DNA of 38,301 nucleotides from Xylanimicrobium pachnodae JCM 13526 = NBRC 107786. GTDB taxonomy: Bacteria > Actinomycetota > Actinomycetes > Actinomycetales > Cellulomonadaceae. Below are positions 1 to 38,301 of this stretch, one piece after another. The notes under the pieces are model-generated. The model was not told where the DNA came from, did not search any database, and saw only the letters and a list, made by a program, of their open reading frames with translations. The stretch lies in NCBI GenBank assembly GCA_001592145.1, contig BCWJ01000025.1, forward strand, positions 1 through 38,301, written 5' to 3'. Each line of letters opens with the position of its first letter. The stretch's first letter is position 1. Position numbers and translations under genes: made by a program.

Positions 1-45
1 GCCGTCCGCGCGCACACCAAGACGACGGGCAACGGCACGCAACAT
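1..45 (-). CDS. 5' end of an unidentified gene, cut by window edge
   Basis: Only the first 15 codons are inside the window, reading MLRAVARRLGVRADG. The ATG is preceded by a GAGGAG ribosome binding site with a 5-nt gap. The pilus-cluster element at 73-90 lies just upstream, as it does for other genes of this locus. The gene is therefore probably the next member of the pilus operon after pilB. The basic N-terminus gives no family. By analogy with other type IV pilus loci it could encode another assembly component, but that is only a guess. Confidence 0.6.
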   Translation of the reverse strand, partial: MLRAVARRLGVRADG

Positions 46-72
46 GTGAACTCCTCTAGGGCCAGACCTATC

Positions 73-90
73 CACTGGGCACCATGCGCA
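73..90 (-). repeat. Pilus-cluster intergenic element, copy 1
   Basis: This is an 18-bp copy reading TGCGCATGGTGCCCAGTG on the minus strand, one mismatch from the family consensus TGCGCATGGTGCCCGGTR. It lies 27 nt upstream of the start of the gene at the left edge. Five other copies precede genes further right in the same cluster. Confidence 0.75.
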
Positions 91-105
91 GAAACGGTGA
101 GGGTG

Positions 106-237
106 TCAGGCGTCAGGTACTTGTCCGGGGCGCGCGTGCGTGGACTCGCAGCGCGGACACACCTCGTCGCTGGGCAGCAGGCCGGTGCCGCCGCACAGGG
201 GGCAGGAGGGAGGGGAGAAGGTCGTCTTCGATGCCAT
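106..237 (-). CDS. Small zinc-ribbon-like protein (43 aa)
   Basis: This short ORF lies between pilB and the gene at the left edge. It has two cysteine pairs, CPLCGG at residues 12-17 and CPRC at 27-30, in a spacing typical of zinc ribbons. No membrane segment is present. The ribosome binding site is poor, and the segment CCCCGGACAAGTAC occurs both just upstream of the ORF and near its 3' end. It may be a real small protein or a fortuitous ORF. The paired CxxC motifs are the main argument for coding. No function can be assigned. Confidence 0.4.
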   Translation of the reverse strand: MASKTTFSPPSCPLCGGTGLLPSDEVCPRCESTHARPGQVPDA

Positions 238-293
238 GTCGTGTACTTGTCCGGGGCAGAGCCACGGGTACTCGGTGGCCGGGCTTCGCTCGT

Positions 294-314
294 GCGCCCG
301 GTCCCACCGGGCGC
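294..314 (-). terminator. Hairpin downstream of pilB
   Basis: A perfect 9-bp inverted repeat, GCGCCCGGT and ACCGGGCGC separated by 3 nt, lies 11 nt past the pilB stop codon. It has no T-tract, which is common for actinobacterial terminators. It could end or attenuate the long pilus transcript. Confidence 0.5.
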
Positions 315-324
315 CCGAGCAGGG

Positions 325-3300
325 TCACCCGACGACGCGCAGCACCTCGCTGATGGTGGTCAGGCCCTGGGCGGCCTTGAGCCACCCGTCCTGGCGCATG
401 GTGCGCATCCCATCTGAGATGGCCTGCTCAGCGATCACGTCGCTGGTCTTGCCGGACACGATGAGACGTTCCAGGGCGGGGGTACGCACCATCGTTTCCT
501 GGACGGCCATGCGGCCTCGGTACCCGGTCCCGGAGCACGAGGAGCAGCCGACGGGCTCGTAGAGGGTGACCGGGGTGCCATCGGGGACGGTGAACCCGAC
601 CAGGTCCAGGTCTTCGGCGGACAGGTCGGCGGGGCGGCGGCAGCGCTGACACAGGCGCCGCACGAGACGTTGCGCCATCGCGCACTCCAGCACGGACCCG
701 ATCAGGAACCCTTCGGCGCCCATCTCCGCGAGTCGGGTCGCGGCCTCCGGGGCGTTGTTGGTGTGCAGGGAGGACAGCACCAGGTGTCCGGTCAGGGACG
801 CCTCGATCGCGATGGTCGCGGTCTCCTTGTCACGGATCTCACCGATCAAGATGATGTCCGGGTCCTGGCGCAGGATGGAGCGCAGCGCGGACGCGAACGT
901 CATCTTCGCCTTGACGTTGACCTGCACCTGGTTGATCCCGGCGAGTTTGCGTTCCACCGGGTCTTCGACGGAGACCACGTTGACCTCAGGACGGGACACG
1001 TCCGCCAGGGTCGCCATCAGCGTCGATGAGTTGGACGTGACCACGAACCCGGCCCCGGCCAGGTAGGTGTGGTCGGGGGAGTCCACGGAGATGCACCGGG
1101 CGGGCACCGCGGGGATCGGGTCGATCGAGGTGATGTAGTTCCATTTCTGCGTCTCGCGTAGGGTGCCGGGGCGTGGGAGCCGGGCAGCCTTGCGTGGCAG
1201 TCGGAAGACGGGTAGGTCGGTGGTGAACGTGATCCGGTGCTTGCCGGAGCACGGCACCTGGTTTCCGTCAGCGTCCAGGTAGTGACTCGGCTCGTCGGAC
1301 ACCTCGGACGCCTTGATGCCCAGTGAGCGCACCAGTTGGAGCACCTGGACGGCCAGGTCGCGGTGGACCCCGCCCTGCGTGAACTCGCAGTGCCCTTGGC
1401 GGGCGTCAATGGTCCCGTCCGTGTCCATCAGCCCCTGCAGTAGGGCGAGCCGCTGCTCCGTGCTGGCGCGGAGGTAGGCGGCGGGGATGTGCTTGTTGTT
1501 CAGCACCCCGGCGGCGCGCAACTGACGGGTCAGGCCCGGTACCGCGATGACGCACCTACCAGAGGCGATGCGGTGGGGGTCGGACCCGCACGACCGCAAG
1601 ATAGACATCATGTCGGTCATGTCGTCGGTGCCGGGGTCCGCGGCGATCTGGCCGCCGTTCGCGGACCCATCTCCCAGCCAGGCACCGAGCACGTACGGGT
1701 CGATCGGCAGGTCCGTGGCGGGCAGGTCCAACGCATCCGGGACCGGCACCGCGAAGTTGGCGTACTGGTTCTTGCCAAGCCGCAATCCCCGGTCAAGCAG
1801 GTCGAATGTGGTCAGGCGTTCCATGATCGCTTCCGCGGTGGGGGCGTGGAAGTACTGCTCCCGGATGCGCACGGCGAGCGACTTGAGCGCGACCGCGAGC
1901 GGGTATTCGAGCACCGGCAGGGCGCGATCCTCGTCGATCAGGTAGGAGCGTTCCAGGGTGCGGGTCTCGAAAGGCAGGTGGACGCGGGCGGCGCTCTCGC
2001 TGACGAACCGCCCGCGACCCGGATCGCCGAGGATGTCGGCTACTTGCCGGGCGGTGACCTCCACCGGGAAGTCGCCCGCGTCAAGAAGGGCCTGCGCGCC
2101 GATCCGGCGGGAGGACCCGGACGAGGTGATCGCGGCCAGCACATCTGCGGCACGGTAGAACCGTGCCCGTTCGGTGCGGGTGACCGGGGCGGTCACATGC
2201 CGGGTGCGTACCGCGTCGAAGGACGGGCAGTCGACCATGTGCAGGGCCTGACGCAGCCCGTCGATCCCGGTCCACTCCCCGGCCAAGTGGTGCTCGGTGA
2301 GCAGGGCCAGCAGTTCGTGGATGGTCACGCCGCGGTCCGGGTCGGGCAGGGTCGCGGCCAGGAGGTCCAGGTCGTCGGCGCGCTGGTGCTCCGCGGTGTG
2401 CCGGGCGATGGCCGCCTGCCGCTTCTTGGTGCGCGGCACGCTGCGAGAATGGTGGGTCGAGACCAACCACTGGTGGTCGGCGTCCGCGTCGAGGGTTTGC
2501 CCGTCCGAGAACGTCACCCGGTACAGGGTGGGGGTCGGGTCGATCGGGGAGACGGCGGTGACGGTGCACGGCTGCCCGTCCCGACCGAACACGGTGTCGC
2601 CGACCGTGATGTCGCCCATCGTTGACCAGCCGTGTTTGCACAAGATTGGTGTAGAGATTGCGAGGGCTTTGCCCGACCCTGTTGGGCCCGTTACGAGAAT
2701 TAGCCCTTGGGGTCGGGTGGCGGCGGACTTCCACCGCTCCATGTTCTCCGCGGTGAACCCGAGCGAGTCCAGCGAAGCCAGCCCGGTTGCGTTGTCCAGC
2801 ACACGCATGACGGCCTTCTCGCCGTGCACGGTGGGCAGGGTGGACACGCGCATCTCGACGCGGCGCCCGTCCTTGGACATGGTGGTCAACTGCCCGTCCT
2901 GAGGGACACGGGTTTCCGCGATGTCCAGGTTCGACAGGATCTTGATGCGGGAGATGAGCCCGGCCTGCACGTTCTTGGGCACGGACGGCTTGACCACCAG
3001 CACACCATCGATGCGGTACCGCACCCGCACGTCGGAGGCGGTCGGTTCGATGTGAATGTCCGAAGCGCGGTCGGTGATCGCCTGGTCCAAGATCAGGTTG
3101 ACGAACTGGACCGCCATGTCGGTGGCGTCCCCGCCCGCGGCCGCCTCCGCCTTGTCCGCCAACTCCTGCAACTCGACCTCGTGGCGGTACTCGGCGTCCA
3201 GTTTCGCGCGCACCTCACGGTCCTGCGCCACCTGCAACCGGTACGGGCGGCCCGCCAGCAGCAGGCGCAGGTCGTCGCGCAGCAGGGCGCTGCCGTAGTT

Positions 3301-3642
3301 CGCGGCGGTCGTCACCAGCACCAGGTCTTCGCCCTCGAACCGCAACGGCACGATCGACCACTTGCGGGCGCGGGCGGCGGGGATCAGGTCGAGCGCGTCC
3401 GGGTCCACCTTGACCGAGATCAGGTCCGTGACGATGGTCGCGTCGGTGTGCGCGGTGATCACCGCCCGCACCTGCTCGGCGGTCGCGAACCCCAGATCGA
3501 CCACGCACCGGGCCTGCGCCCTGCCGGTCGAGCGGGCCGTCGCACGCACCTGCGCGGCCTGTTCGGTCGTGATGACTCCCGCCCCGGCGAGCGTGGCCGC
3601 CATGTCGTTGACGGGGACGGCAGGTGTCTGCGCGGGAAGCAT
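325..3642 (-). CDS. pilB: Type IV pilus assembly ATPase PilB with in-frame intein
   Basis: This is the cytoplasmic hexameric ATPase that powers pilin polymerisation (GspE/PilB family). Without the intein (residues 326-871) the exteins make 559 aa, the usual PilB length. An MshEN-like N-terminal domain covers about residues 1-160. The nucleotide-binding core follows, with Walker A GPTGSGK ending at K325 and resuming as SSTL after the intein. The Walker B region (DIILIGEIRDKETA), a His box (SSLHTNNAPEA) and a tetracysteine zinc site (CQRC and CSSC) come after it. The ATG has a GAAGGA ribosome binding site. The Walker A motif is interrupted, so splicing should be essential for ATPase activity. 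The preceding gene ends 4 nt upstream, so the two are probably co-transcribed. Confidence 0.95.
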   Translation of the reverse strand: MLPAQTPAVPVNDMAATLAGAGVITTEQAAQVRATARSTGRAQARCVVDLGFATAEQVRAVITAHTDATIVTDLISVKVDPDALDLIPAARARKWSIVPLRFEGEDLVLVTTAANYGSALLRDDLRLLLAGRPYRLQVAQDREVRAKLDAEYRHEVELQELADKAEAAAGGDATDMAVQFVNLILDQAITDRASDIHIEPTASDVRVRYRIDGVLVVKPSVPKNVQAGLISRIKILSNLDIAETRVPQDGQLTTMSKDGRRVEMRVSTLPTVHGEKAVMRVLDNATGLASLDSLGFTAENMERWKSAATRPQGLILVTGPTGSGKALAISTPILCKHGWSTMGDITVGDTVFGRDGQPCTVTAVSPIDPTPTLYRVTFSDGQTLDADADHQWLVSTHHSRSVPRTKKRQAAIARHTAEHQRADDLDLLAATLPDPDRGVTIHELLALLTEHHLAGEWTGIDGLRQALHMVDCPSFDAVRTRHVTAPVTRTERARFYRAADVLAAITSSGSSRRIGAQALLDAGDFPVEVTARQVADILGDPGRGRFVSESAARVHLPFETRTLERSYLIDEDRALPVLEYPLAVALKSLAVRIREQYFHAPTAEAIMERLTTFDLLDRGLRLGKNQYANFAVPVPDALDLPATDLPIDPYVLGAWLGDGSANGGQIAADPGTDDMTDMMSILRSCGSDPHRIASGRCVIAVPGLTRQLRAAGVLNNKHIPAAYLRASTEQRLALLQGLMDTDGTIDARQGHCEFTQGGVHRDLAVQVLQLVRSLGIKASEVSDEPSHYLDADGNQVPCSGKHRITFTTDLPVFRLPRKAARLPRPGTLRETQKWNYITSIDPIPAVPARCISVDSPDHTYLAGAGFVVTSNSSTLMATLADVSRPEVNVVSVEDPVERKLAGINQVQVNVKAKMTFASALRSILRQDPDIILIGEIRDKETATIAIEASLTGHLVLSSLHTNNAPEAATRLAEMGAEGFLIGSVLECAMAQRLVRRLCQRCRRPADLSAEDLDLVGFTVPDGTPVTLYEPVGCSSCSGTGYRGRMAVQETMVRTPALERLIVSGKTSDVIAEQAISDGMRTMRQDGWLKAAQGLTTISEVLRVVG
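1030..2667 (-). other. Class 3-type intein with LAGLIDADG endonuclease, in PilB
   Basis: The insert is 546 residues (PilB 326-871). It starts with Ala rather than Cys or Ser (ALAISTPILCKHGW) and ends VVTSN before extein Ser. It shows the class 3 WCT signature: Trp in block B (HQW, PilB W392), Cys in block F (RCISVDSPDH, C850) and Thr in block G (T869). Class 3 inteins splice by attack of the block F Cys. A central homing endonuclease has two dodecapeptide motifs, YVLGAWLGDG (about 650) and ALLQGLMDTDG (about 731). The penultimate residue is Ser rather than the usual His. The insertion point lies between Lys and Ser of Walker A, a common intein target in P-loop proteins. Confidence 0.93.
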
Positions 3643-3646
3643 CGGG

Positions 3647-4030
3647 TCAGATTCCTTCGAGTTCAGCGAGTTCGGCGAGGGCGTCGGAGACCGCCCATGT
3701 GTTGGCGCCCGGCGCCGCGGTAACCCTGGCTCCAGGCGCGGTCGGCACCGCCCGCGGGTCGGGCCGCAACCCGGCGGCCATCACCTCCTGCTGCACCGCC
3801 AGGAGCGCGTACGCGCTCACTCGCAACGCATCCGCGGTGACCGGGTTCGCTGCCGCGGACGAGGCCAGCACCGGGGACGGCACGGGACGCGGCACGATGG
3901 CCGGGACGGTCGACGGGGCACCGAGGTACGCGGACGGGACTGGGGCCGGAACGGGGCGCGGCGGGGCTGCGGGGCGGGCGACGGGACCGCCCCACCCGAG
4001 GATTTCGGCGATGTCTGGGATGTCGGGCAA
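3647..4030 (-). CDS. Proline-rich pilus-cluster protein of unknown function
   Basis: The predicted product has 127 aa. A short hydrophobic start (LPDIPDIAEILGWGG) is followed by a Pro/Ala-rich stretch and an Ala/Leu-rich helical C-terminal half. No membrane segment is obvious and no family was recognised. I place the start at a TTG after AAAGGA. This leader aligns with the one after the repeat copy at 17417-17434, where the gene also starts about 30 nt after the element. A GTG inside the repeat at 4063 is the alternative and would add 11 residues. The stop lies 4 nt before the pilB ATG, so it is translationally close to pilB and may encode an accessory factor for it. Confidence 0.7.
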   Translation of the reverse strand: MPDIPDIAEILGWGGPVARPAAPPRPVPAPVPSAYLGAPSTVPAIVPRPVPSPVLASSAAANPVTADALRVSAYALLAVQQEVMAAGLRPDPRAVPTAPGARVTAAPGANTWAVSDALAELAELEGI

Positions 4031-4060
4031 GACGATGGGTCCTTTACGGTGACGGGCTCT

Positions 4061-4078
4061 CACCGGGCACCATGCGCA
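4061..4078 (-). repeat. Pilus-cluster intergenic element, copy 2
   Basis: This copy matches the consensus fully and is followed by GAGAGCC, as at 17411-17416. It begins a few bases after the stop of the upstream gene. ACCGGGC just before it pairs with GCCCGGT at its end, so the transcript could fold into a hairpin with the ATGGTG in the loop. Confidence 0.85.
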
Positions 4079-4084
4079 GCCCGG

Positions 4085-4831
4085 TCAGTGTCCGGTTGCG
4101 TCCGCGGTGAACTGGTAGCCGAGCAGGAAGTCCATCAGCGTGCACTGTGTCCCTCCAGGCGCCCAGGTCACGTCGGCGACCGCCCACCAACCCGCCGTGT
4201 CGGACCCGAACGTGTGCTGCGCGTGCGCCACCCCGGCCACCGCGGCCCCGTCTGCGGTCGGCGCGGCGACAAATCCGAGCGGTTGCACCTGGCCATGACA
4301 GTCCAGGCCGGTCGCCACGGTGGAGAACCTCTGGATCCCGAGCCGGGCGGTGATGGGGTGCGCCTTGGTCATCACCGCGACCGGGGCCACCACCCGGACC
4401 CGCATCCCTTGGGACATGGGGGTCCCTGACGCGTCCACCACCCCGGGCCACGGCACATGCGCAGACCATGTTGCCCCGTCCGGGGTGATGTCCGGGTCTG
4501 TGAACCCCATCGGGGCGGACACGTCGAACAGCACCCGGTTCTCCTGCTGGACCGCGATCTGGTCGTGGTTGTCGTCCGGGGCAGCGGGGCCCGTGGTGGC
4601 GTAGTCCAACGGGCTCAGTGGGGGTGCGGCGCCGGGCCCGGCCAGCAGAGACAATGCCGACAGGATGGCTCCCGCCCCCAGCATCAGCAGCCCGAACGTG
4701 TACCACCTCCGGCGTGGGGAGGCCTGGAACCGGGTGACGGCCCGCCCGCCCGCCGCCGCCAGGGTGGGGAGTGGGCGGTGGGGCGGGTCCGAAGGTGCGG
4801 CGTGCCGCGATCCGTGACGCATGCGGGTCAT
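4085..4831 (-). CDS. Single-pass membrane protein of the pilus cluster
   Basis: The product has 248 aa. A basic cytoplasmic stretch precedes one transmembrane segment at about residues 47-65 (FGLLMLGAGAILSALSLLAG). The remaining roughly 180 residues are extracytoplasmic and contain two Cys far apart, which may form a disulfide. No family was recognised. Its position between the giant adhesin and the pilB pair suggests an assembly or anchoring role similar to PilN/PilO platform proteins, but there is no sequence evidence for that. The ATG at 4831 falls inside the bipartite element, and a second in-frame ATG follows three codons later. A GGGAG lies 14 nt upstream, which is too far for a standard ribosome binding site. 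Confidence 0.8.
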   Translation of the reverse strand: MTRMRHGSRHAAPSDPPHRPLPTLAAAGGRAVTRFQASPRRRWYTFGLLMLGAGAILSALSLLAGPGAAPPLSPLDYATTGPAAPDDNHDQIAVQQENRVLFDVSAPMGFTDPDITPDGATWSAHVPWPGVVDASGTPMSQGMRVRVVAPVAVMTKAHPITARLGIQRFSTVATGLDCHGQVQPLGFVAAPTADGAAVAGVAHAQHTFGSDTAGWWAVADVTWAPGGTQCTLMDFLLGYQFTADATGH

Positions 4832-4856
4832 GTGGGTTGGCTGCGCTCCCTGATCG
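4829..4856 (-). promoter_or_regulatory. Bipartite element CGATCA-N14-CCCACATG
   Basis: This is the only copy of the right-region bipartite element inside the pilus cluster. It sits between the giant adhesin gene and the next gene, in the direction of transcription. The final ATG is the likely start codon, followed by ACCCGCATG, much like the copies at 17504 and 35177. Confidence 0.6.
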
Positions 4857-4866
4857 GCGTGCCCGG

Positions 4867-7800
4867 TCAGTTGGTGGAGTACGGGTGGAAGAACAGTTCG
4901 ACACCGGTCTTCGGGTTTCCGTAGTTCACGTGGTTGTAGTCCAGAACCATCTTGTGCTTGGCCGGGTCGACGTCGAGGCGGCGCCAGTCGGAGTACGGGG
5001 CGGCGTTCGACATGGCCATGAAGATGTCGTGGTACCGAGGCTGGGCCGAAGCGGGGAGCGCAGCGACCTCCACCTGCCCGTTGTCGAGGGAGGTGCAGTT
5101 CAAGATGGACCCGAGGGTGAGCACCAGTCCGTCGTCGTAGACCACCGCGGCGGGCTTGCCGCCCGGGCAGGTGGACACCGACTTGGTCAGCGAGGTCACG
5201 TTCGTGTGAGACGCGGGAATCAGCGCGGACATGGACTGCCACGAGTTCTGGGTGTTCGACTCCTGCTGCCGGATCTCCCACCGCCCGGTATCGGTGCCGT
5301 CGATCGGGTGCAGCAGGAGGGTTCCGGTGGAGTCGTTGTCCAACGCCGTGATTCCCGGGTTCTCCGGAGCGGGCCACGAGAACACGCCCTGCGGCATCGG
5401 GAACAGGTCTGCCGGGGAGGTTCCGCCGGTGTTCTTGATCAGCCCTTGAACCTGGATGCGGTTGCGCCAGTCGACCGTGTACTCCAGGGGGGCGTAGGTG
5501 CCGCCGTAGTTCGTCCACCCGGACTGCGGGGTGACCTTGGTGACGGGTTGAGCAGCCGGGATGAACGTGGCCCCGGACATGGAGGTCCACGACGGGGCCA
5601 CGGTCAGGGTGTTCGGGTTGACGACGATCTGCCCGTTCGCGAGGACGTCCAGCCGCCCGGTGTAGTTGGCGGGCCCGGAGGGATCCAGACCCGGCTTTTC
5701 GGTGACGGCGGAGAAGATGTTGCGCTCGGCGGGTCGCAGCCAGGACGGCAACGTGGCGATCACCGACTTGTTCCCGGACTCCCCGTCCGCCCTGACCAGC
5801 CCTTCGAGCAGGACCAGGCCACGGGACACCTTCTTGGCTCGTAGCGGGCCGTAACCCTCGCCGTAGTTCGTGTAGTTCGCGGAGAACGTGAACCCCTTCG
5901 CGCCCGCGGTCACCCACGTGCCGCACGCGGGGTCCTGACCCCACGTTCCGGCGGCCGGTTGCCGTGCCACGGTGAACCCGGTGTTGGCGCTCAGGGCGAA
6001 GTTGGTGGCCGTGGACACCTTGGCGACGTTCCAGCAGGACAGGTCCTCGTTGAACGCCGTTGCTCCGGAGAACATCCCCACCATGTTGGTCACCTTGCCG
6101 GTGTTCCACATGCGCGGTGCCGAGTCCCACAACCCGATGTCCTGGTTGAACGCTCGCGCGTTCTCGAACATGTTGTACATGGTCGTCACGTTCGCGGTGT
6201 TCCACGCGTTCCCGTTGGTCTGGATGTTCTGGTTGAACGCCACAGCCTCCGCGAACGTGCCCTGCATGTTCGTCACGTTCGCGGTGTTCCATGCCCCGAT
6301 CTGACCGTTGAAGGCACTGGCCCGCCAGAACGTGTTCTGCAAAGAAGTGACGTGCGACGTGTCCCACCCGTTGAGCGGCTGGTTGAACGAAGACGCACCC
6401 TCGAACATGCTTTGCAGCGACTCGACGTCTGCGATGTCCCAGTGCTCGATCGGCTGGTTGAACGAGGCCGCGTTGTGGAACATGTAGCCCACGAAGCGCA
6501 GGCTTGCGGTGTTCCAGCCGGTGGTGGACCCGTTGAACGCGGACGCACCGTCGAACATGTACGACATGTCTTGGACGTTGGCCACGTCCCAGGTGGTCCC
6601 GGAGGTGTCCAGGTCTGCGTTGAACTGGGGCGCCCGCTCGAACATGGAGGCCATGTCGGTGACGTTCGCGGTGTTCCATTCGGACACCCCGGTACCTCGC
6701 CAGGTGGCCGCGTCCGCGAACAGCGCGTTCATGTTGGTGACGTTCTCGGTGTTCCAGTCGGACACGTCACCGGTGAACGCGTCCGTGTTCCGCATCATGG
6801 ACGCCATGTTCGTGATGGTGGTCGGCGGGGCGGCCACCTCCGTCAACCCGATCGCGTTCCAGAACGCGCCCTGCGCGTCATCCGTGCCGGTGTCACCCCA
6901 GTGCACCACCGCCGACAGGCTGGCGAACTGGTCCTCGGAGAGCGCGTACCCCTCGGTGCCGCCTCCGCCGATGCTGGGGATGTCACCGACGACCCGCACC
7001 GTGTAGGTGCCCTCGGCCTGGTAGGTGTGCGACCACGGCCTAGATGCGCTGGACGACCCGGCGCGGAGTTGTGTGGAACCGTCACCCCAGTCGATGGTGA
7101 CGTTCGCGTTCGTCATCAGAGGCAGGTTGATGGTGTTCGAGCGGGGAACGGCGGTGGTTCCGTCCGGGGTGATCGAGTTGGTCGTGCCGCCGGTGGTGTA
7201 CTCCAGGACGAGGGAGGCGTCATGCAACGGGTCGGTGCCCGCGGCGCACTCGGCGGCGTTCGAGATCCCGTCCCCGTCGGAGTCTTCCTCGTCCGCCACG
7301 TAGGAGTACGTCGCCGACCAGTCCGTGTACCCGGACGCGAGCCCCGCGCGGGCCTGCACGTCGATCTGCGCGGTGCACACCGCGTTCGGGACGTGCACCG
7401 CCGCGGTCCGGGTGGACGCGGGCAGAGACGCCGACTGCTGCCACGGGCTTTCGTCCGTCGGGTATCGGTACCGGTACTGGTACGCGGTGGCGTCGGGGAT
7501 CGCGGTCCACTGCACCGGCACCGTGGTGGCGGTGACGCCCCCGTCCGCGAACACGACCGGGGACGTTGACAAGGTGGCGGTGGTGAACACCTTCGACCAA
7601 GCGGACCATCCCGCCTCGTTCGCGCCGCGCACCTGCATCTCGACGGCGGTGTTGGCGTCCGCCGTCAAGGTCGCGGTCGCGGCGGACTGCTCCGCGTTGG
7701 TGATCCAGTACGGGGAGCCGTCCAGCCGGTACCGGTATTGGAACGTGTACACGGACGGGTCCGCGGTCCACGCCACCGGGACGGTCGTCTCGGTGGGGAC

Positions 7801-10800
7801 CCCGTCGACCCGGATCACCGGCGCGTCCGGCAACGTCATCGTCTGGTAGGAGTCGGACCAGTTAGACCACCCGGCCAGGTTCCCGGCCCGCGCCTGCACC
7901 TCGACCGTCTGCCCAGGGTCGACTGTGATGGTGGCGTCCGTGTCCGGGCCCTCGGAGCCGGTGGTCCACGAGGCATCATCACCCACCCGGTACCGGTACT
8001 GGTAGATGGTGGTGGTGACGGGCCGGGTCCAGGCGACCGTCACCGCGTCGGACTGCGGTTCTCCGACCGCGGAGACCTCCGGCGGCATCGGCATGGTCGC
8101 CGATGTGAACGTGGCCGACCATTCGGAGGTGCCCCCGGCGCTGATGGCGCGCACCTGCACCTCAACCTGGTTCCCGGGCCGCGCGTTGACCTCGTACTGG
8201 TTGGTGGCAAAGAACTGATCGGAGGACACCTCCAACCAGTCCCCACCGTCGAGCCGGAACCGCAACTCGTACGACTCCGCCCCCGGCGGGGTGTCCCACC
8301 GGACCGGCACGCTGGTCGCGGTGGCCTCACCGTCCGCGAACACCGTGGGAGCAGACGGGGCGGTCGCGGTGCGGAACGTGTCCGACCAGTCGCCCGCGCC
8401 GCCCGCGGTCAAGGCGCGCGCCTGCACGTCGATGACCTGCCCGGGCTCAGCGGTGATGACGGCGGTCACGTCCGCCTGCTCTGCGGACAGCACCCAGGCG
8501 CCGCCGTCGAGCGCGTACCTGTACTGGTACGAGGTCGCACCGACCGGACGCGTCCAGGTCACCGGGGCGGTGGTCGCGGTGGCGGCACCGTTGGCCGACA
8601 CGATCGGGTACGGGGCCAACGTGAGCGTCGTGAACGTGTCCGACCACGCGGACCAGGCGGTCGCGTTGCGGGCTGCGGCCTGCACCCGAACGGCCTGCCC
8701 GGGGTTCGCGTCGATGACCGCGCGGGTGCCTTGCTGGTCGGCGGACTCGGTCCAGGCGGTGTCGTCCCCGACCTGGTATCGGTACTTGAACGTGTCGGTG
8801 GTCGGCGGGGTGGACCAGGACACCGGCACCGTGGTCTGGGTGGCGCCGCCACCCGCGGACACCACCGGCGCGACCGGTGCGGTCAGCGCGGAGAACGTGT
8901 CGGACCAATCCGACCAACCGGCCACGTTCTGGGCGCGGGCCTGCACCTCGACCACCTGCCCGCCTGCGGCGGTCACGGTCACGGCGGTGTCGCTGGTCTG
9001 CTTCCCGGACGTCCACGCGCCCGCCCCGGCCACCCGGTACCGGTACTCGTACATGGTGGTGGTTGCCGGAGCGGTCCAGGTCGCCGACACCTCGGTCTCC
9101 GTCGGGACGCCCAGGGCGGAGACCTCTGGCGCGGACGGCAAGGTCGCCGTCTCGAACGACTTCGACCAGGGGCCCCACCCGGACGGGTTGTGCGCTCGCG
9201 CCTGCACCTCGACGGTCTGTGACGCGTCAGCGCGCACCGTGGCGGTGCGGGTCAGTGCGTCCGCAGGGGCCCCCTGCTGCCAGTCGCCGCCGTCAATGCG
9301 GTACTGGTACTGGTACTGGTCGATGCGGTCGGCGGGTGCGGCAGGCGATGACGGCTCGGTCCACGTGACGGGCACCGCGGTGAGAGTGGCCGGGCCAGCA
9401 CCCGTCACGGTGGGTGCGGGCGGGGCGTCCAGTGCGAACACCCGCACCGGGTCCGCGCAGCGCCGGTCACCGTTGTACACGGCGCACACCCGGTAGTCGA
9501 CGTCCCCCTTGGTGGGGTTGGCGTGCGTGACGGAGGTGGCGGATGCGGGAATGCCCGACTCGATCGCCGTCCAGGTTCCCCCGCGCAGTTCCTCCACCTG
9601 GTAGTTGGTCAGCAGGGTGGACGCCACCGGGAACGTACCGGTCGGGGCCTCCCAGGCCAGATGCAACTCCTTGTTGGTGGTGGCGCCGTTGGTGACGGTG
9701 CGCGGAGCGGAGAACGGGGTGCCCGCATCAGTCGTGGTGTACGGGCGGTCGAACTTGGTCGGGTTGAACCAGGACAGCCAGTGTGCGGCCACGTCATCGG
9801 GGGACAGGGTGACCGGGATGTAGGCCGCCTCGTCCACCGCCCCGGTGGCGGGCCCCTTCGCGAGAGTCAGGGCCCCGGACAGCGCCCCGGCGGAAAGGCT
9901 GGTGTCGGTGGCGCGGCCCTTCTCTGCGCCGTCGATGTACAGCACGACCTCCCCGGCATCGGACACGGTGATCGTGTACAGGTGCCACTGCCCGGAGTTC
10001 TGCACGGTGAACGGCAACCGGACGGTGTGGGTGCCGGTGGCGGAGTCGGTGACCTGGATCTTGTTCGACTGGTGGTACTGGACGCGGTACCCGCCCACCG
10101 ACATCAAGGTGTCGGTGAACGTGTTCGGCTTGATCTTCGCCCAGAACTCCACGGACGCCCCGTGCGTGGGGTGCACCACTGCGCTCCCAGACACGGCGTA
10201 CCCGTCCGGGCTCATCTGCGCGGCTAGCCCGCACACCCCGTCAACGCGGTGCGCCCCGGTCTGCCAGGCTGCGTCGCCCGCCCCAGCCGCCATGTCGGCG
10301 GCCACCTGACCGGTCGACTCGTCCAGTTTCCAGTACCCGGTGGCGTTGCCGGGCACCGGAGGGGTGCAGGTGGCGGATGCCGCGAACGTCGCAGGGGTGT
10401 ACTTCTTCTTGGTGACCGCGGACACGACCCCGGGGGCGTATGTGTGCTGTACCCCGGGGACCGGGTCGGCGTAGTGGGCCAGGGCGGACTCGTCGTATTG
10501 CTGAGTCCAGGCGCCCGCCACGGAGATGGTGTCGCACACCAGCGACCCGAAGTAGTTGGTGACCGCGGTCGTGGCCGGGTCGTTGCCGCACGCGGCGAGC
10601 GGGGCGTAGATCAGGGCGGACACCGAGGTCGTTGCGGCGGCGGCGAACGACACCCCGTCTCCGGCGGCGTAGATGACCAGGTTCCCCGGGGTTTGCGCCG
10701 CACCACCGATGAGCGCGTTCAGGTCGGCGCGGATATCGACCGACCCCTTGACGTACACCGTGGCGGGCCCGGCAACCTGGGTGGGCGTGTCAATGACGAG

Positions 10801-11739
10801 GGACCCGCCGATGCAGGTGTTTCCGGCGGGGAGTTCACCGCCGTGCTCGGACGCAATCCAGTCCCCGGTGATCGGGACCGAGCATGCGCCTGGGGAGGCT
10901 GGTGCCCCCCACCCGGCCGCGTCGATCCACTCGACGGACTCGGCGGTCGGTTTCAGGTAGGAGGCGGCGACAACCCGCACGTCGGACTCGTCGCACGCCT
11001 CCCCGGTGCACCGGGTGGTGTGGTCGCCTGCTTCATCCCCGTTGAACAACAACGTGGAGCCGACCTTGGTCTGCCGCCCATAGGTCACCCACCCAGAGGA
11101 GGAGACGACGGCGGTGCTGACCCCCGGGCCCGCGGTGCCCGAGTCGTACGTGTTGAAGGTGGCCTGCGGCCCGGAGATCGTCGTGGAGGTGAACGAGTGC
11201 ATCGCGTTCGCGAACAACGCGGATGGGGTTGCTTGGTACGCCACGTACCCGGGGCCCATCTGCGGCTTGTTCGCGCCGGTGGACTGGAAGGAGACGACCT
11301 CCAACGGCATCTGCACGGTGCGGACCGGTTCCCCGGTGGTCTCCAACGTGTCCCGGTTCAGGTCAACCCACACGGTGGCGGTCAGGTTGAACCGCTCCGG
11401 CTGCGAAGCGGAGGCAGGCAGCGGTTCCGCCCAGTACTTCCAGCACATCGGACGGTTCTTGACGTTCTCGCACACCGGGTTCGCCCGGGCTTCGAACGCG
11501 GGCAACTGCCCGTCCTCCTGGTTCAGGTACGCGATCGCCTCATTGACCGCGACGTCCGTGTACTGCGTCATCGCAGTGTCGTTCGCGGCGGCCAACGACC
11601 GGTGCATCTGGGTGATCACCGACGCGGTGAACACCCCGATGATCGCGGCCACGAAGATGGCGACCAGCATCGCCCACACGATCGACCCGCGTTCCGGGGC
11701 GCGGCGGAAGTCGACTCGGTGGCGGCGGATTGACTGCAC
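4867..11739 (-). CDS. Giant modular PilX-like pilus adhesin (2290 aa)
   Basis: The N-terminus resembles PilX minor pilins: basic stretch, RGS motif, then a membrane helix (about 20-38). After it come a variable region to about 460, a LamG/concanavalin-like domain (about 465-650) and nine FnIII-like modules (about 665-1480). A DxDxDG calcium site (about 1483) and a PKD domain (WGDGST) follow. About ten BspA/DUF285 repeats (W-[DN]-T-[AS]-x-V-T-x-M-x-x-M-F type, about 1636-1920) come next. Three C-terminal modules (about 1923-2290) resemble receptor-binding tips of phage tail fibres (TNYGxGYxPL...GLV, then a Trp-Thr-Ser-Met stretch). The chosen GTG has a GGAG 6 nt upstream; an upstream ATG lies within the repeat element. 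It probably sits at the pilus tip and binds surfaces or other cells. Confidence 0.88.
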   Translation of the reverse strand: MQSIRRHRVDFRRAPERGSIVWAMLVAIFVAAIIGVFTASVITQMHRSLAAANDTAMTQYTDVAVNEAIAYLNQEDGQLPAFEARANPVCENVKNRPMCWKYWAEPLPASASQPERFNLTATVWVDLNRDTLETTGEPVRTVQMPLEVVSFQSTGANKPQMGPGYVAYQATPSALFANAMHSFTSTTISGPQATFNTYDSGTAGPGVSTAVVSSSGWVTYGRQTKVGSTLLFNGDEAGDHTTRCTGEACDESDVRVVAASYLKPTAESVEWIDAAGWGAPASPGACSVPITGDWIASEHGGELPAGNTCIGGSLVIDTPTQVAGPATVYVKGSVDIRADLNALIGGAAQTPGNLVIYAAGDGVSFAAAATTSVSALIYAPLAACGNDPATTAVTNYFGSLVCDTISVAGAWTQQYDESALAHYADPVPGVQHTYAPGVVSAVTKKKYTPATFAASATCTPPVPGNATGYWKLDESTGQVAADMAAGAGDAAWQTGAHRVDGVCGLAAQMSPDGYAVSGSAVVHPTHGASVEFWAKIKPNTFTDTLMSVGGYRVQYHQSNKIQVTDSATGTHTVRLPFTVQNSGQWHLYTITVSDAGEVVLYIDGAEKGRATDTSLSAGALSGALTLAKGPATGAVDEAAYIPVTLSPDDVAAHWLSWFNPTKFDRPYTTTDAGTPFSAPRTVTNGATTNKELHLAWEAPTGTFPVASTLLTNYQVEELRGGTWTAIESGIPASATSVTHANPTKGDVDYRVCAVYNGDRRCADPVRVFALDAPPAPTVTGAGPATLTAVPVTWTEPSSPAAPADRIDQYQYQYRIDGGDWQQGAPADALTRTATVRADASQTVEVQARAHNPSGWGPWSKSFETATLPSAPEVSALGVPTETEVSATWTAPATTTMYEYRYRVAGAGAWTSGKQTSDTAVTVTAAGGQVVEVQARAQNVAGWSDWSDTFSALTAPVAPVVSAGGGATQTTVPVSWSTPPTTDTFKYRYQVGDDTAWTESADQQGTRAVIDANPGQAVRVQAAARNATAWSAWSDTFTTLTLAPYPIVSANGAATATTAPVTWTRPVGATSYQYRYALDGGAWVLSAEQADVTAVITAEPGQVIDVQARALTAGGAGDWSDTFRTATAPSAPTVFADGEATATSVPVRWDTPPGAESYELRFRLDGGDWLEVSSDQFFATNQYEVNARPGNQVEVQVRAISAGGTSEWSATFTSATMPMPPEVSAVGEPQSDAVTVAWTRPVTTTIYQYRYRVGDDASWTTGSEGPDTDATITVDPGQTVEVQARAGNLAGWSNWSDSYQTMTLPDAPVIRVDGVPTETTVPVAWTADPSVYTFQYRYRLDGSPYWITNAEQSAATATLTADANTAVEMQVRGANEAGWSAWSKVFTTATLSTSPVVFADGGVTATTVPVQWTAIPDATAYQYRYRYPTDESPWQQSASLPASTRTAAVHVPNAVCTAQIDVQARAGLASGYTDWSATYSYVADEEDSDGDGISNAAECAAGTDPLHDASLVLEYTTGGTTNSITPDGTTAVPRSNTINLPLMTNANVTIDWGDGSTQLRAGSSSASRPWSHTYQAEGTYTVRVVGDIPSIGGGGTEGYALSEDQFASLSAVVHWGDTGTDDAQGAFWNAIGLTEVAAPPTTITNMASMMRNTDAFTGDVSDWNTENVTNMNALFADAATWRGTGVSEWNTANVTDMASMFERAPQFNADLDTSGTTWDVANVQDMSYMFDGASAFNGSTTGWNTASLRFVGYMFHNAASFNQPIEHWDIADVESLQSMFEGASSFNQPLNGWDTSHVTSLQNTFWRASAFNGQIGAWNTANVTNMQGTFAEAVAFNQNIQTNGNAWNTANVTTMYNMFENARAFNQDIGLWDSAPRMWNTGKVTNMVGMFSGATAFNEDLSCWNVAKVSTATNFALSANTGFTVARQPAAGTWGQDPACGTWVTAGAKGFTFSANYTNYGEGYGPLRAKKVSRGLVLLEGLVRADGESGNKSVIATLPSWLRPAERNIFSAVTEKPGLDPSGPANYTGRLDVLANGQIVVNPNTLTVAPSWTSMSGATFIPAAQPVTKVTPQSGWTNYGGTYAPLEYTVDWRNRIQVQGLIKNTGGTSPADLFPMPQGVFSWPAPENPGITALDNDSTGTLLLHPIDGTDTGRWEIRQQESNTQNSWQSMSALIPASHTNVTSLTKSVSTCPGGKPAAVVYDDGLVLTLGSILNCTSLDNGQVEVAALPASAQPRYHDIFMAMSNAAPYSDWRRLDVDPAKHKMVLDYNHVNYGNPKTGVELFFHPYSTN

Positions 11740-11804
11740 GATGTTCTCCGAACTCACAAGGTGTGCCCGTGAAGCGGCCAGCGGGCCTGACCTCACGACG
11801 GCCA

Positions 11805-11822
11805 TCACCTGGCACCATGCGC
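11805..11822 (-). repeat. Pilus-cluster intergenic element, copy 3
   Basis: This copy reads TGCGCATGGTGCCAGGTG, one change from consensus. CCTGG upstream pairs with the altered CCAGG, so the change keeps a possible stem. It lies between the FnIII prepilin gene and the giant adhesin gene, 66 nt upstream of the GTG. Confidence 0.8.
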
Positions 11823-11861
11823 AGGAACCAGGCGACAACAGCCGTTCCGCCCTCACGCCGC

Positions 11862-14276
11862 CTACGGAGCCTTGGTGGTGATCGTGCCGGTCCACGCTGA
11901 GCACCCTGACGCGTTACATGCCTGGAATCGGTCACGGACCGGGAATGAGCCGGAGTTCTGGGCGAGCGTGCCGTCGCCCCAGCCCGCCGAGGCCAGTGTC
12001 GTCCCCGACAACGCGTGGGAGGCGACTGGCCGCCAGGTGGACTCGGCCCCGTTGTACCACTGCCGGTTGTATGAGGTGGCGGCCTGGACGGTGCACGAAA
12101 CGGTCCACTCGACCCGGTTGTTCGACGAGTTGTACTTGGGCACCGTGGTCTTGCACGCGGACGGGGTGGGCGGCACCGTCACCGTTGAGAAGGACGACGA
12201 CCACGCACCCCAGCCGGATGCGTTCGACGCGCGTACCTGGCACTGGATGTATGTTCCGGCGGGGGTGGCCCGGTTAGCGGTGACGGCAGTCTTGGCATCG
12301 ACTGCTGTCCAACCGCTCCACGTCGAGTTGTTGGTGGATGTGCGGCACTGGTACTGGTACGCGGTCGCCCCTGCCACCGATGTCCACTTGATCGGGACGG
12401 ACGAGGCCGTCGGTGTTCCGGAGGCGCTGATCTTGGGGGCTGCCGGTGTCGTTGCGTGGTCCTTGCACGCCACCCAAGCGGTGGTTCCAGATGCGTTGGA
12501 GGCGCGCACCTGCAACCCGTAGGTGGTGTTCGACGACAGCCCGGTCCGCGTCCATGAAGTTGCCGCGGTCTTTGTGGAGGCGGACCAGGAACCGGATCCG
12601 GTCCGTGTCTGGTACTCGAACCCGGTGGCACCCTTGGATGCCCAGGAGTAGGCGATCGAGGTGTCGTTCGTGGTGCCCACCGAGCACGTGGGGGCGGCGG
12701 GGACGGGCGTCGGTGTCGGTGTGGGTGTGGGTGTGGGTGTCGGCGTGGGTGTCGGTGTTGGGGCGGAGGGTGCTGCGAGCCGCAGCGTGATCGGGGTGTG
12801 GGTCGCGTCGGTAGCGCGGTCGACCAGGACGGTGACGACCCGGTTACAGACCGTGGTGCCGGGTGCCTGGACGGTGAAGGATGCGTTCGTCCAGCCGCCG
12901 GTGACGACCCCGAACCCGCCCGGGTCCGTGTTCACGGACTGGATCGAGGCGTCGATCGGGGTGGCAGGCACCTTCACCGTGGACGCCTTCCCGGCCCCGT
13001 CCACCACGGTGAACGACATGGACACGGACGCCTGCGTCGCTGGGTTCTTCGAGGTGGGGGTGTATCCGAACGGCAGGCCTTCTACCGCGAACTGCACGGT
13101 CGTCCCGCCGGACGGGGAGCACCAGTTCGTGTCGGAGTCCACCGAGGCGCGTACCAGGGACGCGTCCCCGGCCGCGTATGACCAGAACGCGCCCACGTCC
13201 TTGCTCTGCTTGGTACCCGCGGTCGAGGACGACGCCTGGAACGTGACCTGCACCTGCCCGGGCCGGATCTCGCCCTTGACCGCGCGGGTCATGCCGTTCA
13301 ACGCGACAGGGTCGGGGGCCACGGTCGCGGTCCACTGAGTGTTGTCCGAGCCACCGGTCAGCGTGACCGGGACGGACTGGATGACCTTGCCGTCCGCGTC
13401 CGTCCACCGCCATACCGCGGTGACGGTGTCGGCGGGGTCGGCGGTGTGCACGTACAGGTCGACGGGGGCGGTCTGCTCGGGCACGGACTTCGAGGACACC
13501 ATCGAGGAGCCGTCCAGCACCCGACCGGAGCGGATGTACGCCTCGCAGATGAGGTCCTTCTGCCCGGGCACGCACGCGGGCTGGGGAGTGTCTTGGGACA
13601 CCTTGTCGTAGTCCGAGGCGGTCGCGGCCCGCAATGTGGACTCGGTGATGCAGGTCGAGTCGGGGGTGACCCGGCAGTCGCCGGTCAGGTCGGTGCGGTT
13701 TGCGCCGGGGGCCCGCTGCACCTGCACGGTGACCCGTTTCGCGGTCGCCGGGGCGACGTCGCCGGGCTTGGTGCGCATCGGGTTGGTCACGTAGGTCGCG
13801 ATGCGGTACGTGACGCACCCGGTTTGGTCCTTGGTGCACGCGGCGGTGCCGTTCCCGTTCGTGGCGCGCAGCACCTGCCGGTCGAGCGGCTTCATGAACG
13901 GGGCGGTGCCGTGCGGGCGGGGGGTGCCCGGGTCGCCGAGCGAGACGGCCTGCTCGGTCTTGGGGGTGCTGTGGTCGGTGACCGGCAGTGTGATCAGGGA
14001 GCCGCGGGCTGGAGCGTCCGGGTCCCCGTCGTAGTAGCCCAGGTCGGCGAAACTGACCTGGCGGGCCTTGGAGAGCACCTCCTGCGCGAACGCGATAGAC
14101 CGGTCGTCCATCTCCTGGCGGGTGGTGGCCTTGATGCCGTGCGTGAACACCAGCAGGGCGCTGGTCATGATGATGACGATGATGGCCAGCCCGACCATCA
14201 TCTCGACCAGGGTCAGGCCCGCGTCGGTGCGAGCGTGAGCGTGACGCCAGGCGGGGCGGGTGGTCCGGGTCGGCAC
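11862..14276 (-). CDS. Prepilin-like minor pilin with FnIII domains
   Basis: The product has 804 aa. The N-terminus carries a type III signal peptide with cleavage at G20|L21 (DAG|LTLVEMM). Glu at mature position 5 and a hydrophobic helix follow, as in PilW-like minor pilins. The middle (about 45-500) is an unassigned extracellular region with several Cys. A (Thr-Pro)n linker at about 505-527 leads to three FnIII-like modules to the C-terminus. These resemble the FnIII modules of the neighbouring 2290-aa adhesin, and both probably belong to one tip complex. The GTG at 14276 has a strong GGAGGA ribosome binding site. An in-frame ATG at 14327 lies inside the repeat element and is less likely. 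Confidence 0.9.
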   Translation of the reverse strand: MPTRTTRPAWRHAHARTDAGLTLVEMMVGLAIIVIIMTSALLVFTHGIKATTRQEMDDRSIAFAQEVLSKARQVSFADLGYYDGDPDAPARGSLITLPVTDHSTPKTEQAVSLGDPGTPRPHGTAPFMKPLDRQVLRATNGNGTAACTKDQTGCVTYRIATYVTNPMRTKPGDVAPATAKRVTVQVQRAPGANRTDLTGDCRVTPDSTCITESTLRAATASDYDKVSQDTPQPACVPGQKDLICEAYIRSGRVLDGSSMVSSKSVPEQTAPVDLYVHTADPADTVTAVWRWTDADGKVIQSVPVTLTGGSDNTQWTATVAPDPVALNGMTRAVKGEIRPGQVQVTFQASSSTAGTKQSKDVGAFWSYAAGDASLVRASVDSDTNWCSPSGGTTVQFAVEGLPFGYTPTSKNPATQASVSMSFTVVDGAGKASTVKVPATPIDASIQSVNTDPGGFGVVTGGWTNASFTVQAPGTTVCNRVVTVLVDRATDATHTPITLRLAAPSAPTPTPTPTPTPTPTPTPTPVPAAPTCSVGTTNDTSIAYSWASKGATGFEYQTRTGSGSWSASTKTAATSWTRTGLSSNTTYGLQVRASNASGTTAWVACKDHATTPAAPKISASGTPTASSVPIKWTSVAGATAYQYQCRTSTNNSTWSGWTAVDAKTAVTANRATPAGTYIQCQVRASNASGWGAWSSSFSTVTVPPTPSACKTTVPKYNSSNNRVEWTVSCTVQAATSYNRQWYNGAESTWRPVASHALSGTTLASAGWGDGTLAQNSGSFPVRDRFQACNASGCSAWTGTITTKAP
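12706..12761 (-). repeat. Low-complexity Thr-Pro linker repeat
   Basis: Alternating GGTGTG/GGTGTC hexamers on the plus strand encode about nine Thr-Pro dipeptides within the FnIII minor pilin. Such linkers act as stiff, protease-resistant spacers. The DNA repeat could change length by slippage in 6-bp steps without breaking the frame. Confidence 0.85.
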
Positions 14277-14314
14277 GGTTTCCTCCGGTCGTGACGGGCG
14301 GGTGTGATGCCCGC

Positions 14315-14332
14315 TACCGGGCACCATGCGCA
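14315..14332 (-). repeat. Pilus-cluster intergenic element, copy 4
   Basis: Full consensus copy (ending GGTA) between the 43-aa gene and the FnIII prepilin gene. Its ATG is in frame with the downstream gene, but a better-placed ribosome binding site and GTG follow 50 nt later. Confidence 0.85.
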
Positions 14333-14346
14333 GCAGGCGCCTTCGG

Positions 14347-14478
14347 TCAGTCGAACAACTGCGCGGCGCGGTCCGCGTCGGCGCGTTCAGCGAACTGGAC
14401 CCGTTCCGCGGCGCGTTCCATCTGGGCGGCCAGCCCGGAGGCGACCAGGAACTCCCGGTCGGGTTCTGAGACGAACAT
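14347..14478 (-). CDS. Small acidic helical protein (43 aa) in pilus cluster
   Basis: The short ORF starts with ATG after GGAG at a 10-nt gap. The product (MFVSEPDREFLVASGLAAQM to AAQLFD) is rich in Ala, Glu and Arg and should form one amphipathic helix. It has no membrane segment or cysteine. It is bracketed by two copies of the intergenic element, at 14315 and 14505. Each other copy precedes a gene, which supports this being a true gene rather than spacer. No function can be assigned; a small pilin-assembly factor is possible. Confidence 0.6.
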   Translation of the reverse strand: MFVSEPDREFLVASGLAAQMERAAERVQFAERADADRAAQLFD

Positions 14479-14504
14479 CAAGGTGGGGCTCCGTTTCGTG
14501 CGGT

Positions 14505-14522
14505 TACCGGGCACCATGCGCA
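14505..14522 (-). repeat. Pilus-cluster intergenic element, copy 5
   Basis: Full consensus copy (ending GGTA) upstream of the 43-aa gene. Its ATG is in frame with that gene, 27 nt before the chosen start. Confidence 0.85.
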
Positions 14523-14542
14523 ACCGGTGCCGGACACGGGGG

Positions 14543-14566
14543 CGGCCCGGCCGCCGCAGCGGGCCG
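14543..14566 (-). terminator. GC-rich hairpin after the second pilin gene
   Basis: Arms CGGCCCG and CGGGCCG are separated by 10 nt, 18 nt past the pilin stop codon. There is no T-tract. It could protect or terminate the abundant pilin mRNA. Confidence 0.5.
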
Positions 14567-14583
14567 GGCCGTCACCGGGGGTG

Positions 14584-15087
14584 TCAGGACAGGGACCCGA
14601 ACGAGAAGGTGCCATCAGTGGCCGCGGTCACTGCAGCGTCCACGTCGCCCGACGTGTACGCGGCGCCCTTGTCGTCCTTCGAAACCGGCTTCGAACCAGC
14701 CTCCGAGTCCAACTTGAACACGGTGTCGGACTTGCCGTGCTGGCCCCACACCGTGTACCCGATACCGCCCTTGACCTTCTTGTACACGACGGTGATCTTC
14801 ACGTTCGTGGACGTGGTCGCCCCGTCGTCGGTGATCTCAGAGTCCTTGGTGGGGTAGGCGAGGTTGCCCGCGTAGTACGTCTCCAATGCGGTGACGGTGT
14901 TCTTCACGTCGGACTGGGTGGCGGCGTTGTAGGCGCGCTGGCGCTGGGACAGGAACGCCGGAATGGCGATCGCAGACAGGATGCCGATGATAACGACGAC
15001 GACGATGAGTTCGATGAGGGTGAAGCCTGCGGTGCGCTTGCCGGTGACCCGGCGTGCCTCGATGGCTTCCTGAATACGGCGCGTCAT
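14584..15087 (-). CDS. pilA: Type IV major pilin, second tandem copy
   Basis: The prepilin has 167 aa. Prepilin peptidase cleavage is expected at G21|F22 (RTAG|FTLIEL), with Glu at mature position 5 and a long hydrophobic helix. The AIPAFLSQRQRAY segment is typical of Gram-positive type IV pilins. The first roughly 100 residues are nearly identical to the copy at 15363-15863, while the C-terminal tails differ completely. The ATG has a CGGGAG ribosome binding site. Mature pilins polymerise into the fibre, and the variable tails would change the exposed surface. Confidence 0.95.
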   Translation of the reverse strand: MTRRIQEAIEARRVTGKRTAGFTLIELIVVVVIIGILSAIAIPAFLSQRQRAYNAATQSDVKNTVTALETYYAGNLAYPTKDSEITDDGATTSTNVKITVVYKKVKGGIGYTVWGQHGKSDTVFKLDSEAGSKPVSKDDKGAAYTSGDVDAAVTAATDGTFSFGSLS

Positions 15088-15276
15088 GGTGCGAAAGTCT
15101 CCCGGAGAGAAAGGACGAATGATGCCACCCGCGAACAGGGCAGGGCCCGGATGTGCCGGGTCACAAGCCACGGTAGGTAGAACTAAGAGGATGCGGGCCG
15201 TGTCTTTGACGGCATGGACCGCGAAGCATGCGACGATCCGCGCGGTTCGTTGACATTCCGCCATTCCTGCTCGCGG

Positions 15277-15304
15277 AAGGCTGTCCACGAAACATCAGTG
15301 CGGC
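15277..15304 (-). repeat. Direct repeat 1, fossil of an upstream gene end
   Basis: This 28-bp segment is identical to 16041-16068. The second copy includes the last codons and stop (CCG CAC TGA) of the gene at 16059-16868. Here the same codons stand in non-coding DNA ahead of the second pilin. That marks the edge of a tandem duplication that copied the pilin with its upstream region. Confidence 0.9.
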
Positions 15305-15343
15305 CCGACCCCGTTCCGTGACGGAACTGGACCGGGCCGCACT
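15297..15343 (-). terminator. Nested double hairpin between pilin genes
   Basis: An outer perfect 11-bp stem (AGTGCGGCCCG and CGGGCCGCACT) encloses an inner perfect 7-bp stem (GTTCCGT and ACGGAAC). It lies 20 nt past the stop of the first pilin copy. It is a likely terminator or mRNA-stabilising structure that could set different levels of the two pilins. One arm overlaps the direct repeat. Confidence 0.75.
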
Positions 15344-15362
15344 GTGTGCGTGATCAGGCGGG

Positions 15363-15863
15363 TCAGTCCGCGGTGGTGGACTCCGTCAGCGTGAAGCCTT
15401 CACCAGCCGCGTTGCCGTCCTTCGTGGGTCCCGTGATCGTGTCGGTCTTGGCCATCTTGACCGGCTTGGAGCCAGCCTCCGAGTCCAACTTGAACCTGGT
15501 GTCCGACTTGCCGTGCGTGCCGTACACGGTGTAACCCATGCCGCCCTTCACTGCCTTGTACACGACGGTGATCGTCACGTCGCTCGACACGGTCGCCCCG
15601 TCGGTGACGATCTTGCCCGCGTCCTCCGGGTAGGCGAGGTTGCCCGCGTAGTACGTCTCCAGCGCGGTGACCATGTTCTTCACGTCGGACTGGGTGGCGG
15701 CGTCGTAGGCGCGCTGTCGCTGGGACAGGAACGCGGGAATGGCGATCGCCGAGAGGATGCCGATGATAACGACGACGACGATGAGTTCGATGAGGGTGAA
15801 GCCCGCGGTGCGCTTGCCGGTGGCCCGGCGCGCCTCGACGACTTCCTGGATGCGGCGCATCAT
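15363..15863 (-). CDS. pilA: Type IV major pilin, first tandem copy
   Basis: The prepilin has 166 aa, with the same leader, cleavage site (G21|F22) and Glu5 as its neighbour. The mature N-terminal helix and the segment around YAGNLAYP and HGKSDT are conserved. The tail (about 138-166) is rich in Thr, Gly and Asp and differs from the second copy. Translation starts at one of two consecutive ATGs, with a GGGAG about 11 nt upstream. It is transcribed first and is followed by a strong double hairpin. Lone or alternative pilin use cannot be decided from sequence. Confidence 0.95.
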   Translation of the reverse strand: MMRRIQEVVEARRATGKRTAGFTLIELIVVVVIIGILSAIAIPAFLSQRQRAYDAATQSDVKNMVTALETYYAGNLAYPEDAGKIVTDGATVSSDVTITVVYKAVKGGMGYTVYGTHGKSDTRFKLDSEAGSKPVKMAKTDTITGPTKDGNAAGEGFTLTESTTAD

Positions 15864-16040
15864 GATGGAAAGGTCTCCCGAGAGAAAGAAGAGTGCCGCC
15901 CGGGGGACCGGGCAGGACCCGCGTACGACGGGCCAACTGTCACGTTAGGGAAACGGAGCCGACCCGGTGGCGCCCGCTAATGCCGGAACCGCAGGGAAAG
16001 GTGACAGGAACGGCGGATTGGCGCCGAGAATGGACCGTGA

Positions 16041-16068
16041 AAGGCTGTCCACGAAACATCAGTGCGGC
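16041..16068 (-). repeat. Direct repeat 2, at the 3' end of the preceding gene
   Basis: Identical 28-bp partner of 15277-15304. It covers the last two codons and stop of the single-pass membrane protein gene and the first 18 nt of the pilin upstream region. Confidence 0.9.
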
Positions 16069-16868
16069 ATGGCGGCGGTGACTTCATCGACGATGGGCTG
16101 CAAGTCTGCCTGCACGTCCGCGCACGCCTGGAGCGCGGCGGTTACGTCCCCGGTCTGCGGGTTGTACGCGTTCTCGGCGCGGGTGGCGGCGTCGGACAGT
16201 GCCGTGCCCAGTTTGTCGTGCAGGGCTGGGGCCACCTTGCCGTCCGAGGCGTCCAGCAGCGTGTACCCCTCCCCGATGAGCGTGTCGAGCGCCTGCTTGG
16301 GGTGGGCGGCGAAGAAGGACGCGTACCGCCCGTACGCGGTGTCGACCGTGGCGATGGCGGCACGCAGGCGGGCCTGCGCGGTGCGCGGGTCCGCGCCGCG
16401 GGCGGCGGTGATCGCGTCCTTCAACTCGGTGACGTCCCGTTCGGGGACGGTGCCGTACCCGACCGTGTCCACCAGGGTCTGCGCCTCCGCGACCGTGCCC
16501 TGTACGGACGCGGCGGTGGCATGCGCGGCGTGCAGCGTGGTCACGGTGGCGGCGGTCCCCGCCCCGGCGCCGACGGCGAACAGGGCAACCACCGCCCCGA
16601 TCAGCACGGTGCGGGTTGAGGGGCGCCGGGTTGGCAGCGACCGGCGGCGGGTCCGCGGGACCGGCGGGGCCGGGTCCGCGGCGACGTCCGGGGAGGTCTC
16701 GTCGGGGACCTCCGTGGACGGGGGCTCGGTCACGGGGGCGTGCTGCGTGTCGTAGTCGGCCCACGCGTTGCGGTGCGGCGCGGGCTCCGCGGCGGGGGCG
16801 GATTCCATCCCGGACCCGCGCAGCAGGCTCCCCGGGTCCGGGATGGCCGAGCGTCGGTGCTCGGTCAC
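16059..16868 (-). CDS. Single-pass membrane protein, helical outer domain
   Basis: The product has 269 aa. A Pro/Glu/Arg-rich cytoplasmic part of about 85 residues precedes one membrane segment (VLIGAVVALFAVGAGAGTAA). The remaining roughly 165 residues are Ala-rich and probably helical, outside the membrane. No family was recognised. The GTG start overlaps the stop of the upstream gene (GTGA), so the two are translationally coupled. Its position directly before the pilins suggests a role in pilus biogenesis, but this is inferred only from context. Confidence 0.8.
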   Translation of the reverse strand: MTEHRRSAIPDPGSLLRGSGMESAPAAEPAPHRNAWADYDTQHAPVTEPPSTEVPDETSPDVAADPAPPVPRTRRRSLPTRRPSTRTVLIGAVVALFAVGAGAGTAATVTTLHAAHATAASVQGTVAEAQTLVDTVGYGTVPERDVTELKDAITAARGADPRTAQARLRAAIATVDTAYGRYASFFAAHPKQALDTLIGEGYTLLDASDGKVAPALHDKLGTALSDAATRAENAYNPQTGDVTAALQACADVQADLQPIVDEVTAAMPH

Positions 16869-17386
16869 AGCGGGACCGCGTTCGTCGGGGCGAGCGGGAT
16901 CGGCTGGCCTGCGTGCAGGCCCGCTGCGACGACGAAGACGAGGCAGGCCACCGCCAGCACGATGGTCACGGCGCTGAGCCACACCCCGACCGTGGACAAG
17001 GTGCCCGCGAATCCGGCCCGCCGGGACCTGCTGCGCCCGAGGATCCCGAGGATCAACCCAACCACGGACAGCCCGACGAACGGGAAGACCACCGCGAGCA
17101 CCCCGAACACCTGACCCGGGTCCGAGGCGGGCCGCATCGGCTCGTGCGGGTACTCGTACGCCGGATGGGCTGGATAGCCCGGGTGGGCACCGTAGACCGG
17201 CATCCCGGCGGGCGGGGCGGCGTACGGGGCCGTATCCACGGGGGCTGGGTAGGTGGGTTCCGGTGGGGCGACCCCCCAACCGTCCGTGGCGCCACCCCCG
17301 CCACCCCAGCCGTCGTCCGCGATCGGTGCAGGAGCGGGCGGGGCGGGGTACGGCTGCCCCCATGCGTCGGCGGGTGTCTGGCTCAT
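16865..17386 (-). CDS. DUF4190-like membrane protein with Pro/Gly-rich N-terminus
   Basis: The product has 173 aa. The first roughly 90 residues are rich in Pro, Gly, Ala and Tyr. Two hydrophobic segments follow (VFGVLAVVFPFVGLSVVGLILGIL and a longer one after GFAGTLSTVGVW), separated by a basic RSRSRR loop. This layout is typical of actinobacterial DUF4190 proteins, whose function is unknown. The ATG has GGAG at 7 nt. It is the first gene of the minus-strand pilus cluster and sits downstream of element copy 6, so its upstream region probably holds the operon promoter. Confidence 0.85.
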   Translation of the reverse strand: MSQTPADAWGQPYPAPPAPAPIADDGWGGGGGATDGWGVAPPEPTYPAPVDTAPYAAPPAGMPVYGAHPGYPAHPAYEYPHEPMRPASDPGQVFGVLAVVFPFVGLSVVGLILGILGRSRSRRAGFAGTLSTVGVWLSAVTIVLAVACLVFVVAAGLHAGQPIPLAPTNAVPL

Positions 17387-17416
17387 GGTGATGCTCCGGT
17401 GACTAGATGAGGCTCT

Positions 17417-17434
17417 CACCGGGCACCATGCGCA
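17417..17434 (-). repeat. Pilus-cluster intergenic element, copy 6
   Basis: Full consensus copy followed by GAGAGCC, as in copy 2. It precedes the first gene of the cluster, so this element is not only intercistronic. It shares the divergent spacer with the bipartite element at 17504 on the other strand. Confidence 0.85.
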
Positions 17435-17503
17435 GGGGCCACCCGCCAGCCCCACCTGCACGCGGCGTCGCAGGCCGCCCCGCGCCCTGGTTGCGCGTAC
17501 TGC

Positions 17504-17531
17504 GGAGCAGGTTGAGCCTTCATCCCACATG
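17504..17531 (+). promoter_or_regulatory. Bipartite element GGAGCA-N14-CCCACATG
   Basis: This is a strong match to the right-region family. The ATG of the element is the first possible start of the downstream gene and is followed by ACTGGCATG, nearly the same as at 35177 (ACCGGCATG). No Shine-Dalgarno lies at normal distance. Confidence 0.75.
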
Positions 17532-17813
17532 ACTGGCATGACAACTTTGCTGAACTGGGTACTCGTGTTGGTCATCGTCGGAGGCTTCTTCGGGTGCGCG
17601 GTGAACTTCTTCCGCTGGCTGCTCCTGGTGCGCATCGGAAAGGCGCTCGGTGTTGCTGTGCTCACGGCGGCGCTTGGGGTCGCGGGGCTTGCGGTCCTGA
17701 TGAACTCGGTCATCAACGAGGTGGACCTGTCCCACACCAAGTCCGGGTGGGGGGTCGCCGTGCTGATGCTCGCTCTGTTCTGGTGGGCGCGGGTCTCCGA
17801 GTACGACGAGTAG
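17529..17813 (+). CDS. Small integral membrane protein (94 aa)
   Basis: Three hydrophobic segments are visible: WVLVLVIVGGFFGCAVNFF, ALGVAVLTAALGVAGLAVLM and WGVAVLMLALFWW. They are joined by short polar loops and end in an acidic tail (SEYDE). No family was recognised. Translation begins at the ATG inside the bipartite element or at the second ATG three codons on. Neither has a nearby Shine-Dalgarno, so a leaderless start is possible. It is the first gene of a plus-strand run that diverges from the pilus cluster. Confidence 0.8.
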   Translation: MTGMTTLLNWVLVLVIVGGFFGCAVNFFRWLLLVRIGKALGVAVLTAALGVAGLAVLMNSVINEVDLSHTKSGWGVAVLMLALFWWARVSEYDE

Positions 17814-17815
17814 GC

Positions 17816-17843
17816 GGACCAGGGCGGCTCCCCACCCCACATG
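17816..17843 (+). promoter_or_regulatory. Bipartite element GGACCA-N14-CCCACATG
   Basis: The element begins 2 nt after the stop of the membrane protein gene. Its ATG (17841) is in frame with the RNase H-like gene and would add 13 residues, although a strong ribosome binding site and ATG follow at 17880. Confidence 0.7.
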
Positions 17844-17879
17844 GAAGGCAATGCAGTCCCATGTGAAGGGAGACCCGTC

Positions 17880-18839
17880 ATGCCCGCCTCGTTGCACCCC
17901 ACCCCGAACGCCGTCGCGCACCGGATCGGTGCGGACCTCAAGGCGTCCGCGTCCACCTGCCGTGCGATGCGGGTCACCGACCTGATCCTGGCCGTCGCGG
18001 CCCGGCCCGGTGGCGGAGCGTGGTCCCTGTCTGCGCCTCAGGGCGCTGACGTGACCGTGCTCGCGCAGGGGGCCTGGCCAGACCTGCCGCTCGGCGCCTG
18101 GGACACCCCGATCAACGACCTGGAACGGGTGCTGGCCCAGGTGCACGACGTGTGCGGAGACGACATCCGGCTGTGCATCGGTGCGGACGTGTCCGGCACC
18201 GGCACGACCCCGCTGGCCCGGTGGGTGGCGAACCTGCGCGGACGGTACTCGCGCACGTCCCGTGCGTTCGAACTGACCCTGCTCGCGAACGCCGCGTGCC
18301 GGTCCCTGGCCGACCAGATCAGCCCAGTCACCCAGGTCGTGTACACCGACGGGTCCGCGTCCCGTGCCCGCAACCAGGGCGGGGCCGCCTGGGTAGCCGA
18401 GGACGGGCGGTTCGGCGCGTTCCCGGTCGACAACGGGATGCCGGTGGTCGCCGAGATGGCCGCGATCACCGCCGCGCTCAACGCGGTGCCCACCTGGGTG
18501 AGCACGGTCGTCATCTACTGCGACTCGCGTGAGGCGGTGCGCACCGTCAACGCGGTCCAGCGCACCGGGTCCACCACGGCGATCACCCGAGGGCCTGCCG
18601 AGCCGCTGGTCAAGGCGCTGCGCCGGGTCACCAAGCACACCCGCGTCGAGGTCAAATGGGTCAAGGGGCACCGGGGGAACCCGTTCAACGAGTGCGCGGA
18701 CCGGCTCGCCATCCTCGCCCGCCGCACCCACGACGCCGGGCTGGGTCAGGACGTGCTCGACGCGCGAGCCGCCGCGATCGTCGCTGAGACCATGCAAGCG
18801 GCTGGGACGGCGGACGGTGTGACCACGGTCGCGGCCTGA
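17880..18839 (+). CDS. RNase H-like protein (319 aa)
   Basis: The C-terminal half is an RNase HI fold. The four acidic residues are visible: D157 (VVYTDGSAS), E192 (VAEMAAI), D215 (IYCDSRE) and D274 (NECADRLA). The flexible-loop His is at 264 (VKGHRGN). These enzymes cut the RNA strand of RNA-DNA hybrids. The N-terminal roughly 150 residues are an additional domain that I do not recognise. The ATG has GGGAG at 7 nt; an in-frame ATG in the upstream element is an alternative start. On a mobile element it may remove primers or R-loops during replication. Confidence 0.9.
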   Translation: MPASLHPTPNAVAHRIGADLKASASTCRAMRVTDLILAVAARPGGGAWSLSAPQGADVTVLAQGAWPDLPLGAWDTPINDLERVLAQVHDVCGDDIRLCIGADVSGTGTTPLARWVANLRGRYSRTSRAFELTLLANAACRSLADQISPVTQVVYTDGSASRARNQGGAAWVAEDGRFGAFPVDNGMPVVAEMAAITAALNAVPTWVSTVVIYCDSREAVRTVNAVQRTGSTTAITRGPAEPLVKALRRVTKHTRVEVKWVKGHRGNPFNECADRLAILARRTHDAGLGQDVLDARAAAIVAETMQAAGTADGVTTVAA

Positions 18840-18843
18840 GCCC

Positions 18844-18872
18844 GGACAAGTAGGTGCGGCCCTCCCCACCAG
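18844..18872 (+). promoter_or_regulatory. Degenerate bipartite element GGACAA-N15-CCCACCAG
   Basis: A weaker match placed between the RNase H-like gene and the next small gene. The CCCGGACAAGTA part also occurs near the left end (about 120-135 and 246-259). Confidence 0.4.
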
Positions 18873-18903
18873 GTGGGTACGACCGACATCGAAGGAGCCC
18901 GCC

Positions 18904-19098
18904 ATGACCGCCACCCGCAAGACCTACCTGCACGCCCTGCCCGCCGAGGCGGTCCGGGAGCGCGCCGAGCATGCCCGCTCCGGTGCCGCCGGGATCCACT
19001 CCGACCAGCACACCCGCCGCGAGGGGGCGCTGCGCGGTAACCGTTCCCGCACCCGGGCCGCCCGCCTGCGCGCCGCGGTCGCCGATTCGCGCGGCTGA
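18904..19098 (+). CDS. Small basic protein (64 aa)
   Basis: The product is rich in Arg, Ala and His and probably helical. It has no membrane segment or recognisable domain. The ATG has a good AAGGAG ribosome binding site. The charge would suit nucleic acid binding, but no motif shows it. It ends 3 nt before the convergent metallophosphoesterase gene, with both stops in a small hairpin. Confidence 0.65.
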   Translation: MTATRKTYLHALPAEAVRERAEHARSGAAGIHSDQHTRREGALRGNRSRTRAARLRAAVADSRG

Positions 19099-19106
19099 CG
19101 TTCAGC
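19094..19106. terminator. Short hairpin between convergent genes
   Basis: GCTGA and TCAGC separated by 3 nt, spanning both stop codons. The stem is only 5 bp, so termination activity is uncertain. Confidence 0.3.
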
Positions 19107-19917
19107 AGCCTGGCAGGTCCGTGACCGTCCCGGTGGCCACATCCAGGACGACCGCGTTGCCGGAGGCGCCGTCGGCGCCCAGCGCCTCAACCCGGCAGGT
19201 GAACGGCACCCCGGGCGGCCCGGCGACCACCGTCGCGGTGTCCCGCACGTGGTAGTGCCCGTGGAACAGCACGGACGGGCGCACCGCGGTGAACGCCTCG
19301 GTGACCAGGGCGCGCCCCTGAGCGCAGTAGTCCAGCACCCGCGGGCTCCATGAGGAAGGCCCGGTAACGATCCGCTCTACGGCTCGGGTGCCCGGTTCGG
19401 GCGCGTCATGGATGAGCAGGTAGTCGGTGGGACCGCCCGCCGCCGTGCGGGCCACATCCGCGGCGGTGATCATCTCGCCCGGCCACCACGACCGGCCCGG
19501 CACCCGATACTCCCGGTCGATCGACGGCGCCCCGCCCAGGCTGGCGAACGTGTGGGCGGACCCGTCCGCTCCGGCCAAGACGAACCGGTGCCCGCGCGGC
19601 AGCACCGCCACGTGGTCGCTGAACCGGGCCACCGCCCCGAACCCGTCGCCACGGTCCGTGAGCGGATGCCCGACGATCTGGTCCCAGTCCTCGTGGTTGC
19701 CGGGCGTAACCAGGACCGTGATGCCCAGGTCCGAGCACACCGCGTCGACGTCGGTGAGGAACCCGATCCCGGACGGCCCCGGCCAGATCCCGAAGTCGCC
19801 GACATGCAGCACCAGGTGGCAGCCCGCACGAGCCGCCTGGCCAAGGACGTGCACCGCCCACCGGGTGTTCGCGTGCCAGTCTCCGGCCACCACGACCCGC
19901 CCCGCCGGAGCGGTCAC
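19102..19917 (-). CDS. Calcineurin-like metallophosphoesterase
   Basis: The 271-aa product shows the metal-binding motifs in order: GDWH (D13, H15), GDFG (D41), GNHED (N74, H75), a His in LLIHDAPE and GHYH near residue 215. This is the two-metal phosphoesterase fold that acts on phosphoester substrates such as nucleotides, RNA ends or phosphoproteins. The substrate cannot be read from sequence. The GTG start overlaps the stop of the small upstream gene (GTGA) and has GGAG at 8 nt. Phages and plasmids often carry such enzymes. Confidence 0.92.
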   Translation of the reverse strand: MTAPAGRVVVAGDWHANTRWAVHVLGQAARAGCHLVLHVGDFGIWPGPSGIGFLTDVDAVCSDLGITVLVTPGNHEDWDQIVGHPLTDRGDGFGAVARFSDHVAVLPRGHRFVLAGADGSAHTFASLGGAPSIDREYRVPGRSWWPGEMITAADVARTAAGGPTDYLLIHDAPEPGTRAVERIVTGPSSWSPRVLDYCAQGRALVTEAFTAVRPSVLFHGHYHVRDTATVVAGPPGVPFTCRVEALGADGASGNAVVLDVATGTVTDLPGC

Positions 19918-20084
19918 CGTGACGTCTCCGCCGCCCGGATCGCGGCCAGCGCGGCCACTAGACCGCCCGTGGCGGACGCGGCCCGGATCGGAGCCCACCA
20001 GGACTGAAGTCCGGGGTCGGTCAGGTACGCGGGCTCAACGACCGCCAGGACCGTGCCGGGGATCAGCCTCGAAGTCGTGCGCAT
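19914..20084 (-). CDS. Small protein coupled to metallophosphoesterase (56 aa)
   Basis: The product begins MRTTSRLIPGTVLAVV and ends in an Ala-rich helix. One weakly hydrophobic segment is present but no clear membrane helix. The ATG has an AGGAG ribosome binding site at 5 nt. Its TGA overlaps the GTG of the phosphoesterase gene, so the two are translationally coupled. An in-frame ATG in the upstream bipartite element would add 15 residues. No family was recognised. Confidence 0.65.
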   Translation of the reverse strand: MRTTSRLIPGTVLAVVEPAYLTDPGLQSWWAPIRAASATGGLVAALAAIRAAETSR

Positions 20085-20126
20085 GAGAACTCCTGGAGCG
20101 CCGGGACGTGCGCCCGGCCTGCCGGG

Positions 20127-20155
20127 CATGTGGGATGGGCGTCACCCGCTGGTCC
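20127..20155 (-). promoter_or_regulatory. Bipartite element GGACCA-N15-CCCACATG
   Basis: It lies upstream of the two-gene unit ending in the metallophosphoesterase and downstream of the gene at 20168. The ATG of the element is in frame with the small gene. Confidence 0.7.
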
Positions 20156-20167
20156 GGCGGCCCCGCC

Positions 20168-20443
20168 TCAGCGCGTCTCGGGGTTGGCCTTCTCGATGTG
20201 AATGATCGAGCCGCGCCCGTCCCGGATGATGTTGACCGTGTCGCCGGGTCGCACCGTGGCGAGCATCGCACCGACGGCCCCGATGGTGTTGGCGCGGTCC
20301 CGCAGGCCGTCCGCGCGCACCCAGGTGACCGTGTACCGGTCGTTGCCCCACCGGTCGGTGGCGCCGACCGCCAGGGCCCGGTGGTCGAGCAGCCGGGTGA
20401 TCGAGTCGAGGCGGACGTTGTACTGTTTGGCTCGGCTGCTCAC
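20168..20443 (-). CDS. Hypothetical protein (91 aa)
   Basis: The product has a basic N-terminus (VSSRAKQYNVRLDSITRLL) and a C-terminal beta-rich part (RPGDTVNIIRDGRGSIIHIEK). It is cytoplasmic by appearance and matches no family I know. The GTG follows GGAAGGA at 6-7 nt. It stands alone between two bipartite elements, so it is probably its own transcription unit. Confidence 0.7.
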   Translation of the reverse strand: MSSRAKQYNVRLDSITRLLDHRALAVGATDRWGNDRYTVTWVRADGLRDRANTIGAVGAMLATVRPGDTVNIIRDGRGSIIHIEKANPETR

Positions 20444-20491
20444 GATGGATCCTTCCGGGTGGCCGGGGCGCCTGCCGCCCCGCGCTGCACC

Positions 20492-20520
20492 CCTGTGGGG
20501 AGGGGACCGCCGGGTGCTCC
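20492..20520 (-). promoter_or_regulatory. Bipartite element GGAGCA-N15-CCCACAGG
   Basis: It is upstream of the 91-aa gene. The ATG position is changed (CAGG), but the first half and the GGTCCCC spacer match other copies well. Confidence 0.65.
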
Positions 20521-20547
20521 CGCCCAGTTTGCCGCGTGCGTGTGCGC

Positions 20548-23370
20548 TCACGCCCGGCGCTCGGTTCCGGGGTCGGTCAGGGTCAGGGGGAGCAGCACGT
20601 CGGGGATGGGGTCGGTGATGCCCGCCTTGGCGAGCGCCCCCGCGACGGTCATCCCGGTGAGGTCGACCCCCTGGTCGAGCAGGACGGCGATGGCGTACCG
20701 CACCGGGTGGTTGGTGGTCGCGCTGTCTTCGAACCGGGCGGTGTTCTCGACCGGTTTAGGGGCACGCCAGGACAGGGACTTGGCGTGGGTGGGCCACAAG
20801 GACTCGTCACCGTACTCGGCGATGAACTCCGCCTTTGCGTTCGCCTCGGCGGTGGCCTGCCATGCGGCTTCGAGCCCGAACGCGACCCTGCGCACCTGGT
20901 CGCGGGCGGTCTTGACGGCGGCGTTGTGCTCGCGGACCGTTTTGGTCCACTCCTCGGCGTCGGCCTGGGTTTGCGGGTCGGTGAACACGAGCCCGGCCTT
21001 CTCATCCCATGGGGCGCCTGGGGCACGAGTGATGAACGTGTCGGAGACGTTGGTGGTGGTCACGGACCCCCACCGGCTGCCCGGGGCTTCGACCATCGGG
21101 ACGCGGTTGCCCGTGAGGTCCCAACGCACTGTGTACTTGATGACGGTGACCTGCTTGATGTCCGACCATGCTGCGGGGCGCGGATCGCAGGTGATGTCCT
21201 GGTCGGGCAGCACCCACGCGGTGAACTCGCGTCGGTCGCGGTCCAGGGTGATGCCCAGGATGCGTCCGGCGTTGTGCTTGGGGCCGAAGTTCCTCCAGCC
21301 GTTGCTCGCCTGGACGGGGTGCTTGGCCAGGTGGGTCGGGACGTCCGTGCGTAGGGTGTTGGCGAATGAGGTGATCTCGTCGTCGGTCAGATCGGCGCCG
21401 GGGGTGGCGGCCAGGTTCCACGATTCCCAGGTGTCGGTGGCGTGCAGGATGCGGGTCGCGTTCATCCGGTTCCCGGGCAGCACCCACGACCGGTCCGTGA
21501 TGGTGCGTCCGGTCTTCGTCGTCGTGTACTCGGTCGCCCACACGTCCGGGGCGGCCACCGCCGCGTCGTAGGTGCGCGGCTGCGGGGCGTACGCGAGGTA
21601 CCCGCCGTTGCGCCTGCGCCCGATGACCATGATGGACGGGTCATGGGCCAGCAGGCTGGCTACCATCGCCGCTTCTCCGTCGGGGTCGGCGTCGCGGTGT
21701 GCGGCCAGACGCTTGCCGTACTCGTCCAGGATCATCCGGGTCGCTTTCGCCTCGGCCTTCGGGTCGGCCCCGGCGACCAGGGGGCGGTGCCACCGGTTGC
21801 CCAACTTCCACCAATCGACCAGCGCTGGCATCTCATCCTCGGCGGTGTGGGTGTCCACGTCGAACCGGGCGGCAGCCATCTGCGCCAGCAGCGCCCGGAA
21901 CGGGGCCTCAGCGGCAGCCTCGGCCTCCTTGGCTTCGATCGCGGCGTGCAGCAACGGCATCATCTGCTCGTACGCGTGCCGGTTGACGCGCGAGTTCAGG
22001 TAGTAGCGCATGTCCTCGACGCTGACGAGGTCGAACGGCAGGATGAACCGGTCCGTGGGCAGGATCGTGCAAGTGCCGCGCGTCTTGGGGGCACGCAGTT
22101 CCTCGGTGACCCGGCCCCGCTCGTCGGTGGTGCGAATCCACCGCTCTTTGGTGCGTTCGAACTTGAACGTGAGGCCCGACAGTGGCAGGCCCGGCGCGGT
22201 CGTCGCCCCGTCCAGCGTGTACAGGTGCGCGGTGCGCGGCTTGTCCGCCTCGTACTCGTTGCGTGAGCGAGGGGTGATCCGGTCGTTCGGGTAGTAGTGC
22301 GCGCCGTCGCGACCCTCCTCGCCCGCGTGCCGGAACTCGTCAGTGTTGAACACGCCCATGACCCGCATCCCAACTCTCAACTTCTTGTTGAGAGTTGCCA
22401 GCCAGTCGTAGAACCCCGGACGCCCGTCGGTCAGCAGCGCCTCCGCGTCCCGCACGAGGACGGCCTGCCCGGACTCATACGCCTGCCCCGAGAGCAGGTT
22501 GACCCGACCGACCATCGGTGCGAACACGGCGGTGCGGTCCACCAGGCCCTGGAGGATCATCGCCATACGCATGTAGTGCCGCTGTCGGGCACCCTGTCTC
22601 TTCTCGGCCTCATCCCACGCGAGGGTGCCGGGCTCCAGGTGCTCGACCTGTCCGTCCCAGCCGCGACGCACGAACAGGCCGGTGAACTCGTCCAACGCGG
22701 GGATCAGGTGCTTGCCGACGACGAAGTCGGTGCGCATCCGGTACAGGTTGTCCCCGTTACGGATCAGGAAGTACGTCCACCGGTTCTCGGCGTTCATCTT
22801 CTTGTTCGTCCACGGGTCGCCGTAGTCCCGGCCCCGCTTACGCGGCACCAACGCGACCATCCCGCGCGCCTCTGGCAGCACCCGGGCCAGGTTCTGCGGC
22901 TGCGCGATCCACGCGTCGAACACGTCCAGGTTGCGCCAGTCGATGCCGCCGTGACCGGCAGCCGCGGCGGTCTCCTCGTCCATCGAGAGCACCTGCTGAC
23001 GCAGGTGGATCGGCGTGTCCGCGGGGGCAGGCGCCCCGCTCGTCAGCCGTACGATCTCCTCGTTGCGGCCCAGGTACAGGTTCATCGACCAGATCACCTC
23101 GTTGGACTGGTCCACCTGCTCTTGGAGTGGGGCGATCAAGGCGCGCATCTGACGGACCTTGGCCTCCATCTCCGCTCGCATCGCCTCGGCCAGCGCTTCG
23201 ACTTCGCCCTGGGCGCGCAACGCCGCCGCCTTGGCCTGCGCAGCCTGCCGCTTGGCGACCACCGCCGCATCCCCGGCGGCGCCCGGCGCCGTCAGTTCGG
23301 TCGACGCCTCGACCCCCTGCGCGTCCTTCGCGATCTGGCGTGCCCGCGCCAGCGCGTCATCGAAGTCCAT
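20548..23370 (-). CDS. Large accessory-element protein of unknown function (940 aa)
   Basis: This is the largest gene of the accessory region. Residues about 35-95 are Ala/Glu/Arg-rich and likely coiled coil (AQAKAAALRAQGEVEALAEA). The rest is soluble and mixed alpha/beta, with a basic patch (VPRKRGRDYGD) and many Trp and Tyr. No membrane segment, P-loop or metal-binding motif was found. The length and coiled coil suggest a scaffold or nucleic-acid protein, but this is not supported by a motif. It is the last gene of a six-gene minus-strand group whose other members are small, and its ATG follows the upstream stop in the TGAGCGATG arrangement. Confidence 0.85.
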   Translation of the reverse strand: MDFDDALARARQIAKDAQGVEASTELTAPGAAGDAAVVAKRQAAQAKAAALRAQGEVEALAEAMRAEMEAKVRQMRALIAPLQEQVDQSNEVIWSMNLYLGRNEEIVRLTSGAPAPADTPIHLRQQVLSMDEETAAAAGHGGIDWRNLDVFDAWIAQPQNLARVLPEARGMVALVPRKRGRDYGDPWTNKKMNAENRWTYFLIRNGDNLYRMRTDFVVGKHLIPALDEFTGLFVRRGWDGQVEHLEPGTLAWDEAEKRQGARQRHYMRMAMILQGLVDRTAVFAPMVGRVNLLSGQAYESGQAVLVRDAEALLTDGRPGFYDWLATLNKKLRVGMRVMGVFNTDEFRHAGEEGRDGAHYYPNDRITPRSRNEYEADKPRTAHLYTLDGATTAPGLPLSGLTFKFERTKERWIRTTDERGRVTEELRAPKTRGTCTILPTDRFILPFDLVSVEDMRYYLNSRVNRHAYEQMMPLLHAAIEAKEAEAAAEAPFRALLAQMAAARFDVDTHTAEDEMPALVDWWKLGNRWHRPLVAGADPKAEAKATRMILDEYGKRLAAHRDADPDGEAAMVASLLAHDPSIMVIGRRRNGGYLAYAPQPRTYDAAVAAPDVWATEYTTTKTGRTITDRSWVLPGNRMNATRILHATDTWESWNLAATPGADLTDDEITSFANTLRTDVPTHLAKHPVQASNGWRNFGPKHNAGRILGITLDRDRREFTAWVLPDQDITCDPRPAAWSDIKQVTVIKYTVRWDLTGNRVPMVEAPGSRWGSVTTTNVSDTFITRAPGAPWDEKAGLVFTDPQTQADAEEWTKTVREHNAAVKTARDQVRRVAFGLEAAWQATAEANAKAEFIAEYGDESLWPTHAKSLSWRAPKPVENTARFEDSATTNHPVRYAIAVLLDQGVDLTGMTVAGALAKAGITDPIPDVLLPLTLTDPGTERRA

Positions 23371-23373
23371 CGC

Positions 23374-24057
23374 TCAGCCCTCCCCGATCCGCGCAGAGTC
23401 GGCGCGAATGTGACCAGCCAGGTCGCCCATAACGGCCTTGCGGCGCTGCTCATACCGCGCCCGGAGGTAGGGGCTGGCTATGTCGGCGCGCGCATCACGC
23501 AGCAGATCGAGCGCCACTTCCATTGCCGTCCGATGGCCCGCCACATCGCGCCCCGGGATGCGAGACACAGCCTCGCGCAGCCGTACACGACGGCGGGACC
23601 AACGTTGCGCACCCTCGGCCTGACCGCCGAAACGAGAGTCGTCCAGCAGCATCACGGCGGCGTCGAGCATCCTCCGATCAACGATGTTGTGGTGGCCTTC
23701 TGCAGGAGGTGCCAGCAGTCGCCCCTCCTTGGGCACGTCGCGCACGACGCCGGGTTCATCGCGCAGGTCGGTCCAGCCCACCGTGTACCAGCCGCGCGAG
23801 TCGCGACGGCGCCCGTACACCTCGCGGGTGTGACGCTGGAGCGTGCCACCCTCGTACAGTCGATCCTCGAACGCCAGCACGTAACCGGGGTCGCCCTGGA
23901 CGCCCTTGTGCTGGACGGCGGCAACGGCCTCCTGCGCGTCCGTGAACTCCCCGACGGTGTACCGAGGCCCCAGCCCGTCGGACTGGTTCGTGTCGCCCTG
24001 CGCGATGAACCCCGACCCGACCACCGCGTACGCGCCGCTGGCGCTCAGCCTGCTCAT
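23374..24057 (-). CDS. Hypothetical protein (227 aa)
   Basis: A soluble protein with a Gly-rich N-terminal part (GAYAVVGSGFIAQGDTN) and a basic helical C-terminal half. No domain was recognised. It ends in Glu-Gly because its last codons form the Shine-Dalgarno of the next gene, and the 940-aa gene starts 3 nt after its stop. This implies tight co-translation with that protein and perhaps a joint function. Confidence 0.75.
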   Translation of the reverse strand: MSRLSASGAYAVVGSGFIAQGDTNQSDGLGPRYTVGEFTDAQEAVAAVQHKGVQGDPGYVLAFEDRLYEGGTLQRHTREVYGRRRDSRGWYTVGWTDLRDEPGVVRDVPKEGRLLAPPAEGHHNIVDRRMLDAAVMLLDDSRFGGQAEGAQRWSRRRVRLREAVSRIPGRDVAGHRTAMEVALDLLRDARADIASPYLRARYEQRRKAVMGDLAGHIRADSARIGEG

Positions 24058-24060
24058 CGC

Positions 24061-24384
24061 TCAGCCCGCCTGGTCGCAGTAGTCCCAGCCGTACCGGCGC
24101 CCCTCAGCCATCGTGCACATGCCCGTGTCCAGGTCGTCCGGGTCGTAGTCGAACGACTCGACCCACAGTTCGACGCCGTCGGGCATCGTCCAGGACGCCG
24201 AGCGTCCCGGGCCGGTGGCGAGCATCCGGTCCGCGTCAGGAAGGTCCTCTGCCTGGACCACACCGCTCGCCAGGTAGTCGAGCACCGCCGCCGTCCACGC
24301 CTGGCGGGGCGTCTCGAAGATGGTCGAGTCGAGTGTGGTCGAATCGAACGAATGACTCGACTTCACGACGAATCCGGTAGCCAT
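24061..24384 (-). CDS. Acidic hypothetical protein (107 aa)
   Basis: A small acidic soluble protein with Trp- and Asp-rich C-terminal part (SFDYDPDDLDTGMCTMAEGRRYGWDYC). No family was recognised. The ATG has AGAAGGGC upstream, and its stop is 3 nt from the next start in the repeated TGAGCGATG arrangement. The acidic Asp/Tyr composition could mimic nucleic acid, which is speculation. Confidence 0.7.
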   Translation of the reverse strand: MATGFVVKSSHSFDSTTLDSTIFETPRQAWTAAVLDYLASGVVQAEDLPDADRMLATGPGRSASWTMPDGVELWVESFDYDPDDLDTGMCTMAEGRRYGWDYCDQAG

Positions 24385-24420
24385 CGGTCAGCCCTTCTCT
24401 TCCGTGCTGGTGGCCTTGCG

Positions 24421-24624
24421 TTACTCGGCGGCGAACCGGCCCACCGTGGGCAGGTACATGATCCTGCCCGCCGCCAACAGTCGGGCCGCCTCCCCGATCG
24501 TGATGTGACGGCGTGGCGTGGTCCGGCCCGGGTACTCGACGTACCACTTCGAGGCCCGGTCGTCGCGGGCCACCTCGCCGCCGTCGGGCGCGTACCCGTA
24601 CACGGTGCGGTCGGCGCCGCTCAC
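24421..24624 (-). CDS. Hypothetical protein (67 aa)
   Basis: The GTG start overlaps the stop of the upstream gene (GTGA), so I place it at 24624. The product has a short beta-like N-terminus (VYGYAPDGGEV, KWYVEYPG) and an ITIGEAARLLAAGR helix. The last part resembles a helix seen in excisionase or MerR-type DNA-binding proteins, but the segment is too short to call. A 36-nt gap separates it from the next gene. Confidence 0.6.
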   Translation of the reverse strand: MSGADRTVYGYAPDGGEVARDDRASKWYVEYPGRTTPRRHITIGEAARLLAAGRIMYLPTVGRFAAE

Positions 24625-24974
24625 CGGTGCCCCCGCGACTCGGCGCGCACCCAGCGGTCCACGTCGGGCAGGCTGGCCGTGAACGCCCCGTGCGCGGAGG
24701 GCGCCCCGACGTACCGGAAGTACACGGAGCGGCCATGCACCCCGGTGACCACGCAACGGGCGCAGGACGCATCGGCGGGAGTGTCACCCGCCGTCTCGTT
24801 CGGGCGCCAACTCAGGTCAGGGTGGGTGAACTCGACCCCGGGGCGCACCCGGTGGGACGCGGGTGGTGCGCACTTGACGCACCCGTCTGCGGCGCCCGGA
24901 TGCCAGTGCCCACCCCCGGTGACGTGCCCGGCGGCGGGCACCTCCGGCAGGTAGGGCCGTGCATTCGTCGCCAC
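24621..24974 (-). CDS. Hypothetical protein with two CxxC pairs (117 aa)
   Basis: Two cysteine pairs, C32/C35 (GCVKC) and C71/C74 (SCARC), could bind one zinc ion. His residues lie around both. The protein is otherwise soluble with no recognised family. The GTG start follows GGAGGGCTGAGCG, in which the upstream stop is embedded. The downstream gene start overlaps its stop. Confidence 0.7.
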   Translation of the reverse strand: MATNARPYLPEVPAAGHVTGGGHWHPGAADGCVKCAPPASHRVRPGVEFTHPDLSWRPNETAGDTPADASCARCVVTGVHGRSVYFRYVGAPSAHGAFTASLPDVDRWVRAESRGHR

Positions 24975-24977
24975 CGC

Positions 24978-25433
24978 TCAGCCCTCCTGGACCGAGCGGT
25001 ACACGCTCGCGAAGTCGTCCGCGGACGCGTCGGCCAGGGCCGCGTAGCGCTCAGCGGACTGGGCCAGGGCGCGGGCGGTGTCGGGAGACGGGTCCCGCCG
25101 GAACGCCTCGGCCGCGTCGTCGGTAGCGTGCTTGTGCTTCGCGGTCACGACCTGACGCCACGCGGCGACAGCGCGCGGGTCACCCTCCGGGTACACCAGC
25201 GACATCGAGCCGCCATACACACCGCCCTCGCGGCGACGCGCATGGTCGCGCTCGACGTGGGTAGCCCGGTACCGGTCCGACGGGCTGGACGCGTTGGCGA
25301 GCACGAACTGGGTCTTGGTGACCCGCGCGACCGTCGTGGTGGACACCCGGGTGACCTTCCCGAGGTGCTCGTGCACCTCAACCACCGTCGCGCCCGGCGT
25401 GATCCATGCGGGGAACGTGCTCTGCTCGCTCAT
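24978..25433 (-). CDS. Hypothetical protein (151 aa), first of six-gene unit
   Basis: A soluble protein with a beta-rich N-terminal half (ATVVEVHEHLGKVTRVSTTTVARVTKTQFVLA) and an Ala-rich helical C-terminus. No family was recognised. It is the first gene of a unit ending in the 940-aa protein. The bipartite element at 25481 lies 48 nt upstream. The element's ATG opens a 17-codon leader ORF whose TGA overlaps this gene's ATG. Confidence 0.75.
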   Translation of the reverse strand: MSEQSTFPAWITPGATVVEVHEHLGKVTRVSTTTVARVTKTQFVLANASSPSDRYRATHVERDHARRREGGVYGGSMSLVYPEGDPRAVAAWRQVVTAKHKHATDDAAEAFRRDPSPDTARALAQSAERYAALADASADDFASVYRSVQEG

Positions 25434-25480
25434 CGTCTCGCCTTCCAGGAAGTGGGGGCGTCCCTCGCCCGCTCGACTGT

Positions 25481-25508
25481 CATGTGGGGCGGGCGCCAGG
25501 GCTGCTCC
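25481..25508 (-). promoter_or_regulatory. Bipartite element GGAGCA-N14-CCCACATG
   Basis: Strong match upstream of the six-gene unit ending at 20548. ACAGTC follows the ATG, as in several other copies. Confidence 0.75.
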
Positions 25509-25522
25509 GAACGGTGGACGGA

Positions 25523-25954
25523 CTACTCCGAGCGGGCGGTGATCAGGTCACCGAGATGCGCGGCCAGGAACCGCTTGACCTCGCGGGAGCGCGGTCGCGG
25601 CCAGTGCCGGTAGTGGGACCGGTCGGGCAGGTTGAGCGCCACGGTGATCTCCTTGGCGAGCCCGAGGGCCAGCACCTGGGTGGTCTCCTCGACCAGGTCG
25701 CTGATCCGGGCCACAGGCGCGGGAACCCACCGATCGGTGTCCCCGGCGTCACCGGCCTTTGCCCAGGACACCGACCCGACCCAGGCGCGGTCGGTGTCCG
25801 GGAACAACCGATCCGACACCGCCCGGTACTCGTCGTTGTGCTCCTGCGTGATGGACACCTCGAAGTCAGCGTCACGCAGCACCGCGTACCGGTCGAGCAG
25901 ATCGCGGTACTCGTCCGTGTTCGGGAACGCGTACAGGTACAGGTCGGCAGCCAC
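25523..25954 (-). CDS. Hypothetical protein (143 aa)
   Basis: A soluble protein rich in Asp, Arg and Trp (ADLYLYAFPNTDEYRDLLDRYAVL at the start, VNRF-like helices later). No motif was recognised. The GTG start follows GGAGGGCTGAGCG with the upstream stop inside. It is the last gene of its six-gene unit, and the bipartite element of the next unit follows immediately. Confidence 0.7.
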   Translation of the reverse strand: MAADLYLYAFPNTDEYRDLLDRYAVLRDADFEVSITQEHNDEYRAVSDRLFPDTDRAWVGSVSWAKAGDAGDTDRWVPAPVARISDLVEETTQVLALGLAKEITVALNLPDRSHYRHWPRPRSREVKRFLAAHLGDLITARSE

Positions 25955-25957
25955 CGC

Positions 25958-26314
25958 TCAGCCCTCCAGGGTGACGTGCTCAGGGAACGCCCAGAACTCG
26001 TGACCGTGCCCGTCCGGGTCGACCAGGACGTACACGGCGCGTCCGTCAGGCTTGACCGTGCGCCGTTCGGCGTCGACGTACTCGCTGACCGCGTACGTGC
26101 CCACCGGGGCGGCGTTCGCGTTGAACACCGCCCCGTCCGAGACGGACTTGGCGGTGACGCGCACAATCTCGCCGGGCGCGTAGACGGCCTCCACAACGGC
26201 GGTGCGAGCGGCGGCCTCGGCTGAGATGCCGGTGCACTCGTTGAACCCGCCGAACTCGTTGCGCTCCCTGTGCGTTTCGTGCGCAGCCTCGTTCTTGCAC
26301 CACAGTCCGGCCAT
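25958..26314 (-). CDS. Hypothetical protein (118 aa)
   Basis: It begins MAGLWCKNEAAHETHRERNE with Cys and His spacing that could hold a metal (C6, H12, H15, C27), though this matches no known family. The C-terminal half is beta-rich. The start is 2 nt after the TAG of the 54-aa gene. It ends Glu-Gly with the overlapping Shine-Dalgarno of the next gene. Confidence 0.7.
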   Translation of the reverse strand: MAGLWCKNEAAHETHRERNEFGGFNECTGISAEAAARTAVVEAVYAPGEIVRVTAKSVSDGAVFNANAAPVGTYAVSEYVDAERRTVKPDGRAVYVLVDPDGHGHEFWAFPEHVTLEG

Positions 26315-26316
26315 CG

Positions 26317-26481
26317 CTAAACCGTCTTGCTGCTGTGTCGCGCCATGGGGGACTGTTCGGCGACGCGGACCAGGGTGTCGCGCAGCCGGTTCATGACCCG
26401 CCAGGTGTCGTTGACGCGGTGCGTGTTCAGCCACTCGTCCGCCTCGCGCACAGCAGCCTCGATCTCGGTTTCTTCGGTCAT
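26317..26481 (-). CDS. Small helical protein (54 aa)
   Basis: A short ORF fitting exactly between two genes of the unit. It has an AAGGAGG ribosome binding site that overlaps the upstream TAA. The product (MTEETEIEAAVREADEWL to RHSSKTV) is strongly helical and charged, with no recognised domain. The tight spacing on both sides is the main support. Confidence 0.75.
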   Translation of the reverse strand: MTEETEIEAAVREADEWLNTHRVNDTWRVMNRLRDTLVRVAEQSPMARHSSKTV

Positions 26482-26484
26482 TGC

Positions 26485-26772
26485 TTAACCCTCCTTGACG
26501 GTGATGAGGTCGGCGGCGCGGCGCAGGTGCTCGGCGCGCACGAGTCGCATCGCGAACGCGGTTTGCTCCTCGTCGTCCCGCTTGGGGGCCGCCAGGGCCT
26601 CAGCCTCGGACCGCAGCAGGGTGCGCGCCGTCTCTAGGCCCCAATGGGCGCCAGACTCGAACGCGTACGACTCGTCGGAGCGCTGCTCGTTGCCCCACAC
26701 GCCGGACGGCTGGTCCGGGTAGCGTGAGACGGCGGCATTCTCGATCAGTGTCTCGGCGATCTGCTCGGTCAT
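26485..26772 (-). CDS. Hypothetical protein (95 aa)
   Basis: A soluble acidic protein beginning MTEQIAETLIENAA and ending ITVKEG. Two amphipathic helices are likely in the second half. No family was recognised. Start and stop follow the repeated GGAGGGCTGAGCG-ATG junction on its 5' side and a TAAGCAATG junction on its 3' side. Confidence 0.7.
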   Translation of the reverse strand: MTEQIAETLIENAAVSRYPDQPSGVWGNEQRSDESYAFESGAHWGLETARTLLRSEAEALAAPKRDDEEQTAFAMRLVRAEHLRRAADLITVKEG

Positions 26773-26775
26773 CGC

Positions 26776-27018
26776 TCAGCCCTCCTGGCTCTTGTTCTCT
26801 GTGCTCCGGTTGGTGGGTGTCCACACGACCTGGACGCCATCGGGCAGCACACTCGTGGTGCTGCTTGCCCCGGCGGCGTAGTGGACCACGTACGACGGGA
26901 CGGTCCTCTCGCCGGTGAACGGCTCGGCCTCCCAGTCCGCCCGGTAGTCCCGCAGCCGGTACAGGGTGCCGGTGGCCGCGTCGAGGTAGGCGGTGCCCTC
27001 GGGGTCGAGGTTCGGCAT
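26776..27018 (-). CDS. Hypothetical protein (80 aa)
   Basis: A beta-rich small protein (TAYLDAATGTLYRLRDY, PSYVVHYAAG, GVQVVWTPTN). It is cytoplasmic by appearance, with no family recognised. It ends Glu-Gly as the Shine-Dalgarno of the next gene overlaps its stop. Confidence 0.7.
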   Translation of the reverse strand: MPNLDPEGTAYLDAATGTLYRLRDYRADWEAEPFTGERTVPSYVVHYAAGASSTTSVLPDGVQVVWTPTNRSTENKSQEG

Positions 27019-27021
27019 CGT

Positions 27022-27315
27022 TCAGTCTTCCTTCACGGTGTACGCGGCGAGCACCTGCTCGTCGGTGGCGTCGGTGAATCCCGCAGCCTCGATGAGAGCA
27101 CCGAGACGGGCGGCGTAGATGGCCACCTTTCCCGGGGCGTGACCGAGCGGGTCGAACCCGATCAGGCCCGACATCCGGTTCCCGGTTCGCAGCGCCGCGC
27201 GCGCCTCCTTGGCACGAGCGATGACCTCGGCCAGTGCCCGGTCGAGCGCATCGCTCTCATTCGCGATCCGCGTGGCGTACAGGTTGGCCTTCTCGGTGGC
27301 GTTCAGGGCGCTCAT
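27022..27315 (-). CDS. Hypothetical helical protein (97 aa), first of unit
   Basis: Predominantly helical (ATEKANLYATRIANESDALDRALAEV), with a Gly-rich middle. No family was recognised. The ATG has AAGGAT upstream. The bipartite element lies 48 nt upstream. The element's ATG opens a 17-codon leader ORF ending on this start codon (ATGA). It heads a six-gene unit running to 25523. Confidence 0.75.
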   Translation of the reverse strand: MSALNATEKANLYATRIANESDALDRALAEVIARAKEARAALRTGNRMSGLIGFDPLGHAPGKVAIYAARLGALIEAAGFTDATDEQVLAAYTVKED

Positions 27316-27362
27316 GGCTTCGATCCTTTTGGTGCGGCGGGCCGGTCGCCCGCACTGACTGC

Positions 27363-27390
27363 CATGTGGGTAGGGACCTGCGGGTGCTCC
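27363..27390 (-). promoter_or_regulatory. Bipartite element GGAGCA-N14-CCCACATG
   Basis: Strong match with the GGTCCC spacer and a GCAGTCAG extension. It is upstream of the unit 27315-25523. Confidence 0.8.
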
Positions 27391-27408
27391 GGCCTCGCGC
27401 CGGTGGGC

Positions 27409-27822
27409 TCAGCCCGCGTGACGTGGCGCCTGCACCTGCGTCATGCCCGCCCGGTGGATCGCGTCCTGGTCGAACGTCTGGACGTCCGGGGCGCCGTGCG
27501 CCTTGGATACCTCCACGATGAGCGCACCGACGAAGTCCGCGCCGAAGTGGCGAACGCGTCCGAGCGCGGCGGTGACGGCTTCCTGGTCCTGGACGACGAT
27601 GGTGGCCGTCTCGCACAGGCGTGCCACGAACATGGCGGCCAGGTCGGGCGGCTGCTTGTACGCCCGTGTCAGCACCCACCAGACCTCGACCAGCACGACG
27701 TGCGTCACGAACCCGGGCTGGGCCAGGGTGAGCGAAGACAGCAGGGCCTGCGCTCGGGCGGCCTGTCCCGGGTCGTCCTTGATCGCCGCGCGGACCAGGA
27801 CGTTGGTGTCGAGCCCGATCAC
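27409..27822 (-). CDS. vapC: PIN-domain toxin of VapC type
   Basis: The 137-aa product has the acidic PIN residues D5 (IGLDTNVL), E46 (LVEVWWVL), D96 (FGADFVGALI) and D118 or D120 (TFDQDA). PIN toxins are magnesium-dependent RNases that cleave tRNA, rRNA or mRNA. The GTG overlaps the stop of the antitoxin gene (GTGA). All key residues are present, so the toxin is probably active. Confidence 0.92.
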   Translation of the reverse strand: MIGLDTNVLVRAAIKDDPGQAARAQALLSSLTLAQPGFVTHVVLVEVWWVLTRAYKQPPDLAAMFVARLCETATIVVQDQEAVTAALGRVRHFGADFVGALIVEVSKAHGAPDVQTFDQDAIHRAGMTQVQAPRHAG

Positions 27823-28064
27823 CGGTTCGTCTCCGCCGCGCCGTCCGCTGCAGCGTCGGTCATCTGCGCCACGCTCAGGGGCGGCCCGTCGTAGGCGAAG
27901 AACCCGAACAGGTCGGAGACGGGTCGGGTGGCGGCGCGCAACGAGTACGAGCCGTCCGGGTTTGGCGTGAACTCGACCCGCACGCCTGGTTGGAGGTGCA
28001 GCGCTTCACGCACGGCAAGCGGGATCGTGACTTGTCCCTTGGACGTCATCGTCGCGACTACCAT
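27819..28064 (-). CDS. AbrB/MazE-family antitoxin
   Basis: The 81-aa protein has a SpoVT-AbrB swapped-hairpin DNA-binding N-terminus (TMTSKGQVTIPLAVREALHL, then GVRVEFT). The C-terminal tail would bind and block the PIN toxin encoded next. The ATG has AAGGAG upstream. Antitoxins of this type repress their own operon; inverted CTTAC/GTAAG sites lie just upstream. Confidence 0.92.
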   Translation of the reverse strand: MVVATMTSKGQVTIPLAVREALHLQPGVRVEFTPNPDGSYSLRAATRPVSDLFGFFAYDGPPLSVAQMTDAAADGAAETNR

Positions 28065-28073
28065 CCTCGACTC

Positions 28074-28107
28074 CTTACGTAGATGCAGGAATCTTACCGC
28101 CCGTAAG
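28074..28107 (-). promoter_or_regulatory. Operator/promoter region of AbrB-PIN pair
   Basis: CTTAC and GTAAG separated by 5 nt, plus a second CTTACGTA, lie just upstream of the antitoxin start. TAAGAT on the minus strand fits a -10 box. These are probable autoregulation sites. Confidence 0.5.
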
Positions 28108-28121
28108 GACAGCGTGGTGGT

Positions 28122-28149
28122 TCCCGGAGGAGGGACCTGCTGGTGCTCT
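28122..28149 (-). promoter_or_regulatory. Degenerate bipartite element upstream of toxin-antitoxin pair
   Basis: AGAGCA and the CCAGCAGGTCCCTC spacer match the other copies closely, but the second half (CTCCGGGA) has diverged. It may be a decayed copy replaced by the local promoter. Confidence 0.45.
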
Positions 28150-28156
28150 GCCCGCC

Positions 28157-28471
28157 TTACGCGTCTTCGGACGTCTCGACGGCCACCCGCGCCAGCGGGA
28201 ACCAGCGAAGCCCCCGAACCTCGGTATAAGGCCCGACAATGTGGTGACCGGTTGCCCTCGCCGCCGCGGTGACACGCTGCACCCAGGCGGCGTCCTCGCG
28301 CTCGTGCTGCGGGGCGATCGGGAACATGGTCACGATGGCGTCGTCCAGGTCCCAGCCCGTGATCGTCTCGGGCGTCTTGTCGCCAAGGCGCTCGGCGCTA
28401 ACGATGATGCCGCGATCCGTGCCGGGGTCCACGACGACGAAAAAGGCGGGTTCGGTCTGCTGGGCGCTCAT
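28157..28471 (-). CDS. Hypothetical protein (104 aa)
   Basis: A soluble protein with a beta-rich start (PAFFVVVDPGTDRGIIVSAERLG) and a helix ending ARATGHHIVG. No family was recognised. The ATG has GAAGGA at 9 nt. A weak GGAACA-N14-ACCTCACC version of the bipartite element lies in the 69-nt spacer upstream (28472-28540). Confidence 0.7.
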   Translation of the reverse strand: MSAQQTEPAFFVVVDPGTDRGIIVSAERLGDKTPETITGWDLDDAIVTMFPIAPQHEREDAAWVQRVTAAARATGHHIVGPYTEVRGLRWFPLARVAVETSEDA

Positions 28472-28540
28472 GAGGTGTGTTCCTTCGCTGCTGGTCTTGC
28501 TCGTGGTGAGGTGCGGGAATCGGCGCTGTTCCAGGTCTAG

Positions 28541-28897
28541 TTAGTGCTCGCCGGTGACCTGAGCCTCGGCGAGACGGGCGAGCAGCGCCGCCACCTCGTC
28601 GCGCGAGACCGTCTCGGGCAGGTCGGCCACCTGCCTGGCGGCGTCGTTCAGCGCGTCGCGTCGCGCGGCGGCCTTCTGCGCGGCCATCGCCCGCGAGCGA
28701 AGGATCGCCGAGGCGATCTTCGCGTCGTTGTCCCGCAGCGTCCAACCGCGACTCTTGGCGTGCCAGACGATGTGCACGAACGCGGTGTGATCGCCCTCCC
28801 ACACCTCGAACGGGGCAGCAATGCCCTTCTGGATGGTGTCCAGGTCCAGGTCCAGGTCCAGGTCCAGGTCCTCGTCATACTTCGTGTCGTGCGCCAT
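28541..28897 (-). CDS. Hypothetical protein with Leu-Asp repeat (118 aa)
   Basis: The N-terminus has an acidic Asp-Leu repeat (residues about 8-21) encoded by a tandem hexanucleotide. A conserved-looking part (FEVWEGDHTAFVHIVWHAKSRGW) and a helical C-terminus follow. No family was recognised. Its ATG overlaps the upstream stop by one base (TGATG). The acidic repeat may mimic nucleic acid or be a flexible tail. Confidence 0.7.
   Translation of the reverse strand: MAHDTKYDEDLDLDLDLDLDTIQKGIAAPFEVWEGDHTAFVHIVWHAKSRGWTLRDNDAKIASAILRSRAMAAQKAAARRDALNDAARQVADLPETVSRDEVAALLARLAEAQVTGEH
28839..28868 (+). repeat. Tandem hexanucleotide repeat TCCAGG x5
   Basis: Five perfect 6-bp units inside the gene at 28541-28897, encoding alternating Asp and Leu. 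Changes in copy number would alter protein length without a frameshift. Confidence 0.9.
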
Positions 28898-29229
28898 CAG
28901 GCCAGCACCTCCGTGCGCTCGATCGTCAGGGAGTTGTCCCCGTCGCCGAAGGCCAGCACGCTCGCGCCTCGGATCGGACCGGAACCACTCTCATCGAGCG
29001 GGCCGTGCCACACCTCCAGGACGTCGATCGGGTTGTCGACCGAGCCGCCGGTCCGGTCGTGGACGTACTCAGCGAACGTGACCGGGCGCCCTTCGCGACC
29101 CCAGTCCATCTCCGAACCATTCTCGATCGCCTTGGCGGCGGCGCGAGTCAGGGCACCGTCCTGCGTGGTGTGAACGGTGACATTGATCGCCCCGTCGGAG
29201 GTGATCTCGGTGGCGGTGTAGACGAACAC
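28897..29229 (-). CDS. Hypothetical protein (110 aa)
   Basis: A beta-rich soluble protein (FVYTATEITSDGAINVTVHTT) with an acidic middle. No family was recognised. The GTG follows AAGGAG at 4 nt. It heads a two-gene unit with the Leu-Asp repeat protein, and the bipartite element lies 47 nt upstream. Confidence 0.7.
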   Translation of the reverse strand: MFVYTATEITSDGAINVTVHTTQDGALTRAAAKAIENGSEMDWGREGRPVTFAEYVHDRTGGSVDNPIDVLEVWHGPLDESGSGPIRGASVLAFGDGDNSLTIERTEVLA

Positions 29230-29276
29230 GTGACTCCTTCGAGGTGGTGGCGAGGCTGGACGCTACCGCTGACTGC

Positions 29277-29304
29277 TATGTGGGACGGGAACCGACGCTG
29301 CTCC
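29277..29304 (-). promoter_or_regulatory. Bipartite element GGAGCA-N14-CCCACATA
   Basis: Strong match apart from ATA in place of ATG, followed by GCAGTCAG as at 27363. The natural loss of the start codon shows that the element does not need to act as a translation start here. Confidence 0.75.
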
Positions 29305-29339
29305 GGGTCCCGGACGAGCCTGGCTTGCGCCCGAGTGGG

Positions 29340-29822
29340 TCAGTGCTCGTGCGGCGCGTAGGCGGCGGCGAGTCGCTCGTACTCGGCCTTCTCCGCGTCC
29401 ACAGGCTTAATCCACCCGGCGCGCTCGACGTAGAAGGAGAGGGCCTCGGCGATGCGGTTCCGGTCCGCTTCCATGTCGGCCACCGGCTCGGCCTTGATCG
29501 CGACGGAGTCACCGGTCATGACGGTGGCGACGACCTTCTTGGCGACGTCACCGAGGCCGACGACCTCAGCGGCGTCGACGTAGGCGGCCAGGGATGCGAC
29601 CTGGACCTGGAGGTTAGTCGGCACGTCGGCGAACGGCATCTCACCGGCGCGCAGGTTCGTCAGGTGACGCTGGACGGCCTGCTCGGTGCGCAGGGTCAGG
29701 TCACCGACCTCCTTGGCGGTGTGCCGGATGCGGTCGAGCAGCGTTCGTGCGGCTGCGGCGTCCGGGCCGGTGGTCGTGACGATCAGCGAGCCGCCCTCGT
29801 TGAGGTGGGCGGTGGCGTTCAT
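29340..29822 (-). CDS. Hypothetical helical protein (160 aa)
   Basis: Mostly helical and soluble (AARTLLDRIRHTAKEVGDL, NLQVQVASLAAYVDAAEVVG). No family was recognised. The ATG has AAGGAT upstream. It seems to be a single-gene unit between two bipartite elements. Confidence 0.7.
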   Translation of the reverse strand: MNATAHLNEGGSLIVTTTGPDAAAARTLLDRIRHTAKEVGDLTLRTEQAVQRHLTNLRAGEMPFADVPTNLQVQVASLAAYVDAAEVVGLGDVAKKVVATVMTGDSVAIKAEPVADMEADRNRIAEALSFYVERAGWIKPVDAEKAEYERLAAAYAPHEH

Positions 29823-29870
29823 GGTCGCATCCTTGTCTGTTCGGCAGGGCTGGTCGCCCTCACTGACTGC

Positions 29871-29899
29871 TCTGTGGGGTGGGGACCGGGAACTGCTTC
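29871..29899 (-). promoter_or_regulatory. Bipartite element GAAGCA-N15-CCCACAGA
   Basis: A good match with CGGTCCCC in the spacer and GCAGTCAG after the second half. The ATG position reads AGA. Confidence 0.65.
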
Positions 29900-29905
29900 G
29901 AACGC

Positions 29906-30202
29906 CTATGCGCCAGCATCTACCGGGCGGATGGCGGACGTGTCGTACCAGGAAGCATGCGGTGCCTCGCCCGGTTCGCGAGTCACGACGAGCACCTGCC
30001 CGCGCATGTGCAGATGCCCGACCAGGACGATCTTGCTGGCTGCGCCACGCTCGTACGCGCCGATCAGTTCCGGGTCATCGACTGTCACAGTTTCGCCATC
30101 AAGGATTGCAAGATTCGCGGACATGGCGACATCATCGCGGACCCGCAGGTGCGCGACCCCGCCCGGCGCGCGCACCTGCCGCATCCGGGTGAAAACGTCC
30201 AC
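29906..30202 (-). CDS. Hypothetical protein (98 aa)
   Basis: A beta-rich soluble protein (VAMSANLAILDGETVTVDDPEL, KIVLVGHLHMRGQVLVVT). No family was recognised. I place the start at a GTG with GGGAG at 5 nt. An ATG at 30262 (20 residues longer) is possible but would overlap the start of the divergent gene by 17 nt. Confidence 0.65.
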   Translation of the reverse strand: MDVFTRMRQVRAPGGVAHLRVRDDVAMSANLAILDGETVTVDDPELIGAYERGAASKIVLVGHLHMRGQVLVVTREPGEAPHASWYDTSAIRPVDAGA

Positions 30203-30245
30203 GTTGTCTCCCTCGATACCTTCCTCGGCCAGTAGGTTCGACGCT

Positions 30246-30758
30246 GTGCGCAAGCGAGTCATTGCAGTCCTGCTCGCCGTCGTCGTCGCCGGTGCGGGGG
30301 TCGGGGGTTGGGCCTGGTGGCAGCATCAGACCGCCTCCGGGGTGGATCAGGTGCTGACCATCGTGGGCCGTTCCGAGGCGGACCTGATCGCGTTCAACGA
30401 CTGGTACGCCAAGCAGGAGGCCAACGCCGCGACAGCGGACGACCCGCAGGCGTGGGCGCAGAAGTTCATCACGGCGCTGCAAGCACAGGGGCGTATGCAC
30501 CTGGCGACAGCGCTGGTCAACGAGCACGACCTGCGCGCGCTGACGGTGACCGGCACGGGCGACGACCTGCGTGACGCGTACCTCGATCACCTCTCCGCGT
30601 GGGAGGCCAACTTCAAGAACATGTCCGCCGAGGTGCCGAAGGTCGACGGGCACGACGCGGAGATCAGCGCCTCGTGGACGATCTTCACCCGCACCGCTCA
30701 GGAGGCGGATGTGACCGAAGATCAGCGGACGCGGCTGGACAAGATCGTCGCGGGCTAA
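30246..30758 (+). CDS. Membrane-anchored or secreted protein (170 aa)
   Basis: The N-terminus has a basic start and a hydrophobic segment (VIAVLLAVVVAGAGVGGWAWW), a signal anchor without a lipobox cysteine. The rest is helical with acidic and Trp residues, located outside the membrane. No family was recognised. The GTG start has AGTAGG at 9 nt. It diverges from the 98-aa gene and converges with the next gene, overlapping its stop by 4 nt. Confidence 0.75.
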   Translation: MRKRVIAVLLAVVVAGAGVGGWAWWQHQTASGVDQVLTIVGRSEADLIAFNDWYAKQEANAATADDPQAWAQKFITALQAQGRMHLATALVNEHDLRALTVTGTGDDLRDAYLDHLSAWEANFKNMSAEVPKVDGHDAEISASWTIFTRTAQEADVTEDQRTRLDKIVAG

Positions 30759-31051
30759 CGCCCGGCGCTGGCCAGACCGACCAGGCGGGTGCGGCGCTCG
30801 GCCCACGACCGCTGCGAGGTCGGGTGGTCGAAGATGCTGACCGACTGGCCCAGCAGCGTCTCAGCCTGGCCGAAGACCTCGGTGGGCGTGGACGCCACCT
30901 TCTCTCCGAGGTGCAGCAGGGTCATCGAGGTGAACAGTGCGGCGCGCCGGTGCGCCCAGGTACGGTCGCCCGGGTCGGCGGGGCGCGCGTCGGACAGCAG
31001 GTCGCGGGCGTCACGCAGCAGCGAATCGGTGCGGGCGTCGTCGTGCAGCAA
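30755..31051 (-). CDS. Hypothetical protein (98 aa)
   Basis: A helical soluble protein rich in Arg, Asp and Leu (RTDSLLRDARDLLSDARPADPGDR). No family was recognised. The TTG start has AGGAG at 6 nt. No clear bipartite element lies upstream in the roughly 150-nt spacer (31052-31205), where I see nothing else certain. Confidence 0.65.
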   Translation of the reverse strand: MLHDDARTDSLLRDARDLLSDARPADPGDRTWAHRRAALFTSMTLLHLGEKVASTPTEVFGQAETLLGQSVSIFDHPTSQRSWAERRTRLVGLASAGR

Positions 31052-31205
31052 ACGGGTCTCCTAAGGGTTGGGGGCGGTCATGCGGCGCCTAACGGGTGCG
31101 GGCCGAGGGGACGTCAACTGTTGCCGCAGCGGTGCCGGGTGGCGCCAGGTAGCGTCAGTCGGCGCGGGTTGTGGCCTGTTGCGTGAACGGGGTTGTGTCG
31201 GGTGT

Positions 31206-31233
31206 GGATCAGGTTGTGGTCTCGTCCCACATG
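31206..31233 (+). promoter_or_regulatory. Bipartite element GGATCA-N14-CCCACATG
   Basis: Strong match in front of the tnpB leader ORF. The ATG is followed by ACGGGTGTG, similar to the copies at 17504 and 35177. Confidence 0.7.
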
Positions 31234-31323
31234 ACGGGTGTGAGGCGCGTGGAGGGTGACCGCATTGTGGTGGCCTTGGTGCGTGTGGAGGGTGTGTGGG
31301 GGGAGGTTGGGTTTCCTTGTTGA
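31231..31323 (+). CDS. Short ORF (30 aa) leading into tnpB
   Basis: The ORF begins at the ATG of the bipartite element and ends at a TGA that overlaps a TTG start of tnpB. The peptide MTGVRRVEGDRIVVALVRV ends FPC. It may be a leader peptide, or the first part of an older gene now frameshifted relative to the N-terminal extension of TnpB. No function is known. Confidence 0.4.
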   Translation: MTGVRRVEGDRIVVALVRVEGVWGEVGFPC

Positions 31324-32963
31324 TCGAGGCGCGTACGCATGCACAGGCTGCCGCTATTGCGCGGGTCAGTGGTGGGGTGCGTCTCACGCGCGTCACCGGT
31401 GATGGTGAGGTCAAGGAGACCCGGCAGGTCCGGGTGCCCGATTTCGAGGCTGTGAGCGCCCAGGTCGAGGCAGTCACGCTCATGTTCCGCCTGTATGACG
31501 AAACCCCGGACGGGCTGGTGCAGGTTGGTAACGGGTGGTCGTTTCGCGGGTACAAGTTCGAGGTCGCCTGGCCCCAGGAGGCCGAGCGCCGCGACCTGAT
31601 CCGCGGGCATTTCGGGGCCTGTCGTAAGGCGTACAACGTGGCGTTGGGGTGGGTTAAGGACGACCTGGACGCGAGAGCGAAGGACCCGAAGCACGAGTCC
31701 ACGCCGTGGCGGATGGACGCGCTGCGGCTGCGGTGGAACACGCAGAAGAACCAGGTTGCGCCGTGGTGGGCGGAGTACTCCAAGGAGGCGTACGCGGCAG
31801 GCATCGCGGACCTGGCGACGGCGCTGAAAAACTGGTCGGCGTCGAAGCATGGCACCCGCAAGGGCCGCAGGGTCGGGTTCCCGAGGTTCAAGTCGAAGCG
31901 CACCGCGCGCAAGTCCGTCCGGTTCACCACCGGCGTGATGCGCTTGGGTGAGGACCGGCGCACGATCGTGCTGCCCAGGATCGGGGCTTTGCGTTCGAAG
32001 GAGAACACGCGTGCGTTGCAGCGCCGCCTGGCCAAGGGTGACGCCCGCATCCTGTCGATGACGCTGTCCGAGCATGCGGGCCGCTTGTTCGTGTCCGTGC
32101 AGGCCGCCGTGCGCGCCACTCCGGTCGTTGCCCCGGCCTACCCGGACGCGACCGCTGGGGTTGACGTCGGGATGCGGACGCTGGCGACCGCTTCTGATTC
32201 TCTCGGCCACACGGTCGAGTTCGAAAACCCTCGCGCGTACAAGGCCGCATTGGTCGAACTGCGCCGCGAGCAGCGCAAACTAGCGCGGCGTCTGCCCGGC
32301 TCGCGCGGGTACGAGCGGTCGAAAGCCAAGACCGCCCGCCTGCACGAACGGGTCAGCAACATCCGCCGCGCACACCACCACCAGGTCGCGACCTGGCTGG
32401 TGGGCACGTACGGGCACGTCGTGATCGAAGACCTCGCCGTGTCCGCCATGATGCAAAGCCTCAACCGCCGCTTCCGCCGCTGCGTAGCGGACGCGGGCAT
32501 GGGCGGCCTGCTCGCCTTGATCGCCTTGAAGGCGGACAAGACCGGCACCCAGGTCACCCGCGCCGACCGGTGGTTCCCGTCCTCGCAGATCCACCACGGC
32601 TGCGGGTGCATCCTGACCGACCCTCACCCCTCATTCCGTGGGGCAAGGCCGGTCAAGATGTCCAAGGCCCTGGTCTGTATCCGTACCGGCGAACTCGTCG
32701 ATCGTGACGTGAACGCCGCACACAACCTCCGTGACTGGCCGGAGGGTAATCCGTCAGTCCTGGCTCAGTTGGAGCCAGCGCCCCGCCCGGTAGCCGTGAC
32801 AGCACCCGCTGCCACGGTCGGCGGACCGGAAAAGGTAACCAACCCCGATCTGGTGAGTGCCCGTAAATCGGTGACGAAGAAGCCCGCACCTAGTGCTGGT
32901 CGAGCCGCCGTCAGGCGTGATGAGGCGAGAACCGACCCGAACCTCGCAGCCCCGGCTGCGTAA
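31317..32963 (+). CDS. tnpB: TnpB RNA-guided nuclease (IS605/IS607 type), N-terminal extension
   Basis: TnpB is the transposon-encoded ancestor of Cas12, guided by an omega RNA. With a TTG start the product has 548 aa. The TnpB part begins near GYKFEVAWP; about 85 preceding residues are foreign to the family. RuvC residues are D283 (AGVDVGM), E371 (VIEDLAV) and D464 (DRDVNAA). The zinc-ribbon segment is unusual (IHHGCGC, then LVCIRTGEL), a variant of the usual CxxC pairs. A GGGGAGG lies 10 nt before the TTG. No transposase or clear transposon ends are visible nearby. Only 29 nt separate it from the next gene, so any omega RNA must overlap its 3' end. It may be a stranded or domesticated copy. 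Confidence 0.88.
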   Translation: MLIEARTHAQAAAIARVSGGVRLTRVTGDGEVKETRQVRVPDFEAVSAQVEAVTLMFRLYDETPDGLVQVGNGWSFRGYKFEVAWPQEAERRDLIRGHFGACRKAYNVALGWVKDDLDARAKDPKHESTPWRMDALRLRWNTQKNQVAPWWAEYSKEAYAAGIADLATALKNWSASKHGTRKGRRVGFPRFKSKRTARKSVRFTTGVMRLGEDRRTIVLPRIGALRSKENTRALQRRLAKGDARILSMTLSEHAGRLFVSVQAAVRATPVVAPAYPDATAGVDVGMRTLATASDSLGHTVEFENPRAYKAALVELRREQRKLARRLPGSRGYERSKAKTARLHERVSNIRRAHHHQVATWLVGTYGHVVIEDLAVSAMMQSLNRRFRRCVADAGMGGLLALIALKADKTGTQVTRADRWFPSSQIHHGCGCILTDPHPSFRGARPVKMSKALVCIRTGELVDRDVNAAHNLRDWPEGNPSVLAQLEPAPRPVAVTAPAATVGGPEKVTNPDLVSARKSVTKKPAPSAGRAAVRRDEARTDPNLAAPAA

Positions 32964-32989
32964 GGCGGGAAAGAACCTCGAAAAGAGGT
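32946..32989. terminator. Two hairpins after tnpB
   Basis: GCAGCC/GGCTGC (32946-32959) spans the tnpB stop region, and ACCTC/GAGGT (32975-32989) has a GAAAA loop. They lie between convergent genes and could be a shared terminator or part of an omega RNA fold. Confidence 0.5.
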
Positions 32990-32992
32990 GCG

Positions 32993-33430
32993 TCAGAAGA
33001 GAGGGCTTACGCTATCCGACACTCTGGCGCAACGGACGTACTCGAACGACAGGTCGGCGACCGCAGCGATGTGCTCGAAGTCGTGGTCACAGGCGAGGAC
33101 GGTCGCGTCGTTGAGCATCGCGTACGCGGCGATCAGGATGTCGGTCGGCCCGGCTGCGCGGAACCTGCCGTGTTCCCAAAGTGCCTGCTGGATGTCGCAA
33201 ACCAGCGACTCCTCAGGATGCCTGTCCAGCGGGAATCCGAGGCTGATCTGCGCCCGATACCGAGCGTACTGTCCCGGCGGTGCACTGTGGCAGAACTCCA
33301 GCACCTGGGGTGGGCAGGTCACGAACTGGTCGGACGGTGTCCGCTCGATGTGGTTCAGGCGGGTGACCACGCGAGCATCGCGCTGAACGAAACGTGACCA
33401 CGCAGAGTTGTCGACGAGGAAGTCGGTCAC
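32993..33430 (-). CDS. vapC: PIN-domain toxin VapC
   Basis: The 145-aa product has the PIN residues D7 (FLVDNSAW), E45 (VLEFCHS), D97 (PTDILIAAYA) and D115 or D117 (CDHDFEHIA). It should be an RNase acting on structured RNA. The GTG lies 12 nt past the antitoxin stop, with a weak ribosome binding site. That fits lower toxin than antitoxin output. Confidence 0.92.
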   Translation of the reverse strand: MTDFLVDNSAWSRFVQRDARVVTRLNHIERTPSDQFVTCPPQVLEFCHSAPPGQYARYRAQISLGFPLDRHPEESLVCDIQQALWEHGRFRAAGPTDILIAAYAMLNDATVLACDHDFEHIAAVADLSFEYVRCARVSDSVSPLF

Positions 33431-33442
33431 CGCGCGGCCGAG

Positions 33443-33646
33443 TCACCGGGGGAGCACTGTCGGAGCGCCGAGCCCTGCGGGGAGGTCCTCTAGGGCGGCG
33501 ATTCCGTCCAGCATGGCCCGCTTCTGCTTCGATGCGATCAGGCGCCGCAGAGCCAGATCAACGACGGCCCTGTTGGACGAGGTGCCAGTAAGTTCCCTGG
33601 CCTGCGCCACGAGATCGAGGTTCAGATCGATGGTCGTGATTGGCAT
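33443..33646 (-). CDS. vapB: VapB antitoxin
   Basis: The 67-aa protein has a ribbon-helix-helix-like N-terminus (ITTIDLNLDLVAQARELTGTSSNRAVVDLALRRLI, in part) and a short C-terminal tail for toxin binding. This arrangement is typical of actinobacterial VapB. The ATG has AGGAGG upstream and an AT-rich promoter region that stands out from the surroundings. Confidence 0.88.
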   Translation of the reverse strand: MPITTIDLNLDLVAQARELTGTSSNRAVVDLALRRLIASKQKRAMLDGIAALEDLPAGLGAPTVLPR

Positions 33647-33663
33647 GACGGATCCTCCTAAGC

Positions 33664-33690
33664 CTATGTATACGCGATTATATAACTGGA
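33664..33690 (-). promoter_or_regulatory. AT-rich promoter/operator of vapBC
   Basis: TATAAT (minus strand, 33677-33682) and GTATAC close by form an AT-rich island in very GC-rich DNA. The two TATA-containing halves may be VapB operator arms. No clear -35 box is visible. Confidence 0.6.
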
Positions 33691-33709
33691 GGTCGTGGCA
33701 CGCCTGCGC

Positions 33710-35179
33710 TCACGCAGCGTCATCTTCGCCCGGTGCCCCGTACAGGGACACGGCCAGCGGCACGTCCCGTCGGGTGCGCCGTCGGTCGTGCTGGCCCACG
33801 TCGCCGGGCGTCGCGGCGGTGTCACGGATCAGGGTCAGCCGGTCCCCGCGCCACAGGCCCGCGGTCGAGCAGCGCAACCGCACCAGCACGTCCCCGTCGT
33901 GCACAGCGACCTCGGTGACCACGGCGCGGGTGCGCCCATCCCGGGTCACCAACCGGTCCCCGACGCGCGGCTCACCCGCCGCCACCGTGAAGTTGAACCG
34001 GCCCGGACCGCGGTAAGCGACTTCCAAGGCGGGACGGACCCGGACACGGGCCGGAGGGAGCACTGCGCCGGGGTCACCGAGCAGCGCCGTGTGGACCGCG
34101 AGGTGTGCGTCCCGTACCGCCGGGTCCGCGATGGTGGCGGTCAGCCACGACCACGCTGCGGGGATGATCACGCTCAGGTGGGCGCGGTGCCGGGTCAGCG
34201 CGGTGCGCAGCGCGGACAGGGTCAGGTCGGTGGTGTCGGTCAGCGGGTCCAGCAGGATTACCGAGTCCCAGGTGCGTCCGACCGTGTCCGCGACCGGCAG
34301 CACCGCCACGTCACGGACCGCCCACATCTCGGCGAACACGGCGCGCACGGCGGCGGTCTGCCGGGTCGAGTTCGTCACCACCACCAGGCGGGTGACGTCC
34401 AGGGGGTAGGTCACTGGGGAGTTGCCCGGTCCGGTGCTGTGCACCGTCGCGCCCAACAGCGTCTTGACCCGGGCGGCAGCGATCCGGGCCAGCCCGGCAT
34501 GGTCGAGGACGGTGGCGTCCGCTGCGAGGGTGAGCACCTCCGGGTGCCCATCGAGGTGGGGTGCGGACGGGTCAGCCTCCGGTTCGTCGGCGGTGAGCAG
34601 TCCGAGCAGGGAGGCGGTCACCGGCCCGGTGCGGGTTTCGGACGCGACCGGGACGACAACGGTGACCCCTGGTGCACAGGTCGGGGACGGCCACGGGTGC
34701 GCCGCGTCCGCAACCAGCACCATCTGCCGGGCGTACCGGGCGACACGGGCCACCGTCGGGTGGGTGGGCGGCACCTCGACGGTGACCACGACCGCGTCGA
34801 ACACGGACTGCGGGGCGCCCACGAACGTGTCCAGGGCGCGCACCGTGAACGCCGCCGAATGAGTGGTCAGGACCGGGGCGATCCGGGCGCGCAGGTCGTC
34901 GGTGAGCGCGGTCGTGGCGGCCACCACGATCACGGTCAGGTCCGCGTCCCGGATCAGGCGGGTCACCAGATCGGCCACCCAGGTCGGCGTGTCCGTGCCG
35001 GGAGCGTGCGGGACGTGCACGTACCGGGTGCCGCGCCACGTCTCGAACAGCGCCCGCGCCAGCGCGGACCCCGCCACCAGCCCGGCCAGCCCGTCAACCG
35101 GGACCGGGCGGGCCGCCTCGACAGGGGCGGGAGCGGGGGCCGGGACGCCGAGATCGGGGAGGGTGAGCATGCCGGTCAT
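33710..35179 (-). CDS. Degenerate SF1-helicase-like protein (489 aa)
   Basis: The layout resembles a UPF1-type SF1 helicase, but catalytic motifs are lost. HAPGTDTPT (58-66) stands where Walker A (GxxGxGKT) is expected. FDAVVVTVEV stands for Walker B without DE. RQMVLVADAAHPWPSP stands for the GDxxQLPP motif. C-terminal counterparts include VVVTNSTRQTAAVRAVF, TWDSVILLDPL and LSALRTALTRHRAHLSVIIP. It is probably not an ATPase and may act as a nucleic-acid binding or regulatory partner. The ATG at 35179 is in the bipartite element, with no near Shine-Dalgarno; a second ATG follows three codons later. The assignment is by eye and moderate. Confidence 0.7.
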   Translation of the reverse strand: MTGMLTLPDLGVPAPAPAPVEAARPVPVDGLAGLVAGSALARALFETWRGTRYVHVPHAPGTDTPTWVADLVTRLIRDADLTVIVVAATTALTDDLRARIAPVLTTHSAAFTVRALDTFVGAPQSVFDAVVVTVEVPPTHPTVARVARYARQMVLVADAAHPWPSPTCAPGVTVVVPVASETRTGPVTASLLGLLTADEPEADPSAPHLDGHPEVLTLAADATVLDHAGLARIAAARVKTLLGATVHSTGPGNSPVTYPLDVTRLVVVTNSTRQTAAVRAVFAEMWAVRDVAVLPVADTVGRTWDSVILLDPLTDTTDLTLSALRTALTRHRAHLSVIIPAAWSWLTATIADPAVRDAHLAVHTALLGDPGAVLPPARVRVRPALEVAYRGPGRFNFTVAAGEPRVGDRLVTRDGRTRAVVTEVAVHDGDVLVRLRCSTAGLWRGDRLTLIRDTAATPGDVGQHDRRRTRRDVPLAVSLYGAPGEDDAA

Positions 35180-35205
35180 GTGGGGCGGGGACCGGCCCCT
35201 GATCC
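35177..35205 (-). promoter_or_regulatory. Bipartite element GGATCA-N15-CCCACATG
   Basis: Strong match between the caspase-like gene and the SF1-like gene, followed by ACCGGCATG as at 17529. The ATG is the likely start codon. Confidence 0.75.
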
Positions 35206-35207
35206 GG

Positions 35208-35792
35208 TCACGCGGCGCGCACGCAGTCCCAACCGCCCTGCTGGTACTTCGGCAACCGGTCCCAGAAGGCGTCCGGTTCGAACTCGCCGTGCGCGAACGG
35301 GCGAAGCACGTACTTCCAGACCAACCGGTTCGCGTCCGCGCCGTACGTGAGGCGGCGGGACGCGACAACCGGAGTGCCGGGCACCACCAGGTTCGCCCAC
35401 TCCTCGCGGGCGCGACCGGCGTAGCAGGAACCGATCACCAGCAGGCCGGGCGCAACCGCGTGGGACCGGTCGAACTTCGCCGGGTAGAACGAACCGCCGC
35501 ACACCGTGCCGTCCACCCGGTCGCACCCGCTGAACCAGTACGGGCGCGTCCGCGAACCGTGCCCGTCAAGGTACACCGCCGTCTGCGGACCGATCCGGGT
35601 GCGGTACGCGGCCAACTCGGTGGCCAGGGAGTCGAAGTGGATCGGGTCGGGTGGCCCGAGCAGGGTGAGTCCGGCCTCCCCGGCGGCGAGGCGACGGCGC
35701 ACCTGGTCGGCGTATCGCATCGGCAGCCACGACTCCTCGGTACCGTCCTCCCGGACCGGGGTGAGCATCACGACGTTGCGAGGATTCGGCAT
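35208..35792 (-). CDS. Caspase-like (clan CD) peptidase candidate
   Basis: The 194-aa product has the caspase dyad in the expected setting: H78 in AVYLDGHGS and C123 in LLVIGSCYAGRA, each after a hydrophobic beta strand, 45 residues apart. Caspase-fold peptidases in bacteria often act in phage defence and programmed death. It is small and has no fused sensor domain. The ATG has no clear ribosome binding site and lies 11 nt after the stop of the upstream gene, so it may be coupled to it. Neighbours are a 108-aa protein and the SF1-like protein. The peptidase assignment is from motifs only. Confidence 0.72.
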   Translation of the reverse strand: MPNPRNVVMLTPVREDGTEESWLPMRYADQVRRRLAAGEAGLTLLGPPDPIHFDSLATELAAYRTRIGPQTAVYLDGHGSRTRPYWFSGCDRVDGTVCGGSFYPAKFDRSHAVAPGLLVIGSCYAGRAREEWANLVVPGTPVVASRRLTYGADANRLVWKYVLRPFAHGEFEPDAFWDRLPKYQQGGWDCVRAA

Positions 35793-35802
35793 TCGGGCAT
35801 GA

Positions 35803-36129
35803 TCAGACGAGGCCCAGCGCCTCGTCCACGAGCCACGCCCCGATCATCGCGTCGATGTCCGAAATCGCCCGGTCGATGCCCGCATGCGTGAACGGGTACA
35901 CGACGTGCGAGCGCGGGTGCTCCAGCGTGCCCACCCGCACGTCGATGCCGTCGTCGTCGAGCACCACGGTCACCCCCGCCAGCGGGTCCTTGCGCAGGCA
36001 GATTCCGGCGACATCGCAGTCGAAGCCGCGCGGGTGGTGAAGGTGCTGGGCGACGGGGCCGTAGCCCTCCAACGCGTTCAGGAAGCAGATCAGGGTGGCC
36101 AGGCGGTCGGGTCGGCTGGTGTCGGTCAT
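35803..36129 (-). CDS. Hypothetical protein (108 aa) before caspase-like gene
   Basis: A soluble alpha/beta protein (GVTVVLDDDGIDVRVGTLEHPRS in part, ending VDEALGLV). No family was recognised. The ATG has CGGAGGA upstream. It is probably the first gene of a unit with the caspase-like gene and could be its partner or regulator by position. Confidence 0.7.
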   Translation of the reverse strand: MTDTSRPDRLATLICFLNALEGYGPVAQHLHHPRGFDCDVAGICLRKDPLAGVTVVLDDDGIDVRVGTLEHPRSHVVYPFTHAGIDRAISDIDAMIGAWLVDEALGLV

Positions 36130-36167
36130 GGGGGTCCTCCGGGGACGCGGTGGAAACTGCGGTCACC

Positions 36168-36198
36168 GCGGTGGGGTGCGCCCCGGCGGACGTGCTCT
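36168..36198 (-). promoter_or_regulatory. Degenerate bipartite element AGAGCA-N17-CCCACCGC
   Basis: A weak copy with a longer spacer, upstream of the unit containing the caspase-like gene. Confidence 0.35.
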
Positions 36199-36244
36199 GG
36201 CAGCAACTTCCGTTCACCTTGGCGGCGGCGACGGCATAAGTGGC

Positions 36245-36874
36245 ATGAGCAACCACGTGAGCATTCCCAGTCCTTGGCCCGAGTTCTGCCCGACCTGTCA
36301 CGAACCGATCGACGCGCCCGGATGGCACTCCGTCTACGACCCGCGCGTGTGGATCTGTGACGACTGCTCCGCCATCGAAGACATCCTTGAGATGGACGGT
36401 GGCGCGCTGATCGCCCCCGGTGTTGGGGTGGGGGCGCACACCCCGATCCGAACCGTGACCGTCCTGCTCGTCCCGTGCAACCGGTTCCGTCCCGTCACTG
36501 TGCTGCGGGTCGGTGGGCATCCCGACGAGTACCGCCCCCTGATCGACGCCGAAGACGCCATCGACGCGGTCACGTGCCTGGACCAGGACGGGCGTGAGCA
36601 CCCCGACCGGGTGGCCGCCTGGTACGACCCGGACCGGGCCGATTACCTGAATGTGCGCGCGAACGCGCTCACCGGGGCGCGGCCGCCGATCTTCGGAGAC
36701 GCCGTGTTCGACGCCGCTGACCTCGCCGACCACCGGGTCTCCGTGCCGGTGCCGGTCCTGACCGGGTACCGGGACCGGCTGCGGGCCATGTTCGGGCGCA
36801 ACGGCGCGATCGTGGACGGCGTCGGGACGCTCCCGCCGCTGCCGGGCGGGTGGGCGGTCAGCGCAACACGTTGA
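36245..36874 (+). CDS. Zinc-ribbon protein (209 aa), unknown function
   Basis: The N-terminus has a zinc ribbon with C15/C18 (CPTC) and C38/C41 (CDDC). The middle (VLRVGGHPDEYRPLIDAEDAI, then LNVRANALTG and IFGDAVFDAAD) faintly recalls DUF3846-type phage proteins, but I would not assign it. The start has only a poor ribosome binding site. It converges with the next gene, overlapping by 17 nt. Confidence 0.7.
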   Translation: MSNHVSIPSPWPEFCPTCHEPIDAPGWHSVYDPRVWICDDCSAIEDILEMDGGALIAPGVGVGAHTPIRTVTVLLVPCNRFRPVTVLRVGGHPDEYRPLIDAEDAIDAVTCLDQDGREHPDRVAAWYDPDRADYLNVRANALTGARPPIFGDAVFDAADLADHRVSVPVPVLTGYRDRLRAMFGRNGAIVDGVGTLPPLPGGWAVSATR

Positions 36875-38033
36875 CCCGTTCGGCACCCTTGACCGGCATC
36901 GACGGGTCACCCTTCCAGTACGGGGCCACGAACCGGCGCCGAGGCACCTTACGGCCCGGCCCGGTCCAGTACGTGGACATGTGCCCCTTGACCAGGAACC
37001 GGACGGTGATCTTGCGCCCGGTGCCGGTCTCGGTGTGCGGACGGTACTCGTAGGGGCGCACGTCGATGATCGACACGTCATCGACCAGGGTCGTGACGCG
37101 GGACCCGCCAGCGGACTTCGCCTGACGGGTCACCCGCGCCCGGCCCGTCTTGGCGACCTTCTCCGCCTTCATCATCGTCCACACCGACGGCAGGATTCCG
37201 CCTGCCAGCCACATCGCGTTGGACGTGTCCGACTTCGCCAGCCGGGACCGTTCGGAGGCCACCACCGTGAAATCCTCCGACGCGGACAGTTGGATGCGTT
37301 CCCACTCGATCAGCGGGGTCTCCGTCTCGATCGTGTACGTGTCCATCCAGCGCACCGTCTCCGGCAGCAGCGCCACCGTGGCGTCCACCGCTTCCGGTTT
37401 CTCCCCGCGCTCGATGAGCAGGTCTCGGTGCACCAGGTCGCGTGGGCGCAGGAAGTTGCCTGCCGCGTCCGCCGCGGCGAACACCTCCCGCATCTGGTCG
37501 CGGCGTGTGAAGAACGAGATGTCGATGACGTCCCCGCGGATCGCCCAGCGGATCGCGGCCACCGGCACGCGCGGCAGCCCGTTAGGCAGGGCGGTGTCCG
37601 GCATCCAGGACGCGAAGTGCTCACCGTTGAGGAACGGCACCCCGTGCGGCGGCAGCGGGCACACCGTCAGCGGGTTGTCCGCGAAGAGCAGGAACCCGAA
37701 CGGGGACGGGGCCTCCACGTTCGGGCGCCACGGCGCCTCGGAGTCGGCGTACTCGGCGGCCAGCGCCGCCATCGGGGCGGACACCCAGTACAGGTCCGAG
37801 CGGGCTAGCGCGTCCGCGTCCCGGCGCAGTTCGTCGTTGGTGGACTCCACGAAGTCCGGGTTGTACAGCGGGCTGCGCAGCCCGGACAGCAGCCCCTGAG
37901 CGCGCACCTGCTCCACGATCTCGTCCCCGCGCCGTGCCCGCGCCCGGTACGTGTCGATCAGTTCGTCACGGATGACCGGGACGGCTCGCGCCATCCAGTC
38001 GGACGACTTGATCGCCCGGTCCTTCTTGCCCAC
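36858..38033 (-). CDS. Conserved-looking protein of unknown function (391 aa)
   Basis: A soluble protein with many Trp and Arg residues. A segment FGFLLFADNPLTVCPLPPHGVPF is followed by RGDVIDISFFTRRDQMREVF and a basic C-terminal part (RARVTRQAKSAGGSR, RKVPRRRF). I do not recognise the family. I place the start at a GTG with GGGAG at 4 nt; an ATG 12 codons further upstream is an alternative. It follows the LPxTG gene by 60 nt on the same strand. Confidence 0.75.
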   Translation of the reverse strand: MGKKDRAIKSSDWMARAVPVIRDELIDTYRARARRGDEIVEQVRAQGLLSGLRSPLYNPDFVESTNDELRRDADALARSDLYWVSAPMAALAAEYADSEAPWRPNVEAPSPFGFLLFADNPLTVCPLPPHGVPFLNGEHFASWMPDTALPNGLPRVPVAAIRWAIRGDVIDISFFTRRDQMREVFAAADAAGNFLRPRDLVHRDLLIERGEKPEAVDATVALLPETVRWMDTYTIETETPLIEWERIQLSASEDFTVVASERSRLAKSDTSNAMWLAGGILPSVWTMMKAEKVAKTGRARVTRQAKSAGGSRVTTLVDDVSIIDVRPYEYRPHTETGTGRKITVRFLVKGHMSTYWTGPGRKVPRRRFVAPYWKGDPSMPVKGAERVNVLR

Positions 38034-38093
38034 ATCGCTCCCACAGGTCGGCCCGTCGTGACCGCCCATTATCGCGTGCGGCACCGACACGGG

Positions 38094-38301
38094 TCAGCGG
38101 GCGTGACCGCCGCGGAACCCGACCGTTCGGCGCCGGTACATCCCCGTCGCGGTGAGGGCGGTGAGGGTGAGTAGGGCGGCGAGCAGGGTCCACGCCCCGG
38201 CCCCGTGTCCTCCGGTGAGGGGGAGCCGGAACCCGGCGTTGCGGGGGACGTTCTCGACGGTGGCGTGCGCGGTGGGTCCGGTGAGGGTGATGGGGGTGGG
38301 G
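38094..38301 (-). CDS. LPxTG-anchored surface protein, C-terminus only
   Basis: Only the last 68 codons are in the window. It ends with a sortase signal: VENVPRNAGFRLPLTGG, a hydrophobic segment (AWTLLAALLTLTALTA) and a basic tail (MYRRRTVGF). The VPxNAGFxLPLTGG context is typical of SpaA-like isopeptide pilins of actinobacteria. Sortase would link it to the cell wall. The rest of the protein lies beyond the right edge. Confidence 0.88.
   Translation of the reverse strand, partial: PTPITLTGPTAHATVENVPRNAGFRLPLTGGHGAGAWTLLAALLTLTALTATGMYRRRTVGFRGGHAR

Follow-up and report, generated by a model that had tools for sequence, protein, structure and literature searches.

Predicted promoters of a dedicated class on a probable actinobacterial megaplasmid and a divergent sigma-70-like protein that may read them

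The window, a stretch of 38,301 nucleotides from Xylanimicrobium pachnodae (contig C25), carries eleven copies of a repeated bipartite element. All eleven were confirmed at the coordinates and on the strands given by an initial annotation, and each scores between 18.8 and 32.3 bits with a matrix of two blocks for which the 11 element contigs, window copies included, served as training set. The copies and the genes that follow them are listed below.

4829..4856, minus strand: predicted promoter copy, 27.4 bits; -35 CGATCA, -10 CACATG
4822, minus strand: leaderless ATG of the 4829 copy, 6 nt past the box; opens ORF 4822-4085
17504..17531, plus strand: predicted promoter copy, 30.5 bits; leaderless ATG at 17538 opens ORF 17538-17813
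17816..17843, plus strand: predicted promoter copy with a 5' leader, 32.3 bits; precedes an RNase H domain gene
17880 (called start) to 18839, plus strand: the RNase H domain gene after the 17816 copy (Pfam RNase_H)
20127..20155, minus strand: predicted promoter copy with a 15-nt box gap, 31.7 bits; precedes 20084-19914
20492..20520, minus strand: weak predicted promoter copy (CCCACAGG), 18.8 bits; precedes 20443-20168
25481..25508, minus strand: predicted promoter copy, 29.6 bits; precedes 25433-24978
27363..27390, minus strand: predicted promoter copy, 24.8 bits; precedes 27315-27022
29277..29304, minus strand: predicted promoter copy, 30.5 bits; precedes 29229-28897
29871..29899, minus strand: predicted promoter copy (CCCACAGA), 23.1 bits; precedes 29822-29340
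31206..31233, plus strand: predicted promoter copy, 30.0 bits; precedes a TnpB (IS605 OrfB) gene (Pfam)
35177..35205, minus strand: predicted promoter copy with a 15-nt box gap, 31.1 bits; leaderless ATG at 35170 opens ORF 35170-33710

The consensus first proposed is matched exactly by seven of the eleven copies, with one mismatch in those at 4829, 20492 and 29277 and three in that at 29871. Three further copies described as degenerate did not hold up: 18844 scores 4.4 bits, and 28122 and 36168 score below zero. When the window was simulated 20 times with a Markov-1 model, a single match of at least 18 bits appeared in total, compared with eleven in the real sequence. The plain consensus with three mismatches was found 24 times against about 17 expected for each gap length, only slightly above chance (7 and 3 of 100 shuffles reached 24 for the two gap lengths), so the evidence rests on the near-exact copies and the matrix. 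Alignment also showed that contig C29 has a close likeness of the stretch at the 31206 copy, again followed by a large ORF.

The window contig belongs to a set of 11 contigs (about 318 kb; C29 and C32 are also members) that most likely represents one actinobacterial megaplasmid, if it is a single replicon; we infer its plasmid nature from relatives. Its genes include a DNA polymerase and a gyrase of its own, together with 38 tRNA genes. A matrix scan of the kind the initial annotation had suggested found 77 sites of at least 18 bits across the 11 contigs and none in six 20-kb stretches (120 kb) of the chromosome. In a whole-genome search with a model trained on 73 sites, all 72 matches with E<0.05 lay on the element; no off-element contig had a match below this value, the first appearing at E=0.0585 (150 of 4092 candidates scored). 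Because the model was trained on element sites, the informative part of this search is the absence elsewhere. The similar chromosomal density that the initial annotation had named as the contrary outcome was thus not seen, and about 75 predicted promoter copies were found on the element and, among the candidates scored, none in the rest of the host genome.

The copies had been described as always oriented with the downstream gene, and the next gene is on the same strand for 76 of the 77 element sites. They had also been placed between transcription units, which is true of the 72 intergenic sites and not of the remaining five (of which four overlap called genes in the sense direction and one in the antisense direction). 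Their occurrence before nearly every transcription unit was overstated, since only about 40% of unit starts bear a site; among gene starts preceded by a gap of at least 35 nt, the fraction is 10/26 in the window and 71/186 on the element.

The position of start codons fixes the layout of the motif. At 30 of the 77 sites, a start codon with an open frame of at least 60 codons lies exactly 6 nt (25 sites) or 7 nt (5 sites) after CACATR. Other distances up to 46 nt are each represented by at most three sites, and a second group occurs at 47-55 nt. Anchored on these leaderless start codons, the motif reads as a -35 box GGANCA(G), a spacer of 16 or 17 nt, and a -10 box CACATR at -12 to -7, followed by six nucleotides and a purine. 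The base following the 6-nt gap is a purine in 72/77 sites, and we predict that transcription starts there. In all 84 sites selected by the matrix the base at -11 is A, as in the -10 boxes of sigma-70 promoters. With the start placed by the leaderless codons, the geometry agrees with that of the sigma-70 class (16-18 nt spacer, start 6-8 nt past the second box). An alignment of 27 leaderless copies beginning at -52 showed conservation in the two boxes and around the start codon and nowhere else. The sequences noted earlier after the second box divide by copy type: ACNGGCATG corresponds to the leaderless start codon region and GCAGTCAG to copies with a 5' leader. By these properties, the repeated element is a predicted promoter.

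The initial annotation had also proposed a search for a sigma gene elsewhere on the element, and the element does encode a divergent sigma-70-like protein of 299 aa, at C32:16726-17625. Contig C32 carries promoter sites as well, and no site was found directly before the sigma-like gene. Of 72,556 plasmid records searched by tblastn, 8 contain the family, and a profile search detected it in 6 of the 12 related megaplasmids; the gene sits in a conserved cluster, and the annotated records examined label it 'HTH domain-containing' or 'hypothetical protein'. By eye, the 133-167-aa protein encoded before it resembles an actinobacterial IHF, and Pfam gave nothing useful for this protein.

Several comparisons point weakly to a sigma identity. 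At E<1, Sigma70_r3 was matched by 9 of 10 family members, and Sigma70_r4 and r4_2 by 5 of 10. The best Sigma70_r3 member reached E=1.2e-4 (22.5 bits against a cut-off of 25.3), no Pfam cut-off was reached by the two members with listed bit scores, and the element's own member matched only Sigma70_r3 (E=0.031). Region 2 (PF04542) had no match on the element contigs, and Sigma70_r2 was absent from the 25 of 33 families listed for ten family members. Among PDB sequences, the best match of the family profile was FliA (E=0.0015). Structural comparison used the A. terrae member (relative L195) rather than the element's own protein, with a model built on three sequences (pTM 0.43). The best 50 of 215 Foldseek rows were all RNA polymerase-sigma entries, mostly chain F, the chain that by convention is sigma. 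The best had E=2.9e-4 and probability 1.0 but a TM of 0.23 (domains not superposed), and only four rows among the best 50 of 215 had E<=0.001. Profile, Pfam region 3 and Foldseek thus agree, weakly but consistently, on a sigma-like protein. Neither Pfam Sigma70_r2/r4 (whole genome) nor a local profile of 12 host sigma factors gave a credible sigma factor on the element. A weak local lead, C29:15580-16317, was rejected as a cpYpsA protein, and W12_359771 (E=0.0066 with the family profile) was set aside as an ordinary sigma factor by eye.

To a first impression the motif was unique to this element: model R1 found nothing at E<0.01 on the 12 related plasmids, with weaker matches in 8 of 12 (best 0.013). 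De novo k-mer counts anchored on start codons instead gave -10-like words in the relatives' own letters. These were ACACAT at -13 on pACHL01 (82 observed, 2.3 expected), CACACA at -14 on pYJN5-1 (26 observed, 0.6 expected), GCATAG at -13 on pS16 (70 observed, 2.7 expected) and GCATAG on pCPAA3 (15 observed, 0.5 expected). D40, A. caoxuetaonis and BIM B-2242 gave a weak signal, and in zg-Y1110 it was not the top one (41 kb covered). The Curtobacterium plasmids have two -10 classes and two longer members of the sigma-like family. Related megaplasmids therefore have predicted leaderless promoter families of their own, with the -10 in the same place and in other letters. On pACHL01 of Pseudarthrobacter chlorophenolicus A6 (sigma-like gene ACHL_RS22105) and others, the sigma-like gene and the promoters occur on one complete plasmid record, and five plasmids without a sigma-like gene had no such promoters. 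As the latter are more distant relatives, this co-occurrence partly reflects shared ancestry.

These observations support a model, to which we assign a probability of roughly 0.7, in which the megaplasmid's promoters are read by its own divergent sigma-70-family factor together with the host core polymerase. Each copy would be a promoter of the layout given above, with transcription beginning at the purine 6-7 nt past the -10, which is often also where a leaderless start codon begins. The C32:16726-17625 protein is most likely the factor that reads the sites, its function as a working sigma factor being predicted; each related megaplasmid would have its own version of factor and promoter. Geometry, element restriction and co-occurrence are properties of the sequences themselves. 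The initial annotation had suggested an element-specific sigma factor or activator regulon. We favour the sigma version on account of the fixed distance from box to leaderless start, the 16/17-nt spacer, the element restriction and the divergent sigma-like gene.

The activator version would have an element-encoded activator or repressor bind a site overlapping the promoter while the main host sigma factor initiates, as proposed for pMP7017, whose plasmid-only motif occurs in 19 copies over a canonical -10 and includes a GTCCACATA stretch (PMC10832533), which resembles GTCCCACATA. Here, however, no canonical TANNNT -10 is conserved beside the motif between -52 and the start in the 27 leaderless copies, and box spacing and start distance match a -35 and -10 themselves, making this explanation unlikely. 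In leaderless promoters of the main actinobacterial sigma factor, 6-7 nt separate a TANNNT -10 box from the start codon; the -10-to-start distance is alike here, whereas the boxes are CACATR and a conserved -35 instead. The sites could also belong to an alternative host sigma factor, such as an ECF factor, to which the plasmid has adapted. All 12 Sigma70_r2 matches of the host genome lie off the element contigs, and GGANC resembles an ECF -35. Yet such a factor would lack clear chromosomal targets of this type, since off the element no match reached E<0.05 among the 150 of 4092 candidates scored. Moreover, ECF-like genes are present on contigs C26 and C38, but these contigs had no model-search match at E<=1 and no site of at least 12 bits (20 of 35 kb of C26 and the whole of C38 scanned), and the GGANC-to-CGTC gap is 12 nt here compared with 16-17 nt in ECF promoters. 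We consider a host factor quite unlikely.

Some giant phages encode their own RNA polymerase, and so might an element of this great size that brings a DNA polymerase, a gyrase and 38 tRNA genes. The DFDGD motif is nevertheless absent from all 352 predicted proteins, the looser D.DGD occurs in four whose contexts are unlike a polymerase by eye, and the spacer and the A at -11 are sigma-like; an element-encoded polymerase is thus very improbable. Equally improbable is an RNA-level or recombination signal between genes: the motif is repeated and mostly intergenic, but a recombination site would not account for the tight 6-7 nt start-codon spacing in 30/77 copies, which fits a promoter of leaderless genes.

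Among known systems, the closest precedent for a plasmid-encoded sigma factor and its promoters is probably SigN (ZpdN) of the Bacillus subtilis plasmid pBS32 (PMC6751061). Its promoters lie on the same plasmid, as is predicted here, and its targets include gyrase, DNA Pol III and nucleotide synthesis genes; it differs in host phylum, in promoter letters (TTTACGTTT and GATATAA, by eye), in being LexA-repressed and in number (17 measured and 2 predicted promoters, against 77 predicted sites here) (PMC6751061). Bifidobacterium breve pMP7017 carries a 34-bp motif with 19 copies predicted to drive 56 genes. By its description, it too is an actinobacterial conjugative megaplasmid with a tRNA array and a promoter-region motif absent from bifidobacterial chromosomes; unlike here, the motif is described as a transcription factor site, and the published text reports no sigma factor and never uses 'leaderless' (PMC10832533). 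The statement in the initial annotation that no such family is known is qualified by this plasmid-restricted motif and by the pBS32 regulon. Among the matches listed in a search of open-licence literature, no title dealt with sigma factors or promoter families of these megaplasmids. To our knowledge, few plasmid sigma regulons have been described.

One predicted promoter class precedes core genes of this chromosome-like plasmid, including DNA polymerase, gyrase and the 38-gene tRNA array, and the promoter code differs between related plasmids. With their own promoters and a divergent sigma-like protein that probably reads them, this plasmid and its relatives may run a private transcription programme inside their hosts. 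We give even odds to a broader proposal, that a family of actinobacterial megaplasmids has an orthogonal transcription class of its own, in which a sigma factor that diverges fast co-evolves with mostly leaderless promoters spread over the whole plasmid. Each lineage would then have a promoter code of its own (CACATR, ACACAT, CATAG or GTCAAC types) and would express its replication, tRNA, DNA-metabolism and transfer genes without depending on host promoters. If the sigma factor reads these promoters, they offer a case in which the co-evolution of promoters and their sigma factor can be tested, and could supply orthogonal promoter/sigma pairs for actinobacteria and a route to re-annotating start codons on poorly annotated megaplasmids.

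Beyond the plasmids, three further scans of viral contigs, each made with a single protein, detected no relative. Another 220 genomes belong to the same family, and 12 of them contain a homologue at E<1e-45; three of the 12 (G168, G169 and G171) were inspected for promoters. Three are single contigs, and in two of these the chromosomal homologue had no such promoters within about 70 kb on either side, which counts against the link between protein and promoters. At the level of the order, four genomes (G626, G774, G829 and G861) matched the family profile at E<1e-44, and matches weaker than E=1e-15 also turned up in the searches of class, family and order. The tree of the sigma-like family has long branches.

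All 11 non-degenerate copies of a bipartite motif (boxes GGANCA and CACATR) listed for the window by the initial annotation were found with correct coordinates and strands; seven match its consensus exactly, three carry one mismatch and the copy at 29871 carries three. A two-block position matrix (box gap 13-16 nt), trained iteratively on the motif-bearing contigs, scored all 11 at 18.8-32.3 bits. At a threshold of at least 18 bits the window contained 11 matches versus one match summed over 20 Markov-1 simulations. The copies described as degenerate did not survive this scoring, with 4.4 bits at 18844 and less than 0 bits at 28122 and 36168.

The genome comprises 4.0 Mb in 79 contigs, of which the window is the complete contig C25. 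Exact pattern matches were confined to C20, C24, C25, C29, C30, C32, C33 and C47, and motif-like matches with one mismatch added C36, C40 and C43. These 11 contigs (the element) total 317,865 bases, with a G+C content of 0.69-0.74 (C47 highest, the rest at most 0.71) versus 0.72-0.74 in six chromosomal stretches. The matrix found 84 sites of at least 12 bits on the element versus 3 in 120 kb of chromosome, and 77 versus 0 at a minimum of 18 bits; the motif was thus element-restricted, and the similar chromosomal density that would have spoken against a regulon was not seen. Likewise, no site of at least 18 bits was found in 20 further contigs (up to 20 kb sampled from each). A sequence-only model built from 73 sites, which match it by construction, was searched against the whole genome, with 150 of 4092 first-look candidates scored. 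All 72 matches at E<0.05 fell on the 11 element contigs, as did 80 of 89 at E<=1 by hand count. Of 221 genomes in the host's family (30 candidates scored in each), 31 had a match at E<=0.02; the only strong match outside the host genome was a single copy (G211:C2:79970, E=2.4e-5), followed by one at 8.8e-4. This lone near-perfect copy (L060, 79970-80004) comes from a genome of the same genus, where it sits on a contig of 88.6 kb with a small ORF downstream.

The position of start codons was determined from open frames of 60 codons or more downstream of the 77 sites. The start codon lies exactly 6 nt past CACATR in 25 cases and exactly 7 nt in five, no other spacing as far as 46 nt occurs more than three times, and a second cluster lies at 47-55 nt. 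The base following the 6-nt gap is adenine at 48 and guanine at 24 of the 77 sites. With the start codon taken as the transcript start, CACATR occupies -12 to -7 and GGANCA the -35 place with a spacer of 16/17 nt, and the adenine at -11 is invariant across 84 matrix-selected sites. An alignment of 27 leaderless copies, beginning at -52, shows conservation in both boxes and around the start codon and nowhere else. Copies are oriented with the downstream gene at 76 of 77 element sites, and 72 of 77 are intergenic. The proposal that the motif precedes nearly every transcription unit did not stand: coverage is partial, at 10 of 26 gene starts in the window and 71 of 186 on the element (upstream gap of at least 35 nt). 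Judged from sequence, the motif is real and element-wide, and it is very probably a promoter.

The 11 contigs were read as a megaplasmid because of their gene content and the megaplasmid relatives of two proteins, and we infer that they form one replicon. Element genes include gyrase A, gyrase B, RtcB, DNA polymerase III alpha, ribonucleotide reductase, NAD ligase, further nucleotide and RNA-repair families, and T2SSE, FtsK-like, AAA_10 and ParA-like ATPases. Motif copies stand before the DnaE, gyrase B, ligase, ParA-like and primase-like genes. The top plasmid-collection relatives of DnaE and of a 940-aa protein (20548-23370) include megaplasmids of 266-608 kb from Curtobacterium, Arthrobacter and relatives, Frondihabitans, Euzebya, Rhodococcus and mycobacteria. 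ARAGORN predicted an array of 38 tRNA genes, one with an unsure anticodon, preceded by two tandem motif copies (C20 33328 and 33386). Three of the ATPases hold homing-endonuclease domains of the LAGLIDADG type and therefore probably contain inteins.

C20:33437-43479 (L010:13437 to L011:3479), tRNA array with an RtcB RNA-repair gene between its parts
Window 325-3642, LAGLIDADG domain in T2SSE ATPase
L025:13317-18875 (extracted stretch), LAGLIDADG domain in FtsK-like ATPase (weak match)
L022:5933-10423 (extracted stretch), LAGLIDADG domain in AAA_10 ATPase

No Pfam sigma match was found on the element. Comparison of its proteins with those of the related megaplasmids pACHL01 and pS16, followed by inspection of the pACHL01 annotation, led to ACHL_RS22105, annotated as "HTH domain-containing protein", whose element relative is C32:16726-17625. 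With the pACHL01 protein, tblastn reached 8 of 72,556 plasmid-collection records (pACHL01, pYJN5-1, zg-Y1110, BIM B-2242, A. caoxuetaonis and three Curtobacterium plasmids), and with the element's own protein only four of those eight. A ten-member profile placed the sigma-like family in 6 of 12 related megaplasmids, with no member in those of Euzebya, Frondihabitans, Rhodococcus, Streptomyces NBC_01462, M. intracellulare and Tsukamurella; no member was found in G211, the genome of the lone near-perfect motif copy. Each of the three Curtobacterium plasmids (pS16, pCPAA3 and D40) carries a second, shorter member and, besides these two longer sequences, two C-terminal-only matches that cover roughly the last third of the profile. 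In five Arthrobacter-group plasmids the conserved gene order is ParA-like ATPase, a protein of ~350 aa, one of 133-167 aa (annotated in three of the five), the sigma-like gene and a ~1050-aa protein, ahead of which pYJN5-1 has an inserted kinase gene. On the element, parts of this cluster are split over C30 and C32.

At E<1, Sigma70_r3 was detected in 9 and Sigma70_r4 in 5 of the 10 members, the Pfam sigma matches being under the cut-off in the two members with bit scores given. Against PDB sequences, the profile matched FliA (1rp3, E=0.0015) and also SigA entries, with a designed coiled-coil protein (E=0.0018) in between. A model of the A. terrae member, built from three sequences, was all-helical (mean pLDDT 71.7, pTM 0.43). 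Among its Foldseek matches, every one of the best 50 of 215 was an RNA polymerase-sigma entry, in most cases chain F (conventionally sigma); four of these 50 had E<=0.001, and the best reached E=2.9e-4 and probability 1.0 with a TM of only 0.23. A point against the assignment is that the element's own protein ranks with the most divergent of the family, its region 4 being the least clear by eye.

De novo dyad counts upstream of genes (related MEGAPLASMIDS) recovered the element's own motif as positive control, detected strong families different from it in pACHL01 and Curtobacterium pS16, and found none in a Rhodococcus plasmid. When words were anchored on the start codon, a -10-like hexamer placed at -12 to -14 came out on top in eight of the nine sets in which the sigma-like gene occurs (pACHL01, pYJN5-1, A. 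caoxuetaonis, BIM B-2242, pS16, pCPAA3, D40 and the element), but not in the ninth, zg-Y1110 (41 kb). Such a hexamer was the top word in 0 of 6 sets lacking the gene (host chromosome stretches and five plasmids, Streptomyces NBC_01462 not among them); that of Frondihabitans was Shine-Dalgarno-like instead. The word scores in D40, A. caoxuetaonis and BIM do not exceed the best unrelated words of some negative sets, from which word, place and gap count set them apart. CACATR or CATAG stood 6-8 nt ahead of start codons 21 times in D40, 33 in pCPAA3, 12 in A. caoxuetaonis and 24 in pYJN5-1 (100 kb each), 9 in zg-Y1110 and 16 in BIM (41 kb each), and 88 in pACHL01 and 119 in pS16 (400 kb each), versus 0-3 in four negative 100-kb sets; 120 kb of chromosome gave 1 and 300 kb of the Rhodococcus plasmid gave 9. 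The -35 regions are unlike, with CGG.GA at -38 to -33 in pACHL01 versus GANCAG at -33 to -28 on the element, and no clear -35 was seen in the Curtobacterium sets. Three Curtobacterium plasmids have two -10 classes, CACAT and CATAG, which may be related to the extra sigma-like members.

The suggestion of an element-specific sigma factor or activator regulon is supported, in its sigma version, by a promoter found only on the element and by a divergent sigma-like gene carried there, whose product is the predicted reader. We put the probability that the motif is a real element-wide promoter with a divergent sigma factor of the element as its reader at about 0.7.

Against this reading, a profile search found homologues (E<1e-45) in 12 of 220 other family genomes. 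Three of the 12 are single-contig genomes (G169, G171 and G043), with chromosomal homologues in G169 and G171; the sigma-like family is therefore not strictly plasmid-borne. In the two examined, G169 and G171, no such promoter word was seen within ~70 kb of the sigma-like gene. In both, the gene adjoins a homologue of C30:226-900, and the same type neighbours the cluster on pACHL01 and in G168. This 224-aa protein (L016:226-900) has no Pfam match; it accompanies the sigma-like gene on both plasmids and chromosomes and is a possible regulator of that gene. The G168 homologue is carried by a contig of 185 kb, of which 120 kb were analysed; these have a G+C of 0.67-0.71 and 25 proteins in common with the element, and they contain the conserved cluster. 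Here CATAG and GTCAAC stand 8 nt ahead of 8 and 9 start codons, respectively, which would make G168 a further, weaker case of gene-promoter association.

The initial annotation knew of no such promoter family. No earlier description of this class was found among titles in the open-licence literature, and the consulted portions of two related reports do not describe it; these reports do provide precedents. Experiments established SigN of pBS32 as a plasmid-encoded sigma factor whose promoters lie on the plasmid (PMC6751061). On pMP7017, a 34-bp plasmid-only motif occurs 19 times, and its authors interpret it as the site of a transcription factor overlying the -10 (PMC10832533).

Several repeats were also observed. 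Near-alike promoter-bearing stretches lie ahead of large ORFs at window 31206-31377 (TnpB gene) and C29 (L014) 19089-19144 (455-codon frame). The leaderless ATG of the C29 copy opens the 455-codon frame, and the corresponding GTG frame in the window stops after 27 codons; this plasmid promoter may be carried by an insertion element. A second, different 25-nt repeat, GGCTCTCACCGGGCACCATGCGCAG, has copies 80-100% alike at window 4055, 11800, 14309, 14499 and 17411, the last ending ~70 nt ahead of the promoter at 17504, and its core recurs at ~C32:19476-19630. A duplication (window 14684-15104 and 15460-15880, spacing 776 nt, 82-92% alike in two blocks) spans most of two similar ~167-aa genes. 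Very large repetitive proteins are encoded at window 4867-14276, L018:2-2344 and L021:15003-20000, with DUF285 repeats on C32 and C36 and units of ~261 nt and ~75 nt in the window.
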